Source: an uncultured Verrucomicrobia subdivision 3 bacterium (GTDB lineage: Bacteria > Verrucomicrobiota > Verrucomicrobiia > Limisphaerales > UBA11358). From it: a stretch of DNA of 64,000 nucleotides. A model generated the notes under the pieces. That model was not told the origin of the DNA. It ran no database searches and saw only the letters and a program-made list of their open reading frames with translations. The DNA lies in the NCBI GenBank assembly GCA_903858275.1, contig CAIOIC010000089.1, forward strand, positions 1 through 64,000, in the 5' to 3' direction. Below are positions 1 through 64,000 of the stretch, piece by piece. The translations under genes were made by a program, and so were the position numbers. The first letter of the stretch is position 1. The number at the start of each line of letters is the position of its first letter.

Positions 1-3000
1 CGTCCCGTCCGCCCGCACGTCCACCACCACCACGTTCGTCGCACTCGACGGCCCCGCGTTCGTCACGCTGATCACATTCGTGTAGGTCGATCCGGCGATG
101 ACGGTCGCCGGCGCCACGTTCGTCACCTGGAGGTCGGCCAACGGCATTACATCCGTGATTACGGGCGGGGTCACGTTATTGGTGGTCGGAAATGGATCGG
201 GTGTCGGCGAAGTGACATTGGCAGTGTTGGTCAGCGTGCCACTGGCGGGAGCCGTCACGGTCACGGTCATGTTGGTAATCTGGTTATTGGTCAATGTGCC
301 AAGCGTCCACCACACCACGGTGCTGGGCGAATTACTGCCGCCGCCGCTCGCGCTGACGAAGGTCACCCCCGCCGGCAACGTGTCGGTCACCGTCACGCTA
401 CTGGCGCCAGAGGGGCCGAGATTGGTTACGGAAATGGAGTAAGTCAGATTGCTGGTGGCATAGACAAAGTTCGTAGCGGTTTTGCCAATTGCCAGATCCG
501 CCGACATGGTCACGTTGACGGTGATGATGGCAGTGGAGGTACCGCCGTGACCGTCGCTAATGGTGTAGGTGATGGTGGCCGGACCGCTGTTGGTCGGCGT
601 GAAAGTGATGTTGGTGCTGCCAGGATTAATGACACCGATTCCGCCGGTGGTGATGATATTGGTGATGGTCAGTGTATCGCCATTGTAATTTGTGTCGTTG
701 ACCAGCGGATTAATCAATGTAGGCAGGAGATATAATAACGTATTCGTGTCGTTGACGGCGAGGGGCGACAGACGGTCAAAAAAGTTATTGTTTGGAGAGA
801 CCAATCCGTTGGTGGAGACAAAGATGATCTGGTTGTCATTGGTTCCCTGTGAATCGCCGCTGCTGTAATATCCGTAGGCATCGGTCTCGCGAATGACGTA
901 GCTACCGGGTGTGATACCAGCTAGGATAAAAACTCCGTTGGTATCGGTGGTAACACTGGAAGCAATTGGTTCACCAAGGTCAGCAAAGCCGTTGGTATTC
1001 ACGTCTTGGATGAGGTCGATCGTGATATTACCAAGGCCGGACTGGCTGGTATTCGTGCCGTAGCCGTTGAGATCGTTGTAAACTTTGCCGCTGATGGTCG
1101 AATACATGGCCGGCGCAGGAATGTAATCAAAGAAATTATTGTTGTTCGTGGCAGTCAAGGTCGGCAGGTTGACTGCTTTTTGATTGCTTGTCGGTGCCGT
1201 GCTGGCATAACCCGGCAGATGGTTTTCCACGATGACGTAGTGGTTGGTATAAAGATTTAGGAACTCGTAGTAACCGCTTGCAGCAGTGGTGGCGACTTGT
1301 AAGAGAGATCCGTCCGCTGGGTTGCCGTCACCATTAGGATCTGAATAAAGATTTAGCGTGATGCCACTCAAACCTGTGTCGCCCGCAGAAAACACTGCAT
1401 TGGTGTCAGCATCATTATAAACATAGCCGGTGATGGAACCCGCCGCCGTGACCACATTGGTGCTGCTGCTTACAGTCGGCACAGGGTTGCCAAAGATATC
1501 CGTGGCATAATCAACGATGGCGGTGTTGTTCGCGGGATTACCCAGGCCAACCACTTTCATCGTCACGTCGTTGGTGATGATGGCATTCGTCGCCAACGCC
1601 ACCGGGCTGGCAATGTTGGTCCAAATCAACGAGCCAAAACCGCTACCATTCGCAGAAATGCTGGAGGTAACATACTGGTAATATGCGCCGCTGAAATTGT
1701 CCTCGAACGGCAGATAGTTGATGACCGTATTGCCAACGTTCTGGAAGGTGATGCGGAAAACCACGTTGCTGCCGATAGCTACCGGCGTATTGGTGGGGCT
1801 CAACAGAATTTTAGCAACATTCAATGCGGTGGAATTGACCGCAATCGTTTTGCTGGAAAAATTCGTCACCGTGCCGCCGTTGGCCGTGGCCGAGTTGGTC
1901 GCCGTGCCAAACGCTGTCGTGGTAAAAGTGACGGTGATGTTTGTGCTCTGACCAGGCGTGAAACTACCGAGGTTGGTCCAGATTAGATTGGGCGCAATAC
2001 TCGTGTTCGGCGTCACGCTGGCGGAGGTGAAACTCAAACGGTTCGAAGTAAACGTGTCGGTGAGGGACACATTGGTCAACGTGGTGCTACCGGTGTTGAC
2101 TACCTGCAAATTATAAACCACTGGCTGACTGACGCCAACCTGCCCACCAGTCGGCGAAACGATGGTCTTGTTCATGGAAATACCGGGCACACCGGGCGCA
2201 GGTTGAACCGTAGCCGTCGCGAACGAGCTGTCGGTCGTATCTGTCGGATCAGTGTAATTCACCGCAAGAATCGAACTGACCGGCGCATACAAAATCCCGT
2301 TGGTCACCGTGCCAACAATGTTGGTGCTAACGTTGATTGAATTGGTGAAAATGCCTGTGTTGATGCCGGTCTCGGTGAGGATGATGGTTTCCCAATCGCC
2401 ACCCAGACTATTGGTAATGGTTGCCGTGATAGTTTCCAAGGTGGTCGCGTTGGTGTTCCGGTTCAAATCCGTGACGCGAACACTGACCACGCCGCCCGCG
2501 ATATAGTTGTTGGTGGCCAGGCCATTCGGACCGGCGGTAAATTCCGTTGTGCTCGGCGTGCCGAGGTCGAGGAAAATAGTGGCGATGCTGGCAGCAGTCG
2601 CAGCGGTGACGCCTTCCGTGCCTTCGTTCGCGGTGGCGGCGATATTATAACTGCCGGTCGTCGGACTGGTTACCCACTTGTATTCGTAAATCTTCGTCGC
2701 CCCGTTGGTGAAAACCACATTCAAATCCGTCAGGTTAGTGCTGAAACTAGCCGGCCCGGTAACCGACAACGCGAGGCTGGTGATATCGTAATAACCAAAC
2801 GGATCCGTGACCGTGGCGCGAATGTAAACTGTAGAACCAGCGATAGGCGTGGTAACCAGGCTACCACCGGGATACGGCGCGTCGTAGGCACCAAAGCCGG
2901 GACTGAAGGCGATGACCGTGGCGGACGACGCCGGCAGGACAATCAACGACGGCGCATTGGTGCTGTCATAATTCACGCGGAACGCGGTGTTCGCGACGTT

Positions 3001-6000
3001 GTTGGTGATGACATAAGTGATGGCAACACCAGTCGGAATGGTGAAGGCGCTCAAATTAGTGGCGATCCAGACGAGATTGGTGACGCCCGCCGCCGCCGTG
3101 AAAGCGGGATTCGTCAGCGTCAGGAAATTTACGCCATTGGTGCGCAACGTGGCGGTGACGTTGGGATTGGCGCCAAAGCTGCCATTCGTCAGCGTGATGA
3201 AATTGGTGATGCTAATGGTGCCGGCCGCAATCGTGAACGGCAACTGGAACGCCGGCGTCTGCGCGAAGGACGTGGTGTTCGTGGGGCCGCCAACAACGGG
3301 AGCCGGCTTGATGGGCACCGCCAAGACAGACCACTCTTGCGAGTTTCCAGCCGTATAATCATTAGTTACTGAAGCGGCTCCCGGCTTGGTGCTGGTAGCG
3401 GTGGTAACATAATTGAAGCCGCTATTCGTGGACAATCCCGTTTGGCTCGCGTTGATGGTGATCGACTGTTGGGAGGTTCCTTCATCAATCGCGGCGGCAG
3501 AGAAAACCAATTCACCAGCGGCCGAAGACACCGTTGCACTCAAGGCCGTGCCGGTGGCGGTATTGCCGACCAAAGTCCCCAGAGGAGTGGTTTGATTCAC
3601 ATTTGTAAAAGTGGTGGCTGATGCGCTGACGCTGGAGGTCTTGGTTCCGATGGTCACCACCACGTTGGTGGTCAAATTGGTGGGATTTACCAGGCTAAAA
3701 ATGTAGTTGTTGACTGCCTGAATATTCGTAAAGCCAACTTGATTCATGGCAGTGCCACCGAAGGTCACGCTGATCACCGTGCCCGGGGCGGCAGTATCGA
3801 TGCCGGTGGTGTTGTCAACCCCCACTGTCACCAACAAAAGCCGGTTGGCACCAGAGCCCGGCGTGTGTGAAAAAGCAAGTGTGGCACCGCTGGCCACAGA
3901 AGTGCTGGAACCTACAGTCGTAGCGGCCGCCCCAATAACAAGACTGACGTTACCGATATCAATACTGTTGTAAGTCGTGCCGTGGCCCGCCGTGGCTACG
4001 GGGTTCACACGGTTCAAGAACTGGTTGCCAGCCGTGCCGTTGGTTGTGGAGAGATAAAGCTGTTTATTGGGTGTCGGCGCCAGAATGGCGGCAGTGGCAT
4101 TGGTGCTGGTGCCATAGAGCGGGTCGGTGTAAGTCACCCGCAAGGTATCCCCACCGGCCACATACAAGATGCCATCCTGCGCGATCAAACCAGAGGAACC
4201 GGAAGTCACCAGATTCGTAATATTACGGAAGACACCAGTATTAGTGCCGGTCTCGGTCAAAATGATGGTCTGCAAATCGAGGCTGTTAGTATCAGTCACC
4301 GTCACAGCAATGGTCTGAATCGAGTTCGACGAGGTGTTAGCCCCAGCATTGGTCAAGGTCACAAAAACATTTCGGCCTACCAGATATGAACCTACGGTCA
4401 AACCGTTGGTGTCTGTAAAATTCAACGCGAGCGGTAGCGCGTTGGTAATGGTCGGCGCGATGCTGGTCGCCACAAAAATGGTGGTGCCGGCAATGTTGAC
4501 GCTGTTGCTGACCGCACCAGGGGCGTTGACGATAACCTTGTAGGTAAAGGTGCTTGAGCCGCGGCTAAGAATAATTGGAATGGTGTAACCCTGCGAACCG
4601 TAGGCATCCAGCGGGAACGCTGTGTTGGTCGCATTGTAAGGTCCCACGTTGTCCGATATTGGATTGCCGTTGAATGTGGCGGTGTTGGTGACGTAGGTCA
4701 GGTTGGTGGTCGGCGAGTCAATGACCACGGTATTGCCAAGCGGCAGCAATCCCTTGTTGTCCACCCGCACTGTGTAGAGTAGCGTGTCGCCCACACTCAA
4801 TCCGAGCGTGTTGGTGTCATTAGCAATGACCACCGACTTGAACAATGTCGGAGTTGGAAATGGAATGATGGTCGTGCCAGCGTCAATGTAAGGATTACCG
4901 GGTGCGGCTTTGTCCGGATCCTGCCCCCAGACCGCCGTCAGCAGAGTCCCATCCACAGTAAACACCTTCATGGCGGTCTGGTTGTTGCCCGGGTTTGGGT
5001 CGTAAATCTTCAGTGTTTGCAGAGCAGAAGCAGTGAAACTTGCGTCGTAGCTGTTTCCGTTCGTGCTCAAGGAATGCGTGCCCTTGTTGTAAACCACATA
5101 AATTGTGGTATTGGCCAGCGGGGTCACCCAAACTGGACTACCATTCACCGTGCCATCCGCGCTGCCCGGTGCCCAACCTGCCTGCGCTGCCGTGGTCAAT
5201 GCTGACTTAGGCACCAGCGTGAAACCCCAGTTGTAAGCGGTGTCAGCCGTGTTGTTCGCAGCAACAGTGCAGATTGCAAAAAAGTTTTGACCGCCCGGAC
5301 TTACAAAGCTCGCGCCGGAACCGATGGGCATTTGGAACTGATAAACCCCATTTGACGCGGGAATTAAAAAGCTGCCGGAAGCAACGCGGGTGGTGTAATT
5401 GATGGTGACGGGGCTATTGCTCGGATTCAAAAGATAAACATACGCCGGCTGCGAACCACTCGCTGCCGATCCAACCGGTGTGTAATAAGCATTATCCCAC
5501 GCCTCGACCGGATACAAAGTAAACCAGTCACTCGCATAGCTTGCGCCGGTGTGACCAATAAGAAGATGCGCCTGCACCGGCTTAGTGGAGGTAACCCGGC
5601 CACCTTGTTTGATGCCGTTGTTGATGAGAAAAGATTCACCCTGATTCAGCACGTTGGTGCTCATACCAACCCCATTACCATTGGGATCAACAATCACCAC
5701 GGTGTTATTCTGCGCCGCCATGACAGACATACCGACATATTTGAAAAGGTTTGCCGTTAGATTCGTGCCTACCGGGCTAATGTAATTCGTCCCATAATCC
5801 ATCGTCGAAAGCACGCTTACCGCACCACCAAAAACCGGTCCCGGTGTTACCGGCCACCCAGCGTGCGTCACCACCAACGCCTTCGTCGCCGCCACCCGAT
5901 CGCGGGCATCATATAAAATCGTCGAGGGGTTGCGTGGGAGCGGGACAGTGTTCGTCAGCGTGATGACCGTGCCCGTTGGCAGACCAACCGGGTCATTCGT

Positions 6001-6339
6001 GAATCCAGGGCAAATGCCATTGGCATTGTTACCATCACCCCAGATTAGCGTTGTAGATTGAGCCGGAGCGGCCAGACTGATTTCATAACCATCTTCCCAC
6101 TGGTCGTAATAAATCTGCGTGCCGTCGCCCGTGACGACGATGGTGTAAATCGAACTCTGCGACGTGCTAACGCCAGCCCGAATGGTGTTCAGCGTGGTAT
6201 AAAGCTGCGATTCCGGCAGCGGCAGATAAAATTCCTGCACCAAATTCACGGCCAACAGCGGCTGGCAGGCCACCCAAAGGAATAGCGCCGCCATTAAAAA
6301 CTGCGACCATCTTTTGAATGCTGCTTTATTGGAGTTCAT
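1..6339 (-). CDS. Giant secreted DUF11/SdrD-type repeat protein (3' end beyond window)
   Basis: A very large secreted or surface protein; only its first 2113 codons are visible. The frame stays open from the ATG at 6339 to base 1. Residues 1-30 form a signal peptide (core FLMAALFLWVA, cleavage before VNLVQ). Residues about 31-420 resemble an IgGFc-binding-type N-terminal domain. They are followed by DUF11-like repeats (about 496-600, 1386-1500, 1501-1610, 1945-2040 and one entering the edge), an Asn/Thr-rich beta domain at about 810-1000 of the SHTPGSGANRLLLV type, two modules with a TETGxNTGxF signature (about 693 and 1316), two SdrD B-like domains (ITGYVYND at about 1633, ISGKVYND at about 1744) and a cadherin-like stretch near 1860. 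Asn and Thr are strikingly frequent. An adhesive or surface-layer role is inferred; any anchoring or sorting signal lies outside the window. Confidence 0.9.
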   Translation of the reverse strand, partial: MNSNKAAFKRWSQFLMAALFLWVACQPLLAVNLVQEFYLPLPESQLYTTLNTIRAGVSTSQSSIYTIVVTGDGTQIYYDQWEDGYEISLAAPAQSTTLIWGDGNNANGICPGFTNDPVGLPTGTVITLTNTVPLPRNPSTILYDARDRVAATKALVVTHAGWPVTPGPVFGGAVSVLSTMDYGTNYISPVGTNLTANLFKYVGMSVMAAQNNTVVIVDPNGNGVGMSTNVLNQGESFLINNGIKQGGRVTSTKPVQAHLLIGHTGASYASDWFTLYPVEAWDNAYYTPVGSAASGSQPAYVYLLNPSNSPVTINYTTRVASGSFLIPASNGVYQFQMPIGSGASFVSPGGQNFFAICTVAANNTADTAYNWGFTLVPKSALTTAAQAGWAPGSADGTVNGSPVWVTPLANTTIYVVYNKGTHSLSTNGNSYDASFTASALQTLKIYDPNPGNNQTAMKVFTVDGTLLTAVWGQDPDKAAPGNPYIDAGTTIIPFPTPTLFKSVVIANDTNTLGLSVGDTLLYTVRVDNKGLLPLGNTVVIDSPTTNLTYVTNTATFNGNPISDNVGPYNATNTAFPLDAYGSQGYTIPIILSRGSSTFTYKVIVNAPGAVSNSVNIAGTTIFVATSIAPTITNALPLALNFTDTNGLTVGSYLVGRNVFVTLTNAGANTSSNSIQTIAVTVTDTNSLDLQTIILTETGTNTGVFRNITNLVTSGSSGLIAQDGILYVAGGDTLRVTYTDPLYGTSTNATAAILAPTPNKQLYLSTTNGTAGNQFLNRVNPVATAGHGTTYNSIDIGNVSLVIGAAATTVGSSTSVASGATLAFSHTPGSGANRLLLVTVGVDNTTGIDTAAPGTVISVTFGGTAMNQVGFTNIQAVNNYIFSLVNPTNLTTNVVVTIGTKTSSVSASATTFTNVNQTTPLGTLVGNTATGTALSATVSSAAGELVFSAAAIDEGTSQQSITINASQTGLSTNSGFNYVTTATSTKPGAASVTNDYTAGNSQEWSVLAVPIKPAPVVGGPTNTTSFAQTPAFQLPFTIAAGTISITNFITLTNGSFGANPNVTATLRTNGVNFLTLTNPAFTAAAGVTNLVWIATNLSAFTIPTGVAITYVITNNVANTAFRVNYDSTNAPSLIVLPASSATVIAFSPGFGAYDAPYPGGSLVTTPIAGSTVYIRATVTDPFGYYDITSLALSVTGPASFSTNLTDLNVVFTNGATKIYEYKWVTSPTTGSYNIAATANEGTEGVTAATAASIATIFLDLGTPSTTEFTAGPNGLATNNYIAGGVVSVRVTDLNRNTNATTLETITATITNSLGGDWETIILTETGINTGIFTNSINVSTNIVGTVTNGILYAPVSSILAVNYTDPTDTTDSSFATATVQPAPGVPGISMNKTIVSPTGGQVGVSQPVVYNLQVVNTGSTTLTNVSLTDTFTSNRLSFTSASVTPNTSIAPNLIWTNLGSFTPGQSTNITVTFTTTAFGTATNSATANGGTVTNFSSKTIAVNSTALNVAKILLSPTNTPVAIGSNVVFRITFQNVGNTVINYLPFEDNFSGAYYQYVTSSISANGSGFGSLIWTNIASPVALATNAIITNDVTMKVVGLGNPANNTAIVDYATDIFGNPVPTVSSSTNVVTAAGSITGYVYNDADTNAVFSAGDTGLSGITLNLYSDPNGDGNPADGSLLQVATTAASGYYEFLNLYTNHYVIVENHLPGYASTAPTSNQKAVNLPTLTATNNNNFFDYIPAPAMYSTISGKVYNDLNGYGTNTSQSGLGNITIDLIQDVNTNGFADLGEPIASSVTTDTNGVFILAGITPGSYVIRETDAYGYYSSGDSQGTNDNQIIFVSTNGLVSPNNNFFDRLSPLAVNDTNTLLYLLPTLINPLVNDTNYNGDTLTITNIITTGGIGVINPGSTNITFTPTNSGPATITYTISDGHGGTSTAIITVNVTMSADLAIGKTATNFVYATSNLTYSISVTNLGPSGASSVTVTDTLPAGVTFVSASGGGSNSPSTVVWWTLGTLTNNQITNMTVTVTAPASGTLTNTANVTSPTPDPFPTTNNVTPPVITDVMPLADLQVTNVAPATVIAGSTYTNVISVTNAGPSSATNVVVVDVRADGT

Positions 6340-6431
6340 GATTGGGAATTGAGTAAAATTCAGAGAAAAATAAACCGAACAAAACGACCCCATTTACAGC
6401 GTTCAAATTGAATGATGATTTGTGCAAATGG

Positions 6432-6437
6432 ATTATA
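6432..6437 (-). promoter_or_regulatory. Candidate -10 box for the giant surface-protein gene
   Basis: On the minus strand this is an exact TATAAT, 93 bases upstream of the start codon at 6339, in an AT-rich gap of about 190 bases. No convincing -35 lies at 16-18 bases; the best is a weak TTTTCT-like sequence. The call rests on one hexamer and is tentative. Confidence 0.3.
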
Positions 6438-6472
6438 TATTCTGAATGTGTCTAGAAAACTCGCGAAATCTG

Positions 6473-6940
6473 TCACTCTACTGGACACAATGCAAGTTTT
6501 TTGCAGACAGAATATACAATAAATGATGACTTAATCCCAAATTTGGGTTGGCAACCCGTTTTTCTCCATGAAGTTACCACAACGCGGGCAGCGACCCGGG
6601 TCTTTCCACGCCTCCAAAAATGCTTAGCCTCCACCGGACAAGCCGGTTGAAGCTGATGCCAGACCAGCCGCCGACTGGCAGACCCGTCCCGCAAAATTAC
6701 AGGCGGGATTTCCGGACGGAAAAAGGCGGGAAACTTGATCTTCTCCGCCGCCCCTTCACATCGGCGCACCTTGATAAAGACATCCAGTAGTTCCCGGCAG
6801 TCGCGGCAGACCACTGCCTGCACCTCGCAATGCACACCGCTATCCGCTCCGCCCGAAACTTTCACGCGGTAGTGACAATACGGACATTCAAAGTGATACG
6901 TCCGGCCCACGTTAAAGAAAATACCGTTGCCACCGGCCAA
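6473..6940 (-). CDS. Zinc-ribbon protein with probable 3' frameshift
   Basis: A small Cys-rich protein of unknown function. The first ribbon knuckle (CPYC) is near residue 19 and a second pair (CRDC) near residue 45. As it stands the frame reads through to 6473 and gives a Cys-poor, Arg-rich tail. A different frame from about 6616 down to a TAA at 6531 encodes AWKDPGRCPRCGNFMEKNG and ends QIWD, which restores a second CPRC knuckle and the ending I recall for this family (CPRCGxxxEK...WD). One extra T in the T5 run read at 6620-6616 would join the two frames, giving about 136 residues. The start is a TTG at 6940, four bases after the TGA of the upstream flavoprotein; a GTG ten codons later is also possible. 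It is either a real lesion or a homopolymer sequencing error. Confidence 0.7.
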   Translation of the reverse strand: MAGGNGIFFNVGRTYHFECPYCHYRVKVSGGADSGVHCEVQAVVCRDCRELLDVFIKVRRCEGAAEKIKFPAFFRPEIPPVILRDGSASRRLVWHQLQPACPVEAKHFWRRGKTRVAARVVVTSWRKTGCQPKFGIKSSFIVYSVCKKLALCPVE

Positions 6941-6943
6941 AAT

Positions 6944-8179
6944 TCAAGCCGCCATCGCCTGACCGGCAATGAAGCCCGTTGTCCACGCGGCCTGAAAATT
7001 GAAGCCACCGGTCACGCCATCAATGTCCAGCAGTTCGCCGGCGAAGAAAAGTCCGGAGCAGAGTTTGCTCTCCATTGACTGAAAGTTCACCTCATCGAGT
7101 TTCACGCCGCCGCAGGTCACGAACTCGTCCTTGTTCAGACTTTTGCCGGTGACGAGAAATTCCGAGCGCAGAATCTGCTGCGCCAGCGCTTGCGCCTGCT
7201 GACGCGTCAGCGCCGACCAGCGCGTCTCCCGTGCGATGTCCGCCGCGAGGACAAGTTGCTCCCACAACCGCGCCGTCAGCGGAAAGAGCGGCACGTTCAC
7301 CAGCAGCTTCGCACCGGCGGATTCGCGTCGCGCCTTAAAATCCTGAATGATTTTCTCCGCACTTGAATCGGGCAGCCAGTTCACCAGCAGCGGAAATTGG
7401 TAGTTCAAATCGTGTAACACTCGCGCACCCCAGGCGGATATTTTCAAAATCGCCGGTCCGCTCAAGCCCCAGTGCGTCACCAGCAGCGGCCCGCGCTCGC
7501 GCAATTTGGCGGCGGGAACAGAAACTTCCGCGTCCGCCGAAATACCAGCCAGTTCGCACAGCCACGGCGATTCAATCTGAAACGTGAAGAGTGAAGGCAC
7601 CGGCGGTTCAAGCGAGTGGCCCAGAGAAGCCGCGAGTTCCCCCACCGCCACCGCGCGGCAGCCGCCCGTGGCTAGCAGCAAGCGGTCACAAACGAATTTC
7701 TCGCGGCTCGCGGGGACGCTCGCCCCACCAAGCATCAGTTCAAAGTTGCCATCCTCAGTTTTGGCGGCGGATTCCACCGCGCAGTTCAGCCGCAGTTTCA
7801 CGCCCGCCTTTTGCGCGGCTTGCATCAGACAATCCACAATTGTCTGTGAAGAGTCCGTGACGGGAAACATCCGACCGTCCGGCTCGGATTTCAGTTTCAC
7901 GCCGCGCGATTCGAACCACGCCACGGAGTCGCGGGCGTAAAATTTTACAAACGGGCCGAGCAGCGCCTTACCGCCGCGCGGATAGCGCGTGGCAAATTCG
8001 CGCGGCTCGAAGCAGGCGTGAGTGACATTGCAGCGGCCTCCGCCGGAGATGCGCACCTTGTCCAACACGCGCGCAGTTTTTTCCAGAATGGTCACGTCGG
8101 CACCGGCTTCCGCCGCCGCGATGGCCGCGAAGAAACCCGCCGCGCCGCCGCCAACCACGATGATCTTGCGTGAAGTCAC
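6944..8179 (-). CDS. BaiN/HI0933-type flavoprotein (NAD(P)/FAD-dependent oxidoreductase)
   Basis: A flavoprotein of the HI0933/YhiN/BaiN family, with a dinucleotide-binding motif at its N-terminus (KIIVVGGGAAGFFAA) and the family motif ISGGGRCNVTH around residue 45. The C-terminal part carries the second FAD-contacting segment (GELLDIDGVTGGFNFQ). The physiological substrate of most members is unknown; some reduce dehydrogenated bile-acid intermediates, but nothing here points to that. I chose the GTG at 8179 because it puts the Rossmann motif at residue 5, as is usual. The frame is open upstream to 8293, but that 38-residue extension looks unlike the family. The TGA at 6944 is directly followed by the zinc-ribbon gene, so the two may be co-transcribed. 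Confidence 0.88.
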   Translation of the reverse strand: MTSRKIIVVGGGAAGFFAAIAAAEAGADVTILEKTARVLDKVRISGGGRCNVTHACFEPREFATRYPRGGKALLGPFVKFYARDSVAWFESRGVKLKSEPDGRMFPVTDSSQTIVDCLMQAAQKAGVKLRLNCAVESAAKTEDGNFELMLGGASVPASREKFVCDRLLLATGGCRAVAVGELAASLGHSLEPPVPSLFTFQIESPWLCELAGISADAEVSVPAAKLRERGPLLVTHWGLSGPAILKISAWGARVLHDLNYQFPLLVNWLPDSSAEKIIQDFKARRESAGAKLLVNVPLFPLTARLWEQLVLAADIARETRWSALTRQQAQALAQQILRSEFLVTGKSLNKDEFVTCGGVKLDEVNFQSMESKLCSGLFFAGELLDIDGVTGGFNFQAAWTTGFIAGQAMAA

Positions 8180-8380
8180 AACGCGAAAGTTAGCGGAGCG
8201 CCCCGCCAATGTCCCGCCGAAGTATTTGCAATCAATGCTTTCTATTTCCTTCGCTTGGGTTAGATTGGGATAGCGTCGGTTCCCTACGGACACCTGGCAG
8301 ATGCGCCTAACAACGTGTTTGCAGGCTCCTGACTATCCGGTTGCGAGTTTGCTCCAGGTGGAGCGAGCGTGTGGAAAACT

Positions 8381-9853
8381 ATGACGCAGCCAAAAATTAT
8401 TCAAGGCGGGATGGGCGTGGCCGTTTCCGGGTGGAAACTGGCGCGGGCCGTTTCGCAACTAGGCCAGTTAGGAGTCGTTTCCGGCACCGGTCTGGCCATC
8501 GTTCTTGCCCGCGGCCTGCAAATCGGCGACCCCACCGGACGACTATGCCACGCGCTGAAGCATTTCCCCATTCCCGGCGTGGCTGACCGAGTGCTGGAAA
8601 ATTATTTTATTCCCGGCGGCAAAGCCCCCGATGCGCCGTTCAAACTCGCCGCCATGCCGACGCTTCAGCCCGGACCGGCACTGGTGGAACTGACAGTGGC
8701 CGCAAATTTCGTCGAGGTTTTCCTCGTCAAAGACGGCCACAACGGACTGGCCGGCATCAACTTTCTCGAAAAAATCCAACTACCCACACTGCCTTCGCTG
8801 TTCGGTGCGATGCTCGCCAATGCGGATTATATCCTGATGGGCGCAGGCATTCCCCGCGCGATTCCCGGGGCGCTGGACAAGCTGGCCAATGGCGAGATGG
8901 CGGAATTAAAAATCGATGTCGCCGGTGCCCTGCCCGGCGAGGAGTTTAACACGACCTTTGACCCGAAAAAATTTTGTGCCGGCCACATGCCGGTTTTGAA
9001 GCGCCCACAGTTCCTCGGCATCGTCGCTTCCGCGACGCTCGCCATGACCCTCGCCAGAAAAGCCAGCGGCCGCGTGGACGGCTTCGTGGTGGAGGGCGAC
9101 AGCGCCGGCGGACACAATGCCCCGCCCCGCGGCCCGCTTCAATTAAGCGCTATTGGCGAACCAATTTATGGTGAACGCGACGTGGTGGATCTTGAAAAAA
9201 TCCGCGAACTCGGCCTGCCGTTCTGGCTGGCCGGTTCCTACGGCCGCGCCGGAAAATTGGCCGAAGCTCTCAGCCTCGGCGCCGCCGGCATCCAGGTCGG
9301 CACCGCTTTTGCCTTTTGCACCGAATCCGGCCTTCAACCTGAATTCAAACGGCGGGCACTTCAGTTGAGCCGCGAAGGCAAGGCCCACGTGTTTACTGAT
9401 CCGGTCGCCTCACCCACCGGATTTCCGTTCAAGGTGTTGCAGATGGACGGCACGCTTTCCGAAGCTTCCCAATATGCGGCCCGCGAGCGCATTTGCGACC
9501 TCGGCTATCTGCGACAGGTTTATCGCAAATCGGACGGCACCGTTGGCTACCGCTGCGCCAGCGAGCCGGTGAAAGATTTTCTGAAAAAAGGCGGCACAAT
9601 CGAAGGCGCAGAAGGTCGCAAATGCCTCTGCAACGGACTCGTCGCCAACATCGGCCTCAGCCAGCATCGCGCCGGCCACGCGCCAGAACTACCCTTGATG
9701 ACCGCCGGCGATGAAGTCGCGCGCATTGCACAGTTTCTTGCGCCGGACAGCGATTCCTACACGGCGGCGGACGTTGTGCGGCAACTATTGGCGGGTGTGC
9801 CCGTCAACGGCAATACCGTTTCAAACGCGCAAAATAATTCAGCGCTGGCCTAA
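8381..9853 (+). CDS. Nitronate monooxygenase (2-nitropropane dioxygenase-like)
   Basis: An FMN-dependent TIM-barrel enzyme of the nitronate monooxygenase family, which oxidises alkyl nitronates to carbonyl compounds and nitrite. Visible features are the N-terminal PKIIQGGMGVAVSGW, the glycine-rich EGDSAGGHNAPPRG phosphate-binding stretch, and the barrel end GAAGIQVGTAFAFC. At about 490 residues it is longer than the classic enzymes of 320-370 residues. The extra C-terminal part contains a Cys-bearing stretch (EGRKCLCNGLVANIG), which I associate with the longer subgroup annotated simply as nitronate monooxygenase. ATG 8381 is preferred over the in-frame GTG at 8369 because the family motif then starts at residue 4. 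The true substrate is not evident from the context. Confidence 0.85.
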   Translation: MTQPKIIQGGMGVAVSGWKLARAVSQLGQLGVVSGTGLAIVLARGLQIGDPTGRLCHALKHFPIPGVADRVLENYFIPGGKAPDAPFKLAAMPTLQPGPALVELTVAANFVEVFLVKDGHNGLAGINFLEKIQLPTLPSLFGAMLANADYILMGAGIPRAIPGALDKLANGEMAELKIDVAGALPGEEFNTTFDPKKFCAGHMPVLKRPQFLGIVASATLAMTLARKASGRVDGFVVEGDSAGGHNAPPRGPLQLSAIGEPIYGERDVVDLEKIRELGLPFWLAGSYGRAGKLAEALSLGAAGIQVGTAFAFCTESGLQPEFKRRALQLSREGKAHVFTDPVASPTGFPFKVLQMDGTLSEASQYAARERICDLGYLRQVYRKSDGTVGYRCASEPVKDFLKKGGTIEGAEGRKCLCNGLVANIGLSQHRAGHAPELPLMTAGDEVARIAQFLAPDSDSYTAADVVRQLLAGVPVNGNTVSNAQNNSALA

Positions 9854-9904
9854 ACTTTCCGAAACTTGCTCGCGCAGTCGCGGTGTTTGTGAAAAACTTC
9901 TCGT

Positions 9905-10942
9905 GTGACTGATTCCGCCGCGCCCAATCCGATTCCGCACCAACGCCGCAAGCGTTATGCCGGCAAAAACCCGCGCCGCTTCGAGGATAAATACAAAGAA
10001 CTTAGCCGCGATCCGGAAACGATTGCCAAAGTTATCGCCTCCGGCAAAACGCCCGTCGGCACGCACCGACCCATCATGGTCGCGGAGATTCTGAAGGTCC
10101 TTTCGCCCCGGCCCGGCGATTTCGCCGCCGACTGCACGCTCGGCTATGGCGGTCATGCACAGGAAATCCTCGCGAAGATATTGCCCGGCGGAAGATTGCT
10201 TGGCCTCGACACCGACCCGGTGGAATTGCCGAAAACCGAGGCGCGGCTGAGGGCGATTGGCTTCGACGAAAAAGTTTTTCCTGCGCACCGCACCAACTTT
10301 GCCAGCCTGCCGCAGGTTCTCGCCGCCAAAAATCTGGCCGGCGCGGATTTAATTTTAGCCGATCTCGGTGTTTCCTCGATGCAGATAGACGATCCGGCGC
10401 GCGGCTTTTCCGTGAAACACAACGGTCCGCTCGACATGCGGATGAATCCGCAGCGCAGCCAGTCGGCGGCCGCATTGCTGCAAAAAATCAAACCGGCCGC
10501 GCTAGCGGAAATGCTGGTGGATTTTTCCGATGAGCCGAACGCGACCACGCTCGCGCCGCTGCTTGCGGGAAAAAGTTTTGCGACCACGCTGGAACTGGCC
10601 GCCGCCGTGCGCGCCGCGCTGCCGCGACTGGGCAAGGAAGATTCCGATCTGACCGTGCGCCGCGTGTTTCAGGCATTGCGCATCGCGGTGAACGATGAGT
10701 TTTCCGCTTTGGAAACTTTTCTGCGCAATTTGCCGGCGTGCCTGAAACCCGGCGGACGCGCGGCGATCCTGACCTTTCATTCCGGCGAAGACCGGCGCGT
10801 GAAAAAGGCTTTTGACGACGGATTCAACCTTGGAAGCTACTCGGAAATTTCAAGGGAAGTGTTGCAACCAACATCAGAAGAACAACATTCCAACCCGCGT
10901 TCCGCCCCGGCCAAACTGCGTTGGGCGCGAAGGGCAAACTGA
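9905..10942 (+). CDS. rsmH: 16S rRNA (cytosine(1402)-N4)-methyltransferase RsmH
   Basis: SAM-dependent methyltransferase that modifies C1402 in the decoding centre of 16S rRNA. Diagnostic segments are HRPIMVAEILKVL, the SAM-binding DCTLGYGGHAQEIL, ADLGVSSMQIDDPARGFS, DMRMNP, and the C-terminal RVFQALRIAVNDE and FHSGEDRRVKKAF. The 345-residue length is slightly above the usual 310, because of a basic N-terminal extension of about 50 residues (HQRRKRYAGKNPRRF) before the core. It starts with GTG at 9905. It stands outside a dcw (division and cell wall) cluster; the next gene, infA, is convergent. Confidence 0.95.
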   Translation: MTDSAAPNPIPHQRRKRYAGKNPRRFEDKYKELSRDPETIAKVIASGKTPVGTHRPIMVAEILKVLSPRPGDFAADCTLGYGGHAQEILAKILPGGRLLGLDTDPVELPKTEARLRAIGFDEKVFPAHRTNFASLPQVLAAKNLAGADLILADLGVSSMQIDDPARGFSVKHNGPLDMRMNPQRSQSAAALLQKIKPAALAEMLVDFSDEPNATTLAPLLAGKSFATTLELAAAVRAALPRLGKEDSDLTVRRVFQALRIAVNDEFSALETFLRNLPACLKPGGRAAILTFHSGEDRRVKKAFDDGFNLGSYSEISREVLQPTSEEQHSNPRSAPAKLRWARRAN

Positions 10943-10954
10943 GAGAAGGAAAAA

Positions 10955-11182
10955 TTACCGCAGCCGCCAGGTGATGCGCGCCTTGCTCAAGTCATACGGC
11001 GACATCTCCATTTTTACCCGGTCACCAATGGTAAGACGAACCCAGCGTTTGCGCATCTTGCCGCAGATGGTGGCGAGCACGACGTGCTTGTTGTCGAGTT
11101 CGACGCGGAACATCGTGCCGGGCAGGACGGTAGTAACGACCCCTTCGACTTCAATATGTTCTTCTTTGCTGGGAGCTTTCAT
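10955..11182 (-). CDS. infA: Translation initiation factor IF-1
   Basis: A 75-residue single OB-fold protein, the normal size for IF-1, which binds the A site of the 30S subunit during initiation. The family signature is intact: [19 protein letters not shown], the [13 protein letters not shown] loop, and [26 protein letters not shown] at the end (positions 40-74). The basic KMRKRW loop and the GD turn of the OB fold are present. It is a lone gene here, on the minus strand between rsmH and an RRM protein gene, instead of in a ribosomal protein operon. It starts at ATG 11182. Confidence 0.97.
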
Positions 11183-11218
11183 GTCGGACGCGACGGAATG
11201 AAATTTCGAAAATGAAAA

Positions 11219-11247
11219 GGCGGGGTTCGGGTTCGCCGAACCCCGCC
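11219..11247 (-). terminator. Rho-independent terminator after the RRM gene
   Basis: A perfect 12-bp GC-rich stem (GGCGGGGTTCGG, 11219-11230, pairing with 11236-11247) closes a 5-base loop. Read on the minus strand it is followed by TTTTCATTTTC. It lies 24 bases after the stop of the RRM gene and 36 bases upstream of infA, so it separates the two transcription units. Confidence 0.8.
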
Positions 11248-11271
11248 GTGAAATCCTTGCTTTAGGCCGGA

Positions 11272-11598
11272 TTAATAGCGATTACGACCGCCGCCGCCGC
11301 CGCCGCCGCCGAATTCACGGCGACCGCCGCCGCCGCCAGCCGGACGCTCTTCGCGCGGGCGGGCAACATTAACCGTAAGGGCGCGACCGTCCATGTCCTT
11401 GCCGTTCATGCCTTCGATAGCTTTCTGGGCTTCTTCGGCGCTGCTCATGGTCACGAAACCAAAGCCACGGGGGCGATTGGTCATGCGATCCATCATCAGG
11501 TTGGTTTCGGTGACGGTCCCGAACTGCGCAAAAGCGTCGTTCAGGTCGTTTTCAGTGGTATTGAAGGAAAGATTTCCTACGAATAATTTATTGCTCAT
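11272..11598 (-). CDS. Small RRM (RNA recognition motif) glycine-rich protein
   Basis: A 108-residue RNA-binding protein with one RRM (residues 2-80) and a glycine/arginine-rich tail ([15 protein letters not shown]). The RNP2 motif (KLFVGNLSF) and the RNP1 motif (RGFGFVTM) are both intact. Such bacterial proteins resemble cyanobacterial Rbp and plant glycine-rich proteins and are often cold-induced; that is family knowledge, not shown here. ATG 11598 is chosen because it places RNP2 at residue 4. The long upstream gap has a short palindrome (CCCGAA-C-TTCGGG, 11644-11656) that could lie in the 5' UTR. The neighbours infA, a DEAD-box helicase and a J-domain gene suggest an RNA and stress theme. 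Confidence 0.92.
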
Positions 11599-11842
11599 GT
11601 GATGTAATACTGTCCGACAAACCGTAACTTTCCACAGACTGTTCCCGAACTTCGGGTCTAAAATCATCACTGAAACAAGTTCACTTGAAGATTCACCATG
11701 CCTTGAAAGAGACTAGCTATCTTACAGACGCCTGTAACATGACAGGTATCGCCACAATAGCAACATCTATCTCCAGATAACTTTTGTTGGGAAAATACGC
11801 GCGGCCGGCACGGGTTTGCGATTGAATGAATCTAACAACAGT

Positions 11843-11935
11843 TATTTACAATCGCCTCGCCAGCCACCATGATGCCTACACCCCTGCGGAGAAACTTCCA
11901 TTCCGCAGGCCAGTAAATCCAATAAAACAAAAACT
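11843..11935 (+). promoter_or_regulatory. Conserved leader, copy A, of the Lys-rich micro-gene
   Basis: This stretch aligns with 14678-14772, upstream of the second micro-gene. Shared blocks, in the same order, are TTTACAATC, GCCAGCCA, CGGAGAAACTTCCAT and CCGCAGGC, followed by an A-rich run to the ATG. In this copy CCTGCGGA (11883-11890) pairs perfectly with 11902-11909 around an 11-base loop that is itself conserved. TACAAT could be a -10 box, which would make the rest a structured 5' UTR of about 80 nt. I do not recognise it as a known riboswitch class. Confidence 0.6.
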
Positions 11936-12004
11936 ATGGCTAAAAAAGCTAAAGTCAAAAGCGCGGCTAAAAAGAAACCCGCGGCCAAAAAGAAAAAGAA
12001 GTAG
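11936..12004 (+). CDS. Lys/Ala-rich micro-protein, 22 residues (copy A)
   Basis: A tiny reading frame, ATG 11936 to TAG 12002-12004, encoding MAKKAKVKSAAKKKPAAKKK plus two more lysines. It resembles the Lys/Ala/Pro tails of histone H1-like proteins, so nucleic-acid binding is a reasonable inference. The case for a real gene is its context: the leader and the 3' hairpin both recur around the second Lys-rich micro-gene at 14773, while the peptides themselves differ. It could also be a decoding-optional part of a small RNA. Confidence 0.55.
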   Translation: MAKKAKVKSAAKKKPAAKKKKK

Positions 12005-12010
12005 TCACTA

Positions 12011-12043
12011 CTGTCTCTCCTGACCCAAAATCAGGAGAGACAG
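12011..12043 (+). terminator. Stem-loop after micro-gene A
   Basis: A perfect 13-bp stem (CTGTCTCTCCTGA at 12011-12023 with 12031-12043) around a 7-base loop. Its core GTCTCTCC/GGAGAGAC and the following CTTCT are repeated at 14907-14940 after the second micro-gene. There is no U-tract, so it may be a processing or stability element instead of a classic terminator. It also lies just 20 bases upstream of the next gene at 12064. Confidence 0.6.
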
Positions 12044-12063
12044 GCTTCTCCCCGAAAATCCCC

Positions 12064-12288
12064 ATGGCGCTCAAGCTTCAACAAGGGCAGGTCTGGAAAC
12101 ACGGCGACGAATTTATCCGCATCGTCCAGCTCGCGCGTCTCGAAGTCGGTTACAAAGTGGTGAAGAATCTCAAGTCCGGCAGCGGCGAACACCACCACAC
12201 GAGCAAAAAAGATTTTTGTCGCCTGCTCAAATCCTGCACGCTGCTGGCGTCCAAACCGGTTGAAGCTCTCCCGCTGGAAACAGTTTAG
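12064..12288 (+). CDS. Small conserved hypothetical protein
   Basis: A 74-residue soluble protein of unknown function beginning MALKLQQGQVWKHGDEFIRI and containing a charged middle (KNLKSGSGEHHHTSKKDF). I recall similar short proteins (LQQGQVWK...FIRIVQL...HHHT.KK.FCRL) in Verrucomicrobiota, but know no function. It has no signal peptide or membrane helix. A His cluster at residues 42-45 and two Cys (about 51 and 57) might bind metal, which is speculation. It starts 20 bases after the hairpin of micro-gene A and could share its transcript. Confidence 0.75.
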   Translation: MALKLQQGQVWKHGDEFIRIVQLARLEVGYKVVKNLKSGSGEHHHTSKKDFCRLLKSCTLLASKPVEALPLETV

Positions 12289-12371
12289 CAATCTCCCTGC
12301 GGCAGTTGGAAGTTTCTGCCTGCTTTTCCTGATTTTGATTTTTGAGCGGTTTGAATGTAACTTGTGGTGAG

Positions 12372-12530
12372 ATGAATTCAGACTTGTTCAAGTTTGCATC
12401 TGAAATCTGGCAGCGCCAACCAATCATAATCGTGCTGCTGCTAGGTGGGTTTGTGATTTTCGTCCTGCTGGTCACAGACGCTTACCGCCATCGGAAAATG
12501 CAAAAGGGCCGCCATAAACGGCTGCATTAA
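12372..12530 (+). CDS. Small one-helix membrane protein
   Basis: A 52-residue protein with one clear transmembrane segment (PIIIVLLLGGFVIFVLLVTD, about residues 17-36) followed by a strongly basic tail (RHRKMQKGRHKR). The positive tail predicts an N-out, C-in orientation. ATG 12372 follows GGTGAG, a plausible ribosome-binding site. No family is recognised. It is convergent with the helicase gene, with a 40-base gap. Confidence 0.55.
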   Translation: MNSDLFKFASEIWQRQPIIIVLLLGGFVIFVLLVTDAYRHRKMQKGRHKRLH

Positions 12531-12570
12531 TAAACCACCGGTTATCCAAAAGTTCCGCAAGACTAACAAC

Positions 12571-13842
12571 TCACCGACGCCAACGTCGTTGACCTGATTG
12601 CTCCTGCCGAGGCTGACCGCCTTGATGTTGTGGCCGCTGCGGACGGCTTTGATTCCTCGGTTGCGAAAAATGCCGACCTTCTTCCGCCGGATTATAAGGC
12701 GGAGCGGCGGCGGTATAGTTAAATCCTTCCGCCTTCTTCCGCACGATGCCACGGCCGATGAAGCGTTCCAGCGCGCGCAACTCGGCATTGTCTTCGTTCG
12801 TCACGAAGCTGATCGCATCGCCAATCTGGTTCGCGCGACCGGTGCGGCCGATGCGGTGGATGTAATCCTCCACATGCATTGGAAAATCGTAGTTCACGAC
12901 ATGTGAGATGCCGTCCACGTCAATGCCCCGCGCCGCGATGTCCGTTGCCACCAGCACCCGCACCGCGCCATCCTTGAAATCTTTCAACGCCTTCAGCCGC
13001 TGGTTCTGCGAGCGGTTCGAATGTAGCGTCGCGCAGCGCACGCCCTTTTGCTCCAGTTGTCGCGCGAGCCGGTCAGCGGCGTGCTTCATGCGCGAAAAAA
13101 TGAGCACCATGTCCATCTGCGGATCTTGCAGCAGATGTAGCAGGAGCGACGTCTTCAGATGCTTCGGCACTTCATAGACGAACTGCGTCACCGTCTCGGC
13201 GGGATTCGCACGGCGGCCAATCTGCACCACTTTCGGCGCGCGCTGAAATTCATGCGTGAGCGATTCGATCTCTTTCGACAGCGTCGCCGAGAACATCAAC
13301 GTCTGCCGCTGCTTCGGCAGCGCCTGCACAATGCGCCGGATGGATGGCAGGAAACCCATGTCCAACATCCGGTCCGCCTCGTCCAGCACAAGATGTTTCA
13401 ACTGCGAAAAATCAGCGGCACGTTGCCCCATCAAATCCAGCAAACGCCCCGGACACGCCACGACCACATCCGTGCCCGAACGCAACGCGCGAATTTGCGG
13501 CTGTTCGCCCACACCGCCAAAAACCGTAGACACCGTCAGCGGCAGATGTTTTGCATAAGCCTTGATGTTTTCCTCTATCTGCACCACCAACTCGCGCGTT
13601 GGCGCGATGACCAAAACTTTGGTGCCCCGGCGCGGATTCGGCGGCAGCGCGGCCAGCTTCGTGAGGATGGGCAGCGTGAACGCCGCCGTCTTGCCCGTGC
13701 CCGTCTGCGCGATGCCGATGAGATCGTGGCCCGCAATGATCGGCGGGATGGCGGCCGTCTGGATCGGCGTCGGTTCGGTGTAACCGGCTTCCGAAACGGC
13801 ACGCAATATTTTGGCATCGAGGCCAAGCACTTGGAATGACAT
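12571..13842 (-). CDS. DEAD-box ATP-dependent RNA helicase (RhlE-like)
   Basis: A 423-residue superfamily 2 RNA helicase. The motifs are in order: Q motif (GYTEPTPIQ), motif I AQTGTGKT, Ia PTRELVVQ, II DEAD (VLDEADRML), III SAT, IV LIFSRMKH, V ATDIAARGID and VI HRIGRTGR. The tail after residue 380 is Gln/Arg/Pro-rich (QPRNQSRPQRPQHQGG), typical of RhlE-type proteins, and probably helps RNA binding. Such helicases act in ribosome assembly and cold adaptation. It is divergent from the J-domain gene across 85 bases and near infA and an RRM gene, which fits an RNA-remodelling role. It starts at ATG 13842. Confidence 0.95.
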   Translation of the reverse strand: MSFQVLGLDAKILRAVSEAGYTEPTPIQTAAIPPIIAGHDLIGIAQTGTGKTAAFTLPILTKLAALPPNPRRGTKVLVIAPTRELVVQIEENIKAYAKHLPLTVSTVFGGVGEQPQIRALRSGTDVVVACPGRLLDLMGQRAADFSQLKHLVLDEADRMLDMGFLPSIRRIVQALPKQRQTLMFSATLSKEIESLTHEFQRAPKVVQIGRRANPAETVTQFVYEVPKHLKTSLLLHLLQDPQMDMVLIFSRMKHAADRLARQLEQKGVRCATLHSNRSQNQRLKALKDFKDGAVRVLVATDIAARGIDVDGISHVVNYDFPMHVEDYIHRIGRTGRANQIGDAISFVTNEDNAELRALERFIGRGIVRKKAEGFNYTAAAPPYNPAEEGRHFSQPRNQSRPQRPQHQGGQPRQEQSGQRRWRR

Positions 13843-13927
13843 AGCCGACTATTATAACAGACATTGAAGCAATAGCACGCAATTAACTGGATGGCGTGCC
13901 GCTGGGAAATCCCCTAACTTCGCCGCA

Positions 13928-14665
13928 TTGAAATCAGCCATACCAGACCATTATGCCACGCTCGGCCTGCACCAACGCTGCACCGACATGCAAATCCGCG
14001 CCGCCTACCGCGCGCTCACAAAGCAGCACCATCCCGATGTCAACGGCGGCTCGCGCGAAGCGCTGGCACAAACGCAGGCACTAAATGCCGCCCACGAAAC
14101 CTTGAGCAACCCCGAACGGCGCGCGGCCTACGACGCGGAGCTGGCCGAATCAAAAAAACCTTCCGCGCCGAAACGCACCGGCAATTTGTCCGGCAACCTT
14201 GCCAAAGAAGTTCACCTGCGCCTCGAAGAATTTCTGCGCGGCACCAAACTGGATGTCTGCGTCAACGACCCGGCCAATCCGGGCAGCAACGAAACCTACG
14301 AACTCATCGTGCCGCCGGACACCGCGCCGGGCACGCGGTTCAAACTTTCGCGAAGCGAACCATTTGGACACGGCTTTGTTTCAGTGCAGGTCAAGGCGCA
14401 TCCCGATTTCCGCTTCAAGCCGCGCGGCTCGGACTTGCGTTGTGACCTAAAAATCAAACCCGAACGCGCCGCGCAGGGCGGCACGGAAATGATTCGCGGG
14501 ATCACCGGCGCGATGCTGCGCGTGCCGATTCCGCGCGGTACGGCACGCAATGAAATCATTCGCATCCCAAACGAAGGTTTGCCCAAGCCGCGCGGCGGAC
14601 GCGGCGATTTGCTCGTGCGCATCACTTATCGCATCGAAGTCCGCATCCGTCGCGTCGGCAAATAA
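13928..14665 (+). CDS. DnaJ/CbpA-type J-domain co-chaperone
   Basis: A 245-residue Hsp40. Residues about 7-65 are a J domain with the HPD signature (KQHHPDVNGG) that stimulates DnaK ATPase. Residues about 95-240 are a DnaJ C-terminal substrate-binding domain (DFRFKPRGSDLRCDLKI, PNEGLPKPRGGRGDLLV). The Gly/Phe linker and the zinc-finger domain of true DnaJ are missing, so it is a CbpA-like form, and shorter than CbpA (about 300). The start is a TTG at 13928. The stop lies 13 bases before the second conserved micro-gene leader, so read-through into it is possible. Confidence 0.9.
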   Translation: MKSAIPDHYATLGLHQRCTDMQIRAAYRALTKQHHPDVNGGSREALAQTQALNAAHETLSNPERRAAYDAELAESKKPSAPKRTGNLSGNLAKEVHLRLEEFLRGTKLDVCVNDPANPGSNETYELIVPPDTAPGTRFKLSRSEPFGHGFVSVQVKAHPDFRFKPRGSDLRCDLKIKPERAAQGGTEMIRGITGAMLRVPIPRGTARNEIIRIPNEGLPKPRGGRGDLLVRITYRIEVRIRRVGK

Positions 14666-14677
14666 TCGGGTTCCGGC

Positions 14678-14772
14678 ATTTACAATCATCAGGCCAGCCA
14701 GCACGATAACCTTCCCTTCGGAGAAACTTCCATGCCGCAGGCGAGTCAAACCACAGAATCAAAATAAAAGTT
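14678..14772 (+). promoter_or_regulatory. Conserved leader, copy B, of the Lys-rich micro-gene
   Basis: Second copy of the leader at 11843-11935, with TTTACAATC, GCCAGCCA, CGGAGAAACTTCCAT and CCGCAGGC in the same order and at similar spacing, ending in an A-rich run and ATG. The hairpin arms are weaker here (CTTCGG with CCGCAG has one mismatch), but the loop AGAAACTTCCAT is unchanged. A conserved loop with variable arms suggests the loop itself is recognised. Confidence 0.6.
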
Positions 14773-14898
14773 ATGGGCGACAAATCCCCGAAAGCCAATC
14801 AGAAGAAGTCCGGCCAGAAAAATGCCAAAGCCAGCAGCGCCAACGCCAAGAAGAGCGCTGCCATCGTCAGCAAGCAGGCCGCCGGCAAGAAGAAATAG
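14773..14898 (+). CDS. Lys/Ser/Ala-rich micro-protein, 41 residues (copy B)
   Basis: ATG 14773 to TAG 14896-14898 encodes a 41-residue, highly basic, low-complexity peptide starting MGDKSPKANQKKSGQKNAKA and ending AAGKKK. I recall very similar peptides (xDKSPKANQKK...) annotated as small hypothetical proteins in many Verrucomicrobiota and other bacteria, so this is probably a real conserved gene. It has no hydrophobic segment; nucleic-acid or ribosome binding is inferred from charge alone. It shares leader and 3' hairpin with the 22-residue micro-gene at 11936. Confidence 0.7.
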   Translation: MGDKSPKANQKKSGQKNAKASSANAKKSAAIVSKQAAGKKK

Positions 14899-14906
14899 TC
14901 TTCCGC

Positions 14907-14940
14907 CCGTCTCTCCGGAAAATCAAATCTGGAGAGACGG
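14907..14940 (+). terminator. Stem-loop after micro-gene B
   Basis: A 10-bp perfect stem (CCGTCTCTCC, 14907-14916, with 14931-14940) around a 14-base A-rich loop, followed by ATCTTCT. Its GTCTCTCC/GGAGAGAC core is identical to the hairpin at 12011-12043. It sits between two convergent genes. Confidence 0.6.
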
Positions 14941-14957
14941 ATCTTCTGCACCGCAAA

Positions 14958-15761
14958 TCATTTTCCAGTTTCGCCGGGGTGCTCCTTAAAAAACTTCACG
15001 ATCAACGCTGGAGCAGCAGAATTAAACTGGTGTCCTCCCGGATAAATGAACGATACAAACGGCGTGCCGCTTTTTGACGGATAAAGAGTGCATTGCTTGC
15101 CCCACGGTTCGCCGGTGGCCGCGCAGTCATTGACTTTGCGCACGGCATCCATTGTCAATTTTTGCCACTCATATTTTACCAGCGGATCACTCTCACCCGC
15201 CAGATGCATCGCCGGCTTGGGTGAGAGTTGACCTGCGTATTTTGCCGCTGCCGCAGATGGCGCGACCGCCGCGAAAATATTTCCACGCGCAAGCCATAGC
15301 AGATAGGTGAAACCGCCGCCGTTAGAATGACCGGTGCTGTAAATCCGTTTCGTATCCACCTTGCAGTCCTGCTTGAGTCGCGTAAGAACGGTATCAAAGA
15401 ATTTGAGGTCGCGATCGCCCTGATTGCCCATAGCCGCCTGCCAGCCGGGTTTTTCCCCCTGCGGATCGGTGAGTTGGCCAGGCGTGTTCAGTCCCTGCAT
15501 ATAAACCACGATGGCTTCCGGCCAGTGGCGTTCAATGGCAAAACCGCGCGCCACCTGCCGCGCATTGCCACCGTGACCGTGAAAAACGAACACCACCGGC
15601 GTGCTGTTGTTTTTTGCCGAGGCCGGAACATAAATCCAAGCCGTGCGAGCGGCACCATCCACGGTAAAATCCATCTGCTGAAAACCATCCGCCGCCGCGC
15701 CCCGCGCAAACAAGCTCATGAACACCAGCACTGCGATCATCCAACGCCTTTGTCTTTGCAT
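14958..15761 (-). CDS. Secreted esterase, LpqC/PHB-depolymerase-like
   Basis: A 267-residue alpha/beta hydrolase with a signal peptide (WMIAVLVFMSLFARGAAA, residues 7-24). The oxyanion region is FVFHGHGGNARQVARGF, the nucleophile elbow is GHSNGGG (about residue 145), and the likely acid and histidine are Asp in GESDPLVKY and His in PGGHQF near the C-terminus. This matches the LpqC / polyhydroxybutyrate-depolymerase / feruloyl-esterase family (COG3509). The real substrate, polyester or feruloylated polysaccharide, cannot be told from sequence. It is divergent from a NIPSNAP gene across 121 bases. Confidence 0.88.
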   Translation of the reverse strand: MQRQRRWMIAVLVFMSLFARGAAADGFQQMDFTVDGAARTAWIYVPASAKNNSTPVVFVFHGHGGNARQVARGFAIERHWPEAIVVYMQGLNTPGQLTDPQGEKPGWQAAMGNQGDRDLKFFDTVLTRLKQDCKVDTKRIYSTGHSNGGGFTYLLWLARGNIFAAVAPSAAAAKYAGQLSPKPAMHLAGESDPLVKYEWQKLTMDAVRKVNDCAATGEPWGKQCTLYPSKSGTPFVSFIYPGGHQFNSAAPALIVKFFKEHPGETGK

Positions 15762-15882
15762 AATTCTTGAGACGCGAAGCGGGTGAATATGTTACCGAAA
15801 ACTACCGCCGCCTTTTACCTATACGACCGATCCTTTGAAAAATTGATTCGACTGGATTCGCCGAAATGACCAAATTCCTTCC

Positions 15883-16671
15883 ATGCACACACGCCTTTTC
15901 CTCCCCATCATCGCTGTATCAGCTTTCTTAACCGTTCTGCTCGGCCAAACCGGCCGTGTAACCGCTGCGGACTCGGACAAGCCGCAATATTACGAACTGC
16001 GGACTTACACAACCAAATCCGCCGAGCAGCAGCAACGCATCAACGATTATTGGCAACAAGCCGGAGTCCCCGCCTACAATCGCATCGGGGTTAAGCCCAT
16101 TGGTGTTTTCACGGAAATTCAGGATTCCCCTACCAATAAAATTTATGTGCTCATCCCCTGCGATTCAGCGGAAGCATTCGCGGCCATTCCCGCGAAGCTC
16201 GCCGCTGACAAGAATTACCAGAAAGCCGCCGCCGAATTTCTGAACGCTCCAAAAACCAACCCCGCTTACGAAAGCCTTCAAAGCTCCCTCCTCATGGCGT
16301 TTGATGGCATGAAGCATTTGGTCGTGCCGCCACCGGAGAAACGCCCCAACGTGTTTGAGCTGCGCACCTACATTAGCCCCAGTGAAAACACGGGCCTGAA
16401 CAAGATTAAAATGTTCGAAAGCGGCGAAATCACCGTGATGAAAGAAGTCGGACTCGCGCCGATTTTTTACGGACGAACCGTGATAGGTTCGCCGATGCCA
16501 AGCCTCGTTTACATGACGTGCGGCGAAGATATGGACGCCCACAAGAAACATTGGGCGGGGTTTGGGTCCGCACCCGTCTGGAAACAATTGAAGGACGACC
16601 CGCAATATAAAGACAACATGAACGGCATCATAAAGGCCATCCTAAAGCGCACTCCCGCCTCGCAGATTTAA
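15883..16671 (+). CDS. Exported tandem NIPSNAP-domain protein
   Basis: A 262-residue protein with a signal peptide (LFLPIIAVSAFLTVLLG, residues 5-21) and two NIPSNAP ferredoxin-like domains. The first begins at QYYELRTYTTKS (about 35) and the second at NVFELRTYISPS (about 160), so each domain opens with the same xELRTY strand. Exported NIPSNAP proteins are frequent in Planctomycetota and Verrucomicrobiota; their function is not established. It lies 82 bases upstream of a heparinase-like gene on the same strand, with which it may be co-expressed. Confidence 0.9.
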   Translation: MHTRLFLPIIAVSAFLTVLLGQTGRVTAADSDKPQYYELRTYTTKSAEQQQRINDYWQQAGVPAYNRIGVKPIGVFTEIQDSPTNKIYVLIPCDSAEAFAAIPAKLAADKNYQKAAAEFLNAPKTNPAYESLQSSLLMAFDGMKHLVVPPPEKRPNVFELRTYISPSENTGLNKIKMFESGEITVMKEVGLAPIFYGRTVIGSPMPSLVYMTCGEDMDAHKKHWAGFGSAPVWKQLKDDPQYKDNMNGIIKAILKRTPASQI

Positions 16672-16753
16672 CGGCTGTTGTTTGAGCACCCAATTTGGGA
16701 GAAGCGGAATTTAATTATAGGCCCTTGTAAACCCATTAAATCACCTTGCCCCC

Positions 16754-19054
16754 ATGCTGAAAACAATCTGTTCACCGGGTTTGTTCCCTACGCATTACGC
16801 TTTCATCACCAGCGTCCGATGCTTGATAAGTCTGGCCGGCTTTGCGGTTTCGGCATTTACTGCTGAACCGATTCCGCCACTGCCGGTTACCCCGCCGGCT
16901 GGGCATCCTCGTTTGTTCGTGCGGTCAAACGATGTGGCTGGCTTGAAGGCGCGGATGATCGATCCTATTTTTGGAAAAGCGTGGCGGCAAGTGCTGGTCC
17001 ACAGCACCAGCACATTTGATGGGACGCTGGCATCCACTCCGGCCAATTATGTCCCTCGCATTCATGACGTGGGCGAAGCCTGCGCTTTGCGTTTCCTTCT
17101 TGAAGGAGATGTCGCCCAAGGGAAAAAAGCCATTGCCATAATGCGCAAAGTCCTGCCGAGCGTTACCTATCCCAACGAACAGGACATTACCCGGGCCAAA
17201 GGAGCGACCATCCTCACCGCGGCCATCGTCTATGACTGGTGCTATCCGCTGCTTTCACCGATGGATCGCGTGTTATTCATCACCCACATGAAGCGCATCG
17301 CCAAACTCACCGAGATCGGCTACCCACCGGTGAAAGGTGGCGCAATCACCGGCCACAGCGGCGAAGCCCAGCTCATGCGCGACCAGCTGGGTGCCAGCAT
17401 CGCCATCTATGACGAAGATCGGGAGATGTATCAGTTCGCCGCCCGCCGATTCTTCGCCGAGTTCGTTCCGGCGCGAAACTTCTGGTATCCGGGAAACTGG
17501 CACCATCAGGGCAGCAGCTATGGACCGTATCGTTTTCAATGGGAAATGTTCGCCTCTTGGATTTTTAAACGCATGTCAGGTGTGGATGTCTTTAACCCTG
17601 ATCAAGGGCAGGTTCCCTATGCCTGGGTCTATGCTCAGCGCCCGGATGGCGTTCTCATGGCCGATGGCGATTGTAGCAGCATTCTCAAACGCAACACCAA
17701 GCCGGCTTCTCCAAACATTTCGATGTTTTTGGCCGCGAACTATTATCATGATAAAGTTCTCAATGGCGTGGTCATGCAGCAAAACCGGATTAAGGATTCA
17801 CTGTCGGGTTCCATCTGGTATTTCCTGTTCGCTGATCCGGGATTGGGCGATAAACCGGTTTCTTCCCTGCCGCTGTCCCGCTACTTTCCTGATCCTGCCG
17901 GGCGTTTGGTTGCTCGCACCGGTTGGGGTGAAGGCCCCACCGCTCCGGTGGCAATGGCCGAGATGAAAATTTCGCCCTGGATGTTCAACAACCACCAGCA
18001 TCTCGATGCTGGCAGCTTCCAGATATGGTATAAGGGCTCGCTCGCCTGCGATTCAGGGGTCTACGATCGCTATGGCTCCGACCACGACTACAACTACAAC
18101 AAGCGCACGATCGCCCACAACACCCTTACCATCTTCGACCCCACTGAAGTTTTCAATCGCGGCAAGGCAGCGCCTGTGGCCAATGATGGCGGCCAGCGCT
18201 GGCCAGCCCAATCCATCGAACCCGCCACCCTCACCATCTTAAAGGAACAGGGACATGAAGTTGGCCGCGTCTTGGCCCATGCCATCGGTCCTGATCCGGT
18301 CAAGCCGCTGTTCAGCCATCTAGCCGGTGAGCTTACCGGAGCTTATTCCAAGAAAGTAGAACGCTTCATCCGCTCCTTCGTATTCTTGAATCTGGATGAC
18401 GCAAAGCATCCTGCGGCATTGATTGTTTACGATCGGGTGCGTTCCGCGAACCCATCGTTCAAAAAAACCTGGTTGCTGCACTGCCCAGACCAACCGACCT
18501 TGGCTGAGTCTGGCTTTACGGTGCATGGCACCTGGGGCGGACGCATGGACGCCAGCATGATTCTGCCCACCAAGGGTGATGTCCGATTGGAAACCCTCGG
18601 CGGTGTTGGCAATGAATTTAAAGTCAACGGAACGAACTATCCAACGGCCTCCACCAAAGGTGCCGGTCCCGAATACGAAAATTGTGGTTGGCGCATTGAG
18701 TTGTCACCCAAAACCCAGCGGAACGATGACCGCTTTCTGGTCGTCATGCAAATGATGGACGACGGGGCTTCCGCCGCACCATTACCGCTGACTCGCATGG
18801 AAGGCGAAGGCTGGACTGGCGTGGTGATCGCTAATCGCGCCGTCATCTTCCCCAAAAGTTACATTGATCTCAACCAGGTGAGCTTCCGCTTGGCCGCGCC
18901 CGCCCATTGTCTCGTCACCGGGGCGGCCGTCGGCAGCTGGAGCATCCGTTGCGGCGGGACCATCCAAACCGTGACGGTCACCGATACCGGCCGGGTCCTC
19001 GAGTTCACCGCTCCTGCTGGTGTGGTTGAAGTGGCGAAAACCACTTCGCCATAA
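16754..19054 (+). CDS. Heparinase II/III family polysaccharide lyase (PL21-like)
   Basis: A 766-residue secreted protein that resembles heparinase II-type lyases, which cleave uronic-acid glycosaminoglycans by beta-elimination. The N-terminus has a hydrophobic signal (LISLAGFAVSAFTAE ends near 37). Next come an (alpha/alpha)-barrel region with WHHQGSSYGPYRF around residue 255, the hallmark heparinase II/III segment FNNHQHLDAGSFQIWYKG around 415 (candidate catalytic His), and a beta-sandwich C-terminal half. The total is close to the 772 residues of Pedobacter heparinase II, hence the PL21 suggestion; a PL12, PL15 or other specificity is not excluded. No SusC/SusD genes are near. It starts at ATG 16754. 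Confidence 0.85.
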   Translation: MLKTICSPGLFPTHYAFITSVRCLISLAGFAVSAFTAEPIPPLPVTPPAGHPRLFVRSNDVAGLKARMIDPIFGKAWRQVLVHSTSTFDGTLASTPANYVPRIHDVGEACALRFLLEGDVAQGKKAIAIMRKVLPSVTYPNEQDITRAKGATILTAAIVYDWCYPLLSPMDRVLFITHMKRIAKLTEIGYPPVKGGAITGHSGEAQLMRDQLGASIAIYDEDREMYQFAARRFFAEFVPARNFWYPGNWHHQGSSYGPYRFQWEMFASWIFKRMSGVDVFNPDQGQVPYAWVYAQRPDGVLMADGDCSSILKRNTKPASPNISMFLAANYYHDKVLNGVVMQQNRIKDSLSGSIWYFLFADPGLGDKPVSSLPLSRYFPDPAGRLVARTGWGEGPTAPVAMAEMKISPWMFNNHQHLDAGSFQIWYKGSLACDSGVYDRYGSDHDYNYNKRTIAHNTLTIFDPTEVFNRGKAAPVANDGGQRWPAQSIEPATLTILKEQGHEVGRVLAHAIGPDPVKPLFSHLAGELTGAYSKKVERFIRSFVFLNLDDAKHPAALIVYDRVRSANPSFKKTWLLHCPDQPTLAESGFTVHGTWGGRMDASMILPTKGDVRLETLGGVGNEFKVNGTNYPTASTKGAGPEYENCGWRIELSPKTQRNDDRFLVVMQMMDDGASAAPLPLTRMEGEGWTGVVIANRAVIFPKSYIDLNQVSFRLAAPAHCLVTGAAVGSWSIRCGGTIQTVTVTDTGRVLEFTAPAGVVEVAKTTSP

Positions 19055-19304
19055 ACTAAACTGCCATTTCCCCTGCGCATATCGCGGTAAAATGCGTTCA
19101 GAACGTAAAGCCACCAATAGGCTGTGATTTTATCCGTTCGAACCAACGCTGGGATAGGGCGAGATTATTCCCATGGTTTGAATGTCCCGCTGCTGAATTA
19201 TCCAATCCGGTTGCCGTTGCAAATGCGGTTTCTGACTAAAGCCGAGGCGCGGCAACAAGTGCGCGGTTGATTCGCTGCGCGGAAAAAGATTATCCTGTTC
19301 CTTT

Positions 19305-19640
19305 ATGAGCAAACCTGCCGCCTGCCCGATGTGCGAAATGACTGAGATTCTGGAACACGCCGAACGCTACGAATGCGTCACTTGCGGCCATGAATGGGAA
19401 CGCACGCCCGAACCCGAAGCTGCCGACGGACCGCGCGTCGTCAAAGACGCCCACGGCAATGTGCTCGCCGACGGCGATTGCGTCATTCTCATCAAGGATT
19501 TAAAACTTGGCGGCTCGTCAGTGCTCAAAGGCGGCTCGAAATCCAAACCCATCCGGCTCGTGGATGGCGACCATGAAATCTCCTGCAAGGTGGACGGCAT
19601 CGCCGTCGGCCTGAAAGCCTGCTTCGTGAAAAAGGCGTGA
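19305..19640 (+). CDS. PhnA/YjdM-like zinc-ribbon protein
   Basis: A 111-residue protein of the PhnA (YjdM) family. The N-terminal zinc ribbon has the pairs CPMC (residue 7) and CVTC (residue 25). The C-terminal PhnA domain contains VKDAHGNVLADGDCVILIKDLKLGGSS and VLKGGSKSKPIRLVDGDHEI. Despite the historical name there is no phosphonate pathway here, and the E. coli member is not required for phosphonate use; the function is unknown. A 250-base gap upstream shows no recognisable gene. Confidence 0.93.
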   Translation: MSKPAACPMCEMTEILEHAERYECVTCGHEWERTPEPEAADGPRVVKDAHGNVLADGDCVILIKDLKLGGSSVLKGGSKSKPIRLVDGDHEISCKVDGIAVGLKACFVKKA

Positions 19641-19702
19641 AGCACGCCTCCCTGACTCCGTCGCAAGTTTGACACGATTCAATTCCGGTCTATTTTCGTC
19701 CC

Positions 19703-21727
19703 GTGTTTGAACTCGTCTCCGATTACGCGCCCGCCGGCGACCAGCCGCAGGCCATCGAAAATCTGACCGCCGGCATTCTCGCCGGCGCGAAGCATCAGAC
19801 ACTGCTCGGCGTCACCGGTTCGGGAAAAACTTTCACGGTGGCGAACGTCATCAAAAATGTGGACAAACCCACGCTCGTCATCTCGCACAACAAGACGCTG
19901 GCTGCGCAGCTTTACGCCGAGTTCAAAAGTTTTTTTCCTAACAACGCCGTCGAATACTTCGTCAGCTATTTCGATTTTTACCAACCCGAAGCCTACATCC
20001 CGCGCACCGACACGTTCATCGAAAAAGATTCCAGCGTGAACGACGACATCGAGCGCCTGCGGCTCTCCACGATGGCCTCGCTCTTCACGCGGCGCGATGT
20101 CATCGTCGTCGCCAGCGTGTCGTGCATCTACGGCATTGGCAGCAAAGAGGATTACGCCGCGCTGGTGATTCCCGTGCGCGTCGGCCTGAAGTTGTCGCGG
20201 GAACAATTCCTCTCGCGCATGGTGGATTTGCAATATTCGCGCAACGACATCGCCTTTGAACGCGGTAATTTCCGAGTGCGCGGCGACACGGTGGAAGTCT
20301 GGCCCGCCGGGCGCGAAGACGGCCTGCGCCTGGAATTCTTTGGTGAAGAAATCGAAAAGCTCACCCGCTTCGAGCCTTTGACGGGAAACAAAATCGAGTC
20401 ACTGCAATCGAATATGATTTTCCCGGCGAAACAGTTCGTGACGACCGGCGAAAAGATGAAGAGCGCCATCCTCGCCATTCGCGAGGAGCTCGGCACGCGC
20501 ATTGCCGAGTTCGAGCGCGATGGCAAATTGCTCGAAGCCCAGCGCATCAAGATGCGCACCGAGTTTGATCTGGAGATGATGGAGGAAATGGGCTTTTGCT
20601 CCGGCATCGAAAACTATTCCCGCCACATTGCCAACCGCCCACCCAGTTCGCGGCCGACGACGCTGTTTGATTTTTTCCCGAACGATTACCTACTGGTGAT
20701 CGACGAATCACACGTCACAGTTCCCCAGATTGGCGGGATGTATGAAGGCGACAAGTCCCGCAAAACGGTTCTCGTAGATCACGGTTTCCGCCTGCCGAGC
20801 GCGCTGGATAACCGGCCGGTGAACTTTTTGGAATTTCAAGGAATGCAGAACCAGACAATCTACGCCAGCGCCACACCGGCACCGCGCGAAATCAGCTGGT
20901 CGCAAGGCAGGGTAGTTGAATTGGTCGTGCGTCCGACCGGCTTGATTGACCCCAAAGTCACCATCAAGCCGCTCAAAGGTCAGATTGATGATTTGATGGA
21001 GGAAACCCGCAAGCGCAGCGACAAGAAGGAACGCACGCTCGTCACGACGCTCACCAAGCGCACCGCCGAGGAACTAACCGATTACCTGCGCGATATCGGC
21101 ATTCGCGTGCAATATCTCCACAGTGACATTGACGCGATTGAACGGGTTGAGATTCTCCGCTCCCTCCGCAAAGGCGAGTTCGATGTGCTGATTGGCATCA
21201 ACCTGCTGCGCGAGGGTCTGGATTTGCCGGAGGTTTCGCTCGTGGCGATTCTTGATGCGGACAAGGAAGGTTTTCTGCGCAGCGAAACCAGCTTGATTCA
21301 GACCGCCGGACGCGCGGCGCGGCACTTGAACGGCGAGGTTATTCTTTACGCCGATGTGATGACGCAGAGCATCCAGAAATTTCTCGCCGTCACCGAGAAA
21401 CGACGTGCGCGGCAGATGGCATACAACACCGAGCACAACATCACACCCCGCAGTGTCAGCCGCGCGGTGGAGGAAAGCTTGGCCGTGCAGGAAGATCAGC
21501 ATGCCGCTGCCGCCGGCCTTTTGCGCGAGACCACGACCGACTTGGATGTGACCGAAACCATCCGGGAACTCGAAGACGAAATGCTTACAGCGGCGGAGAA
21601 TTTACAGTTTGAAAAAGCCGCGCTGCTCCGCGACCAGATTAGGGAATTGAAACACCTGATTGCGGGCGGCAAACCAGCATCCCAGCCTAAGCCGGCAAGC
21701 TATCGCAAAATTAAACGGCGGAGATAG
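19703..21727 (+). CDS. uvrB: Excinuclease ABC subunit B
   Basis: The 674-residue UvrB of nucleotide excision repair, which is loaded by UvrA, verifies the lesion and recruits UvrC. Walker A is GVTGSGKTFT (residues 35-44). The beta-hairpin region YFVSYFDFYQPEAYIP and the helicase motifs (VIDESHVTVPQ, LIGINLLREGLDLPEVSLVAILDADKEGFLRS, QTAGRAARHLNGEVI) are intact. The C-terminal UVR motif is IRELEDEMLTAAENLQFEKA. The start is GTG 19703 (MFELVSDYAPAGDQPQA). It ends convergent with the SMP-30 gene, one base away. Confidence 0.98.
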   Translation: MFELVSDYAPAGDQPQAIENLTAGILAGAKHQTLLGVTGSGKTFTVANVIKNVDKPTLVISHNKTLAAQLYAEFKSFFPNNAVEYFVSYFDFYQPEAYIPRTDTFIEKDSSVNDDIERLRLSTMASLFTRRDVIVVASVSCIYGIGSKEDYAALVIPVRVGLKLSREQFLSRMVDLQYSRNDIAFERGNFRVRGDTVEVWPAGREDGLRLEFFGEEIEKLTRFEPLTGNKIESLQSNMIFPAKQFVTTGEKMKSAILAIREELGTRIAEFERDGKLLEAQRIKMRTEFDLEMMEEMGFCSGIENYSRHIANRPPSSRPTTLFDFFPNDYLLVIDESHVTVPQIGGMYEGDKSRKTVLVDHGFRLPSALDNRPVNFLEFQGMQNQTIYASATPAPREISWSQGRVVELVVRPTGLIDPKVTIKPLKGQIDDLMEETRKRSDKKERTLVTTLTKRTAEELTDYLRDIGIRVQYLHSDIDAIERVEILRSLRKGEFDVLIGINLLREGLDLPEVSLVAILDADKEGFLRSETSLIQTAGRAARHLNGEVILYADVMTQSIQKFLAVTEKRRARQMAYNTEHNITPRSVSRAVEESLAVQEDQHAAAAGLLRETTTDLDVTETIRELEDEMLTAAENLQFEKAALLRDQIRELKHLIAGGKPASQPKPASYRKIKRRR

Positions 21728-21728
21728 T

Positions 21729-22628
21729 TTATTTCGCCGCGTTGGCACCTTTCACGCGCAGGCGGATGGAGTAAAAAGATTCGCTGGCGGTAATGAAAAG
21801 CGTCTGGTGATCCGCGCCGCCAAAGCTGACATTGGCCGACCATTTTTCCGGCACATCAATATGGTCGATTTGGTTCCCTGTTGAATTAATTACCGTCACG
21901 CCATTGGTCCGACCGGTGGCGCAAAGATACAGATTACCTTCCACGTCAATCGTCATCCCGTCGGAACCCTTTGCGCAAAAGAGCGCTTTGTTCGTCAGCG
22001 AGCCGTCCGGCAAAATGCGGTATCGCCAGGTCTGATTGGCATGGATGTCGGTGACATAAAGAATTTTTCCGTCAGGCGTGCCGGTGATGCCGTTGGGCTT
22101 TTTGAAATCGTCAATCACTGGCCGCAGAGTCTGCCGGTCAGCGGAAAGAAAATAAACCTTCGCGCCGGAAACGCGTGGGGTGTTAGTGTCTCCCCAACTG
22201 CGCTTGTAAAACGGGTCAGTGAAATACAGCGAGCCATCCGGCGCAATCCAGACATCGTTCGGCCCGTTGAAACTTTTGCCGTTTAAATTCGTGGTCAGCA
22301 ACGTCACCGTTTTGTCCGGCGCAATGGACCAAAGTTCGTTTTTGGCCTCGGCACAGGCAATGAGGTTTCCTCGCACATCGAACATCAAGCCATTGGCACG
22401 ACCCGCTGGCTGCATAAACGTGGAGAGCTTCCCGTCAATGCTCCACTTGAGGATACGGTCATTCGGCTGGTCGGTGAAAAACAGATTGCCGTGCACATCA
22501 CACGTCGGCCCCTCGGTGAATTTGAAGCCGTCAGCCAGCTTTTCGAGCCGGGCATCCGGCGCGATAATCCCGGAAGCAAAGCCCTGGCAAACACCGGCCA
22601 GCAAAATGACTAACCCTATCTTTTTCAT
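21729..22628 (-). CDS. Exported SMP-30/gluconolactonase-like protein
   Basis: A 299-residue six-bladed beta-propeller of the SMP-30/gluconolactonase/LRE-like family, which hydrolyses sugar lactones. A signal peptide (KKIGLVILLAGVCQGFA) precedes the mature part. Metal-site segments are EGPTCDVHGNLFFTDQP (Glu near 37), NGPNDVWIAPDGSLYFTDP, GKSFNG and GSDGMTIDVEGNLYL. ATG 22628 is chosen because it gives a proper signal peptide; the frame is open further upstream to 22736. Its sugar lactone is unknown; export suggests work on extracellular or periplasmic sugars. Confidence 0.92.
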   Translation of the reverse strand: MKKIGLVILLAGVCQGFASGIIAPDARLEKLADGFKFTEGPTCDVHGNLFFTDQPNDRILKWSIDGKLSTFMQPAGRANGLMFDVRGNLIACAEAKNELWSIAPDKTVTLLTTNLNGKSFNGPNDVWIAPDGSLYFTDPFYKRSWGDTNTPRVSGAKVYFLSADRQTLRPVIDDFKKPNGITGTPDGKILYVTDIHANQTWRYRILPDGSLTNKALFCAKGSDGMTIDVEGNLYLCATGRTNGVTVINSTGNQIDHIDVPEKWSANVSFGGADHQTLFITASESFYSIRLRVKGANAAK

Positions 22629-22726
22629 GGCGCGACAAAAATCTGACGCAGAAGCCGGCCTAAATCCACAAAATTCGCGCCTTGTTTTTAACCCTCTAGT
22701 CACGCATCTTGCAGCCGTTTTCAGCA

Positions 22727-23173
22727 ATGAATCCACAAGTCCAAAAATCAGTGCGCTTCTTGCAAAGCTGGATTATCAACACTGTCGCGGTGTTGCTGAC
22801 GGTCATCATTTTGCGCAACCATATCAGCTACGGCGATAAGTTGGGAAACCTACTCGTCGCCTCATTTTTGCTAGGTATCCTCAATGCTTTTGTTCGCCCC
22901 ATTCTCCTGCTCATCGCGCTGCCGCTGCTGATATTCACGCTTGGCCTGTTCACTCTGGTCATAAATGCGCTGTTGCTGTGCCTGCTACAAGTGCTGTTAC
23001 CGTTTTTTAAGGTAGACAGTTTCGGCTACGCCTTTCTTGGCGCGCTTATCATCAGCGTGATTTCCGTGGCGCTGAACGTTATTACCGGCACCGCCCGCGT
23101 CTCTGTGAAACGCCGTCCGCCGGAACCGCCAAAGAATTCCGGCGGCGGCAACGGCCCGGTCATTGACGTTTAA
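22727..23173 (+). CDS. Phage_holin_4_2/YvlD-family membrane protein
   Basis: A 148-residue integral membrane protein with four hydrophobic segments: WIINTVAVLLTVIIL, LLVASFLLGILNAF, PILLLIALPLLIFTLGLFTLV and FLGALIISVISVALNVI. The short Pro/Arg-rich tail is RRPPEPPKNSGGG. This is the YvlD / holin 4 superfamily III pattern. These proteins are chromosomal and widespread, so a lysis role is not implied. ATG 22727 is preferred to the TTG at 22709. Its stop overlaps the stop of trmB on the other strand. Confidence 0.85.
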   Translation: MNPQVQKSVRFLQSWIINTVAVLLTVIILRNHISYGDKLGNLLVASFLLGILNAFVRPILLLIALPLLIFTLGLFTLVINALLLCLLQVLLPFFKVDSFGYAFLGALIISVISVALNVITGTARVSVKRRPPEPPKNSGGGNGPVIDV

Positions 23174-23775
23174 AGAAGCTGGTAAGCCGCCCGCAAAGTT
23201 GGAATCCCCCGTGCATTAAATTCCCCCTCGAAGTCGGTAGTGATTTCTACCAGTGCTGGCAGTGTTTCTGTTTTTCCAAAGAAATTCACACCGGCAAAAA
23301 CCTCCGTCATCTGCTGAAAATAATCAACATCGTCGGTCCGCAAAAACACCGTGCCGCCCGGTGCCAACACCGTGCGGGCCAGCGCCGGAAAGGCTTCGTT
23401 GATGAGCCGGTGACGGCGATGCTTCTTCTTCGGCCACGGATCAGGGAAATAAATATGCAACGCCGTCGCCGTTTGCGGCGGCAACAGATATTGCAGGAAG
23501 TAAGCCGATTCGATGCGAACACCGCGCGTGTTTTCCAATCCGATGCGGCGGCCTTTTTTGTCGAGTTTCTGTAGCCGCCCAAGCAGCCGCTCTACACCGA
23601 TAAAATTTCTTTCCGGATTCTGCCGGGCATATTCCACGAGAAAGGATGCATCGCCACAACCAAGCTCCACTTCAAGCGGCTGCGGTTTGGCGAAAAGCTC
23701 ACCTAAATCAATCAGTTCGAGAATGGAACGCAATTCCACCATCAAGCTTGGCGACAAATTTATCTTTTCAGACAT
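23170..23775 (-). CDS. trmB: tRNA (guanine-N7)-methyltransferase
   Basis: A 201-residue class I methyltransferase that forms m7G46 in the variable loop of tRNA. The SAM motif is VELGCGDASFLVEYA (about 35-49). FIGVERLLGRLQKL follows, and the signature FPDPWPKKKHRRHRL is at about 111-125, with the final LRTDDVDYFQQM. Length and motifs are normal. It starts at ATG 23775. Its last codon overlaps the convergent holin-family gene. Confidence 0.96.
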   Translation of the reverse strand: MSEKINLSPSLMVELRSILELIDLGELFAKPQPLEVELGCGDASFLVEYARQNPERNFIGVERLLGRLQKLDKKGRRIGLENTRGVRIESAYFLQYLLPPQTATALHIYFPDPWPKKKHRRHRLINEAFPALARTVLAPGGTVFLRTDDVDYFQQMTEVFAGVNFFGKTETLPALVEITTDFEGEFNARGIPTLRAAYQLL

Positions 23776-23847
23776 CGTGGAAGTGAATGGCTTTCGCTCA
23801 ACCTTGGCAAGTTTCGACTTGGAAAATGAAGCGCTAGGTCGCTGCCT

Positions 23848-24477
23848 TCAAATCAGCTGCTTCAGAACGGCGGCAAGCTGTTCCGCAGCGAACTTGGTCC
23901 GCTTTTGCAATTTCATCAGCGCACCAATTTTCCCCGGCGATTTGGCTATGGCCCACGCCAACTTGCCGAAATCCAGATTCTTGTCCGGCTTGGCAAGCGC
24001 GTTGAAATCCAGCGGCAAATCCTCATGCGCCGTGTCGGAAACCACACGCACCGTGACGCAGGGGATATTTTTCTCCGCGCAAACCGCGTGGATAGCCGCC
24101 GATTCCATCTCCACCACATCCGCGCCGGTATCGAGACACAATTTCCACTTTTCCATCGCCGTAATGGCGATGCGGTCGGCGCAGAAAAACTTTGCCGGCG
24201 TCGCGCCAGCGGCGGCAAGGCGGGCGGATATTTGCGGTTTACTGGTTGCCGTATCAAACACCACTTCGCCGAGTTGATAATCTGGATTCAGGCCACCGGC
24301 GAAACCGCAAGTTAAGACCTGTTCCGGTGAGCAATTGGAAAGAAAACTGCGGAGGGACTTTTCCGCATTCTGCCGCCCAATGCCAACGATGAGCGTAACA
24401 ACCCCCGGATGACCCGCGGCAATCTTGTGAAACGGCGCGGCCTCTTCTTTCAGGGCAAAGCAAATCAGAATGGACAT
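23848..24477 (-). CDS. MTA/SAH nucleosidase-like phosphorylase family protein
   Basis: A 209-residue member of the purine nucleoside phosphorylase/MTAN superfamily (PNP_UDP_1). Features are an N-terminal strand MSILICFALKEEAAPF, the glycine loop LIVGIGRQNAEKSL, the FAGGLNPDYQLGEVVF segment and the VEMESAAIHAVC motif whose Glu contacts the ribose. The conserved catalytic Asp could be that in RVVSDTAHEDLP. It probably hydrolyses the N-glycosidic bond of a nucleoside such as methylthioadenosine or futalosine; which one is undecided. A truncated relative of its first 41 residues lies at 31540-31671. Confidence 0.85.
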   Translation of the reverse strand: MSILICFALKEEAAPFHKIAAGHPGVVTLIVGIGRQNAEKSLRSFLSNCSPEQVLTCGFAGGLNPDYQLGEVVFDTATSKPQISARLAAAGATPAKFFCADRIAITAMEKWKLCLDTGADVVEMESAAIHAVCAEKNIPCVTVRVVSDTAHEDLPLDFNALAKPDKNLDFGKLAWAIAKSPGKIGALMKLQKRTKFAAEQLAAVLKQLI

Positions 24478-24596
24478 TTTTTTCTTTCCACTAACGTTTC
24501 AAGGCTGGGCAAAAAGTGCAACAAAACAATTTAGATTTTCCGCGATTAAAACACCTGTGCCGCAGGTCAGATAGACAAGTCACTTTCAAAGCAGGT

Positions 24597-26960
24597 TCAT
24601 GGAGTTTTCCTGACCAGGCAAAGTAATGAACGGGTAAAACTCGGCGTTGAGAGTTTGATCTGCCCTTGCGAACACAATGCCTCGCCAGCCATGAAGATGC
24701 GGTCCGACCACGGATCGCTAAATTCAATCTTGTATCGGCCATCGGCTAATCCCTCAATCGTTGCCGACGCTGACCCGATTAAACCCGCTTTAATGCCATG
24801 CCGCTCATTCTCATCGGTATTCACCTGGTTGCGAATCCAAATCCATGCGCGGTCTTGCGTGCCACGCCCCACAAATGCCACCGGGTCGCAGGAAGGACTG
24901 TAATGCAGGACGCGGTAGCTGGTTTCCAAGCGGTCTTTACCCACGGCTTCCACCCGCACCGCGTGACGCCTGGCGGGCACTGGAAATTTCACTTCAACAT
25001 TGTAATCGCAGGTCCAGTTATTGTTCGCCGCGGAGAAGACTTGATTCGTCCCGTGCGTTTTACCGGCTGGGAATGGGCGCGTGAGAGCCGTGATTCCATC
25101 CAGCGTAATTACCAGCGCATTGCGCTCGTCCCCCACGGAGCGGTTGACTGTGACGACAAATTCAGCGGGCACCGCGCAATTGAGCAGGAAGGTGGGGCAT
25201 GATTTTCTACTCTTCATGGCATGAAGGTTTTTCTGCAAGAACTCGGCTTTGGCGACTTCACGGGTCACGGGATCCACGGTGAAGCGCTCGTGTTCCATTT
25301 TCTTGAAAGGTTCCTGACTTCGCGGGGTAATGGATACGTCGCGATAGACAGTCGCGCTGGGCGAAACGGTTTTGACATTTGAGAAACGAATCGTTTTCAG
25401 CCCCGGATCTTTCCACGGCACATCTGAAGTGAATTGCGCGAAGGTGGCCAGATGTCGCTCATGCCCCTGCTTGAGCAGTGGGTCCACAAACCAGTTGGCG
25501 CCCCCAGCACCCAATCCATCCAGGGCCGTGGATAAAAGGGCGTTGTGGATGTGGATGCCGAGTGGGTCGGGATGGCCCGCATCTTCATCAGCACCGATGC
25601 CATACTCGCCAAAAAAGACCGGCTTGGCGTAGGCCGACTGGAATTCCCGAGTCAAGCGGGGATAATCAACGGCAGGATCGGGATAGCCATAGAGATGAGT
25701 CTGGCAGAAATCCATTTCGGCCAGCCGCCAAAGGGCGTGCCCCGCCACCCCATTCTTGAGATGATCCGAGGTAGTCACGAGATGGCTGACGGGATCCGTG
25801 CTCTTTATGAAACGCGCCTGGTCCTGATGCCACCGGGTCAACTCTGGCAATTCACGCCCTCCGCTATCGTGGTCTTCCACTTCGTTGGCCAGTTCCCAGG
25901 CCATGAGATTCGGGCTGTAGCCCCACCGGGCGATGGCATACCGCAGTTGCTGCTTCATGAAACGGTCCGCTTCAGGATTCGACCAGAAATCAAAGGGAGA
26001 GGCACAAGGTCCACCATTCATGGTGAGCATGGCGTTATAGCGATTGCGAAGTTCGGGCTTGGCCACCTTGTGGGCGTAGGAGTTGCCTTCGAGAAAACAG
26101 TGCATGAGCATGATCCCCAAATGCTCGGCCTTTTCATAAACCCGGTCGATTTCCCACGAGGCACCCGGGTGATAAAATCCGAGACCGAGAAACGCCGTCC
26201 TGGCATTGGCTTTGGCCTCGATGGGCACATAGAAACTATCAGCACGCAAGCGGATGAAATTTCCGCCACAGGCCGCAAGATGCTCCAGGTTCGAGAGCAT
26301 AGCCGGCAGTCGCCTCACCGCCTCACGGTCGGGCGGCGTCCAAGGATGCAGGTTCCAGCCCATCGGATGATAGGGCGTTCCATCGGAAAATTCGAAAGCC
26401 GAATAAACTTGTCGCGAGACCCGAAGCGCCCCGCGAATCTTTGCTTCCAGACACCGGAACTCGCCCACTGGCCCTTCGATGGCTCCGGTTCGGTCTTTCG
26501 CCCGAAGGTGATAACGATAAACCCCGCTTTCAACCGGCGTGAAGCGCACCTTCCACGCAGGGGTTCCGGCCGGGCGCACAACGCCATCGGTTGACAAGGC
26601 ACACGGAATGAGGAAAAAGCCCGGCGCGGTCAACGTCTTTCCCGAAGGCGTGATCAATTCCAAGTCCACGCGCACCTCGTCTGAATCGAATGGATTTTGA
26701 AAGCTCGCCGACAGCGAGAAAGTCAGCTCCCATTTCTCGCCTTGCCGGGGTGTCCCGGTATTACGCTCCGTCTTACCGAAGCCAAGAGGAGCAGCTTGAA
26801 TCATCCCAAGAGATTTCTTTAACGGCTCAAATCCCGAGGTTTCCGCAGCCAAAATGCGATTCGATTTGGCCGGCAACTCCGGCGCATCAGCAGCGTGTGA
26901 CATGGTAAACGACGCCAGCAGCAGGACGGTGAGGGTGACAATCTTTTGCGGCAAAATCAT
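24597..26960 (-). CDS. Secreted DUF5060/GH5-like glycoside hydrolase
   Basis: A 787-residue secreted glycosidase, last gene of a five-gene operon. The signal peptide is residues 1-23 (IVTLTVLLLASFTMSHA). Residues about 70-175 form an N-terminal beta-sandwich of DUF5060 type (ENPFxxxEVRVDLELxxPSGKT, GVYRYHLRAKD). Residues about 185-510 form a GH5/cellulase-like barrel with candidate acid/base Glu360 (LMAWELANEVED) and nucleophile Glu452 (KPVFFGEYG). The remaining 270 residues are beta-rich and unassigned. The pairing with GH26 suggests action on a mannan or other beta-glycan, an inference only. Its ATG overlaps the sulfatase TGA (ATGA). Confidence 0.85.
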   Translation of the reverse strand: MILPQKIVTLTVLLLASFTMSHAADAPELPAKSNRILAAETSGFEPLKKSLGMIQAAPLGFGKTERNTGTPRQGEKWELTFSLSASFQNPFDSDEVRVDLELITPSGKTLTAPGFFLIPCALSTDGVVRPAGTPAWKVRFTPVESGVYRYHLRAKDRTGAIEGPVGEFRCLEAKIRGALRVSRQVYSAFEFSDGTPYHPMGWNLHPWTPPDREAVRRLPAMLSNLEHLAACGGNFIRLRADSFYVPIEAKANARTAFLGLGFYHPGASWEIDRVYEKAEHLGIMLMHCFLEGNSYAHKVAKPELRNRYNAMLTMNGGPCASPFDFWSNPEADRFMKQQLRYAIARWGYSPNLMAWELANEVEDHDSGGRELPELTRWHQDQARFIKSTDPVSHLVTTSDHLKNGVAGHALWRLAEMDFCQTHLYGYPDPAVDYPRLTREFQSAYAKPVFFGEYGIGADEDAGHPDPLGIHIHNALLSTALDGLGAGGANWFVDPLLKQGHERHLATFAQFTSDVPWKDPGLKTIRFSNVKTVSPSATVYRDVSITPRSQEPFKKMEHERFTVDPVTREVAKAEFLQKNLHAMKSRKSCPTFLLNCAVPAEFVVTVNRSVGDERNALVITLDGITALTRPFPAGKTHGTNQVFSAANNNWTCDYNVEVKFPVPARRHAVRVEAVGKDRLETSYRVLHYSPSCDPVAFVGRGTQDRAWIWIRNQVNTDENERHGIKAGLIGSASATIEGLADGRYKIEFSDPWSDRIFMAGEALCSQGQIKLSTPSFTRSLLCLVRKTP

Positions 26961-28564
26961 TTGGCTTTACCTCCCATTTTAATGAATTCCTTGCGAGAGA
27001 GAAAACCATCCTTGTCAGCGTCCCATTGTTCAAAGCGCGTCTGCGCGGCTTCTTGGTCAGCTTGGCCCGCCAGGAATTCATCCCGGCTTAACTTGCCGTC
27101 CTGGTTCTTATCTTTCGTATCGAATATCGCCCCGCGATCCTGAGCGGGCTTCGCACCGCGCGCAGCCGTCTTGCCGTTACCGACCTTAGTGGGCTGCGGG
27201 TTAGCACGGGGCGGCAACGTGGCGCTCCAATCGAGCCACGCTTGGTAAAGTTTCTGAGCCAACTCCGGCTTCGTTCCGGCGAGGTCGCTTTTCTCGCCGA
27301 TGTCCTCGGCAAGGTTGAAGATTTGCAGCTTTGGCTGCCACAAACTGATGACAAGTTTCCAATCACCCTGCCGCACTGCACCTTGATCGCCGTTTTTCCA
27401 GAATAAAACCTCATGCGGCGCACTGATATTTTCGCCGCGCAGATGGGGCAACAGGTTCACCCCGTCGAGCTTGGTGCCGGTTGGCACGGGCGCGCCGGCA
27501 GCCGCGCAGAAAGTGGCGTATAAATCCATGGTACTGACGGGCTGGCGATAGGTTTTTCCAGTCTTGAACTGCGCAGGCCAGCGCAGGATGAACGGCTCGC
27601 GAATGCCGCCTTCGAAAAACTGGCCTTTGTGGCCGTTCAGCGGCCCGGCGCTGCCGGCGAGCACGTTCGTCGGCCAGCCGGCTGGCCACACTTGGACCGG
27701 CATTTTGGCCGGACCGTTATCGCTGACGAACACCACCAGCGTGTTCGTCGGCAACGCGGCCAGCACCCGGCCGATATTCTCGTCCAGCGAGGCGGTCATG
27801 GCGGCGTAATAGTTCAGCGGCGGCGGCAGATTCGCGAAGCGCGCGGCAAGTTCCTTTTTCGCATGATACGGGCTGTGGACAGCGTTAAATGCAAGGTAGA
27901 GGAAGAACGGTTTGTCTTTATGTTTCGCGATAAACTCGACCGCGTGGCGACCGATACGGTCGGTCAGATATTCCTCGCCTGGCCGCTCCGGCCCCCAGAC
28001 ACCGTGGACTTTGCTGGAGTCGTGCTTCACCGGATCGTCCACGCCAACGTAGTGACCCTGGGCGTTGGGGAAATAATCCGCCTCCCAGTCAATCGTGTCG
28101 TAGGTCTCATCAAAACATCCGGCAATATCAGCGCCAACATTCCACTTCCCGATGTGACCGGTGATGTAGCCGGCCGCTTTCAACGCCTGCGGCAGAAGCT
28201 TGTGCGGGCCAACGTTGTATTTCGATCGGTCCTCGTTCCACTGGATGCCAAAGCGTTGATTGTAAGCGCCCGCCATAAGACCGCAACGACTCGGGGCGCA
28301 CACCGGCGCGGTGACGTAGCCATCAGTACAACGCACGCCATCGCGCGCCAGCGAATCAATCGCCGGCGTTGGCGCGAGCTTGCCACCATAGCAACCGGGG
28401 TCGCCGTAGCCCATATCGTCGGCGAGAATGAGAAGGATGTTGGGTTTGGTGGAACTGGTTTCGGCGGCATGCAGCGCGGCCAATGGCATTAGCACTAGGG
28501 CGGTGAGGATGAGGAACGTGGTTTTCTTCATTTTTTTCTTTTGTTTCCAAACGGAAGGTTTCAT
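26957..28564 (-). CDS. Secreted formylglycine-type sulfatase with EF-hand tail
   Basis: A type I (S1 family) sulfatase that removes sulfate esters, probably from a carbohydrate. From ATG 28564, residues 12-33 hold the signal peptide core (KKTTFLILTALVLMPLAA). Asp49-Asp50 (ILADDMGYGDPGC) are metal ligands, and Cys89 in CAPSRCGLMAG is the residue converted to formylglycine. SDNGPAKMP and GHKGQFFEGGIREP are further conserved segments. The last 60 residues carry two EF-hand-like loops (DTKDKNQDGKLSRDEF, DADKDGFLSRKEF), which are probably calcium-binding. No maturase gene is visible. Start 28564 gives an ATGA overlap and an AAAGG site; ATG 28531 is an alternative. Confidence 0.92.
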   Translation of the reverse strand: MKPSVWKQKKKMKKTTFLILTALVLMPLAALHAAETSSTKPNILLILADDMGYGDPGCYGGKLAPTPAIDSLARDGVRCTDGYVTAPVCAPSRCGLMAGAYNQRFGIQWNEDRSKYNVGPHKLLPQALKAAGYITGHIGKWNVGADIAGCFDETYDTIDWEADYFPNAQGHYVGVDDPVKHDSSKVHGVWGPERPGEEYLTDRIGRHAVEFIAKHKDKPFFLYLAFNAVHSPYHAKKELAARFANLPPPLNYYAAMTASLDENIGRVLAALPTNTLVVFVSDNGPAKMPVQVWPAGWPTNVLAGSAGPLNGHKGQFFEGGIREPFILRWPAQFKTGKTYRQPVSTMDLYATFCAAAGAPVPTGTKLDGVNLLPHLRGENISAPHEVLFWKNGDQGAVRQGDWKLVISLWQPKLQIFNLAEDIGEKSDLAGTKPELAQKLYQAWLDWSATLPPRANPQPTKVGNGKTAARGAKPAQDRGAIFDTKDKNQDGKLSRDEFLAGQADQEAAQTRFEQWDADKDGFLSRKEFIKMGGKAK

Positions 28565-29591
28565 GGATTGCCTTTTGGTGATTCGGCCGCAGCGGGGATG
28601 TTCCGGCATTCAGCGATGGCGATACCAGATTCGCCGGCCACGGAATAGAGCAGATAAACGCGCCCGTCTTCGACAAAGATGGCCGGATCGCGCAAGGCAT
28701 TCTCGCGTCCTTCCGCCGCGCCGTTGGCGGATTCCTTCACCGGCAAACGCGCGCCTTCCCATTCGGTTTCGGGGCGCAACACTTCTTCCGGCGCCGAAGT
28801 CTTCCAGGTTTTCCAGTCGCCCGCTATTTCGAGATGGCAGCGCAAGATGCGTTCCGGCGCATCGCCCATGTTCGAGTAATAGATCCACAGGCGGCTGCCT
28901 TCCTGATGCAACGCCACATGACGCACGCCGTGGTTTTTGATTGCGACCTTGCCCTGTAGTTCACTGGGCGGAAATGGATTTGGTCCTTCCTCGAATGCGG
29001 TCAGCCCGTTTCGGGACCGATAGAGCAAACCACCTTTGGCCATACCATACCACCAGCCATCCCAGCGGAAGACGCGCCAATAGAAATTGCCCAGCACTTC
29101 AGCGGACGCTGTGAAGTGCAAACCATCACCGGAGACAGCGACAAAAGTCTTTTGATCTTTGACCTCCTTGGCCGGACCATGAAAATACATGCGGATCTCC
29201 TTGCGCTCTTCGTCCACCACCACCTCGGGCGAAGCGATGTGGCCTTTGCAACCGGGCGCTTCTTCCAGGCGGAGGGTGCCGAGCTCGTGAATCTTCCACG
29301 GACCTTCCAAGCGGTCCGCGTAGGCCAGCCGGATGAATTTGCCGTTGTGGTGGGCGAAATAGAGATAGTATTTGCCGAGCGGATGCGCGAGCCAGGCGGG
29401 CGCGCGAATCAACGACGGACCATTGATATTTCCGCCGTCGTGGCCCGGCAGCATTTCGGGCCGGATGATGGGATTGGTCGGGAAGCGGACGACTTCGAGG
29501 CGATTCTTTGGATTGTCTGTCGAGGCAGCAACGAGCAACGCCATCAAGGGCACCAGCATCAGGGCAGCAATAATAGAGAAAGTGCGCTTCA
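28561..29591 (-). CDS. Secreted beta-propeller glycosidase-like protein (GH43/GH117-like fold)
   Basis: A 343-residue exported protein with signal peptide TFSIIAALMLVPLMALLVAA. The sequence has the repeating aromatic and acidic blade pattern of five-bladed propeller glycosidases: GNINGPSLIRAPAWL, GKYYLYFAHHNG, HIASPEVVVDEERKEIRMYFHG, YGMAKGGLLYRS, NHGVRHVALHQEG, ALRDPAIFVEDGRVYLLYSV. The LRDPAIF...LLYS ending recalls GH43, GH117 and sialidase-like folds, but I cannot name the family or the catalytic residues with confidence. It sits between the LamG gene (37-base gap) and the sulfatase (ATGA overlap). Confidence 0.75.
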
Positions 29592-29627
29592 TGATAGTGC
29601 CAATGTTACAAATGATGACGGTTTGAG

Positions 29628-30485
29628 TCACCGCTTGGTGACGACCAATGTTTTCATCTCCGTTTCCGTCAACGCCCGCCGGAAGATCGCGAGGCCGCCG
29701 ATTTGACCGCCGAAGAAGTTGCCCCACTCGCCACCGCGATGCACTGCACCCACGGTGAACGACGCACCTTCTTTCCCGCCGTTGTATATCCCGCCCGGGC
29801 AAGCAAAGGGATTGTAGTGCTCCAGCGCGTCGAGTTTGCCATCCACATAAACGCGCGATTCCCGGCCATCATAGCTCATGGCCAGACAGTGCCATTCGCC
29901 GAGCGGAATCGGTGTCGCACCCGTGGAATAGGTGATGCAAAAAGGGTTCCCCAGCGTCGGTCCGCCAACGGCGGAGACATGGCCATGAATGCGATCCTTG
30001 ACCGGATGACGCTTCATCTCCCCGGCATGGGTGCCGAGCGGAGCGTTGAGAAACAGGCAATACTGCCGCTGCTTGTGCGTCTCATCCCAAATGCCCGCGA
30101 TCGCCTGCCAAACCTGCGGGTCCCGCCGGCGAACCCAGGCCACCACCGTGACCTGCGCATCCTGCCCGTGGATATCGAGCGCCCCAAGACGGGCGCGTTC
30201 GATTTGGAACCATTGCCCGCGCTGGATGTTAGCCGAATAGTCTCCAAACAAGCCACCCTCGCTGCGCGCAATCGGCCCCTTCATTTCCTGCAAAGCCAAA
30301 GCCTGTGAATTGCGGGAAATCCGTGCTTGGCCGGCCGGCTCCTGAAAATCCCAGAAAGCAACCAAGTCTGGAATTTTCATTATGGCAGCGGCCTCATCGG
30401 CGGCGTGAAGCGCGGCCAGCGGTGCCAGCAAAAGGAACCACGCAATCGCGTTCACGCACATCATTGAAGTCCATTTCTTTTTCAT
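29628..30485 (-). CDS. Secreted LamG/concanavalin-like domain protein
   Basis: A 285-residue exported protein with a signal peptide (WFLLLAPLAALHAAD) and one LamG-like jelly-roll domain (about residues 45-280). Characteristic pieces are LVAFWDFQEPAG, VTVVAWVRRRDPQVWQAIAGIWDE, HCLAMSYDGRESRVYVDGKLD and GGLAIFRRALTETEMKTLV; the last is the usual LamG ending. It is probably a carbohydrate-binding helper for the neighbouring hydrolases. ATG 30485 overlaps the TGA of the GH26 gene (ATGA), which indicates translational coupling. Confidence 0.85.
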   Translation of the reverse strand: MKKKWTSMMCVNAIAWFLLLAPLAALHAADEAAAIMKIPDLVAFWDFQEPAGQARISRNSQALALQEMKGPIARSEGGLFGDYSANIQRGQWFQIERARLGALDIHGQDAQVTVVAWVRRRDPQVWQAIAGIWDETHKQRQYCLFLNAPLGTHAGEMKRHPVKDRIHGHVSAVGGPTLGNPFCITYSTGATPIPLGEWHCLAMSYDGRESRVYVDGKLDALEHYNPFACPGGIYNGGKEGASFTVGAVHRGGEWGNFFGGQIGGLAIFRRALTETEMKTLVVTKR

Positions 30486-31543
30486 TGTGTCGCCTTCCAC
30501 TTTGGCAGTTCATCACGGGTGATGATAAAGTTGTGGTTGTAAGTCTGCTTGATCCAATCGGCGGGATGATCCTTCCCCTGCCCCCACCACGGCAGGCAAT
30601 AAAGCCACTTCGGGCCGTGCTTCGCCATCAGATCGGGATTTGGAATGGCCTCGCATTCGCAGAGCGCGAGCATCTTGCCCGGGGCAACCTGCTGCATCGC
30701 GGCAAAACTGGCGGCATAGGTGTCGGACTGGGGCTTGCCGATGCCCAGTTTGTCCGACGGGTAGATGTCGATGCCCGCAATGTCGACATAGTCAGCGCCG
30801 GGGTAGAAGCGGCGGCGACGATCAATCGCGGTGACGGCCTCCGGGCCGACCCCAGCGCGGACCGCTGCGGAATAGACCCAAATCAGGTTGTGGAGTTTTC
30901 GTTCCTTGACGAAGTAGTCGAACATGAACCGCCAGAGCGCGACGGTGTTCTCCGGTTTTTCCTGATCCGTCCACCAAAACCAGCCGCCTTCGATTTCATG
31001 GAACGGACGCCAAAGCACCGGCACGCGGGCATCGGCCAGTTGTTGCAAAAAATCAGCATGGCCCTTGAGATCGCGCATGAGTTCCTCGTTGGCCTTGGTG
31101 CCGGGCTTCAGCGCGGCGGCAAAGTCAAACGGCGGACTGGCGGTTTTTTTGCCGTGAAGGCTGCGCCACGCGGAGCCATCGGGATTGGCCGGATGAATCC
31201 AGTGCAAATGCAGGGTGACGATACCACCCTTTTGCCACCACGCCTTGGCGGCATCCACCGATTTCTGCACGACACCATTGTAACTCTTACCCCACGGCGG
31301 GCTGTTCCAGCCGGACAGGTCAAAGCCGACAATGGCTGGTTCTTTGCCGGAGGCTTGGCCGATGCCCTCAACATTGTTGGGGCTGTTCAGAGCGGCAATC
31401 GTTTTCTTGCCATAAACCGATTCGAGATAGTTCAACACTTCACGGGCTTCGGGAATAAGCTCCTTGTCCACCGGTTCAATGGCCAGCGCGTTGCTGAACG
31501 CTGCCAACGAGACGGCAACCATGATCGTTCTTTTTAACTTCAT
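30482..31543 (-). CDS. Secreted GH26 beta-mannanase-like glycoside hydrolase
   Basis: A 353-residue glycoside hydrolase, the first full gene of the operon. A signal peptide (TIMVAVSLAAFSNALA) precedes a (beta/alpha)8 barrel with GH26 features: GGIVTLHLHWIHP at about 107, the acid/base segment VLWRPFHEIEGGWFWW (Glu183), YVDIAGIDIYP, and the probable nucleophile Glu296 in ALCECEAIP. GH26 enzymes mostly cleave beta-1,4-mannans, some beta-1,3-xylans or lichenan. Its ATG lies inside the ATGA where the truncated nucleosidase fragment ends, so that fragment could couple its translation. Confidence 0.9.
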   Translation of the reverse strand: MKLKRTIMVAVSLAAFSNALAIEPVDKELIPEAREVLNYLESVYGKKTIAALNSPNNVEGIGQASGKEPAIVGFDLSGWNSPPWGKSYNGVVQKSVDAAKAWWQKGGIVTLHLHWIHPANPDGSAWRSLHGKKTASPPFDFAAALKPGTKANEELMRDLKGHADFLQQLADARVPVLWRPFHEIEGGWFWWTDQEKPENTVALWRFMFDYFVKERKLHNLIWVYSAAVRAGVGPEAVTAIDRRRRFYPGADYVDIAGIDIYPSDKLGIGKPQSDTYAASFAAMQQVAPGKMLALCECEAIPNPDLMAKHGPKWLYCLPWWGQGKDHPADWIKQTYNHNFIITRDELPKWKATQ

Positions 31544-31671
31544 ATCATTGATTTCTCCACGTTCTGGCGGCCGATACCGACGACGAGCACAGACTCACCG
31601 GATTTGCCCACAACGATTTTGTGAAACGGCGCGGCTTCTCCCTTCAGGGCAAAGCAAACTAGTGTGGACAT
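31540..31671 (-). pseudogene. Truncated 5' fragment related to the MTA/SAH nucleosidase gene
   Basis: A 43-codon frame from ATG 31671 to TGA 31540. It matches the N-terminus of the intact gene at 23848-24477 at 29 of 41 residues; shared blocks include EAAPFHKI and VGIGRQN. The match ends abruptly at the last codons before the GH26 start. It is thus a diverged gene remnant at the upstream edge of the glycan operon, while the intact relative lies beyond the operon's downstream edge, in the same orientation. It may now serve as an upstream reading frame for GH26. Confidence 0.8.
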
Positions 31672-31674
31672 GGG

Positions 31675-31995
31675 TTACTGTAAAATTTTATCACCAGTCG
31701 TGCTCTCCACGTTTGTCAGATGATTGCTTAAATCGAAGCTGAAAGTTACCGACAGCACCTCAGTTCTATGCAAAGGCAAATTGTCAAAAATGATCGCGTG
31801 AATTTTGTTTTCGTTCGTATAGTAACTGTGCGGAATTCCTTGATTTTCTAAATAGGAGCTTACTTTTTCCAACGTTGTGCCGCATGGAAGGTCTTGTTTT
31901 AAATTGGTTATTCTATTGATTGATGAATCGTGTTTACCGCAACCAGATACCAAATATGTCGCGAAAAGAATCAAAATGAATCGGGTGGCTTTCAT
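31675..31995 (-). CDS. Small lipoprotein of unknown function
   Basis: A 106-residue protein with a lipoprotein signal (FILILFATYLVSGCGK; lipobox LVSGC, Cys19). The mature part is hydrophilic and Asn/Thr/Ser-rich (HSYYTNENKIHAIIFDN, FSFDLSNHLTNVES). Base composition is clearly AT-richer than the neighbours, which may mean recent acquisition. No family is recognised. The stop lies three bases before the nucleosidase fragment. Confidence 0.75.
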   Translation of the reverse strand: MKATRFILILFATYLVSGCGKHDSSINRITNLKQDLPCGTTLEKVSSYLENQGIPHSYYTNENKIHAIIFDNLPLHRTEVLSVTFSFDLSNHLTNVESTTGDKILQ

Positions 31996-32004
31996 TACAC
32001 AAAC

Positions 32005-32721
32005 TCACTTTATCCCCGCCAGCCGTTCCTTCCAGATCTTGTAAAGGTCCACGGTGGCGCGGACGTCGCGCAGGCAGTATTCGGCGATCTCACGGTATTT
32101 GCCTGCCTCCATCAAATCCTTCACGTCCATGCCGGTCACGCCCGCGCTCTTGGGCGATTCGATGCCGAACGCCTTACAGTAAAAATCCAGGTTGAACCGC
32201 CGCGCCGCGCCGTCGCGCCCGCTCACGCTGTAAAAGGTCAGTTGCTCCGCCAAGTCGCAGTGCGGCTCCACGGCGTAACGGTAGCCGAGCCAGTTCTTCT
32301 TGGTGATGGGCACATTGAGCAACGCCGAGCGCAGGTAGATGAACGGCACGTCGAACCCGCGCCCGTTGAAGGTGACGACGGAATCGTAATGCTTCGCCAC
32401 GTCCCAAAACGCGGTGAGCAGTTCCGTCTCGTCGGCCACCGGCACGAATTCCACCAAACCGGCATCGCCGGCATCCTCAAAATCTTCCGCGATGAAGATG
32501 GATTGACCGCGTCCGGTCTCGGCATTGAGCATGGCGATGCAAACGACCTGCGAGGTGAACGGCCAGAGCGACATGAAGCGGGTAATCTCCTCGCGCTTGG
32601 CCTGCTTGGCCATGGCGTCATCGATCTTCTCAGTCTCGCGGAAGAGGTATTCCTGCTGCGCCTCGTCGAAGTTGTCAATCGGTTGCGCGGAGGTTTCGAT
32701 GTCGAATACGAGGGTGGCCAT
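32005..32721 (-). CDS. PolB-like 3'-5' exonuclease (DnaQ-fold)
   Basis: A 238-residue stand-alone exonuclease of the predicted 3'-5' PolB exonuclease-like family. The three Exo motifs of the RNase H fold are visible: Exo I LVFDIETSA (Asp7, Glu9), Exo II VVTFNGRGFDVPFIYLRS (about 118-135, Asp in GFD) and Exo III YCLRDVRATVDLY (near 220, Asp in LRD). These residues bind two metal ions. It probably trims DNA or RNA 3' ends in repair, though the exact role is unknown. It starts at ATG 32721; a composite palindrome lies between it and rimO. Confidence 0.88.
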   Translation of the reverse strand: MATLVFDIETSAQPIDNFDEAQQEYLFRETEKIDDAMAKQAKREEITRFMSLWPFTSQVVCIAMLNAETGRGQSIFIAEDFEDAGDAGLVEFVPVADETELLTAFWDVAKHYDSVVTFNGRGFDVPFIYLRSALLNVPITKKNWLGYRYAVEPHCDLAEQLTFYSVSGRDGAARRFNLDFYCKAFGIESPKSAGVTGMDVKDLMEAGKYREIAEYCLRDVRATVDLYKIWKERLAGIK

Positions 32722-32732
32722 GCCCGAAGATT

Positions 32733-32817
32733 AACCGCCAAGACGCCGAGAACGCCAAGATAAAAATTCCAGATTTTGCTTTTGAAAACCATGGCGCGCT
32801 TGGCGCCTTGGCGGTTC
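32733..32817. repeat. Composite palindrome (9-bp units) between exonuclease and rimO genes
   Basis: The left arm (32733-32760) has three 9-bp units of the CCGCCAAGA type. The right arm (about 32793-32817) is the inverted version, with CTTGGCGCC and CTTGGCGGTT. The TGA stop of rimO at 32816-32818 is formed by the right arm. It could fold into a strong RNA hairpin in the transcript. Confidence 0.7.
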
Positions 32818-34525
32818 AAACCGGTTCAGCAATCAGATCGTAATCGGTGTGGCCGATGACTTTGACCTTAGCGAACTGGCCGACAGGCAACGCGCCTTTC
32901 GCGGCGCGGACGTAAACGCGACCGTCAATGTCCGGCGCATCCGCCTCGCCGCGGGCGACGAAGAAATGACCTTTCATCTGATTTGTATGCTGGTCCGTCT
33001 CACGGATGAGACCGTGCTCCCACGAACTGACATTCGCGCCTTGTAGTTGCTTGGCGTTCGCCTCGCCTTCGATGAGAACTTTGATTTCGCGGCCGACAAA
33101 GGATTCAGAGACCGCGATGGCAACCTTGTGCTGCGCGGCCATGGCGAGTTCGCGGCGCTTTTGCTTCACCTTGTCGGAAAGCTGACCAGCCATCGCCCCG
33201 GCTCGCGTGCCGTCTTCCTTCGAGTAGGCAAAAACGCCAAGCCGCTCGAACTTCGTCTCGCGGATGAAATCCAGTAGCGCATTGAAGCTGGCTTCCGTTT
33301 CGCCGGGGAAGCCGACGATGAAGGTCGTGCGCAACGCGATGCCGGGAATTCCGGCGCGGATGCGCTTGATGAGATCCACGATGTATTGCTGCGAGGTTTC
33401 GCGGCGCATGCGTTCGAGCATGTTCTCGTGGATGTGCTGGAGCGGAATATCAATGTAGCACGCCACTTTCTTGCACTCAGCGATGGTCTGGATGAGTTCA
33501 TCCGTCCAGTGAGCGGGATGCGTGTAGAGCAAGCGAATCCAGAAATCGCCTTTGAGCGCATTCAGTTCGCGTAACAGCGTGCAAATGGTTGTGGCATCAG
33601 CCGCCAGCGACTTGGCAGCGGCGTTGAATTTTTCCGGCGACGAAATCGCACGACTGTGGTTGGGGCGCAAATCCAAGCCGTAGTAAGTTGAGTCCTGCGA
33701 AATCAGATTGATCTCTTTTACGCCATCGGCGATGAGCGCCTTCACTTCCTTGACGATGTCGGCCTGCGTGCGGCTGCGGTGGGACCCACGCATGCGTGGG
33801 ATGATGCAAAAGCTGCACGGATGGTTGCAGCCCTCGGCTATTTTTACATAGGCAAAATGTTTCGGCGTGAGGCGAAAGCGCGGCGTTTCAAAGTCAGGAA
33901 TGAAAACCGGGCGCTGGGTCACGTCGAAGACGGGCGAGGATGGAGGATGGAGGATGGAGGATGGCAACTTTGCGCCGATGACGGTCTTGGTCTTGCCGAA
34001 TTTCTCCGTGCCGCGAACGGCATTTTCCTTTTCATGTTCGTCCAGCGGACGGTTCTTTTCCAGTTCGTTCAAGTGCCCGACAACTTTTTGCTTCTGAATT
34101 CTGAATTCTGAATTCTGAATTCCGACTTTCCCCGCCCGATTGGCAATGGCTTTGCCCACGATGTCGCCAACCTGCGCCACCTGGTCAATGCCCATGAACG
34201 CATCCACCTCGGGCATGAGCTTGGGCAGTTCCTCGCGGAAACGCTGCGAGAGACAACCGGAAACGATGACCGCCTGACCACGTTGATTTGCATCGCGCAG
34301 CTCAACGGATTCAAGAATGGTGTCCACGCTTTCTTCCTGCGCGGAGTCAATGAACGAGCAGGTGTTGACGATGACGGCGTCGGCACTCGCGGCGTCATTG
34401 GTGATTTCGACGCCGCTCTTGAGCAGCGAGCCGAGCATGATCTCGGCATCCACGAGGTTCTTGGCACAGCCGAGCGAGATCAATCCGACGCGCAGCGGCC
34501 GGGAACTGGATATTTTCTTCGTCAC
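32816..34525 (-). CDS. rimO: Ribosomal protein S12 methylthiotransferase RimO, with internal insertions
   Basis: A radical-SAM enzyme that methylthiolates an Asp of ribosomal protein S12. The N-terminal UPF0004 domain has the cluster ligands Cys20 (LGCAKN), Cys56 and Cys91 (SGCLSQ). The radical SAM motif is CNHPCSFC (Cys233, 237, 240), and a C-terminal TRAM domain follows (about 500-569). At 569 residues it is about 110 longer than usual. Most of the excess is a low-complexity stretch at about 134-208 between the first two domains, which contains two 7-bp repeat arrays (encoding NSEFRIQ and PSSILHPP); another extra loop is at about 283-310. Catalytic motifs are intact, so it is probably functional. 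It starts with GTG 34525. Confidence 0.95.
   Translation of the reverse strand: MTKKISSSRPLRVGLISLGCAKNLVDAEIMLGSLLKSGVEITNDAASADAVIVNTCSFIDSAQEESVDTILESVELRDANQRGQAVIVSGCLSQRFREELPKLMPEVDAFMGIDQVAQVGDIVGKAIANRAGKVGIQNSEFRIQKQKVVGHLNELEKNRPLDEHEKENAVRGTEKFGKTKTVIGAKLPSSILHPPSSPVFDVTQRPVFIPDFETPRFRLTPKHFAYVKIAEGCNHPCSFCIIPRMRGSHRSRTQADIVKEVKALIADGVKEINLISQDSTYYGLDLRPNHSRAISSPEKFNAAAKSLAADATTICTLLRELNALKGDFWIRLLYTHPAHWTDELIQTIAECKKVACYIDIPLQHIHENMLERMRRETSQQYIVDLIKRIRAGIPGIALRTTFIVGFPGETEASFNALLDFIRETKFERLGVFAYSKEDGTRAGAMAGQLSDKVKQKRRELAMAAQHKVAIAVSESFVGREIKVLIEGEANAKQLQGANVSSWEHGLIRETDQHTNQMKGHFFVARGEADAPDIDGRVYVRAAKGALPVGQFAKVKVIGHTDYDLIAEPV
33936..33963. repeat. Heptamer array (GAGGATG x4) inside rimO
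   Basis: Four exact copies of GAGGATG in 28 bases. On the coding strand it reads PSSILHPPSS, within the extra region of RimO. One of two heptamer arrays in this gene. Confidence 0.9.
34094..34121. repeat. Heptamer array (CTGAATT x4) inside rimO
   Basis: Four exact copies of CTGAATT in 28 bases, coding for the IQNSEFRIQ part of the extra region of RimO. On the gene's strand none of the three frames of this unit contains a stop; the opposite strand has TGA. Confidence 0.9.
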
Positions 34526-34605
34526 AGTCGGCGGAGGTTAGCAGAGTTTTGGCGGGGGGCAATCTTGGGAAGCAACTCGCGGGAACGCCTGCCCCGCCGG
34601 CAAAA

Positions 34606-36144
34606 CTATTTCGCCGGGGAGTTGGTGTTGGCGGAATTGCCGGGAAAATTTTCCACGGTGTTGGTGGCGGCAGCGGGTTTTTCCAGCAGGGTTGAAGGCA
34701 ATCCCAATTTGGTGACCAGTTCAGCGCGGGCGGCGTAGGGCGTGCCGCTCTTGGGATCGAGCAATTGCCGCAGGACCGTGTTATTCAAGGTGTCAAACGG
34801 CGGCAGAGCAATACGTTGTTCGTTGCGCGCCCCGGTCTTACTGAGGTAGCGCTCATAAACTTTGACGGCGAGGCGCTTGAGGTTTTCATAACGGTCATCT
34901 TGTCCGGTCGCGAGGCTGTAATAGGCGCGGCTTAACAATCCTTGCACGGCGGAAGTGACGCGATCCTGCGACGATTCGCCGACATCAATCTGCACCACCG
35001 CTACGGCATATTCATCGAGCGTCAGGTTTTTTGGCAATGAATCCGGCCGACCATCAATAATGGGTTTGTCGGGAAATTTGTCGCCGAGATACTTGAACCA
35101 CTTCCTAGCCTCCGCGAGCCGGTTATTCTCATAAAGGAAATAGACCGCGTCGCGGATAAAATTGCGGTGCGCCTTGAGCGTTCCGTCCCGCATCGCGGAT
35201 TGGGTTTCTTCGGCATACATCCGTTCGTAAGCGCCGTTGACCTGTGATGCCAGATCGAGGTTCGGGCCAAGCGAGTAAACCTTGGTGAACGGATCGACCA
35301 TGATCCGGCCATGATGGAATGACTGCAGCATGGATTGATAGATGATGCGGCGCAATTTGATGAGATCATCCGCCTTCACCTTGTCGGGATTATCCTTCGC
35401 CGCCTGAAGCCCGCGCGCACCCCAGTAAATCGCATGCGCTTCCGGCAACCGCCAGTCGAACGGTCCATATTGCGCGTCCACCTGCTTGGCGAACGCCGCG
35501 TCGAGTTTGTATTTGTCGCGGAAGAGCGCGGCGTTGGTGCGGGCGGCGGCGTCCGGCGGATTCAGCAACAGATCAAAGTTTGTTCCGTTCGGACCAAAGA
35601 AATTCTGCATCTCCACCGCCCACTGGCTTTTGTAATACCGGTTTGCGTCGTCGAGGTTGGCGCCCATCTTGTGCTGGAAAAACCAGCCCAGCTCGCGGTA
35701 GATATCCACATTGTTCGGGTTGTAGCGCAGGCCGTCATCGCGCAGGAGTTCGATGCCGCGCTCGACCCAGCGCCAGCGGTCGGGGAAATCCTTGAACTTG
35801 ACGGAAATGTTGTAAGCCATGTTCCAACCCTGAAACAACCAGACCTGCGCGTAGGTCGGCTCGAGCTTCGTGATCCAATCCGCCAGTTGTGCCGCCTCGA
35901 AGAACTTGTCTTCCTGCTGCAGATTATTCGCACGGATCCAGAGAAAGTTGGAGATCAGTCCACGAAACCCGCCCAGCGCCACCGTCGTGAACGCCAGCAC
36001 CGGCGGCGCATTTTCCAGCGCCGCCGTGCGCGTCAGCCCTAGCGCCTCGCGATCACGGTTCAGCGATTTTTGAAACTGACCGGAACCAAATAACATCACG
36101 CCGGCGAGCAGCAGCAGAATAATAATTTTGACGCGCGAGTTCAT
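34606..36144 (-). CDS. Membrane-anchored TPR-like protein of unknown function
   Basis: A 512-residue protein with an N-terminal hydrophobic segment (IIILLLLAGVMLFGSGQF, residues 7-24) acting as signal or anchor. The rest is a helical, repeat-like architecture with TPR-type features (AAQLADWITKLEPTYAQVWLF, GLRYNPNNVDIYRELGWFFQHK, NNRLAEARKWFKYLGDKFPD). I do not recognise a named family, but it fits proteins found beside ABC-2 exporters in Verrucomicrobiota. Its ATG overlaps the TGA of the permease gene (ATGA), which follows the ATPase gene, so it is probably an accessory of that exporter. Confidence 0.8.
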   Translation of the reverse strand: MNSRVKIIILLLLAGVMLFGSGQFQKSLNRDREALGLTRTAALENAPPVLAFTTVALGGFRGLISNFLWIRANNLQQEDKFFEAAQLADWITKLEPTYAQVWLFQGWNMAYNISVKFKDFPDRWRWVERGIELLRDDGLRYNPNNVDIYRELGWFFQHKMGANLDDANRYYKSQWAVEMQNFFGPNGTNFDLLLNPPDAAARTNAALFRDKYKLDAAFAKQVDAQYGPFDWRLPEAHAIYWGARGLQAAKDNPDKVKADDLIKLRRIIYQSMLQSFHHGRIMVDPFTKVYSLGPNLDLASQVNGAYERMYAEETQSAMRDGTLKAHRNFIRDAVYFLYENNRLAEARKWFKYLGDKFPDKPIIDGRPDSLPKNLTLDEYAVAVVQIDVGESSQDRVTSAVQGLLSRAYYSLATGQDDRYENLKRLAVKVYERYLSKTGARNEQRIALPPFDTLNNTVLRQLLDPKSGTPYAARAELVTKLGLPSTLLEKPAAATNTVENFPGNSANTNSPAK

Positions 36145-37526
36145 TGGGTTCCTTGCGCCGTGGCCAACTCGCGCCGGTTGAAAAAGACAATTCCCGCCGT
36201 GGCAAAAATGCCGCCAACCAACAGAACGACCTGCGCAAACGCCGCAGCCAATTCCCCCCAGGTGATGCTCCGACCGCTGCTCAACGCGTCAATCGGCGAA
36301 TAATTTTTCACCAGACTGATGACCGAGAGCATGCCCTTGAACGCCGGAATCAAGACCAAGTCCGCCGCCGAATGACCGGCCTGACCGGTTTCCTCATTAC
36401 CCGCCGCCACGGAACCCGATTCGACCGATTCCGCCAGCGTGCCGCTCGATAGCACCACCAGCAACATCGCCATCGCGAAAAAGGTGGCCACCGGAAAAGA
36501 CAAGAAGCTCGCCGCCATCAGTCCCAGTGCCGCCAGTAGCGCCATCCAGCAGAAAACGATCCCCAGCCCGCGCGCAAAATTCAGCGCAAAGCCGCCTTCG
36601 GGATACAACACCTCCATCCCCTCATCGAGCGGAAAGAGCAGCGCAGTCGGGTTCGGATTTGCAAACGTGATGGTCAGCACGCCCTTCGCATCAAACAAAT
36701 CCGGCGGAATCTCAAACTCATGGAACGTGTCCGGCGCGAGGCTCATCGGTTCGCTGCGCCAGAGCTTTGTCTTCTCGGGCACGCCGATCTGCCAAAACGC
36801 CACATACGTTCCCGAGGCGCTTGGTTGCGCCGCATTGAATTTCACCCGCAGTTGCAGCGGTTTGCCTTGGAGATAATTTTTGGCGAAACCCAGATCAATC
36901 TGCCAGGTGCGCTGGTAGCTCGGCGGCACGATTTGCAGCGCCGCCTTGACCTGCTCGCGGATTTGCCGGCGCACTTCGGGCAGGTCCACCTTTTCCACCG
37001 GACTGGACTTCAGCCGCTTCTGCAAAACTTGTTCCGTCTCGGCTTCAATTTCAGCCGGATTAACCGGCTCCTTTGCGGAGCCGCGCGCCACCAGCACCTG
37101 CTCCCGCAAAATCTTTTGTTCCGCAGCCGGCAGTTTCCCGGCCCGCCACTGCAGCAGACCGAACACGCACGCACCGGAAATCGCCAGCAGGGCCGCGTTC
37201 AGCGACACGATGCCCAGCCATTTGCCCAGCCAGATCTGCCAGCGGGCAATCGGCTTCGTCGCGACGACCTGCATCTGGCATTCCTCAATGTCGCGCGCCA
37301 GCGTGCCGCAGGCGAGCCACAGGGTCGAAAGTCCCAGCAACCCCGTGATCGCGCTCAGCGTATAGGTCAAAATGATCTGCGTGAAACCGCGCGCCGTGCC
37401 GTCATCCTCGATCACCAGCGGCAATCCCACCACCGCCGCGATCAGCAACACCGCGATGACCAGGAACAGCTTGAACCGCAAGGCGGCTTTCCACGTCAAC
37501 CAGGTGATGGCGAGAATTCGTTGCAT
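36141..37526 (-). CDS. ABC-2 type transporter permease
   Basis: A 461-residue membrane protein of an ABC-2 exporter. A helix pair near the N-terminus (FLVIAVLLIAAVVGLPLVI, TYTLSAITGLLGLSTLWLAC) is followed by a helix at about 107-125. A large hydrophilic domain of roughly 190 residues (about 130-320) comes next, probably extracytoplasmic and beta-rich, then four more helices to the C-terminus. The insert distinguishes it from simple six-helix permeases. The motif DIEECQMQVVATKPIARWQIWLGKW in the first cytoplasmic loop is typical of these permeases. The next gene upstream encodes the ATPase, 110 bases away. Confidence 0.85.
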   Translation of the reverse strand: MQRILAITWLTWKAALRFKLFLVIAVLLIAAVVGLPLVIEDDGTARGFTQIILTYTLSAITGLLGLSTLWLACGTLARDIEECQMQVVATKPIARWQIWLGKWLGIVSLNAALLAISGACVFGLLQWRAGKLPAAEQKILREQVLVARGSAKEPVNPAEIEAETEQVLQKRLKSSPVEKVDLPEVRRQIREQVKAALQIVPPSYQRTWQIDLGFAKNYLQGKPLQLRVKFNAAQPSASGTYVAFWQIGVPEKTKLWRSEPMSLAPDTFHEFEIPPDLFDAKGVLTITFANPNPTALLFPLDEGMEVLYPEGGFALNFARGLGIVFCWMALLAALGLMAASFLSFPVATFFAMAMLLVVLSSGTLAESVESGSVAAGNEETGQAGHSAADLVLIPAFKGMLSVISLVKNYSPIDALSSGRSITWGELAAAFAQVVLLVGGIFATAGIVFFNRRELATAQGTQ

Positions 37527-37537
37527 TTATTCAGCAG

Positions 37538-37630
37538 CCACAGATGGGCACAGATGAAACACAAATAAAATCATCCCGGTGATACGCGAAAGCTTTTTCT
37601 GAATCGGTGTGCATCGGTGTCAATCTGTGG
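37538..37630. repeat. Composite palindrome (10-bp units) between ABC permease and ATPase genes
   Basis: The left arm CCACAGATGGGCACAGATG (from 37538) and the right arm ending ATCTGTGG (37603-37630) are built from 10-bp units of the GGCACAGATG/ATCGGTGTGC type in inverted order. It occupies almost all of the gap between the two co-directional genes. Confidence 0.75.
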
Positions 37631-37636
37631 CAAAGA

Positions 37637-38854
37637 TTATTTCTTTCCGCCGAGCAGCGACGAAAGTTTTTCGTCCGCCTTGGACAGATCCACCGGCTTG
37701 GCTGGCTCCGCTTTTGCCGCTGGTTTTTCCGACTGGATGGCGGGAGCGGCCGGTTGAACCAGCGCAGTCAGTTTGCTTTCGTCGGCCTTGGGGACAGCAA
37801 TTTCCGCCGCCGAACTGACTGCAGCCGAGTGCGCAGCCGGTGGCAGCGACAATTTTTCCAAAACCTTTTCCGTCGGCGATTCGGCGCTGGCGCCGCCACG
37901 CAGATATTCGGCCACCCGCGCGCCGGACTGCGCGCCGCTGGTCTCGTGGGCCGCCAGCTTGGCCTTGGCCACCACGTCGAGAAAATAACTTTCGAGATTC
38001 TGCGTCGGATTGTCCACGCGCACTTCGCCGGTGGTGATATCCTGGCGGATGGTCGCCAAAACTTTTTCCAAAGTCTCGCGCGGCAGCACCGGCGTCGTGA
38101 TGCGCAACGTGTCCGGCGTGGCCAGCAAGTCCTTGAGCGTGCCGGCGGCCTGAATTTTTCCGCCGTAATAAATCACCACGCGGTCGCAGACATCTTCCAC
38201 GTCAGAGAGCAAGTGGCTGCTCAAAATCACGGTCTTGCCGCGCTTCGCGAGCGCGACAATCAAATCCTTCACTTCGCGGCAGCCAATCGGATCCAGGCCG
38301 GCGGTGGGTTCGTCGAGGATGATCAGGTCAGGATCGTTGATGAGCGCCTGCGCCAAACCGATGCGGCGCTGCATGCCCTTGGAAAATTCGCCCACCGCAC
38401 GGGTCTGCGTCTGGCCGAGACCGACCATTTCGAGCAACTGCTCCGCGCGATTATCGCGGTCAGCCTTATTGAGATGAAAAAGATTGCCAAAGAAATCCAG
38501 CGTCTCGCGGGAATTGAGATAGCGGTAGAGATACGATTCCTCCGGCAGATAGCCGATGCGGGATTTGGTCTGCACATGGCGCGGCGAATGGCCAAAGACT
38601 TCAATGTGGCCCTTCGTAGGATTCAGCAACCCGAGCAGCAGCTTGATGGTGGTGGATTTGCCGGAGCCGTTCGGGCCGAGCAGGCCGAAGATCTCGCCCT
38701 GGCGAACTTCAAAATCCACGCCGTCCACCGCGCGGGCCTTCGGGCGGTTCCAGAAATCTTTGAAGACCTTGGTGAGACCGCGGACGGAAACGACGACCTC
38801 GTCGGATTTTTGATTTCCGATTTCCGATTTACGATTTTGTTCGGCGACGGGCAT
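37637..38854 (-). CDS. ABC transporter ATP-binding protein
   Basis: A 405-residue ABC ATPase driving the adjacent ABC-2 permease. Walker A is GPNGSGKST (residues 60-68), the Q-loop is in GYLPEESYLY, the signature is EFSKGMQRR, Walker B is LIILDEPTAGLD and the H-loop is LSSHLLSD. The nucleotide domain ends near 300. An Ala/Pro/Lys-rich C-terminal extension of about 100 residues (AKAEPAKPVDLSKADEKLSSLLGGKK) is unusual. The first 20 residues (NRKSEIGNQKSDE) are encoded by a 7-bp repeat array, so the original start may have been further in. It starts at ATG 38854. Confidence 0.93.
   Translation of the reverse strand: MPVAEQNRKSEIGNQKSDEVVVSVRGLTKVFKDFWNRPKARAVDGVDFEVRQGEIFGLLGPNGSGKSTTIKLLLGLLNPTKGHIEVFGHSPRHVQTKSRIGYLPEESYLYRYLNSRETLDFFGNLFHLNKADRDNRAEQLLEMVGLGQTQTRAVGEFSKGMQRRIGLAQALINDPDLIILDEPTAGLDPIGCREVKDLIVALAKRGKTVILSSHLLSDVEDVCDRVVIYYGGKIQAAGTLKDLLATPDTLRITTPVLPRETLEKVLATIRQDITTGEVRVDNPTQNLESYFLDVVAKAKLAAHETSGAQSGARVAEYLRGGASAESPTEKVLEKLSLPPAAHSAAVSSAAEIAVPKADESKLTALVQPAAPAIQSEKPAAKAEPAKPVDLSKADEKLSSLLGGKK
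38805..38839. repeat. Heptamer array (GATTTCC type x5) in the ABC ATPase 5' end
   Basis: Five 7-bp units: GATTTTT, GATTTCC twice, GATTTAC, GATTTTG. They encode residues 6-16 of the ABC ATPase (NRKSEIGNQKS). The same unit recurs inside the aminotransferase gene at 56004-56038. Confidence 0.88.
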
Positions 38855-38887
38855 AAAGAAATTCGAGTCGGTAAACTGCGGTCTGAA

Positions 38888-39169
38888 TCAGGAGATTTTC
38901 CCCGCATACAAATCCGCCATCGGAAACACGAGGTCAAAATCGTTCCAGTGCAAAAAGCCGGCTTCCAGCGTGAATTTACGGAAACGTTTGCGGTCGTGGT
39001 AGGCCTGAATCGCCGGATTACGAGACTGACTCAAGAATGCGGCGAAGTCCACGAGGCTTTCGCGGCCGTCGTCAAAGCGCAGCTTCAGCTTGTAGGGCGG
39101 GACATATTCCGCCGCCTCGAGGCGGACAACCTTCGGCATCCGCGATTTTGTTTTTTCGACTGCAATCAT
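38888..39169 (-). CDS. DUF2442 domain protein
   Basis: A 93-residue protein with the DUF2442 pattern: VVRLEAAEYVPPYKLKLRFDDG, ESLVDFAAFL, and HWNDFDLVFPMADLY near the end. It overlaps the upstream DUF4160 gene by ATGA. DUF4160 and DUF2442 genes commonly occur as neighbours and have been proposed as a toxin-antitoxin-like or DNA-binding pair; no activity is established. Confidence 0.88.
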   Translation of the reverse strand: MIAVEKTKSRMPKVVRLEAAEYVPPYKLKLRFDDGRESLVDFAAFLSQSRNPAIQAYHDRKRFRKFTLEAGFLHWNDFDLVFPMADLYAGKIS

Positions 39170-39471
39170 TTCAGTTTGCGAGTGATGACTTCCGTCTCAA
39201 TCTGCCGGTGGTGGACGAAAAACTCAATCCACTTGCGGACAATATCCCCGGCTTTCCGCGAAATCAACAACTTGAAATCCGCCAGGGCCCGGCCTTTCAG
39301 CGGTTCCATGCCCGCCACCCGCAAAATGCGGATGCCGACAATGACCCCATTTTCAATCACCAGTTCCGCCCTGCTCTCGCAGCCCTGGTAAAAACCATGA
39401 ACATGAACCGGTTCGTGCTCGTTGGCATAGAAATAAACCCGCAGGCCGAAGTATTCGTAAAGTTTCGGCAT
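39166..39471 (-). CDS. DUF4160 domain protein
   Basis: A 101-residue protein whose N-terminus matches DUF4160: MPKLYEYFGLRVYFYANEHE, followed by PVHVHGFYQG with a conserved His pair. The C-terminal part is basic and helical (LADFKLLISRKAGDIVRKWIEFF). It is translationally coupled (ATGA) to the DUF2442 gene downstream. The two-gene unit sits between a metal P-type ATPase and an ABC exporter with no obvious functional link, like a small mobile cassette. Confidence 0.88.
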   Translation of the reverse strand: MPKLYEYFGLRVYFYANEHEPVHVHGFYQGCESRAELVIENGVIVGIRILRVAGMEPLKGRALADFKLLISRKAGDIVRKWIEFFVHHRQIETEVITRKLK

Positions 39472-39480
39472 ATGAGCATT

Positions 39481-41466
39481 TCACGCCAGCTTGGGCGTCA
39501 GTTGGCCGGCAGGCTTCTGCGGGAAGGTTTCCATTTCGGGATGGAAATGCTCCAGCTCCTCGCCTTTGCGAACGAGCCGCGCGCTGTTGAAGATCACGAT
39601 GAGCGAACCGACGTTGTGCAGCAGCGCCGCGACAATCGGTCCTACGATGCCGAACGACGCCGCGCCCAACCCAACGATGATGAACAGCACGCCAAACAGG
39701 AAATTCTGGTTGATGACGGCGCGGGTGCTGCGCGAGAGCTTCACCAGGAACGGCAGCCGGCGAAGATCGTTGTTCATCAGCGCAATCGTCGCGCTGTGGA
39801 TGGCCACTTCGCTGCCCGCCGCGCCCATCGCGATGCTGATGTCGCCGGCCGCGAGCGCGGGCGCGTCGTTCACACCGTCACCGACAACCGCGACTTTGTA
39901 GCCCTTCGCCTTCACGGCGCGGACGAAATCCACCTTGTCCTGCGGCAGGCAATCGCCCCTGGCTTCTTCGCAGGCAATTTCGGCCGCAACGCGCGTGGCG
40001 ACGGGCTGGCGATCACCGGACACCATCGAAATGCGGCGGACGCCGGCTTCCTTCAACTCGGCCAACGCGGCCTTCGCCTCGCTGCGGGTCTTGTCCTGCA
40101 TGCCGACCCAGCCGACGCATACGCCGTTGCGCGCGACGAAAATCAGGCTCCAGCCTTCGGCATCGTCCACATCCACGGATTTTTCAAAACCGGCGTCGAT
40201 GCCGTTGTCCTTGAGCCACTGCGCGCGGCCAACGAGAATTTTGGCGCCGCTGATCTCGGCTTTCACACCGCGACCGGGCGTTTCGGCAAAATCTTTTGGC
40301 TCGGTCAGCGGCACACCGGCTTCGCCCGCGAGATTGGCAAGGGCTTTGGCGGTGGGATGGTTGCTGTATTTTTCGGCGGATGCGGCGAGCAATAAAAGTT
40401 CGGCGGGCTTCGTTTCGCCAATCGGCGCAAGGCGGCTGACGGCGAGCTGGCCGGTGGTGAGCGTGCCGGTCTTGTCGAAGATGAAGGCGTTGATCTTCGC
40501 GGCGGTTTCAATGTCGGCGACGTTCTTGATTAAAATTCCCAAACGCGCAGCAGCGGAAAGCGCGGCAACCATCGCGGTCGGCGTCGCAAGAATGAAGGCG
40601 CACGGGCAGGACACGACGAAAACCGCGATGACGCGGCTCAAATCATGTGTGAAGGCCCAGACCAGCGCGCCGATGACCAGCACGAGCGGCGTGTAAAAGC
40701 CCATGTATTGATCCACGATTTTCTGGATGGGCAGCTTGGTTTTTTCGGCAGCGATAATCAGTTCGCGCACGCGGCCGAGCGTGGTGTCGGTGCCGGCGCG
40801 GCTGACTTTGATTTCCAGAACTCCGGTGAGATTTTGCGTGCCAGCGAACACTTCATCGCCGGTGTTTTTTTCCGCAGGCAAAGATTCACCGGTGATGGTG
40901 GCCTGGTTAAACGAACCTTGACCGTTGACGATGATGCCGTCCGCCGCCACGTTGTCGCCGGGGCGGATGCGGATGACATCGCCGACGGCGAGCTGGCTGG
41001 CGGCGACTTCTTCCTCGCTGCCGTCCTTCTTGAGTCGGCGCGCCTTGGTAGGCGTGAGTTTGATGAGCGATTCGATGGAATCGCGCGCGCCCTGGGCGGT
41101 GCGGGTCTCGATGATTTCGCCGGTGAGCATGAAGAAGGCGACTATGCCGGCGGTCTTGTAATCGCCGGACGAAAACGCGGCGAGCACGGCGATGGCGACA
41201 AGCTCATTGATGCTCAGATTGCCACGCCGCAGATCCTTGACGGCGGTGACGATGATGGGATAGCCGAGAATAATCGAGCCGATCATAGCACTGGCACTGG
41301 CGAGCGTGCTGCCGGAATCAAACAGCCAGTCCACGATGAAAGCATTAAGGACGAAAACGACGCCGAGAACGGCCTGCCAGAGATGCACGACGGAATGTTC
41401 GTGGTCGTGGCCGCAGCCGCACTCCGGACCGTGCTCGTGCTGGCTTAAAAGGGACGTAACTTGCAT
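39481..41466 (-). CDS. Heavy-metal-translocating P1B-type ATPase
   Basis: A 661-residue metal-exporting P-type ATPase. The N-terminus has no heavy-metal-associated ferredoxin domain but a short His/Cys tail (HEHGPECGCGHDHEH, residues 10-24) that could bind Zn, Cd or Co. The actuator loop has TGES (192-195), the transmembrane metal site is SCPCAF (CPC at 287-289), the phosphorylated residue is Asp331 (DKTGTLT), followed by SNHPTAKA and GDGVNDAPAL. The CPC motif with a His-rich tail fits ZntA/CadA-type Zn/Cd export, although copper export cannot be ruled out. It starts at ATG 41466, with a heptamer array and hairpin cluster directly upstream. Confidence 0.93.
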   Translation of the reverse strand: MQVTSLLSQHEHGPECGCGHDHEHSVVHLWQAVLGVVFVLNAFIVDWLFDSGSTLASASAMIGSIILGYPIIVTAVKDLRRGNLSINELVAIAVLAAFSSGDYKTAGIVAFFMLTGEIIETRTAQGARDSIESLIKLTPTKARRLKKDGSEEEVAASQLAVGDVIRIRPGDNVAADGIIVNGQGSFNQATITGESLPAEKNTGDEVFAGTQNLTGVLEIKVSRAGTDTTLGRVRELIIAAEKTKLPIQKIVDQYMGFYTPLVLVIGALVWAFTHDLSRVIAVFVVSCPCAFILATPTAMVAALSAAARLGILIKNVADIETAAKINAFIFDKTGTLTTGQLAVSRLAPIGETKPAELLLLAASAEKYSNHPTAKALANLAGEAGVPLTEPKDFAETPGRGVKAEISGAKILVGRAQWLKDNGIDAGFEKSVDVDDAEGWSLIFVARNGVCVGWVGMQDKTRSEAKAALAELKEAGVRRISMVSGDRQPVATRVAAEIACEEARGDCLPQDKVDFVRAVKAKGYKVAVVGDGVNDAPALAAGDISIAMGAAGSEVAIHSATIALMNNDLRRLPFLVKLSRSTRAVINQNFLFGVLFIIVGLGAASFGIVGPIVAALLHNVGSLIVIFNSARLVRKGEELEHFHPEMETFPQKPAGQLTPKLA

Positions 41467-41470
41467 AAAA

Positions 41471-41498
41471 ATTTACGATTGGCGATTTACGATTTTAA
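41471..41498. repeat. Heptamer array (ATTTACG type x4) upstream of the P-type ATPase
   Basis: Units ATTTACG, ATTGGCG, ATTTACG and ATTTTAA, directly upstream of the ATPase ATG (41466). It occupies the position where a ribosome-binding site would be expected. Confidence 0.75.
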
Positions 41499-41536
41499 AA
41501 TTGAGCGGTCCACAACGCACGGTTGGCGGCGCAAAA

Positions 41537-41656
41537 GTCCCGGAGGGACGGCCGGAAAGATTGTACCGGGTTCTGCCGCCCCTGCGGGGCTTGATTTCAT
41601 TCCGGCTTCAACCCGCCGTTGAAACGGCGGGCTATTTTCTTTTGTCCCTACGGGAC
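41537..41656. repeat. Cluster of four short palindromes (REP/BIME-like)
   Basis: Four perfect hairpins lie in 120 bases: GTCCC-GGA-GGGAC (41537-41549), CCCC-TGC-GGGG (41579-41589), CCCGCCGTT-GA-AACGGCGGG (41612-41631) and GTCCC-TAC-GGGAC (41644-41656). The first and last are nearly the same palindrome and flank the other two, like a bacterial interspersed mosaic element. I recall similar strings scattered through Verrucomicrobiota genomes. No RAYT transposase gene is in the window. Confidence 0.8.
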
Positions 41657-41692
41657 ATTGAAACGTTTGCCGGTGCTGACTTTTGAAAAATT

Positions 41693-42082
41693 TCATGGCT
41701 CAAAAAACTTTTTGCCGAGAAACGGGAAATGGTTCAGCCAGCTGTCCAGCTTGACGAAAATCCAACTGAAGCAAATGCTCCAAACCGGAATTGAAACTAG
41801 CGCCAAAAACAAAAAAAACCATTTGTAGGTTCCAACCATTACAGTATGGGTTTTGGCGACCAGCAAGTGAAGCGGTTGAAATAAATAAAAAACAGATCTC
41901 CAAACACTCGCCCAAGCATCCATCCATGCCGCACGAGATTCGCCTTCAAGAATTGCAGTAAAACCACCTGAAAAGCTGTGTGCTCGAAATCCATAATTTA
42001 GAACTACGAAAAGAAAAACGAGGCTGAAACCAAAGTGAGCAATCGCCACTTTTCTCATTCTTCGTTTCAGCATCGTGTCCAT
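41693..42082 (-). CDS. Small integral membrane protein of unknown function
   Basis: A 129-residue membrane protein with about three hydrophobic helices: IAHFGFSLVFLFVVLNYGF (about 14-32), a weaker VWRSVFYLFQPLHLLVA (about 60-76) and WFFLFLALVSIPVWSICF (about 88-105). The N-terminus is basic (KRRMRK), placing it inside. No family is recognised. It starts 7 bases after the stop of hflK and is probably translated from the same mRNA. Confidence 0.7.
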   Translation of the reverse strand: MDTMLKRRMRKVAIAHFGFSLVFLFVVLNYGFRAHSFSGGFTAILEGESRAAWMDAWASVWRSVFYLFQPLHLLVAKTHTVMVGTYKWFFLFLALVSIPVWSICFSWIFVKLDSWLNHFPFLGKKFFEP

Positions 42083-42089
42083 TTTCGTC

Positions 42090-43196
42090 TTACGGATTCG
42101 CCGCAGATTTCGGCTGGGGCGGTTCGCGGTTCAATTGTAAACGCAGTTCGCGCGGTTTGCCATCGGCGCGCTGGGGCAGAAAGATTTTATCCTGCACGTT
42201 CGGCAGCACGGCGGCCATGGTTTTGGCCAGTTCCAGTTCGGCAAACAGCTTGGGATTCTTTTCGTATTGCGGGAGCAGCTTGGCGAACGCTTCCGCATCC
42301 GAAGTCACGCCGGTGACAAAGCGGGTGCGGGCGGATTCAGCGGCGTTGAGGATGGAGGCCGCCGACGCGCCAGCCTGGCTGGCGATGCGGTTTTCCTCGC
42401 TCAAGGCGTCGTTGATGAGCTTGTCGCGGTTCTGCCGCGCGGTGGTGACCATCGCGAACACATCCTTCAACTGGCGCGGCGCAACGCTCTGCACCTGCAC
42501 CTGATCCACCGCCACGCCGAGATGCTGGCGCTCGGCCAGTTCGATCACGCGCTGCCGGACGGCGTCCTGAAACCCGGCGATGTCGCGGGTGAGAATGTCG
42601 TCCACCTTGAAGCGCGCGGCGGTGAAGATAAGGGCATTGTTGGCGGCGTTCTGCAGGGCGCTGGCCACGCCGGCGAGATTGAATGCGTGGTTGGTGCCGC
42701 TGGTGAAATTGAAGATGGCCGTGCGCGGGTCATCGATGTGATACGAAACCGTGGCGCGAGTGTGGATGATGTTGCGGTCGGCGGTGACCACGTAGCCGTC
42801 AATCTGCGGATTCAGCGAACCGCCGGCGGGCGGCTCGGTGCCGGCGAGTTCCATCTCCGGCGTGGTGAGATACCAGCCGACGGTGGAAGTGACCTTCTGG
42901 ATTTCGGTGATGGGAATGCGAACGACTTCGTCAATCGGATACGGCAGCGACCAATGCAGGCCCGCGCCGAGCAGCATTTTCTGGCCTTCGCCCTGCGGCT
43001 TGCCGAAACGGAGAATGACGGCCTTCTCCTGCGGCCCGACCGTGAAAAATCCGGCCGCAAAGATGATGACCACCAGCGCCACCAGCGCGATCTTAACGAT
43101 GACGAAACTGCTGCGCAACGCCTCGGCCAGCGCCTGCGAACCGGCGTCCTGCATTTCCGGCGCGGACGGATGATGGTGATGATCGTGGTCGCTCAT
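42090..43196 (-). CDS. hflK: SPFH/Band 7 protein, HflK-like
   Basis: A 368-residue membrane-anchored SPFH protein. A His-rich cytoplasmic N-terminus (HDHHHHPSAPE) precedes one helix (FVIVKIALVALVVIIFAAGFF, about 31-51). The Band 7 domain follows (VGPQEKAVILRFGKP, DGYVVTADRNIIHTRATVSYHIDDP), then a helical coiled stem (RDIAGFQDAVRQRVIELAERQHLGVAVDQVQVQSVAPRQL) characteristic of HflK. In E. coli, HflK and HflC form a cage around the FtsH protease. No ftsH is near, and the surrounding SPFH/ABC arrangement suggests a different partner. Confidence 0.9.
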   Translation of the reverse strand: MSDHDHHHHPSAPEMQDAGSQALAEALRSSFVIVKIALVALVVIIFAAGFFTVGPQEKAVILRFGKPQGEGQKMLLGAGLHWSLPYPIDEVVRIPITEIQKVTSTVGWYLTTPEMELAGTEPPAGGSLNPQIDGYVVTADRNIIHTRATVSYHIDDPRTAIFNFTSGTNHAFNLAGVASALQNAANNALIFTAARFKVDDILTRDIAGFQDAVRQRVIELAERQHLGVAVDQVQVQSVAPRQLKDVFAMVTTARQNRDKLINDALSEENRIASQAGASAASILNAAESARTRFVTGVTSDAEAFAKLLPQYEKNPKLFAELELAKTMAAVLPNVQDKIFLPQRADGKPRELRLQLNREPPQPKSAANP

Positions 43197-43209
43197 GGAA
43201 AATTAAAAA

Positions 43210-43293
43210 ACATTCAACACCGAACATCCAACAAACGCCCGCGACGCCGAATCATTGGGCGCTGAGCGTTGAAGGTTGGTGGTTGAAAGTTTC
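43210..43293. repeat. Inverted pair of heptamer arrays between hflK and hflC
   Basis: The left arm has four units (ACATTCA, ACACCGA, ACATCCA, ACAAACG; 43210-43237). The right arm has five (GCGCTGA, GCGTTGA, AGGTTGG, TGGTTGA, AAGTTTC; 43259-43293). The right arm is roughly the reverse complement of the left, so the hflC-hflK intercistronic RNA would form a hairpin. Confidence 0.75.
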
Positions 43294-43300
43294 ATTGAAA

Positions 43301-44209
43301 TCACTTCGTTGCGGGACTTTTTGGCAAATTCTGGAACAGGCTGAACGGCGGCGTGCGCTCGTCGAAAATCAGCGTGGACTTCTGATTCAACGAGCTTTTC
43401 AGCGCCTGCAGTTGCAACTGGAAAATCGCCAGTTCCGGGTTCTGCTGGAAGACGCCCAGGGTCTTCGCGGCCTCGGCCACACCCGCGCCCTCGATGCGCG
43501 TCGCTTCCGCCTGCGCATTGGCGATGACATCGGCAGCCTGACGTTCGGCGGCGGATTTGATCTTGGTCGCCTCGGCTTCGCCCTGGAACTGCGCCTCGCT
43601 GATATATTTCGTGCGCTCGGATTTCATGCGCTCAAAAACGGTCTGGGTCACGCTTTCCGGCAGGCCGAGCTTTTTGACGCCGAGAAAATCAATGCTGATG
43701 CCGTATTTTTGCGACGCCAGCTCGCCTTGGACGGCGGCTTTGATTTCGTCCTCGATCGCCGCGAACTTGAGCTGCTTCGGGTCGGAATTCACGAAGTCGG
43801 ACAAATTATGTTTGCCGATGACCGCCGCCTTGGCGCTGCGGAGCATGGTTTCCAACTGACGCTGGGCCGCCACCACCGAACCGCCGGCGAACTTCGGGAA
43901 AAATTCCTTCGCATCGGAAATCCGCCAGCCGACATAGACGCTCGCCAGCAGCATCGTGTTGTCCGCCGTGAGGTTTTCGCTGAACTTGTCCTCGAAATTC
44001 TGCACGCGCTGATCGAAGCGATAGACCTGCTGGATGGGCCACGGCCATTTGAAATAGAGGTTCGGCTGGTCGATGTTCGCGGCGGCGGGCTTGCCGAACG
44101 TCGTCAGCACGGCGACTTCGGACTGGCGCACCTGGAAGGTGAAGAGCAGCAGCGCGAATATCACCACCAACACGGCGGCGATGACGATGGTAATCAGATT
44201 TTTTTTCAT
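43301..44209 (-). CDS. hflC: SPFH/Band 7 protein, HflC-like
   Basis: A 302-residue partner of HflK with one N-terminal helix (LITIVIAAVLVVIFALLLF, residues 5-23) and a Band 7 domain (QVRQSEVAVLTTFGKP, LYFKWPWPIQQVYRFDQRVQNFED, ENLTADNTMLLASVYVGWRI). It ends in an Ala/Glu-rich helix (EAQFQGEAEATKIKSAAERQA) typical of HflC and prohibitins. Its ATG overlaps the TGA of the larger SPFH gene upstream (ATGA). Confidence 0.9.
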   Translation of the reverse strand: MKKNLITIVIAAVLVVIFALLLFTFQVRQSEVAVLTTFGKPAAANIDQPNLYFKWPWPIQQVYRFDQRVQNFEDKFSENLTADNTMLLASVYVGWRISDAKEFFPKFAGGSVVAAQRQLETMLRSAKAAVIGKHNLSDFVNSDPKQLKFAAIEDEIKAAVQGELASQKYGISIDFLGVKKLGLPESVTQTVFERMKSERTKYISEAQFQGEAEATKIKSAAERQAADVIANAQAEATRIEGAGVAEAAKTLGVFQQNPELAIFQLQLQALKSSLNQKSTLIFDERTPPFSLFQNLPKSPATK

Positions 44210-46080
44210 GGCGTATTCGTGATGGAAAGGTTCAGCAGGTCGTCGCGGATTTTGTCTTCCAGATTGAAAATCACCACGTCCGACGTATTTGTGACGAGCA
44301 AAACATACTTGCGCGCGTTCTTGGTCGCGTCGGCGAAAGCCTGCGCATAGAGACGCTGGCGATAAACCGACGGAGCGGCGGCAAAGGCGGGAATCTGGTT
44401 CGTGAACAGCGCGGCCTCGGCAATTTTCGAGCTGACCAACTGGGTGCGCTTCGCATCGGCGACATTCGTGATCGTGAAGGCCTGCGCGCCGGAAAGCGCG
44501 TTCAGGCGAATGGCCCCGGCTTCGGCATCGAGAATCTTGGCCAGCTTGGTCTGCTGCGCGCCGACGACTTTTTCGTAGGTCGCGGCGACTTCGCCGGCCG
44601 TCGGGGGATGAATGTCCTGCAGGCCGACAAAAATGATTTTCGCGCCCAGCGAACGGGCGTTGGCCGAGGCCTGGATCCGGTCGCGCAACACTTGCGCCGC
44701 CTGCAACCGGCCCTGCGACAGGACGTCGTTCAAATCCGTCCCGGCAAAATAGCGGATGACTTCCCGGGTCGCCAGATCCTGCAACAGCGCATCCGGCTCG
44801 TTGTTTTTATAGGCCCAGTCGGTGACATTTGTGATCTGGAATTGCACCGGAATACTGACGGTGATCAGCCCGACCGCCTGCGCCTTGGCCGCGTCATTCG
44901 TGCCGCTGCTCGCCGTCGCCGATGTAACTGTGGCCCGGTTGGCGACCAGAAAATTTTCTTCCTTCGCGTGCGCCACCGTCCAGAGAATCGTATTGGCGGT
45001 CTCGCCCTGCGCGTCCGGCGTGTAGCCGACGGCGAAAGACTGAATCTGCTCGGTGCGGAAGCGGTAGATTTTATCCACCGGCCACGGCAGCTTGAAATGC
45101 GCGCCGGGATGAAGCGTCGCCACCGGTTTGCCGAAATGCTCCAGCACCGCCTGCTCGCCCACGTCCACAAACACCACGGTGGTGGATAAAATCAGCGCGG
45201 CAAACTGGAGAAGCAGCAGCGCGGCGAGATTTTTTTGCGCCGCCTGAAAAAACCACGTTTCGGAAACCTTGAAACCAAATTGATAGTCCAGCGTCTGCGC
45301 CGCCGTGGTGAACAGACTTTCCGGCTGCGCAAAAATGCCGACGACGCGGCTTTCGTAGAGCGGCCGGGCGATATTGCCCTTGATGCGCGGGCGGTAAATC
45401 TCCAGCAGCAGTGTCAGCAGGTTTTCTGCCGCCATCAGTCCCAGCAACGCGCACAAGCCGCGCGCCACCCAGAAATCGGCGCGGGGAAACTTCGCCTCGA
45501 CGCCCGCGATACCGAGCGCGGTGAGCGCACAAACATAGGCGCCCGCCAGCAGAAAACTCGCGCCGGGCCGGAGCAGCCGGTGATTTTCAATCCGCGCAAT
45601 CGTCACCGAAAAACGGCCGATCAAAAACAGCAGCAGCGCAAAAATGGCGAAGAGCGACAGCGACGCGGTGGCATTGGCGGCCTTGAGGCCGGTGGCGGCT
45701 TTGCCGGTCCAGTTCCACAACAGCCATGCGCCGCCCGCCTCGAGCAGCAGAATCAAAACCGCAAAGCCCGGCACAAAATATTTCTCAAATTGCAGCCGCG
45801 CATTCTGCGCCGGAAAACTGCCGCCATCCCTGGTTTCAAACAGCGATGCACCCCGGCTGCGGGCGAGCTCGTCGAGTTCCAGTTTTTCCGCACGTTCGTT
45901 TTCTTCGAGCCGCATCTGGAACCAGCTGATGCCGGCCAGCAGCACGCCGAGGCCGAGGAAAACCGCCGCCGCCTGTCCCGCGAGCGATCCGGCCATGACG
46001 GTCACGCCGAGGCCGGCAAGAAAAACCAGCACCGAGACCGCGAGGTTCACCAGCCCGTTTTTTTGGATGTTTCGTTCCAT
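44206..46080 (-). CDS. Large multi-helix membrane protein with SPFH domain
   Basis: A 624-residue protein. The N-terminal 300 residues carry about six membrane helices (LAVSVLVFLAGLGVTVMAG, AAAVFLGLGVLLAGISWF, FVPGFAVLILLLEAGGAWLL, LFAIFALLLFLIGRFSV, LLAGAYVCALTALGIAG, LLLLQFAALILSTTVVFV). A C-terminal Band 7 domain follows (VDVGEQAVLEHFGKPVATLHPG, HFKLPWPVDKIYRFRTEQI) with a helical stem. The SPFH part closely parallels the HflC gene next door, so the three SPFH genes probably make one hetero-oligomeric assembly in the membrane. The multi-helix N-terminal fusion is not part of ordinary HflK. Confidence 0.88.
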   Translation of the reverse strand: MERNIQKNGLVNLAVSVLVFLAGLGVTVMAGSLAGQAAAVFLGLGVLLAGISWFQMRLEENERAEKLELDELARSRGASLFETRDGGSFPAQNARLQFEKYFVPGFAVLILLLEAGGAWLLWNWTGKAATGLKAANATASLSLFAIFALLLFLIGRFSVTIARIENHRLLRPGASFLLAGAYVCALTALGIAGVEAKFPRADFWVARGLCALLGLMAAENLLTLLLEIYRPRIKGNIARPLYESRVVGIFAQPESLFTTAAQTLDYQFGFKVSETWFFQAAQKNLAALLLLQFAALILSTTVVFVDVGEQAVLEHFGKPVATLHPGAHFKLPWPVDKIYRFRTEQIQSFAVGYTPDAQGETANTILWTVAHAKEENFLVANRATVTSATASSGTNDAAKAQAVGLITVSIPVQFQITNVTDWAYKNNEPDALLQDLATREVIRYFAGTDLNDVLSQGRLQAAQVLRDRIQASANARSLGAKIIFVGLQDIHPPTAGEVAATYEKVVGAQQTKLAKILDAEAGAIRLNALSGAQAFTITNVADAKRTQLVSSKIAEAALFTNQIPAFAAAPSVYRQRLYAQAFADATKNARKYVLLVTNTSDVVIFNLEDKIRDDLLNLSITNTP

Positions 46081-46081
46081 T

Positions 46082-47044
46082 TTAACTCAGTTCTCGTTCA
46101 TCAAACAGCGCCACGCCCACGGCCAGCGCCGCGACGGCATAGCAGACCGCGTAGCCGAGCGCCTTGCCGACGTATGCCCATTGAAACGTGTTTTTGCCCG
46201 TTTCGAGCGCATCGGCTAGCCAGAAAAGCTGCCAGTTCGGGACGAGGCTGTAAAGCGCTGACGCCCACCAAGCGCCTTTGGCGGCGAGCAAACCAAAGAA
46301 ATAATCCGACATCAGCCCGACCAGAAAAACCGCCGAGCAAACCGCCAGCGTCGCAATCATGTCCAATCGCGTGGAACATGCCAGCGCCACCGCCGCGAGA
46401 ATCCAGAGCGCAAAAAGGATTAACAACCCCGCCGGAATCAGCCGCCAGTCCACTGACGTATGCTGATCAAGGGCCGCCGTCTGTTCGGTAAACTGAAAAA
46501 TAACGAAGACCGCGAGCGTGATCAACACGACCAGCGCAATCACCGCGTCACTGACAAACGGACGGCGCAGGAAAAAATTACTGAAACCGGCCAGCGCGTA
46601 GGCCAGCAGAATGCCGACGCCAAAAATCCCGATGGCCTGAAGATTGGTTTTGCCATAGGCGTCGAACGCCATCCAACTCGCGGTCATCACGCCAATCATG
46701 TTGACGTAAGCCAGCAATGCCAGCGCCGCCGCGAGGCCGGCAAATTTAGCCAGCAGAAACTGCGCGCGGCCGACCGGCTTGGACAGCACCGCCAGCGCCG
46801 TGCCGGTGCGGATTTCCCGCGCCAGCGAGGCCGACGCACTCAACACCGCGCCGAACAGGCCCGTCAGCAGCATCACCGCCAGCGCGCTGGTCTTGACGAG
46901 CTTCATTTCGTCACCGAACGCAAAGTAATACGGCACGGCGAGAAAAATCTCGAACAGCACGGAGCCCGTCAGCAGCAGCAGAAAAATCGGCTGCCGAATG
47001 AGCTCCATGAACGCATTGACCGCAATGTTGCGAAATTGTCGCAT
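46082..47044 (-). CDS. ABC-2-like transporter permease
   Basis: A 320-residue integral membrane protein with about six to eight helices and the ABC-2 permease pattern: N-terminal FRNIAVNAFMELIRQPIFLLLL, then the loop SLAREIRTGTALAVLSKPVGRAQFLLAKF, similar to the corresponding loop of the permease at 36141. Only one base separates its stop from the start of the SPFH gene. No ATPase gene is adjacent; the nearest is at 37637. It may use that ATPase, or it may have become a scaffold partner of the SPFH proteins. Confidence 0.8.
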   Translation of the reverse strand: MRQFRNIAVNAFMELIRQPIFLLLLTGSVLFEIFLAVPYYFAFGDEMKLVKTSALAVMLLTGLFGAVLSASASLAREIRTGTALAVLSKPVGRAQFLLAKFAGLAAALALLAYVNMIGVMTASWMAFDAYGKTNLQAIGIFGVGILLAYALAGFSNFFLRRPFVSDAVIALVVLITLAVFVIFQFTEQTAALDQHTSVDWRLIPAGLLILFALWILAAVALACSTRLDMIATLAVCSAVFLVGLMSDYFFGLLAAKGAWWASALYSLVPNWQLFWLADALETGKNTFQWAYVGKALGYAVCYAVAALAVGVALFDERELS

Positions 47045-47220
47045 GAATGAAACAAAAGTTTAAGCGCCGGGCAAAAAATTACCAGCGGTTATTCCTTTTG
47101 ATATCCAAATGATTTCCACTGTTATGGAGCGTAAAAGCGGCTGAATTGTTCAAAAACAGAAAACGATTGCAGTTCGTTTTAAACGCCCCTACCTTCCGCT
47201 TCAAGGAATTTGACCTGTTT

Positions 47221-48558
47221 ATGCCCTTCCAACCTTCCAAATCCGCCGCCCCGCCCGCCAAACGCTGTTGTTGCCTTTCGCTCACGCAACAGATTCTCCT
47301 CGGCCTAGTGCTCGGCTGCATCTTGGGCTGGTGGATGGGAGAAATATCGCCGGAGGCAAAAGCGACATGGGACACCTGGCTGAAGGTCGTGCGGGACATT
47401 TTTTTGCACCTGATCAAGGCGATGATCGCTCCGCTCATCTTCGCCAGCGTGGTGCAGGGCATTGCCGGCACGGGCGACATGAAGAAAGTCGGGCGCATCG
47501 GTTTCAAAGCGCTCATCTATTTTGAGATCATCACCACGCTGGCTTTGGCCGTCGGATTATTGGCCGTGAACATTGTGAAACCCGGAGCCGGGGTGACGGC
47601 GGCGGCAGGCAGCGGCAGCGGCACGGCTTCGCTCGCCAAGCCGCTCTCCGCCGCCGAGACGGTGCTGCACACGTTTCCCACGAGTTTGATTGATGCGATG
47701 GCGCGCAACGACGTGCTGCAAATCGTGGCTTTTTCCGTGCTGTTCGCCATGGCGGTCATCGCCGCGGGCCAAACGGGCAAACCCGTGCTGGAATTCTGCG
47801 GTAGCCTGACGCAGGTGATGTTCAAGTTCGCCGGCATCATTATGAAGTTCGCGCCGTTCGGTGTGGGCGCGGCCATAGCCGTCACGGTCGGGCACCAGGG
47901 ATTAGGTTCGCTGAAGACGCTGGGGCTGCTGGTGATCACGCTTTACGGCACGCTAGTGGTATTCATGGTGGTGGTGTTTGGGGCGGTAATCTGGATTGCA
48001 AGAATTCCGCTGAAACCATTCATCCGCGCGGTGCGTGAGCCGTTCATCCTCGCCTTCACCACCGCCAATAGCGAGGCCGCCTTGCCCAAGGCGTTTGATT
48101 TGATGGAGCGTTTCGGTGTGCCACGCGGCATCGTGGGCTTTGTGTTGCCGGCGGGTTATTCATTCAATCTGGACGGCTCCACGCTTTATCTTGCGCTGGC
48201 TTCGGTTTTTGTTGCGCAGGTGGCGGAAACCACCACCGGAGTGCATTTTGGCTTGGGGCAGCAAATCATGATGGTGCTGACGCTCATGCTGACGTCGAAA
48301 GGCGTGGCCGCCGTGCCGCGAGCGTCATTTTTGGTGCTGGTGGCGGCACTGCAATCTTTCAATCTGCCGGTGGAAGGCGCGTTTCTGATTCTTGGCGTGG
48401 ATGCCCTGCTCGACATGGCCCGCACCTCGGTGAACGTCACCGGCAACTGTCTCGCGAGCGTCGTGGTCGCGCGCTGGGAAAACGAGTTTGATGAATCAAA
48501 GGCGCTCGCCAATTTCGGCACGGTTGAGGCGGCGGAGAAAAGCGAGGAAAGTTCGTAG
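47221..48558 (+). CDS. Dicarboxylate/amino acid:cation symporter (DAACS family)
   Basis: A 445-residue GltP/DctA-type secondary transporter that couples uptake of acidic substrates to Na+ or H+. Features are the N-terminal helix LSLTQQILLGLVLGCILGWW, DIFLHLIKAMIAPLIFASVV, the serine-rich-loop equivalent FTTANSEAALPKAFDLMERFGVP (helical hairpin 1), FVLPAGYSFNLDGSTLYL (NMDGT-like motif) and the hairpin-2 region. The end is DMARTSVNVTGNCLASVVVARWE. ATG 47221 is preferred because the upstream in-frame extension (to 47146) is not hydrophobic and is unlike the family. Glutamate, aspartate or a C4-dicarboxylate are possible substrates. Confidence 0.93.
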   Translation: MPFQPSKSAAPPAKRCCCLSLTQQILLGLVLGCILGWWMGEISPEAKATWDTWLKVVRDIFLHLIKAMIAPLIFASVVQGIAGTGDMKKVGRIGFKALIYFEIITTLALAVGLLAVNIVKPGAGVTAAAGSGSGTASLAKPLSAAETVLHTFPTSLIDAMARNDVLQIVAFSVLFAMAVIAAGQTGKPVLEFCGSLTQVMFKFAGIIMKFAPFGVGAAIAVTVGHQGLGSLKTLGLLVITLYGTLVVFMVVVFGAVIWIARIPLKPFIRAVREPFILAFTTANSEAALPKAFDLMERFGVPRGIVGFVLPAGYSFNLDGSTLYLALASVFVAQVAETTTGVHFGLGQQIMMVLTLMLTSKGVAAVPRASFLVLVAALQSFNLPVEGAFLILGVDALLDMARTSVNVTGNCLASVVVARWENEFDESKALANFGTVEAAEKSEESS

Positions 48559-48575
48559 ATTCTTGGCGATTAAAG

Positions 48576-48611
48576 CAACAAGCAACGCTGCTTTGGCAAC
48601 GCCGCTTGTTG
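48576..48611 (+). terminator. Stem-loop between symporter gene and purL
   Basis: CAACAAGC (48576-48583) pairs with GCTTGTTG (48604-48611) around a 20-base loop, 17 bases after the symporter stop and between convergent genes. The following GAATAATTAT is not a clean U-tract, so it is a weak candidate that may serve either strand. Confidence 0.45.
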
Positions 48612-48635
48612 GGAATAATTATGCTCTGTTAGAGT

Positions 48636-51056
48636 TTACGCCATTGCGCGGGCGATGCTGTTCCACCAAGCGTCGTACAATTCGGTGAGCGGGGCGGCAA
48701 ATTCGCCAGCCACGGTCTTCACCGTCAGCTGGTCGCCGCCGACTTTGCCGATTTGCACTGCGGGCACGCCCATGAGCTTGGCGCGTTCGACCACCTTTAC
48801 GGCGTCGAGGGCTTTGCAAGTGATGACGATGCGCGATTGGGTTTCACCGAAGAGAAGGGCGTCGAGGCGGACGGCTTTATTTGTGAGTCGGCTCTGATCT
48901 TCCCCGGAATTTGTATGGAGCGGACTCACGTCCGCTGCTACCCGAGAGAGATCAACCGTGGCGCCGATGAGGCGCGGGGTTTCGCGGGCGATGAGCTGGC
49001 TGATGCAGCTTTCCGCAAGCGCGACGGCGAGGCCGCCTTCGCTGCAATCGTGCGCGCTCTTCACGAGGCCGGATTGGATCAGGCCGATGAGCGTGGTGTG
49101 CAGCGTCTTCGCGACTTCGAGGTCGCAACGCGGCGGCGAACCGTTCTTCCGGCCGTGGACGACTTGTAAATAGGCGCTACCACCGAGACCGAAAATCGGG
49201 TCAGCCTGGTCCACCGCGTCGCCGAGCAGGATGATGGCGTCGCCCTCGTCCTTGAACCATTGGGTGGTGACGTGCTCCAGCTTTTCGATGAGGCCGACGA
49301 CGGAAATCGTGGGGGTCGGATCGATCGGACCGGCGGGATTCTGGTTATAGAGCGAGCAGTTGCCGCCGGTGACGGGCGCGTTGAAGGCCTGGCAACCTTC
49401 GGCCAGGCCGCGCACGGATTCCTTGATCTGCCAGAACAGCTCAGGCTTGAGCGGGCTGGGCATGTTGAGATTGTCCGTGGCGCCGAGCGGCAACGCGCCG
49501 GAGCAGGCGAGATTGCGGCAGGCCTCGGCCACGGCGATTTTCGCGCCTTCGTAGGGATCGAGATAAACGTAGCCGCCGTTGCAGTCCACGGTCATGGCGA
49601 TGAGCTTTTCGGGCACTGGCGTGCCGGCCACCCTGGCCGCCAAGTCGGCGGTCATCACGGGCAAAGAATCGGTTTTGATGCGGATGACGGCGGCGTCGCT
49701 GCCGGGCAGGACGACCGAGCCGTCGCGCACCTGATGATCGTATTGGCGATAGACCCAGTTCTTCGACGCGATGCTCGGCCAAGCCAAAAGCTTTAACAAA
49801 TCGGAGATGGGAGATTGGCTATCGGGAATTCCATCCAGCCGGAACGCGCGGACGTCTTTGAGATAGGCGGGCTCAACGCCTTCGCGATGATAGACCGGCG
49901 ATTCATCGGCGATCTTCTTCGCGGGAATGTCCACGACGAGTTTGCCGCCGTGGCGCACCTTCATGTGGCCGGTGTCGGTGATGATGCCGATCTCGGCCCA
50001 CGGCAGATCCCATTTGTCGAAAATGCGCTTCACTTCCTCTTCGCGGCCCTTGTGGACGACGATGAGCATGCGTTCCTGCGACTCCGAGAGCATGAGTTCG
50101 TAGCTGCTCATTTTCGCGGCGCGTTGCGGAACTTTGTCGAGTTCGATCTCGATGCCGGTGCCGGCGCGCGCAGCCATTTCGCAGGTGGAACAGGTCAACC
50201 CCGCCGCGCCCATGTCCTGCATGCCGGCGACCGCGCCGGTGGCGAGCAGCTCCAGACACGCTTCGCACACGAGTTTTTCCATGAACGGATCGCCGACCTG
50301 CACCGCGCCGCGCTGCTGTTCGGACGATTCCTCGGTCAAATCCTGCGACGCAAACGCCGCGCCCGCGAGCCCGTCGCGACCCGTCGCCGGGCCGACGTAA
50401 AACACGGGATTGCCCACGCCCCTTGCCGCGCCGCGCGTGATCTGCTCGTGGCGCAGCACGCCGAGGCAGAACGCGTTCACGAGTGGATTACCTTGATACG
50501 TCTTGTCGAAATACACCTCGCCCGCGACAGTCGGGATACCGAAACAATTGCCGTAATGCGCGATGCCGCTGACGACGCCCGCAAACAATCTCCGATTGTT
50601 GGCGATTTCAGCTTTCGAATTTGAAAGGTCCGATTCGCCGTTCGCCGTGATCGGCCCGAACCGCAGCGAGTTGACCGCGCAGACGGGGCGCGCGCCCATC
50701 GTAAAGATGTCGCGCACGATGCCGCCGACGCCGGTGGTGGCGCCCTGAAACGGCTCGACCGCGCTCGGGTGGTTGTGGGACTCGATCTTGAACGCGATGG
50801 CGATGCCGTCGCCGATGTCAATGATGCCGGCGTTTTCCTCGCCCGCGCCGACGAGTATCTTCGGCGACTTGGTGGGGAAGGTCTTGAGCAGCGGCTTGGT
50901 GTTTTTGTAGCTGCAATGCTCGCTCCACATCACGGAAAAAATGCCGAGCTCGGTGTAGCTCGGCGTGCGGCCGAGGATGGCCACGGCATGCTGGTATTCT
51001 TCCGGCGTGAGGTTGTGCTTCGCGACGAGTTCGGGAGTGATGGCGGGTTCGGTCAT
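48636..51056 (-). CDS. purL: Phosphoribosylformylglycinamidine synthase subunit PurL, with insertions
   Basis: The 806-residue ATP-dependent synthetase of the fourth step of purine synthesis, small Bacillus-type PurL that works with PurQ and PurS. Motifs are [18 protein letters not shown] (about 41-58), [45 protein letters not shown] and [17 protein letters not shown]. Family members have about 740 residues. Three of the extra stretches coincide with repeat-like [19 protein letters not shown] (139-154), [13 protein letters not shown] (7-bp array at 49802-49829) and [16 protein letters not shown] (palindrome at 48919-48936). All are in frame and catalytic motifs are intact. It is the last gene of purSQL. 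Confidence 0.96.
48919..48936. repeat. AGCGGAC-TCAC-GTCCGCT palindrome inside purL
   Basis: A 7-bp perfect stem with a 4-base loop, followed by GCTAC. The same layout (AGCxGxC, nCAC loop, GxCxGCTGCTAC) appears inside the aminotransferase gene at 55760-55782. In PurL it encodes part of [13 protein letters not shown], near the C-terminus. Confidence 0.75.
49802..49829. repeat. Heptamer array (GGGAGAT type x4) inside purL
   Basis: Four imperfect 7-bp units (CGGAGAT, GGGAGAT, TGGCTAT, CGGGAAT) that encode [10 protein letters not shown], an extra stretch relative to other PurL proteins. Confidence 0.7.
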
Positions 51057-51068
51057 CGGAGAAATTTA

Positions 51069-51779
51069 TTAAGCCGCTTGCGCGACGGTTTTGTTTTTGA
51101 GCGCGGCGAAGATGCTTTCGAAAATCCATTTACCGTCGGCGCTGCCGAGGAGCGGTTCGCAGGCGCGTTCGGGATGCGGCATCAGGCCGGCCACGTTGCG
51201 CTTTTCATTGCAGATGCCGGCGATATTCAGCAGCGCGCCGTTCGGATTTGCGCTGTCGGTCAGGTTGCCGTCCTGATCGCAATATTGCCACAGGATCTGG
51301 TTGTTGGCCTTGAGTTTCGCAAGCGTTTCTTCGTCGGCAAAATAGCAGCCTTCGCCATGGGCGATGGGCACGCGGAGAATTTTTCCCGCGGGAATTTTGC
51401 TCGTGAACGGAGAATCGTTCGTGGCGGTCTTGAGGAAAATGTTTTCGCAGTGGAATTGCAGGTCGCGGTTGCGGATGAGCGCGCCGGGCAGCAGGTGCGA
51501 TTCGGTCAGGACTTGAAAGCCGTTGCAGATGCCGATGACGAGGCCGCCGTTGTCGGCGAATTGTTTCACGGCCTGCATCACGGGGCTGAACCGCGCGATC
51601 GCGCCGCAGCGCAGGTAATCGCCGTAACTGAAACCGCCGGGCACGATGACGCAGTCGGTATCGCCGAGCGAGGCGTCCTTGTGCCAGACGAGGCGCGCGG
51701 AATGACCGAAGTGCCGCACGGCGTGGACGGCGTCCTGGTCGCAGTTGCTGGCGGGGAATTGGAGGACGGCAAAGTTCAT
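51069..51779 (-). CDS. purQ: Phosphoribosylformylglycinamidine synthase subunit PurQ
   Basis: The 236-residue glutamine amidotransferase subunit that supplies ammonia to PurL. The nucleophile elbow is GICNGFQVL (Cys near 84), and the His and Glu of the triad are in [11 protein letters not shown] near the C-terminus (about 200). [15 protein letters not shown] is the family's oxyanion-loop region. It overlaps purS by ATGA and is 12 bases upstream of purL, so the three are translated together. Confidence 0.97.
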
Positions 51780-52018
51780 TCGATTTCGACCTTGTAGTCT
51801 TCGATCAGCGGGTTGCTCAACAGCTTGTGCGCAGCATCGTTGATGGCCTTTTGTGCAGCGGCTTTGTCCGTGCCGGCCGCGAGGTCGATCTCGATGTATT
51901 TGCCGATGTGGACGCCGGTGACGCCGGTGTAGCCCATGTGTTCGAGGGCTTTTTTGACAGTGATGCCCTGCGGATCCACGACCGCTTTCTTGGGGGTGAT
52001 GATGATTTTAGCTTTCAT
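51776..52018 (-). CDS. purS: Phosphoribosylformylglycinamidine synthase subunit PurS
   Basis: The 80-residue PurS that bridges PurL and PurQ. Visible pattern: KAKIIITPKKAVVDPQG, VKKALEHMGYTGVTGVHIGK (the G..V..V..GK motif) and [12 protein letters not shown] at the end. Normal length. It is the first gene of purSQL. The 167-base upstream gap to clpP contains the inverted repeat ATTCTGCGG/CCGCAGAAT (52033-52041 and 52137-52145), which may be part of a regulatory region, although no known purine riboswitch was recognised. Confidence 0.96.
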   Translation of the reverse strand: MKAKIIITPKKAVVDPQGITVKKALEHMGYTGVTGVHIGKYIEIDLAAGTDKAAAQKAINDAAHKLLSNPLIEDYKVEIE

Positions 52019-52185
52019 TCGCGCAAAACGAAATTCTGCGGAAGAATTTTACCGGAAGCGAGTCAAAAAGTTTTCCCCACCAACAGGCTGAGCAATTGGC
52101 CGAACGCCGATTAACCCCAGCATGCGGATCAACTAGCCGCAGAATGCAGGCAGATTTTCCGGAAAGCGTTGCTTGGCTGAGAAAC

Positions 52186-52809
52186 TTAAGCTTTTTCCGC
52201 GCCGGGAATTTCTTTACGCGACTGGACGACCTGATCCACGAGTCCGTATTTCCTGGCATCCTCGGCGCTCATGAAGTTGTCGCGGTCACAGTCTTTTTCC
52301 ACCTGCGCAATGGACTGCCCGGTATGTTTGGCGAGAATGCCATTCAACGTATGCTTGAGCTTGAGCATGTGCTTCACGCGGATTTCCACGTCGCTGGCCT
52401 GCCCTTCCGCGCCGCCGAGCACCTGATGGATCATGATGTTGGAATTTGGCAGCGCGAACCGCTTGCCCTTGGTGCCCGCCGCCAGCAACACCGCGCCCAT
52501 GCTCGCCGCCTGACCGACACAATAGGTGTTCACGTCGCAGGTGAGATACTGCATGGTGTCGTAAATCGCCAAACCCGCCGACACGCTGCCTCCGGGGGAG
52601 TTGATATAGAGATGGATGTCCTTCTTCGGGTCGCTCATCTGGAGGAACAGCAGCTGGGCGATGACGATGTTGGCGATATTGTCGTCCACGGGCGTGCCGA
52701 GAAACAAAATGCGGTCCACCAGCAGGCGGGAGTAGATATCCCAACTGCGCTCACCGCGCGCCGTCTGCTCAACCACGATGGGAACCAGAAAATTTTTCGC
52801 GTCGTTCAT
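52186..52809 (-). CDS. clpP: ATP-dependent Clp protease proteolytic subunit
   Basis: The 207-residue ClpP serine protease, which forms tetradecamers with ClpX or ClpA ATPases. The catalytic triad is Ser in [14 protein letters not shown], His in [10 protein letters not shown] and Asp in [14 protein letters not shown]. The N-terminal [22 protein letters not shown] and [21 protein letters not shown] are diagnostic. ATG 52809 is chosen because it gives the short N-terminus usual for ClpP; the frame is open further upstream. The usual partner clpX is not next to it here. Confidence 0.97.
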
Positions 52810-52862
52810 GCGGAAATAACTACCCCATTTTCGCGCCAAGTAAAGGCGGGAAGTTTTTTCAG

Positions 52863-53007
52863 CCACAGATTTTCACAGACGAAAATATCGCGTGAAGGAC
52901 GCAAAGTTTGCGAAGAATATTTTTCCCTTCGCCGCCTTCGCGTCCTTCGCGCGACACTCCCAATCAGCTTGCCTTAAAATCCGTGTTTCATCCGTGCCCA
53001 TCTGTGG
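52863..53007. repeat. Nested composite palindrome between clpP and NUDIX genes
   Basis: The outer arms are built from 10-bp units (CCACAGATTTTCACAGACG at 52863; ATCCGTGTTTCATCCGTGCC onward at 52979-53007). The inner arms are a second repeat type (CGCGTGAAGGACGC... at 52889-52915; ...GCGTCCTTCGCGCG at 52927-52953). The right outer arm provides the last codons and stop of the NUDIX gene. Confidence 0.8.
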
Positions 53008-53500
53008 CCAAAAGCTGCTTCCAGATCAGCACGAAGCAGCTTGCGAAATCCTGCGGCTTTTCATTCACCCATCGGGAGACCGTTTCCGGCGCGAACCACG
53101 CGCCCGTCTCGATTTCATCGGGATGCAGCGTGAACGGACCCTCGCTGGCGCAGCGGTAAATCCAGCAGAATTCCCAGCCCGTCTCCCGGCACGCATCCAG
53201 CTTGAACAACCGCGACGGCGTTTGCAACAAGTGCAAGCCGATCTCCTCGCGCACCTCGCGCACCGCACAGATGTCGTAAGCCTCGCCGGTATCCAGATGG
53301 CCGCTCGCCGCCGAATCCCACTTCCCGGCGGCGATGTCTTTTTTCAGCGAACGTTTCTGGAGAAAAACCTCGCCGCGCGCATTGAACACCAGCACATGGA
53401 CGGCGCGGTGCCACAGCCCGCGCGCATGGACTTCCGGGCGCGACGCCTGCCCGACCACCTCGTCACGCTCGTTGACCACATCAAAGATTTCTTCGCTCAT
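52988..53500 (-). CDS. NUDIX hydrolase (isopentenyl-isomerase/YfcD-like)
   Basis: A 170-residue NUDIX protein. The Nudix box is GHLDTGEAYDICAVREVREEIGL (about 70-92), with the REVREE metal ligands intact. Upstream FDVVNERDEVVGQASRPEVHARGLWHRAVHVLVFN matches the YfcD / isopentenyl-diphosphate isomerase-like subgroup, whose substrates are diphosphates of small molecules. ATG 53500 puts the motif SEEIFDVV at the start. The C-terminal residues ATDGHG and the TGA come from the composite palindrome, so the original C-terminus was probably replaced or extended by the repeat. Confidence 0.9.
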   Translation of the reverse strand: MSEEIFDVVNERDEVVGQASRPEVHARGLWHRAVHVLVFNARGEVFLQKRSLKKDIAAGKWDSAASGHLDTGEAYDICAVREVREEIGLHLLQTPSRLFKLDACRETGWEFCWIYRCASEGPFTLHPDEIETGAWFAPETVSRWVNEKPQDFASCFVLIWKQLLATDGHG

Positions 53501-53506
53501 ATTTTT

Positions 53507-53668
53507 ACAACAAAGGAACAAAGTAACGAAGCAAAGCCAAGCCTGACCTTTGTTGGCAGTGTCGCAATTTAGCCGGAGCGCGGCTGGTCTGCGACACAGC
53601 CGCGCTCCGCAAATGTCGGATTGAGCCGACCCCCCCCCTTTTTTTGTTCCTTCGTTTCTTTGTTGTTC
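53507..53668. repeat. Composite palindrome (8-bp units) around an inner 13-bp hairpin
   Basis: The left arm (53507-53536) has units AACAAAGG, AACAAAGT and AACGAAGC; the right arm (53643-53668) is the inverse (GTTCCTTCGTTTCTTTGTTG). Between them lie a perfect 13-bp stem (CGGAGCGCGGCTG, 53574-53586, with 53597-53609) and a C9T7 homopolymer run (53630-53645). The stop of the phosphatase gene lies at the right arm, and the start of the NUDIX gene abuts the left arm. Confidence 0.8.
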
Positions 53669-54014
53669 ATTTTCCCGCCGCCGGAAAATGGTCGCGCATT
53701 TTCTCGCGCAATACTTCGATCAAATTTGCATCCATGAATTCGTAATCGTCGGCAATGAAAAGGCAGACACACGGTTTCGCCGCCAGCGCTTCGGGATATT
53801 TTTGCCGCAACCGTTCCTTGTGCCGCTTCTCCATCACCATGATGACATCCGCCCAGCCGAGCTGTCCGGCGGTCACTTTGATGCGCGCACTTTCTTCGGT
53901 TCCAGCCGAACTGATATCCCACGCAGGTTCGCCCTTGAAAATCGTTTCCGCCGTCAGACTGCGCCGCCGGTTACGGCTGCACACGAACAGGATTTTTATG
54001 CGCGCAGATTTCAA
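53667..54014 (-). CDS. Small low-molecular-weight protein-tyrosine-phosphatase-like protein
   Basis: A 115-residue protein with the phosphatase loop VCSRNRRRSLTAE near its N-terminus (C-x-N-x5-S version of CX5R; Cys near 12) and the C-terminal general-acid region around FIADDYEFMDANL. It matches a short LMW-PTP-like family (about 105 residues) whose members I recall as predicted protein tyrosine phosphatases. The start is probably TTG 54014, which overlaps the TGA of rsmA (TTGA); no ATG is available near the motif. The frame is open upstream inside rsmA, but that part is not family-like. Confidence 0.8.
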   Translation of the reverse strand: MKSARIKILFVCSRNRRRSLTAETIFKGEPAWDISSAGTEESARIKVTAGQLGWADVIMVMEKRHKERLRQKYPEALAAKPCVCLFIADDYEFMDANLIEVLREKMRDHFPAAGK

Positions 54015-54907
54015 GCGGCCAGCAACTTGGTCAAAGCAACAAACTGTTCCAGGCCCAGTTTCTCCGCGCGTTCCATCGGCGAAATATTCAGCACGACGAA
54101 GGCGGCTTCCAGCTTTTCCTGCGGCCATTCCTGCTTCAACAGTTTCAACATCATTTTTCGCCGCTGGGAAAAGGCTTTTTTCACGAGGCGACGAAACAGC
54201 GCACGTGATGCTTCCGGCAGCAGCGGCGAAGTGCGGCGCTCCAGACAGATGCACGCGGAATCCACATCCGGCGCCGGGAAAAAACAGCCGGGGGGGATCT
54301 TGAACCAGCCGCGCGGCTGAAAATCCAACTGCACCAGCAGCGTCAGAATGCCGTAATCATCGCCGTCCGTCGGCGCCATGAGCCGTTGCGCGACCTCCAG
54401 CTGGAGGGTGACCACCATCCGCTTCGGCGCGCGCACGCCGGCGGCTAATTCCACCAAGATCGGCGAGGCGACGGAATACGGCAGGTTTGCCACCAGCTTC
54501 CAATCGCTCCAGTCGCGCGGCTCGCGCTTGAGAAAGGCGAGCGCGTCGTCGTGCAATAAATGGAATGCGCCGAGTTGTTTGGCTTCGCCGCTGGCGGCCG
54601 GTGGTCCGGCCAAAGTATTTATTAAGGCTTCATCGCTTTGTTTTTCCGTGCCGAACCGTTCGCACAAGAATTTCACCAGCCGCCCGTCCATTTCCACGGC
54701 AAAGACCTCGCCCGCTTTTTCCAAGAGCAGTTCCGTCAACGGCCCCAGCCCCGGCCCGATTTCGAGAATTTTGTCCGTCGGCTTGATTTCCGCCGTGTCC
54801 ACGATGCGGCGAAGCTGGTTGCCGTCGTGCAGAAAATTCTGGCCAAGCGATTTCGTGAGCTGGAGGTCGCGCTTGGCCAGCAATTCGCGCATTTCGTTGA
54901 GGGTCAT
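54011..54907 (-). CDS. rsmA: 16S rRNA (adenine(1518)-N6/adenine(1519)-N6)-dimethyltransferase
   Basis: The 298-residue KsgA/RsmA methyltransferase that dimethylates two adenines in helix 45 of 16S rRNA. Motifs are KSLGQNFLHDGNQLRRIV, the SAM loop ILEIGPGLGPLTELLLE, FAVEMDGRL, LVANLPYSVASPIL (motif IV NLPY) and VKKAFSQRRKMMLKLL at the C-terminus. It is about 25 residues longer than typical because of an extra loop at about 90-117 (EKQSDEALINTLAGPPAASGEAK) before the DDAL segment. The TGA is shared with the start of the phosphatase gene. Confidence 0.96.
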   Translation of the reverse strand: MTLNEMRELLAKRDLQLTKSLGQNFLHDGNQLRRIVDTAEIKPTDKILEIGPGLGPLTELLLEKAGEVFAVEMDGRLVKFLCERFGTEKQSDEALINTLAGPPAASGEAKQLGAFHLLHDDALAFLKREPRDWSDWKLVANLPYSVASPILVELAAGVRAPKRMVVTLQLEVAQRLMAPTDGDDYGILTLLVQLDFQPRGWFKIPPGCFFPAPDVDSACICLERRTSPLLPEASRALFRRLVKKAFSQRRKMMLKLLKQEWPQEKLEAAFVVLNISPMERAEKLGLEQFVALTKLLAA

Positions 54908-54979
54908 GGAAAAAGTTTTGCCGCAGATGAAAGCGGATTAACGCAGATGGGGGGGGGAAATGAATTGGTGCCATTAGTC

Positions 54980-56359
54980 TTAAGCTGCGGTTAATACTTC
55001 TACGAGCACAGCGACGGCCTGGCCGAGTTGCGCCCGGGTGATGGTGAGCGGCGGAGTGAAGCTGATGACGTTGGCGGGTTCACCTTCCGGCAGAAAAATA
55101 TAGCCGCGATGCAATAGTGTTTTGATCGCGTGGAGCGCGATTTGCGTCGCCGGTTTTCCGTCAGGCAAAGTCAGTTCCACGCCAGCCATCAAGCCGAGGC
55201 CGCGGGAAGTGTTTTTAATTTTAAGTTTTAAGTTTTTAATTGAAGAAAGTTCGCCCACCAAAAATTTACCCAGCGCGCCGCTGCGCTCGCACAATTTCAG
55301 CCGTTGAATTTCTTTGATCTGGGCCAGCGCCATCGCGCAGCCGACGGGATGACCGAGAAACGTGCTGGTGTGAATCGCTTCGCCCGTCGAGGCGGGCCAG
55401 GCAGCATCCATCAAATCGGCGTGGCCAACGCAGGCGGACAGTGGAAAACCACCGGTCAGCGCCTTGCCAAGGCAGATCAAATCCGGAACCACGCCGCTGT
55501 GCTCGCAGGCGAACCATTTGCCGGTGCGGCCAAAGCCAGTGTAAATCTCATCGAGAATGAGCAGCGCGCCATGTTCGTCGCAAAGCCGGCGGAGCAGCGG
55601 CAGAAATTCCGGCGGCGGAATATTGATGCCGCCGCGGGCCTGAATCGGCTCGACGAGAATCGCGCCGATTTTTTCGCGGCGGAAAGCCCGGCGGATGTGT
55701 TGCTCAACTTCGTGGCAGCCGACGTGAGTCGCCGCCATCTTGATTCCAGTTTTAGAATGAGCCGGCGCACGCCGGCTGCTACAAGACGAAGTGGGAAACT
55801 TCACGAAATGGACAAATTCACGCAGCTGCGAGCGGAACGGGCGGCGGAAATGCTCGCGGTGCGTGGCGTTGAGCGCGCCGTAGCCAAGCCCGTGGTAACC
55901 GCCGGCAAAAGCGATGACGCCGCATTTGCCGGTGGCCAGCAGCGCGGTCTTGAGCGCCGATTCGACGGCTTCAAAACCGGAGTTGGAGAAAATGACTTTT
56001 CCCCATTTCCGATTTCCGATTTCCGATTTCCGATTTGTTTTTGTCCAGCGCTCGAAGGTGATCCGGCTCAATTCCCGCGCGAGCCGAGCCTTGAGCGCGT
56101 GGGGATGCACGTCGCCCATCGCGTGCAGGAGTTTCGCCATCTGCCGCTGACCGGCTTTGACAACTTCGGGATTGGCGTGACCGGCGGCGGCGACGCCGAA
56201 GGCGGCGGTCAGGTCCAGATATTTTTTCCCTTCGGCATCCCAGACATGAACTCCCCGGGCGCGCTCCCAGACAATCGGCCACGAGCCGTCCGGCTCAGTG
56301 AACAGGACATTGCGCGATTCGTGGTCGCGGAGGAGTTGGAGGGTTTGCCGGGTATTCAT
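54980..56359 (-). CDS. Class III PLP-dependent aminotransferase with repeat-derived insertions
   Basis: A 459-residue fold-type I, class III aminotransferase, in the acetylornithine / 4-aminobutyrate / beta-alanine group. Features are LDLTAAFGVAAAGHANPEV, the PLP phosphate site FSNSGFEAVESALKTA, AFAGGYHGLGYG, LILDEIYTGFGRTG (Asp binding the ring nitrogen) and the Schiff-base Lys in ICLGKALTGGFPLSA. The donor substrate is not clear. Three in-frame low-complexity stretches look like insertions: NRKSEIGNRK (about 109), SSRRAPAHSKTGIKMAATHVG (about 190) and KNLKLKIKN (about 376). Each coincides with a repeat in the DNA. It starts at ATG 56359. Confidence 0.9.
   Translation of the reverse strand: MNTRQTLQLLRDHESRNVLFTEPDGSWPIVWERARGVHVWDAEGKKYLDLTAAFGVAAAGHANPEVVKAGQRQMAKLLHAMGDVHPHALKARLARELSRITFERWTKTNRKSEIGNRKWGKVIFSNSGFEAVESALKTALLATGKCGVIAFAGGYHGLGYGALNATHREHFRRPFRSQLREFVHFVKFPTSSCSSRRAPAHSKTGIKMAATHVGCHEVEQHIRRAFRREKIGAILVEPIQARGGINIPPPEFLPLLRRLCDEHGALLILDEIYTGFGRTGKWFACEHSGVVPDLICLGKALTGGFPLSACVGHADLMDAAWPASTGEAIHTSTFLGHPVGCAMALAQIKEIQRLKLCERSGALGKFLVGELSSIKNLKLKIKNTSRGLGLMAGVELTLPDGKPATQIALHAIKTLLHRGYIFLPEGEPANVISFTPPLTITRAQLGQAVAVLVEVLTAA
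55212..55239. repeat. Heptamer array (TTTTAAG type x4) inside the aminotransferase gene
   Basis: Units TTTTTAA, TTTTAAG, TTTTAAG, TTTTTAA, coding for KNLKLKIKN. The unit is related to the AGTTTTA array in thiD (59454-59488). Confidence 0.85.
55760..55782. repeat. AGCCGGC-GCAC-GCCGGCT-GCTAC palindrome inside the aminotransferase gene
   Basis: A 7-bp perfect stem with a CAC-containing loop followed by GCTAC, the same architecture as in purL (48919-48936). It encodes the SSRRAPAHS stretch, which is extra relative to other class III aminotransferases. Confidence 0.75.
56004..56038. repeat. Heptamer array (GATTTCC type x5) inside the aminotransferase gene
   Basis: Units CATTTCC, GATTTCC three times and GATTTGT, coding for NRKSEIGNRKW. 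It is the same unit and nearly the same peptide as in the ABC ATPase at 38805-38839. Confidence 0.9.
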
Positions 56360-56366
56360 TTTTTAA

Positions 56367-56520
56367 CCACGGATGGACACGGATGGACACGGATGAAAAC
56401 AAATGGCGTACGGATTTTAGCCAGCATCAGCATAGATGCGGTCAAGGCGGGCGGAAGTTGAAGCGGGCGACAGCCCGCGTCCCAACCAAATCCGTGTTTA
56501 TCTGTGTTCGTCCGTGGTTT
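56367..56520. repeat. Composite palindrome (10-bp units) between aminotransferase and queE
   Basis: The left arm has three units of GGATGGACAC (from CCACGGATGG at 56367). The right arm has three inverted units (ATCCGTGTTT, ATCTGTGTTC, GTCCGTGG; 56490-56518). The interior includes the short palindrome GCGGGC-GACA-GCCCGC (56463-56478). Confidence 0.8.
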
Positions 56521-56525
56521 CATTT

Positions 56526-57266
56526 TTAAACTCCCCGATGCTCCGGCGGCCAGATGATTTTGTGCTGCTGGATTTGAAAACGGACCGGGAGCGCGTCGGC
56601 GATGATTTTTTCCGCGAGCTCCTGCCGCGATACCGGCGTAAGGCCGGCGGGAACTTTTTTCAACACCTGGTTCTGCTGCTCCGGCGCCAGCGGATGAACC
56701 CACGAAAACAGCACCGGGCAAAGGGCGGCCAGCGGGTGCGCGGCGAGCTGCGATTTCGCCCATTCGTAATCTTCCACCGTGCCGATGACGAACTTAATTT
56801 CGTCGATGGATTTCAAGTGCGCGATGTTCTCGAACCGGTTGCGCGCGACTTCGCCGCTGGAGGGGCATTTCAAGTCCACGATGCGATGGACGCGCGGGTC
56901 AATTTTGGAGATGTCATGCGCACCGCTCGTCTCGATGAGCACGGTGAAGCCGTCATCGCACAGCTGCCGCAGGAGCGACAGGGAATTCTGCTGGAGCAGC
57001 GGCTCGCCGCCGGTGAGTTCGACGAGCGGCAGACGCGAGGCCGGATGCCGGACGCTGGATGCGGGATTTGAAAACGGCGCGGCCGACCGTTTCACTTCCG
57101 TCAAAATTTCCTCGAGCGTTTTCTTTTTGCCGACGGTGAAAGCGTAGGCGGTGTCGCAGTAGGAGCACCGGAGGTCGCAGCCGGTGAGCCGGATGAAAAG
57201 GCACGGCAGCCCGGCAAAGGTGCTTTCGCCTTGCAAGCTCAGATAGATTTCGTTGACGACGAGCAT
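56526..57266 (-). CDS. queE: 7-carboxy-7-deazaguanine synthase QueE
   Basis: A radical-SAM enzyme of queuosine synthesis that contracts the ring of carboxytetrahydropterin. The N-terminus VVNEIYLSLQGESTFAGLPC, the 4Fe-4S motif CDLRCSYCDTAYAF (CX3CX2C) and VELTGGEPLLQQ are diagnostic. ATG 57266 is preferred over a GTG three codons upstream. The segment SNPASSVRHPASRL, between the cluster motif and GGEP, is encoded by a 7-bp repeat array and is probably an insertion. No other queuosine genes are in the window. Confidence 0.94.
   Translation of the reverse strand: MLVVNEIYLSLQGESTFAGLPCLFIRLTGCDLRCSYCDTAYAFTVGKKKTLEEILTEVKRSAAPFSNPASSVRHPASRLPLVELTGGEPLLQQNSLSLLRQLCDDGFTVLIETSGAHDISKIDPRVHRIVDLKCPSSGEVARNRFENIAHLKSIDEIKFVIGTVEDYEWAKSQLAAHPLAALCPVLFSWVHPLAPEQQNQVLKKVPAGLTPVSRQELAEKIIADALPVRFQIQQHKIIWPPEHRGV
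57041..57068. repeat. Heptamer array (CCGGATG type x4) inside queE
   Basis: Units CCGGATG, CCGGACG, CTGGATG, CGGGATT. They encode most of NPASSVRHPAS, just before the conserved GGEP motif of QueE. Confidence 0.8.
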
Positions 57267-57372
57267 ATCGGACACGCGGAAAAGCTACGCGGAACCGGTG
57301 GAATTAAACAGGTTTTTCACGCGGGCGGCTGGAATTCTTCGAGGGATGGGTTACAATATTCAAATTAAGCCC

Positions 57373-58971
57373 ATGCTCCGGCGCTTTCCAAAACTCAGTC
57401 TGCTGGCCGCTTTTATCCTGAGCGGCGTCAGCAGCCAGGCGACCGCGCTTGATGATATCGGAGTAACGCTGCTGCGGGAGATGACAACCAATTTGAACGG
57501 TTCCGGCATTCGAATGGCACAAGCGGAAGCCAATACCGACGGCAACACAAATCATCCGAGCGCCTTTGAAGTCAATCCCGCCGCCGACCCAGTTCAGCAG
57601 CCGATAAATCTTTTTACCTACTATTCCAGCCTTGGCTCAACGAACGGTTTTCCGAACGCCGCCGGCGCCGAGTCGGGACATGCGAATATCGTGGGCGGTA
57701 TTATTTATGGCCGCACCAACGGCGTAGCCCCGAATGTAGCGCATGTAGATAATTTTGATGCAGATTACTTCATCCAATCCTATTATGATGCTTTAAGTAA
57801 TCTGGTTGTTGCCTTGCCGCCAACCAACATCAACGATTCAATAATAAATCAAAGTTTCACTTTCGGAAACTTATCCGCCAGCGACCAACGAATCGTCGAC
57901 GCAGCTTACGATGATTACGCGGGGTCAAATAATTCGTTTTTTGTATCCGCCGCGTGTAATTACTCGATAAGGCGCCGGGTTTGCGCCCCCGGCACGGCGT
58001 ATAATTGCATCAGCGTGGCAGCTTATGGCGGGGACTCGAGCATCGGTCCGACCATTGACAATGGCCGCAGCAAGCCGGACATCACCGCACCCGCTAATGC
58101 AACCAGTAGTTCCACACCCCAAGTTTCCGGCGTGGCGGCGTTGCTGATGCAGGCCGCGCGGCGCGGCGACGGTGGGAGTGACACCAATGCCGCCGCGGAT
58201 TTGCGAACGATCAAGGCGCTGCTGCTCAACGGCGCGGTGAAACCGGCGAACTGGACGAACTCAAGTTCCTCGCCGCTCGACGCACGTTACGGCGCGGGGG
58301 TGGTAAACGCGTTTAATGCCCACAGGCAACTCGCGGGCGGCAAACAAATTTTTTGCGCGGCAAATCCGGTCGCCAGCGGCGGGGCGCATCCGCCGGTGGC
58401 GGAAACCAATTCCGTGGCCGCCACCAGCGGCTGGAGTTGGGAAAGCATTTCCAGCAGCGCGACGGACGACGCAGTGAATCATTATTTCTTCAATGTTTCC
58501 AACGGCATGACCACGGTCACACTGGTCTGGAACCGCCAATACGGCCAGTCCAACATCAACAACCTCGACTTGTTTTTGCTCAACGCCGCCAACAGCAATC
58601 TCGTCGCCGGCAGCACCAGCCGCGTGGACAATGTCGAGCACCTCTTCCTCCCGCAGCTGCCGGCGGGACGCTATGATTTGCAGGTCTTGAAATACGGCGG
58701 CACGAATGTGGTCAGCGATGGAGAAACTTACGCGCTGGCATTTGCCTTCGTTTCGCCGGAACCAAACCTGACGAAGTCCGGCGCCAACCTGACTTTGACC
58801 TGGCCGGTTTATCCCGCCGGTTTCCGCGCCGAGGCGGCGACCAATCTGGTTGCGCCCACCTGGATCACGAATGATCTGCCAGCCCCGGCCATCACGAACA
58901 ACAGGAACAGCCTGATTTTGCAGGCGACGAATGCTTTCCAGTTTTTCCGCCTGCGCAGTCCGGATTTTTGA
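57373..58971 (+). CDS. Secreted subtilase-like (S8) protein with altered triad
   Basis: A 532-residue exported protein with signal peptide (LSLLAAFILSGVSSQATA). The middle resembles subtilisin-like proteases: His103 in ESGHANIVGG fits the catalytic His, Asn159 in INQSF fits the oxyanion site, and Ser245 in ATSSSTPQVSG aligns with GTSxAxPxVxG. The position of the catalytic Asp (usually xAVxDTG) reads GIRMAQAEA, with Glu52 instead, so activity is doubtful. The second half is beta-rich (LDLFLLNAANSNLVAGS). It ends with a 60-residue module (NLTLTWP...AEAATNL...FQFFRLRSP) that I recall as a common C-terminus of secreted Verrucomicrobiota proteins, possibly a sorting domain. Start 57373 is chosen for the signal peptide. 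Confidence 0.75.
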   Translation: MLRRFPKLSLLAAFILSGVSSQATALDDIGVTLLREMTTNLNGSGIRMAQAEANTDGNTNHPSAFEVNPAADPVQQPINLFTYYSSLGSTNGFPNAAGAESGHANIVGGIIYGRTNGVAPNVAHVDNFDADYFIQSYYDALSNLVVALPPTNINDSIINQSFTFGNLSASDQRIVDAAYDDYAGSNNSFFVSAACNYSIRRRVCAPGTAYNCISVAAYGGDSSIGPTIDNGRSKPDITAPANATSSSTPQVSGVAALLMQAARRGDGGSDTNAAADLRTIKALLLNGAVKPANWTNSSSSPLDARYGAGVVNAFNAHRQLAGGKQIFCAANPVASGGAHPPVAETNSVAATSGWSWESISSSATDDAVNHYFFNVSNGMTTVTLVWNRQYGQSNINNLDLFLLNAANSNLVAGSTSRVDNVEHLFLPQLPAGRYDLQVLKYGGTNVVSDGETYALAFAFVSPEPNLTKSGANLTLTWPVYPAGFRAEAATNLVAPTWITNDLPAPAITNNRNSLILQATNAFQFFRLRSPDF

Positions 58972-59782
58972 AATGGCCGCCAAGCTGGTCCAGCGCGAAG
59001 TGCCGGCCGATCGGGTAGCTGTTTGAAATGGCCACCGTGATGAAGTTTTTCGCGATTTCCACGGCCTGCGGCAAGTCGCAACCCAACGCCAGCGCGGCGC
59101 AAATCGCTGCAGAATAGGTGCAGCCGGTGCCATGCGTGGAAACGCCCCGCACAAACGGCGCGGACAACAGCAACTCGGTTTCGCCATCGAAAAAAACATC
59201 AATCGCCTCCCGGGAGTTTTTTAGGTGACCGCCCTTGACCAAGGCCGCACAGCCGTAGCGCAAAACGATTTTGCGCGCGGCGGAGCGCAAATCTTCCGGC
59301 GAGGAGATTTTTTGTTCCGCGAGGATTTCCGCCTCGTCCAGATTCGGCGTGACGAGCGCGGCGAGCGGCAGAAGTTTTTCTTTCAAAACTTTTTCCGCCG
59401 AAGGTTTCAGCAAGCGGGCGCCGCTAGTGGAGATCATCACAGGGTCTACGACCAGTTTTAAGTTTTGAGTTTTAAGTTTTGAGTTTCGAAAAATGCTCGC
59501 CACGGCCGAAATGTTTTCCGCCGAGAACAGCATTCCGGTTTTAACCGCCGAGGGCGGCAGCTCCGCAAAAACGGCCTCGATTTGCCGGCGCAACATTTTG
59601 GGCGAACACGGTTCCACACCGAGGACACGCTTCGGATTTTGCGCCGTGAGACAGGCGATGGCGCTGGTGCCGTGGACGCCAAGGGCGGCAAAGGTTTTCA
59701 GGTCAGCTTGAATACCGGCGCCGCCGCCGCTGTCGGAGCCGGCGATGGTCAGGGCGACGGGCCGTGGTCTGCGTTTTGTCAT
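58892..59782 (-). CDS. thiD: Hydroxymethylpyrimidine/phosphomethylpyrimidine kinase
   Basis: A ribokinase-fold ThiD of thiamine synthesis. Motifs are LTIAGSDSGGGAGIQADLKTF (about 11-31), GTSAIACLTAQN, VVDPVMISTSGARLL, VTPNLDEAEIL and the anion hole THGTGCTYSAAICAALA. At 296 residues it is about 30 longer than usual. The Cys-rich tail after ALDQLGGHF (GKTGKHSSPAKSGCSCCS) is read through DNA that also encodes the end of the convergent subtilase-like gene (80-base overlap), so the tail probably arose by loss of an earlier stop. NSKLKTQNLK is encoded by a 7-bp array. It starts at ATG 59782. Confidence 0.93.
   Translation of the reverse strand: MTKRRPRPVALTIAGSDSGGGAGIQADLKTFAALGVHGTSAIACLTAQNPKRVLGVEPCSPKMLRRQIEAVFAELPPSAVKTGMLFSAENISAVASIFRNSKLKTQNLKLVVDPVMISTSGARLLKPSAEKVLKEKLLPLAALVTPNLDEAEILAEQKISSPEDLRSAARKIVLRYGCAALVKGGHLKNSREAIDVFFDGETELLLSAPFVRGVSTHGTGCTYSAAICAALALGCDLPQAVEIAKNFITVAISNSYPIGRHFALDQLGGHFKNPDCAGGKTGKHSSPAKSGCSCCS
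59454..59488. repeat. Heptamer array (AGTTTTA/G type x5) inside thiD
   Basis: Units AGTTTTA, AGTTTTG, AGTTTTA, AGTTTTG, AGTTTCG, coding for RNSKLKTQNLKL. The alternation of A and G at the last base avoids the TAA that a pure AGTTTTA array would create on the thiD strand. Confidence 0.9.
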
Positions 59783-59846
59783 GCGCAGAATTTAGCGGAG
59801 GCACGGACAACTTGAAACTTGGAACTTACCCCGCCATCTTGGGGGC

Positions 59847-61577
59847 ATGGACAAAGCCAAAGTTGCGGAGATTATCGGCGAAATCGGCATGCTGCTGGAA
59901 TTGAAGGGCGAAAATCCGTTCAAAACCCGCGCCTACGCCAACGGCGCACGAATCATCGAAGGATTGAATGAGCCGCTGGCGAAGCTGGTGGCGGAAAAAC
60001 GGCTGGCCGAAATCAAGGGCATCGGCGCGGCGCTGGAGCAGAAAATCACGGAGCTGGTAGAGACGGGGAAACTGAAATACTACAAGGAGTTAAAGGGTTC
60101 GATTCCACCGGGATTGCTGGAAATGCTGGAGATTTCCGGTCTTGGCCCGAAAAAGATTCAAGCACTGAACAAGAAGCTCGGCATTGATTCGATTGAAAAA
60201 CTGGAAGCCGAGTGCAAGGCCGGCAAGGTGGCGGAGCTGGACGGTTTCGGCGAGAAGACGCAGGCGAATATTTTGGAAGGCATCGCACTGAAACGGACTT
60301 ATGCCAGCAAGCATCTGCTGAGCGACGCGTGGCGGGCGGCGGAGCCGTTGCTGGAAAACTTGCGACAGCATCCCGACGTAATCCGATGCAGCACGGCTGG
60401 GAGTTTGCGGCGGTTCAAGGAGGTCATCGGCGACATTGATTTGCTGGCATCGTCGAAACACGCGGCGAGCGTCATTGAATTTTTTGTTTCGCAGCCGGGC
60501 ATTGTGAAGGTGCTGGCGAAAGGCGAAACGAAGGCAAGCGTGATTTTAGAGGGCGGCATCCAGTGCGACCTGCGGGTGGTGAGCGATGCGGAATTTCCAT
60601 TCGCTCTGGCCTATTTCACCGGCAGCAAGGAACACAACATTGTGATGCGGCAACGGGCGATCCAGCGCGGTTGGCGGCTGAATGAATACGGCTTGTTCAA
60701 GTCGAAGGAAGAAACGCGCGACGCCAAGCTGCTCGTGCCGTGCAAATCGGAGGAAGACATTTTCGCCAAGCTGGACCTGGCTTTTGTGCCGCCGGAACTG
60801 CGCGAGGATCACAGAGAATTTTCAGCGGCAGAAAATAATGAGTTGCCAAAGCTGGTTGAGTGGTCGGATTTGAAAGGCGCGCTGCACAACCATTCAAATT
60901 GGAGCGACGGGCACGACACACTGGAGGAAATCGCGGAGTTCATGGACGGTCTGGGGCTTGAATACTGGGCCATCACCGACCACTCCAAGTCATCGTATCA
61001 GGCGAATGGGCTGGAGGCGACGCGGTTGCGGCAACAGATGGCGGAAATAAAAAAAATAAATGCGCGACTGGCCGGTGAAGGCCGGGATTTCCGGCTGTTG
61101 ACGGGCAGTGAAGTGGACATTTTGAAGGACCGGCTGGATTTCGACGATGATGTGCTCGCGGAACTGGAAGTAGTGGTCGCCAGTCTCCATGTTCCGTCGA
61201 GCCGCGAGGCGGAAAACACTAAACGGCTGATTCGCGCGGCGGAAAATCCGTTGGTCCATATTCTCGGTCATCCGACGGGACGACTGCTGCTGGAGCGCGA
61301 GCCGTATCCGGTCAACATTTCGGCGGTGATTGACGCCTGTGCGGCAACGGGAACATGGATTGAGTTGAACTGCAATCCGCATCGGATGGATTTGGACTGG
61401 CGCAACTGGCTCTATGCCAAGAGCAAAGGGGTAAAATGCGCCATTAATCCCGACGCGCACCGGAATATGCATGCCGGTTTTTTACGGCTAGGGGCAGGCA
61501 TTGCCAGGAAAGGCTGGCTGCAAAAGACGGACGTGGTGAACACGCTGTCGTTAAAATCATTAGTTTCTGAATTGTAA
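59847..61577 (+). CDS. polX: Family X DNA polymerase with PHP domain
   Basis: A 576-residue bacterial PolX. Residues 1-80 are the 8-kDa domain (KVAEIIGEIGMLLELKGENPFKTRAYANGAR) and helix-hairpin-helix motifs (IKGIGAALEQKI; ISGLGPKKIQALNKKLGI). Residues about 150-320 are the nucleotidyltransferase palm with STAGSLRRFKEVIGDIDLLAS (Asp pair in GDIDLL) and the third Asp in IQCDLRVV. Residues about 340-576 are a PHP domain with metal-binding HNHSNWSDGHDT, AITDHSKS, LTGSEVDI and INPDAHR. It fills short gaps in base excision repair and has a 3'-5' exonuclease in the PHP part. It is divergent from thiD across 64 bases. Confidence 0.96.
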   Translation: MDKAKVAEIIGEIGMLLELKGENPFKTRAYANGARIIEGLNEPLAKLVAEKRLAEIKGIGAALEQKITELVETGKLKYYKELKGSIPPGLLEMLEISGLGPKKIQALNKKLGIDSIEKLEAECKAGKVAELDGFGEKTQANILEGIALKRTYASKHLLSDAWRAAEPLLENLRQHPDVIRCSTAGSLRRFKEVIGDIDLLASSKHAASVIEFFVSQPGIVKVLAKGETKASVILEGGIQCDLRVVSDAEFPFALAYFTGSKEHNIVMRQRAIQRGWRLNEYGLFKSKEETRDAKLLVPCKSEEDIFAKLDLAFVPPELREDHREFSAAENNELPKLVEWSDLKGALHNHSNWSDGHDTLEEIAEFMDGLGLEYWAITDHSKSSYQANGLEATRLRQQMAEIKKINARLAGEGRDFRLLTGSEVDILKDRLDFDDDVLAELEVVVASLHVPSSREAENTKRLIRAAENPLVHILGHPTGRLLLEREPYPVNISAVIDACAATGTWIELNCNPHRMDLDWRNWLYAKSKGVKCAINPDAHRNMHAGFLRLGAGIARKGWLQKTDVVNTLSLKSLVSEL

Positions 61578-61664
61578 CAATAGATTTCTACAATAGTAGT
61601 ATAGCATGTCGATTGATTTGAATTAATGCATGGGGCAACAAAGGATTAATGAGATAAATATATT

Positions 61665-61693
61665 TTGACGAGTCGCTTGGCAGACTGTTAGAC
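61665..61693 (+). promoter_or_regulatory. Candidate promoter of the outer-membrane beta-barrel gene
   Basis: TTGACG (61665-61670) is followed after 18 bases by TAGACT (61689-61694), about 75 bases upstream of the start codon, in an AT-rich 190-base gap. The -35 matches 5 of 6 and the -10 matches 4 of 6 consensus bases. The end is given one base short of the -10 box; the call is tentative. Confidence 0.3.
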
Positions 61694-61769
61694 TTCAAAC
61701 TAATTCGGCTATGGGCGCTTTTTTTGAATGGCATACGTCGCACATGGTCAAAAGAAAATTCAGATTTAT

Positions 61770-63182
61770 ATGAAGAAAGTTTTTGTCTCTGCCGGAATGT
61801 TGGTAGCGGGTTTTGCCGGACTGCAAACAGCACTGGCCGCGGGGCCGGACCTGGTTTCGCCCAAGGCGTGGAATGTATCCGCAACCCTTCGCGGCTTTTA
61901 CGACGACAATTATAACATCTCCGGCACTGGTAGAGGCAGCTTCGGGGCAGAGCTTGTGCCAACGATTTCCCTGCATGTCCCCATGAGGCAAACCGATTTC
62001 GGGATGCGCTACACTTACGGGCTTTATTATTATCAAGATCGGGATGCCGCAGGAATGGATCCGTTTGACCAGACCCATCAGTTGAATCTCTGGCTGGATC
62101 ACGCCTTCAACCAACGCTGGAAAGCAAATATTACTGATACCGTGGCCGTTGGTCAGGAGCCGGAATTACTAAGGTCAACGTCAGGGGGGGGGGCGGCTGT
62201 GCCTTACCGCGTTTCAGGCAACAACCTGGCCAATCACGCAACTGCCACCTTGAGCACGGAATGGACCCGCCTCTTCAGCACTTCGCTCAGCTATGGCAAT
62301 AATTTTTACGATTACGAAAACAGTGGAACGACTTTAGGCGGGATAGCTCCAACACCGCAATTTCCACCGCAATTTCCGATTTTGCCAGTTGGCACACCCG
62401 GCGGTTCAGGTTTTCAAGCTCTGTCAGCAAACCCCACTTTAGCGGGCACATTAAACCGGATTGAGCAGAATATATCCCTGGATTTACAGTGGCATTTTAG
62501 ACCGGAGACCATTGGCTTTGTCGGATATAATTTTAGCTGGGTGAATTACATCGGAAACGAGCCGATCGGCGTTTTCAATTATTACAACTCGACTTATCCG
62601 GCGCTTTCATCACCCCATTCGGTGGTTTACCGCAGCGATTCCCGCGACAGCTATTCTCACTACGCCTACCTCGGTGTGCAGCATCAATTTTCCGCCAACT
62701 TGAGTGGCTCCGTTAGAGGCGGTGTTTCTTACACGGACAGCTACAACGATCCATTGCAAGCAACGACATCGCTCGCCCCCTATGCGGATTTGTCGTTAAG
62801 CTACACCTACATTCCGGGCAGCTATGTTCAGCTTGGATTCACGCATGACATCAACGCCACCGATATAGCGTCAGTTAACTCCGTCACAGGTTCGTTGACG
62901 CAATATCAGGAAAGCTCCGTGATTTACGCAAGCCTCAATCACCGGATCAATCCCCGATTGCTAGGCACCATCATCGGCCGCTGCCAATATTCGACCTATC
63001 AGGGTGGTGTCAGCGACAGTGTCTCCGACACGGATTTCAGCCTCGGCGTCAATCTGCGTTATCAGTTTAACACCCACTTCTCAGCCGATGTCGGCTATAA
63101 CTTCGACAACCTGACCTCTGGCATTGATGGCCGCACTTATTCGCGCAACCGGGTCTATTTGGGTCTGGGTGCAAATTATTAA
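61770..63182 (+). CDS. Outer-membrane beta-barrel protein (exopolysaccharide-locus type)
   Basis: A 470-residue outer-membrane protein with signal peptide (KKVFVSAGMLVAGFAGLQTALA). The mature part is a series of amphipathic strands rich in Tyr, Asn and Ser (DFGMRYTYGLYYYQDRD, TIGFVGYNFSWVNYIG, YAYLGVQHQFSANLSGSVRGG, SLNHRINPRLLGTIIGR). It ends in NRVYLGLGANY, whose terminal aromatic residue is the usual barrel signal. It precedes a Wzz-type gene by 80 bases, so it may be an export or assembly component of an exopolysaccharide machine. A run of ten G bases lies inside the gene. ATG 61770 is chosen for the signal peptide; the frame is open from 61728. Confidence 0.85.
   Translation: MKKVFVSAGMLVAGFAGLQTALAAGPDLVSPKAWNVSATLRGFYDDNYNISGTGRGSFGAELVPTISLHVPMRQTDFGMRYTYGLYYYQDRDAAGMDPFDQTHQLNLWLDHAFNQRWKANITDTVAVGQEPELLRSTSGGGAAVPYRVSGNNLANHATATLSTEWTRLFSTSLSYGNNFYDYENSGTTLGGIAPTPQFPPQFPILPVGTPGGSGFQALSANPTLAGTLNRIEQNISLDLQWHFRPETIGFVGYNFSWVNYIGNEPIGVFNYYNSTYPALSSPHSVVYRSDSRDSYSHYAYLGVQHQFSANLSGSVRGGVSYTDSYNDPLQATTSLAPYADLSLSYTYIPGSYVQLGFTHDINATDIASVNSVTGSLTQYQESSVIYASLNHRINPRLLGTIIGRCQYSTYQGGVSDSVSDTDFSLGVNLRYQFNTHFSADVGYNFDNLTSGIDGRTYSRNRVYLGLGANY
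62184..62193 (+). repeat. Poly-G tract (G10) inside the beta-barrel gene
   Basis: Ten consecutive G bases encode part of STSGGGAAVP, about residue 140. In this sequence the tract is in the length that keeps the frame open. Tracts of this size in surface-protein genes are typical slipped-strand sites. Confidence 0.85.
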
Positions 63183-63219
63183 GTGGAAATCTGACATAAA
63201 CATGGTTTGAACACCAGGT

Positions 63220-63256
63220 TGGGAGCCGAGTCTAACGAAGGCTCCCATTATTTTTT
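63220..63256 (+). terminator. Rho-independent terminator after the beta-barrel gene
   Basis: An 8-bp perfect stem (TGGGAGCC, 63220-63227, with GGCTCCCA, 63240-63247) and a 12-base loop, followed by TTATTTTTT. It lies 37 bases after the stop and just before the Wzz-type ATG, so it probably reduces or attenuates transcription into that gene. Confidence 0.8.
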
Positions 63257-63262
63257 AGACAT

Positions 63263-64000
63263 ATGGAACAAGAAAAAACTTTTACGCCGCCAGAAGCCCG
63301 GGTGCATTTTTTGGATTACTGGCGGGTCATTCGCATTCGCAAGGCGATTATCATCACGGTGTTTCTTATCACCGCCATCATCGCCACGGCGGTGACCTTC
63401 ATTCTGCCGGAGTCCTTCGCCAGCACCTGCCGCATCAAGGTGGAAAACGACTTTACCGACACCTTGGGATCCAGTGCCATAACGCCTTCAATGATGCCGT
63501 ATGACCCCTATTTCATCCAAACGACCTTTGAAATCATGCAGTCGCAACTGGTGCTGAGCAACGTCATCAGCGCCATGAATTTGAACATCGAATGGGGCAA
63601 AAAATATTTTAACGGTGAAACGCTCAAGACGGCAGAAACCATGACCATCCTCAAGGGACGCATGAGCCTCGCCCCCGTGCGCAACACCAAACTCATCGCC
63701 ATCACGGTTTATAGCGATGACGCCAAGGAAGCCGCCGTGCTGGCCAATACCATTGCCGCCGCCTATAAAGCCTATCGGCTGGAGTCGCGACAACAGGTGG
63801 TATCTAAAGGGCTTGAAGCCTTAAAGGAACAATACCAACAAGAGGAACTCCAGATTCAGGCCACCCAGCAGAAGGTAGACAAACTGCGGCATGAACTGGG
63901 CATCAATGAAAACACCGCCAATGCCGCCGGTCCCACCCCGACTCTCAACAGCGACGAACTGCAAAAAATTCACGCGCAAATGCTCGATGGCGAACACAAC
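63263..64000 (+). CDS. Wzz-type polysaccharide chain-length/co-polymerase protein (3' end beyond window)
   Basis: The first 246 codons of a gene that runs off the right edge with no stop. After a 15-residue cytoplasmic start (VHFLDYWRVIRIRK) there is one helix (AIIITVFLITAIIATAVTFIL, about 27-47). A Wzz domain follows (ESFASTCRIKVENDF, YDPYFIQTTFEIMQSQLVLSNVI) with a coiled-coil region from about 175 (EALKEQYQQEELQIQATQQKV). This is the usual layout of polysaccharide co-polymerases that set chain length in Wzx/Wzy systems; a C-terminal tyrosine-kinase domain may follow beyond the window. It opens what is probably an exopolysaccharide gene cluster. Confidence 0.9.
   Translation, partial: MEQEKTFTPPEARVHFLDYWRVIRIRKAIIITVFLITAIIATAVTFILPESFASTCRIKVENDFTDTLGSSAITPSMMPYDPYFIQTTFEIMQSQLVLSNVISAMNLNIEWGKKYFNGETLKTAETMTILKGRMSLAPVRNTKLIAITVYSDDAKEAAVLANTIAAAYKAYRLESRQQVVSKGLEALKEQYQQEELQIQATQQKVDKLRHELGINENTANAAGPTPTLNSDELQKIHAQMLDGEHN

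Follow-up and report, generated by a model that had tools for sequence, protein, structure and literature searches.

How can tandem arrays of seven-base words stand inside the genes of conserved enzymes, and why does the word differ from one array to the next? The question is raised by the window, a stretch of 64,000 nucleotides from a Limisphaerales-type (Verrucomicrobia subdivision 3) MAG, referred to below as genome G000. Bacteria are already known to carry heptamer repeats as such, with one class of them in Xanthomonas. The tracts described here, about 30 bp of a tandemly repeated seven-base word, are a persistent and probably non-adaptive repeat class of this bacterial order. For their diversity, the reading proposed, with a probability of about 0.46, is that misalignment or short-patch recombination rewrites tolerated heptamer repeats where they stand and that frame and hydrophilicity then act as a filter. 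The carriers are a group of uncultured bacteria from soil and freshwater.

Period-7 arrays of the window

A preliminary description had listed eleven period-7 arrays in the window, eight of them in conserved genes and none in the first 33 kb. The period-7 scan found six strong arrays (match-score of at least 12), with concordant TRF results, all of which lie beyond 33 kb; order-1, order-3 and order-5 Markov simulations of the window (20 runs each) gave 0, 0 and a mean of 0.05. With gene assignments by Pfam domains, all six lie in genes of the minus strand. Two occupy the linker between UPF0004 and Radical_SAM of a RimO-type gene (UPF0004, Radical_SAM, TRAM_2), namely (GAGGATG)4 at 33936-33964 (coding strand CATCCTC; site 2) and (CTGAATT)4.4 at 34092-34122 (coding strand CAGAATT; site 1). 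A GATTTCC-type array at 38805-38837 lies in the N-terminal extension of an ABC ATPase (ABC_tran; 37637-38854). TTTTAAG at 55212-55236 and (ATTTCCG)4.6 at 56005-56036 share one class-III aminotransferase, at sites called HemL_A and HemL_B as working labels and not as identities, and an AGTTTTA/AGTTTTG array at 59454-59486 lies in ThiD, a phosphomethylpyrimidine kinase by Pfam.

Two weaker arrays were recognized by TRF: a degenerate CCGGATG array in QueE (57040-57067, minus strand, 80% match) and a degenerate ATTTACG array (41471-41495, without assigned strand, 77% match) immediately 5' of the E1-E2 ATPase gene at 39481-41466 on the minus strand. The remaining three listed positions changed status. 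The entries at 43210 and 43259, each below the scan threshold singly, are the arms of one imperfect, unstranded hairpin (43210-43290; TTCAACA-type and GTTGAAx-type degenerate heptamers; -34.3 kcal/mol, z -3.2) between two Band_7 genes. The purL entry (AIRS by Pfam; 49802-49818, minus strand) consists of about two GGGAGAT-like units, was picked up by neither scan and has no array counterpart at the corresponding position in the relative G016. It does not qualify as an array, and seven arrays inside conserved genes are left. A short run absent from the earlier list, AACTTGA x2.7 at 59809-59827, was added by TRF.

The period-7 excess claimed over composition-matched controls is clear from the Markov runs and from a comparison of periods in 2.09 Mb of pooled DNA, mostly that of relatives. 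In this set, 189 arrays have period 7, and 36, 16 and 25 have periods 6, 8 and 9, respectively. Unit number peaks at four and five (47 and 31 arrays), with a detection sensitivity that drops below three units; lone exact 7-bp duplications were not in excess. Inside predicted genes lie 126 of the 189, in a set that is enriched for RimO and has gene calls crude enough to count the ThiD array as outside any gene. Words recur, with 48 distinct rings in 85 arrays versus about 82 expected from letter composition. Among the genomes sampled, G107, G034 and G001 are rich in arrays and G057 and G158 are poor in them.

Array turnover at orthologous sites

The comparison sample comprised one genome per species. 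G000 and G016 share 86-91% DNA identity over their main aligned contig pairs, and 9 of 20 and 11 of 36 array loci could be mapped between them, partly because the matching contigs fell outside the comparison; c126:38671, with a mapped length of zero, was left out. Relatives' arrays occupy the same linkers of RimO, QueE, the aminotransferase and ThiD, often with another word at near-equal length. At RimO site 1, G016 bears a CGCTTTC-type array in place of the window's CTGAATT array. At site 2, the window's GAGGATG array is missing from G016, and the GAGGATG/CATCCTC word occurs in 11 of 33 array-bearing sequences. The QueE site carries an AGTTTTG array in G016 and arrays of nine words in 17 of 28 genus sequences. 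In the aminotransferase, the array at 55212 is kept in G016 and its site bears arrays in 9 of 15 genus sequences (8 words); at the 56005 site, the array of G016 is of AGTTTTT type, and 6 of 18 genus sequences bear arrays (6 words). The ThiD array is also kept in G016, with arrays in 8 of 10 genus sequences (5 words) and a single length with or without an array. The window's GATTTCC-type array is found in one of the two ABC ATPase copies of G016, and the 41471 array is kept. Those in ThiD and at 55212 and 41471 are identical in the two genomes down to their variant units, and the words of others differ at 3-5 of 7 positions.

The earlier statement that the arrays are in frame, lie in low-complexity linkers and vary between species was thus borne out; the sites are in frame across the reading frames compared, by a method that would cut short or miss broken genes. 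That the array residues would be absent from distant orthologues held for three proteins. In RimO, a stretch of about 93 residues in the window corresponds to some 20 in structure 4jc0; for ThiD and the aminotransferase, the best PDB match has gaps of 4 and 13 residues, respectively, at arrays. For QueE (radical SAM domain; best PDB match 7-carboxy-7-deazaguanine synthase), the PDB alignment has no clear gap. Within these comparisons, neither of the two outcomes that would have refuted the earlier description was seen. Because relatives lack the arrays or bear other words, the arrays are dispensable for the enzymes. An "extra" linker in one of these proteins may thus be repeat DNA rather than a functional domain.

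Proposed rewriting in place

In the proposed mechanism, the replicating strand could misalign by one seven-base unit and realign, such that one unit is copied over its neighbours with unchanged length. Whole units may occasionally be gained or lost, and word change may also stem from short-patch recombination, either between alleles or between arrays. Selection would then purge arrays that shift the frame, introduce stops or yield a hydrophobic peptide, and the survivors would hence be found in polar linkers, in most cases with the C/A-rich strand coding. Between genes, where frame is irrelevant, a second inverted arm would be common, and hairpins could come and go as whole units.

Rewriting is supported by the period-7 peak, the Markov controls and the differing words of G000 and G016 at shared sites, and also by a shared register. 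Phase information was 4.52 at RimO site 1 and 8.02 at site 3 versus 1.28 (sd 0.15) and 3.39 (sd 0.39) under random rotation, values that are inflated by relatedness. With one row per distinct word and a 3' anchor, both sites exceeded all 2000 rotations, and they still did so for words at least two substitutions apart (13 words at site 1 and 7 at site 3). Different words in one register at these sites point to rewriting in place. Under the same restriction, which leaves few words there, a shared register no better than chance or only weakly above it was obtained for RimO site 2, for QueE from the 3' anchor, for the two aminotransferase sites and for ThiD.

Occasional gain or loss of units is suggested by the hairpin at 43210, which in G016 has two more units (+14 bp), by a length difference of exactly 21 nt (three units) between L111 and L113 at RimO site 2, and by a whole hairpin at one junction that is present in G016 and not in G000. 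A general rule of 21-nt steps, which fits L111/L113 and the QueE lengths of 114 versus 93 nt, was dropped because other steps measure 0, 3, 6, 18, 30 and 33 nt and five array-less QueE sequences are also 114 nt long. The selective filter is supported by word orientation. There are 55 distinct words in coding orientation, 32 of which are stop-free both ways; 25 of these 32 are found in the orientation that gives the more hydrophilic peptide, and 7 in the opposite one. A mechanistic strand preference was rejected since stop avoidance and hydrophilicity explain much of the orientation bias. A three-frame stop cassette, in which one stop codon per unit would be read in every frame because 7 is coprime to 3, fits the intergenic words TTAAAAA and TGAATGT but not CGAAATC and CCATCCT, and was set aside.

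Several observations weigh against this explanation. Gradual slippage should leave two-unit intermediates, which are not in excess. With some arrays the same in G000 and G016 and others altered at 3-5 of 7 positions, change looks episodic. The step of seven bases and the recurrence of words are both unaccounted for by misalignment.

Alternative origins

A somewhat unlikely alternative is that mobile REP/MITE-like mini-elements, prefabricated cassettes of some 30 bp (single arm) or 90 bp (hairpin), enter tolerant hot spots and displace one another, the in-gene survivors resembling Rickettsia palindromic elements. It would suit the narrow array size without short intermediates, and also the dispersal of words, since CATCCTC x4 at up to 3 mismatches has 6-16 matches per genome (overlaps counted) in six of six genomes. 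An inverted partner within 120 nt accompanies 22 of 85 arrays and none of 85 controls, the majority of the in-gene arrays listed being without a scored one. Many intergenic arrays are hairpin arms, a point overlooked by the preliminary description. The junction at 51773-51778 (unstranded), compact in the window with 6 nt between the anchors used, holds an insert of 82-135 nt in 19 of 21 readable loci of relatives, and by species the insert is 7-periodic, 8-periodic or missing: seven loci are best at period 7 (L239, one of them, is below background) and six reach at least 0.44 for period 8. Several species likewise have palindrome-like inserts, different from one another, at one purL spot, which is empty in L215 and L243. 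Against such cassettes, the loops of the 13 hairpins listed, all from G001:C17, appear unrelated by eye, the register is tied to the site at RimO sites 1 and 3, and the RimO array of L081 has no exact second copy in its own, incomplete genome G012, where three other places match at 3 mismatches.

A less probable reading is horizontal spread of arrays at constant length: stretches of 30-45 bp would be overwritten through flanking identity, the source being a single-stranded fragment or a different species' copy of the gene. Short-patch double illegitimate recombination was considered beside it. Replacement itself is evident from lengths. RimO site 3 measures 84 nt in 13 of 14 array-bearing sequences and 81 nt in 49 of 66 array-less ones, which indicates that the array replaces native sequence and makes clean insertion untenable there. 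Between L081 and L077 (92.4% identical over 2421 nt), a RimO patch of about 42 nt is replaced between near-identical flanks with a net change of +3 nt, and the G000/G016 comparison shows 40-for-40 and 46-for-40 swaps at two further sites. An array thus replaces about 30 native bases at some sites, and the earlier term "inserted" is too simple. Replacement at a net 0, 3 or 6 nt is also not expected from slippage alone. Each of the many words would, however, require a matching donor; none was found for the CTGAATT array within 3 mismatches elsewhere in the incomplete G000, nor an exact one for L081 in G012.

Still lower is the probability of a dedicated generator, in the form of an enzyme or a repair pathway, that would copy a seven-base template four or five times, overwrite some 30 bases where the DNA has a break or gap, and rejoin the original sequence. 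Arbitrary arrays would thereby arise in one step at tolerant sites, and inverted arms by hairpin copy-back.

It is very unlikely that the hairpins are kept by selection for transcript ends or stability while the repeat word drifts. Gene junctions are often occupied by hairpins, and at junction 51778 an insert is present in 19 of 22 readable loci, 15 of the 19 folding at z -2 or lower against mononucleotide shuffles. Three loci, including that of the window, are nevertheless compact, for four inserts the folding gain over shuffles is slight or nil (z -0.6 to -1.8), and single in-gene arms would have no such role. Finally, phase variation by unit number, which a unit not divisible by three would permit and of which a heptamer case is known (Haemophilus HMW1A), is highly improbable for housekeeping enzymes with mostly four to five units and reading frames that are all in frame among those compared, by a method that broken genes might escape.

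Relation to known repeats

Heptameric repeats are described as GGGAATC in Xanthomonas and GGGGA(C/T)T in Nostoc (PMC4692102). The Xanthomonas class resembles the present arrays in its seven-base unit, preference for four units, genome-wide occurrence and sequence variation between close species, and convergent pairs are common to both (70 and 75 cases in two genomes for the Xanthomonas type; PMC4692102). In contrast, Xanthomonas and Nostoc each have one G-rich word type, whereas dozens of words, most without G-tracts, are found here; the Xanthomonas repeats are 89-93% intergenic, whereas many of the present arrays are inside conserved genes (in the pooled set, with its crude calls, 126 of 189 are inside predicted genes). 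The number four has been tied to G-quadruplexes in that class (PMC4692102), but words such as AAAAATT, CAAAACT and CAACATT are not G-rich and, judged from sequence, would not form them.

TAACTGA direct repeats of Beggiatoaceae likewise have a seven-base unit in few copies genome-wide, but they are one word, mainly 5' of start codons, with neighbouring words rarely repeated, in contrast to the many words, in-gene positions and hairpins seen here (PMC4679880). Cyanobacterial STRR are also tandem heptanucleotides, with three words in Calothrix (PMC4692102); in-gene word turnover in housekeeping enzymes was not found in the excerpts consulted. A literature search on heptanucleotide tandem repeats in Verrucomicrobia found no paper, and broader searches gave none with such arrays, judged by titles, abstract openings and excerpts. 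A polymerase-footprint idea is cited for the commonness of heptamers among longer bacterial simple repeats (PMC4692102, PMC4679880). Rickettsia palindromic elements, also short and in frame within unrelated metabolic genes, measure about 150 bp and form ten sequence families (PMC10969869), as opposed to the present arrays, which span some 30 bp, vary in word and, for most of the in-gene ones listed, have no scored inverted partner.

In this clade, dozens of species bear arrays in a few shared linkers of housekeeping enzymes, with differing words and, at RimO, a common register. This makes the birth, rewriting and loss of seven-base tracts traceable, as a natural record of repeat rewriting without protein breakage, and the missing two-unit stage is a sharp test against plain slippage. 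GTAG-type REP elements, which are reported in the Verrucomicrobium O. terrae (PMC3733652), share a palindromic character with repeats seen here, but the heptamer arrays have no fixed sequence. By eye, palindromes starting with GTAG were recognized at the purL spot in some relatives, and in one RimO linker.

Excess and distribution of period-7 arrays

Arrays were detected by a scan for self-similarity at period p. Six strong period-7 segments (match score at least 12) were found in the window, every one past 33 kb, as expected from the reported absence of arrays from the first 33 kb. Markov simulations of the window (20 runs each) contained none at orders 1 and 3 and a mean of 0.05 at order 5, so that the excess over random sequence on which the preliminary description had made its case depend is present. 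That description listed eleven heptamer arrays; six strong and two weaker ones (41471 and 57041) were recovered, whereas 43210 and 43259 are the arms of one hairpin and no array exists at 49802. Over 568 kb of G001:C17, which belongs to a genus relative, the scan found 38 segments at period 7 and 0-9 at each remaining period from 2 to 13; one order-3 simulation gave none at period 7. A pool of 2.09 Mb (83 sequences: the window, contigs of its genome G000 and of G001, and 79 RimO loci) contained 189 segments at period 7, compared with 36 at period 6, 16 at period 8, and 25 at period 9.

The genome containing the window (3.66 Mb, 136 contigs, 94% complete) encodes a RimO whose closest matches are MAGs labelled Limisphaerales, Verrucomicrobia subdivision 3, or Pedosphaera. 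Five MAG records with RimO 74-77% identical to that of the window (L108, L112, L113, L118, and L122) are titled Akkermansia muciniphila, Klebsiella pneumoniae, or Proteobacteria, titles that look wrong. A GATTT-based pattern occurred in 29 of 40 genomes, including the window's own, and a CAA-based pattern in 37 of 145 drawn over the phylum, an indicative count since the reversed control was also frequent in several. Among the genomes picked after a pattern match, G107 had 7 period-7 segments in 60 kb, G034 had 5 in 100 kb, and G077 had 3 in 220 kb; elsewhere there was 1 each in 220 kb of G057 (a complete genome), 99 kb of G039, and 49 kb of G087, and none in 56 kb of G158, 36 kb of G035, or 20 kb of G140. 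Even inside one genome the density varies (1 in 160 kb of C33 versus 6 in 89 kb of C89, the window's contig).

Array size and word usage

Imperfect arrays are mostly 28-34 nt long (83/126 inside genes, 35/63 outside), and among 115 scored at a lower threshold, 47 have four units and 31 have five. An unusually long heptamer tract of 101 nt, mostly TCACGCA units, lies at L131:4892-4992. The array words are not random: 85 arrays from six contigs or parts comprise 48 distinct word rings, whereas letter composition predicts approximately 82, and a single pyrimidine-purine step occurs in 55 of the 85 arrays versus 32 expected. Four-unit CATCCTC had 6 to 16 matches per genome in all six genomes (at most 3 mismatches, overlaps counted); a second place for four-unit CTGAATT was not found in G000. 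A ten-base tandem repeat, CACGGATGGA x2.8, lies between the aminotransferase gene and queE (56368-56406).

Host genes and word variation

Host genes were assigned by Pfam. Both RimO arrays of the window (site 1, 34092..34122; site 2, 33936..33964) fall between the UPF0004 and Radical_SAM domains, in a linker of ~93 residues versus ~20 in RimO structure 4jc0. Compared with the best PDB matches, the ThiD array (59454..59486) coincides with a 4-residue gap and the aminotransferase array at 56004 with a 13-residue gap; the claim of extra residues at array sites is supported for these three proteins, and for QueE (57040..57067) no clear gap was seen. Arrays occur at RimO sites 1 and 2 in 39 and 33 of 81 sequences, with 21 and 17 distinct words, and at site 3 in 14 of 80 (one duplicate dropped), with 9. 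Palindrome-like repeats are also found in the RimO linkers of L090, L117, and L124, the last of which has a CAACTCT heptamer array broken by such a repeat.

The window's contig and G016:C20 are collinear, with a mean DNA identity of 89%. Eighteen array sites could be judged between G000 and G016; loci that failed mapping were dropped (11/20 in G000, 25/36 in G016). The same word was present at five sites (38805, 41471, 43210, 55212, and 59454), the 43210 hairpin differing by +14 bp, and a different word at the same place at four (RimO 34094, 56004, 57041, and c62:43740). Eight arrays were confined to one genome: RimO 33936, RimO site 3, c62:43087, c33:127609, C60:190828, C60:207927, the 51778 hairpin, and the purL array, whose spot is 201 nt longer in G016. 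C20:66174 was ambiguous. At an in-frame PurL spot (window ~50580-50660; loci L214-L243), palindrome-like inserts differ between species, the segments reaching 306 nt versus 63 nt in L215 and L243. In G016:C20 (~139500-140150; L157/L158), the N-terminal segment of the ABC gene is present in two diverged copies with several hundred extra bp between them; the GATTTCC-type tract is found in one copy and a diverged form of it in the other. A reading frame in the extra DNA is, by its motif, presumably Doc/Fic-like.

Within genus sets including the window, arrays were present in 17 of 28 QueE sequences (9 words; 114 nt in 15/17, and also in 5/11 segments without an array), 8 of 10 ThiD sequences (5 words; 96 nt in all, array or not), 9 of 15 at aminotransferase site A (55212..55236; 8 words; 96 nt in 8), and 6 of 18 at site B (56005..56036; 6 words; scattered lengths).

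Replacement, register, and possible mechanism

The arrays had been described as insertions. Array-bearing forms of RimO site 2 and aminotransferase site B are commonly ~18-33 nt longer, but at RimO site 3 native sequence is replaced: the segment measures 84 nt in 13/14 sequences with an array and 81 nt in 49/66 without, while 14/66 of the latter have 84 nt and some, by eye, resemble decayed arrays. Loci L081 and L077 (92.4% identical over 2421 nt) match in their flanks up to a patch that differs along its whole length with a net change of +3 nt. Further G000/G016 replacements were 40 for 40, 46 for 40, and 42 for 24.

Unit register was measured against conserved flanking codons (5' and 3' anchors) and compared with random rotations. 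It was shared above all 500 rotations at RimO sites 1-3, QueE, and ThiD, from the 5' anchor only at aminotransferase site A, and not beyond the rotations at site B. As this measure over all rows is inflated by kinship, it was repeated with each distinct word represented once; RimO sites 1 and 3 again exceeded all 2000 rotations, and for the remaining five the observed value was reached by 0 to 9/2000 (better of two anchors). When words had to differ by at least two substitutions, RimO sites 1 and 3 remained firm (0-4/2000), RimO site 2 (44 and 357/2000) and QueE (254 and 12/2000) were weak, and both aminotransferase sites and ThiD were at or near chance (2000 rotations).

At RimO sites 1 and 3, the register common to widely differing words is an argument for in-place rewriting of an old tract. 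Away from period-7 tracts of at least 25 nt, 95 exact period-7 duplications (runs of at least 7) were counted versus 96 in an order-5 simulation, and 102, 123, 118, and 81 at periods 5, 8, 10, and 11; short intermediates are therefore not in excess. Their lack, like the length-neutral replacement, speaks against simple growth through slippage. Based on this register and these objections to slippage, we favor, with a probability of about 0.46, misalignment by one 7-base unit, which would rewrite the array word, together with patch replacement acting alongside it, the resulting arrays being filtered by the protein. Mobile mini-elements are a less likely alternative source, and horizontal patches a less likely one again.

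In PMC4692102, the Xanthomonas GGGAATC repeats resemble the present arrays in their four-unit preference and convergent pairs, but their word is G-rich, the number four being linked there to G-quadruplexes, and they are 89-93% intergenic. Because most words here lack G-tracts, the four-unit preference would need a cause other than G-tracts, at least here. The idea that seven bases reflect a polymerase footprint is cited in PMC4692102 and PMC4679880.

Hairpins and gene junctions

For 22 of 85 arrays, a partner in inverted orientation (at least 70%) lies no more than 120 nt away; random flanks gave 0 of 85. Inverted pairs were also sought by a looser scan covering G001:C17, the window, and stretches of two G000 contigs; the 13 listed all lie in G001:C17, and several occupy the whole gap separating two predicted genes. 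Near 51778, the junction could be read in 22 of the 30 loci retrieved: three, including the window, are compact (6-9 nt), and 19 carry 82-135 nt. Against a periodicity background of 0.42 (95th percentile) and 0.46 (99th), period 7 was the best-scoring period of seven inserts (0.55-0.61 in six, 0.39 in L239), six others reached 0.44-0.54 at period 8, and six were weaker or aperiodic, among them the best-folding, L219 and L238 (z -8.3 and -9.5, mononucleotide shuffles). Heptamer hairpins therefore share this site with other hairpin classes. Directly downstream of rimO, a strong intergenic hairpin with CGCCAAG-type repeated arms (32725-32822; -45.1 kcal/mol versus -24.6, sd 3.5, in shuffles) is a non-heptamer relative of the heptamer hairpins. 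Beyond the ATPase gene start, positions 41612-41657 (+) match the Acido-Lenti-1 RNA family (RF01687, 47.2 bits; gathering 37).
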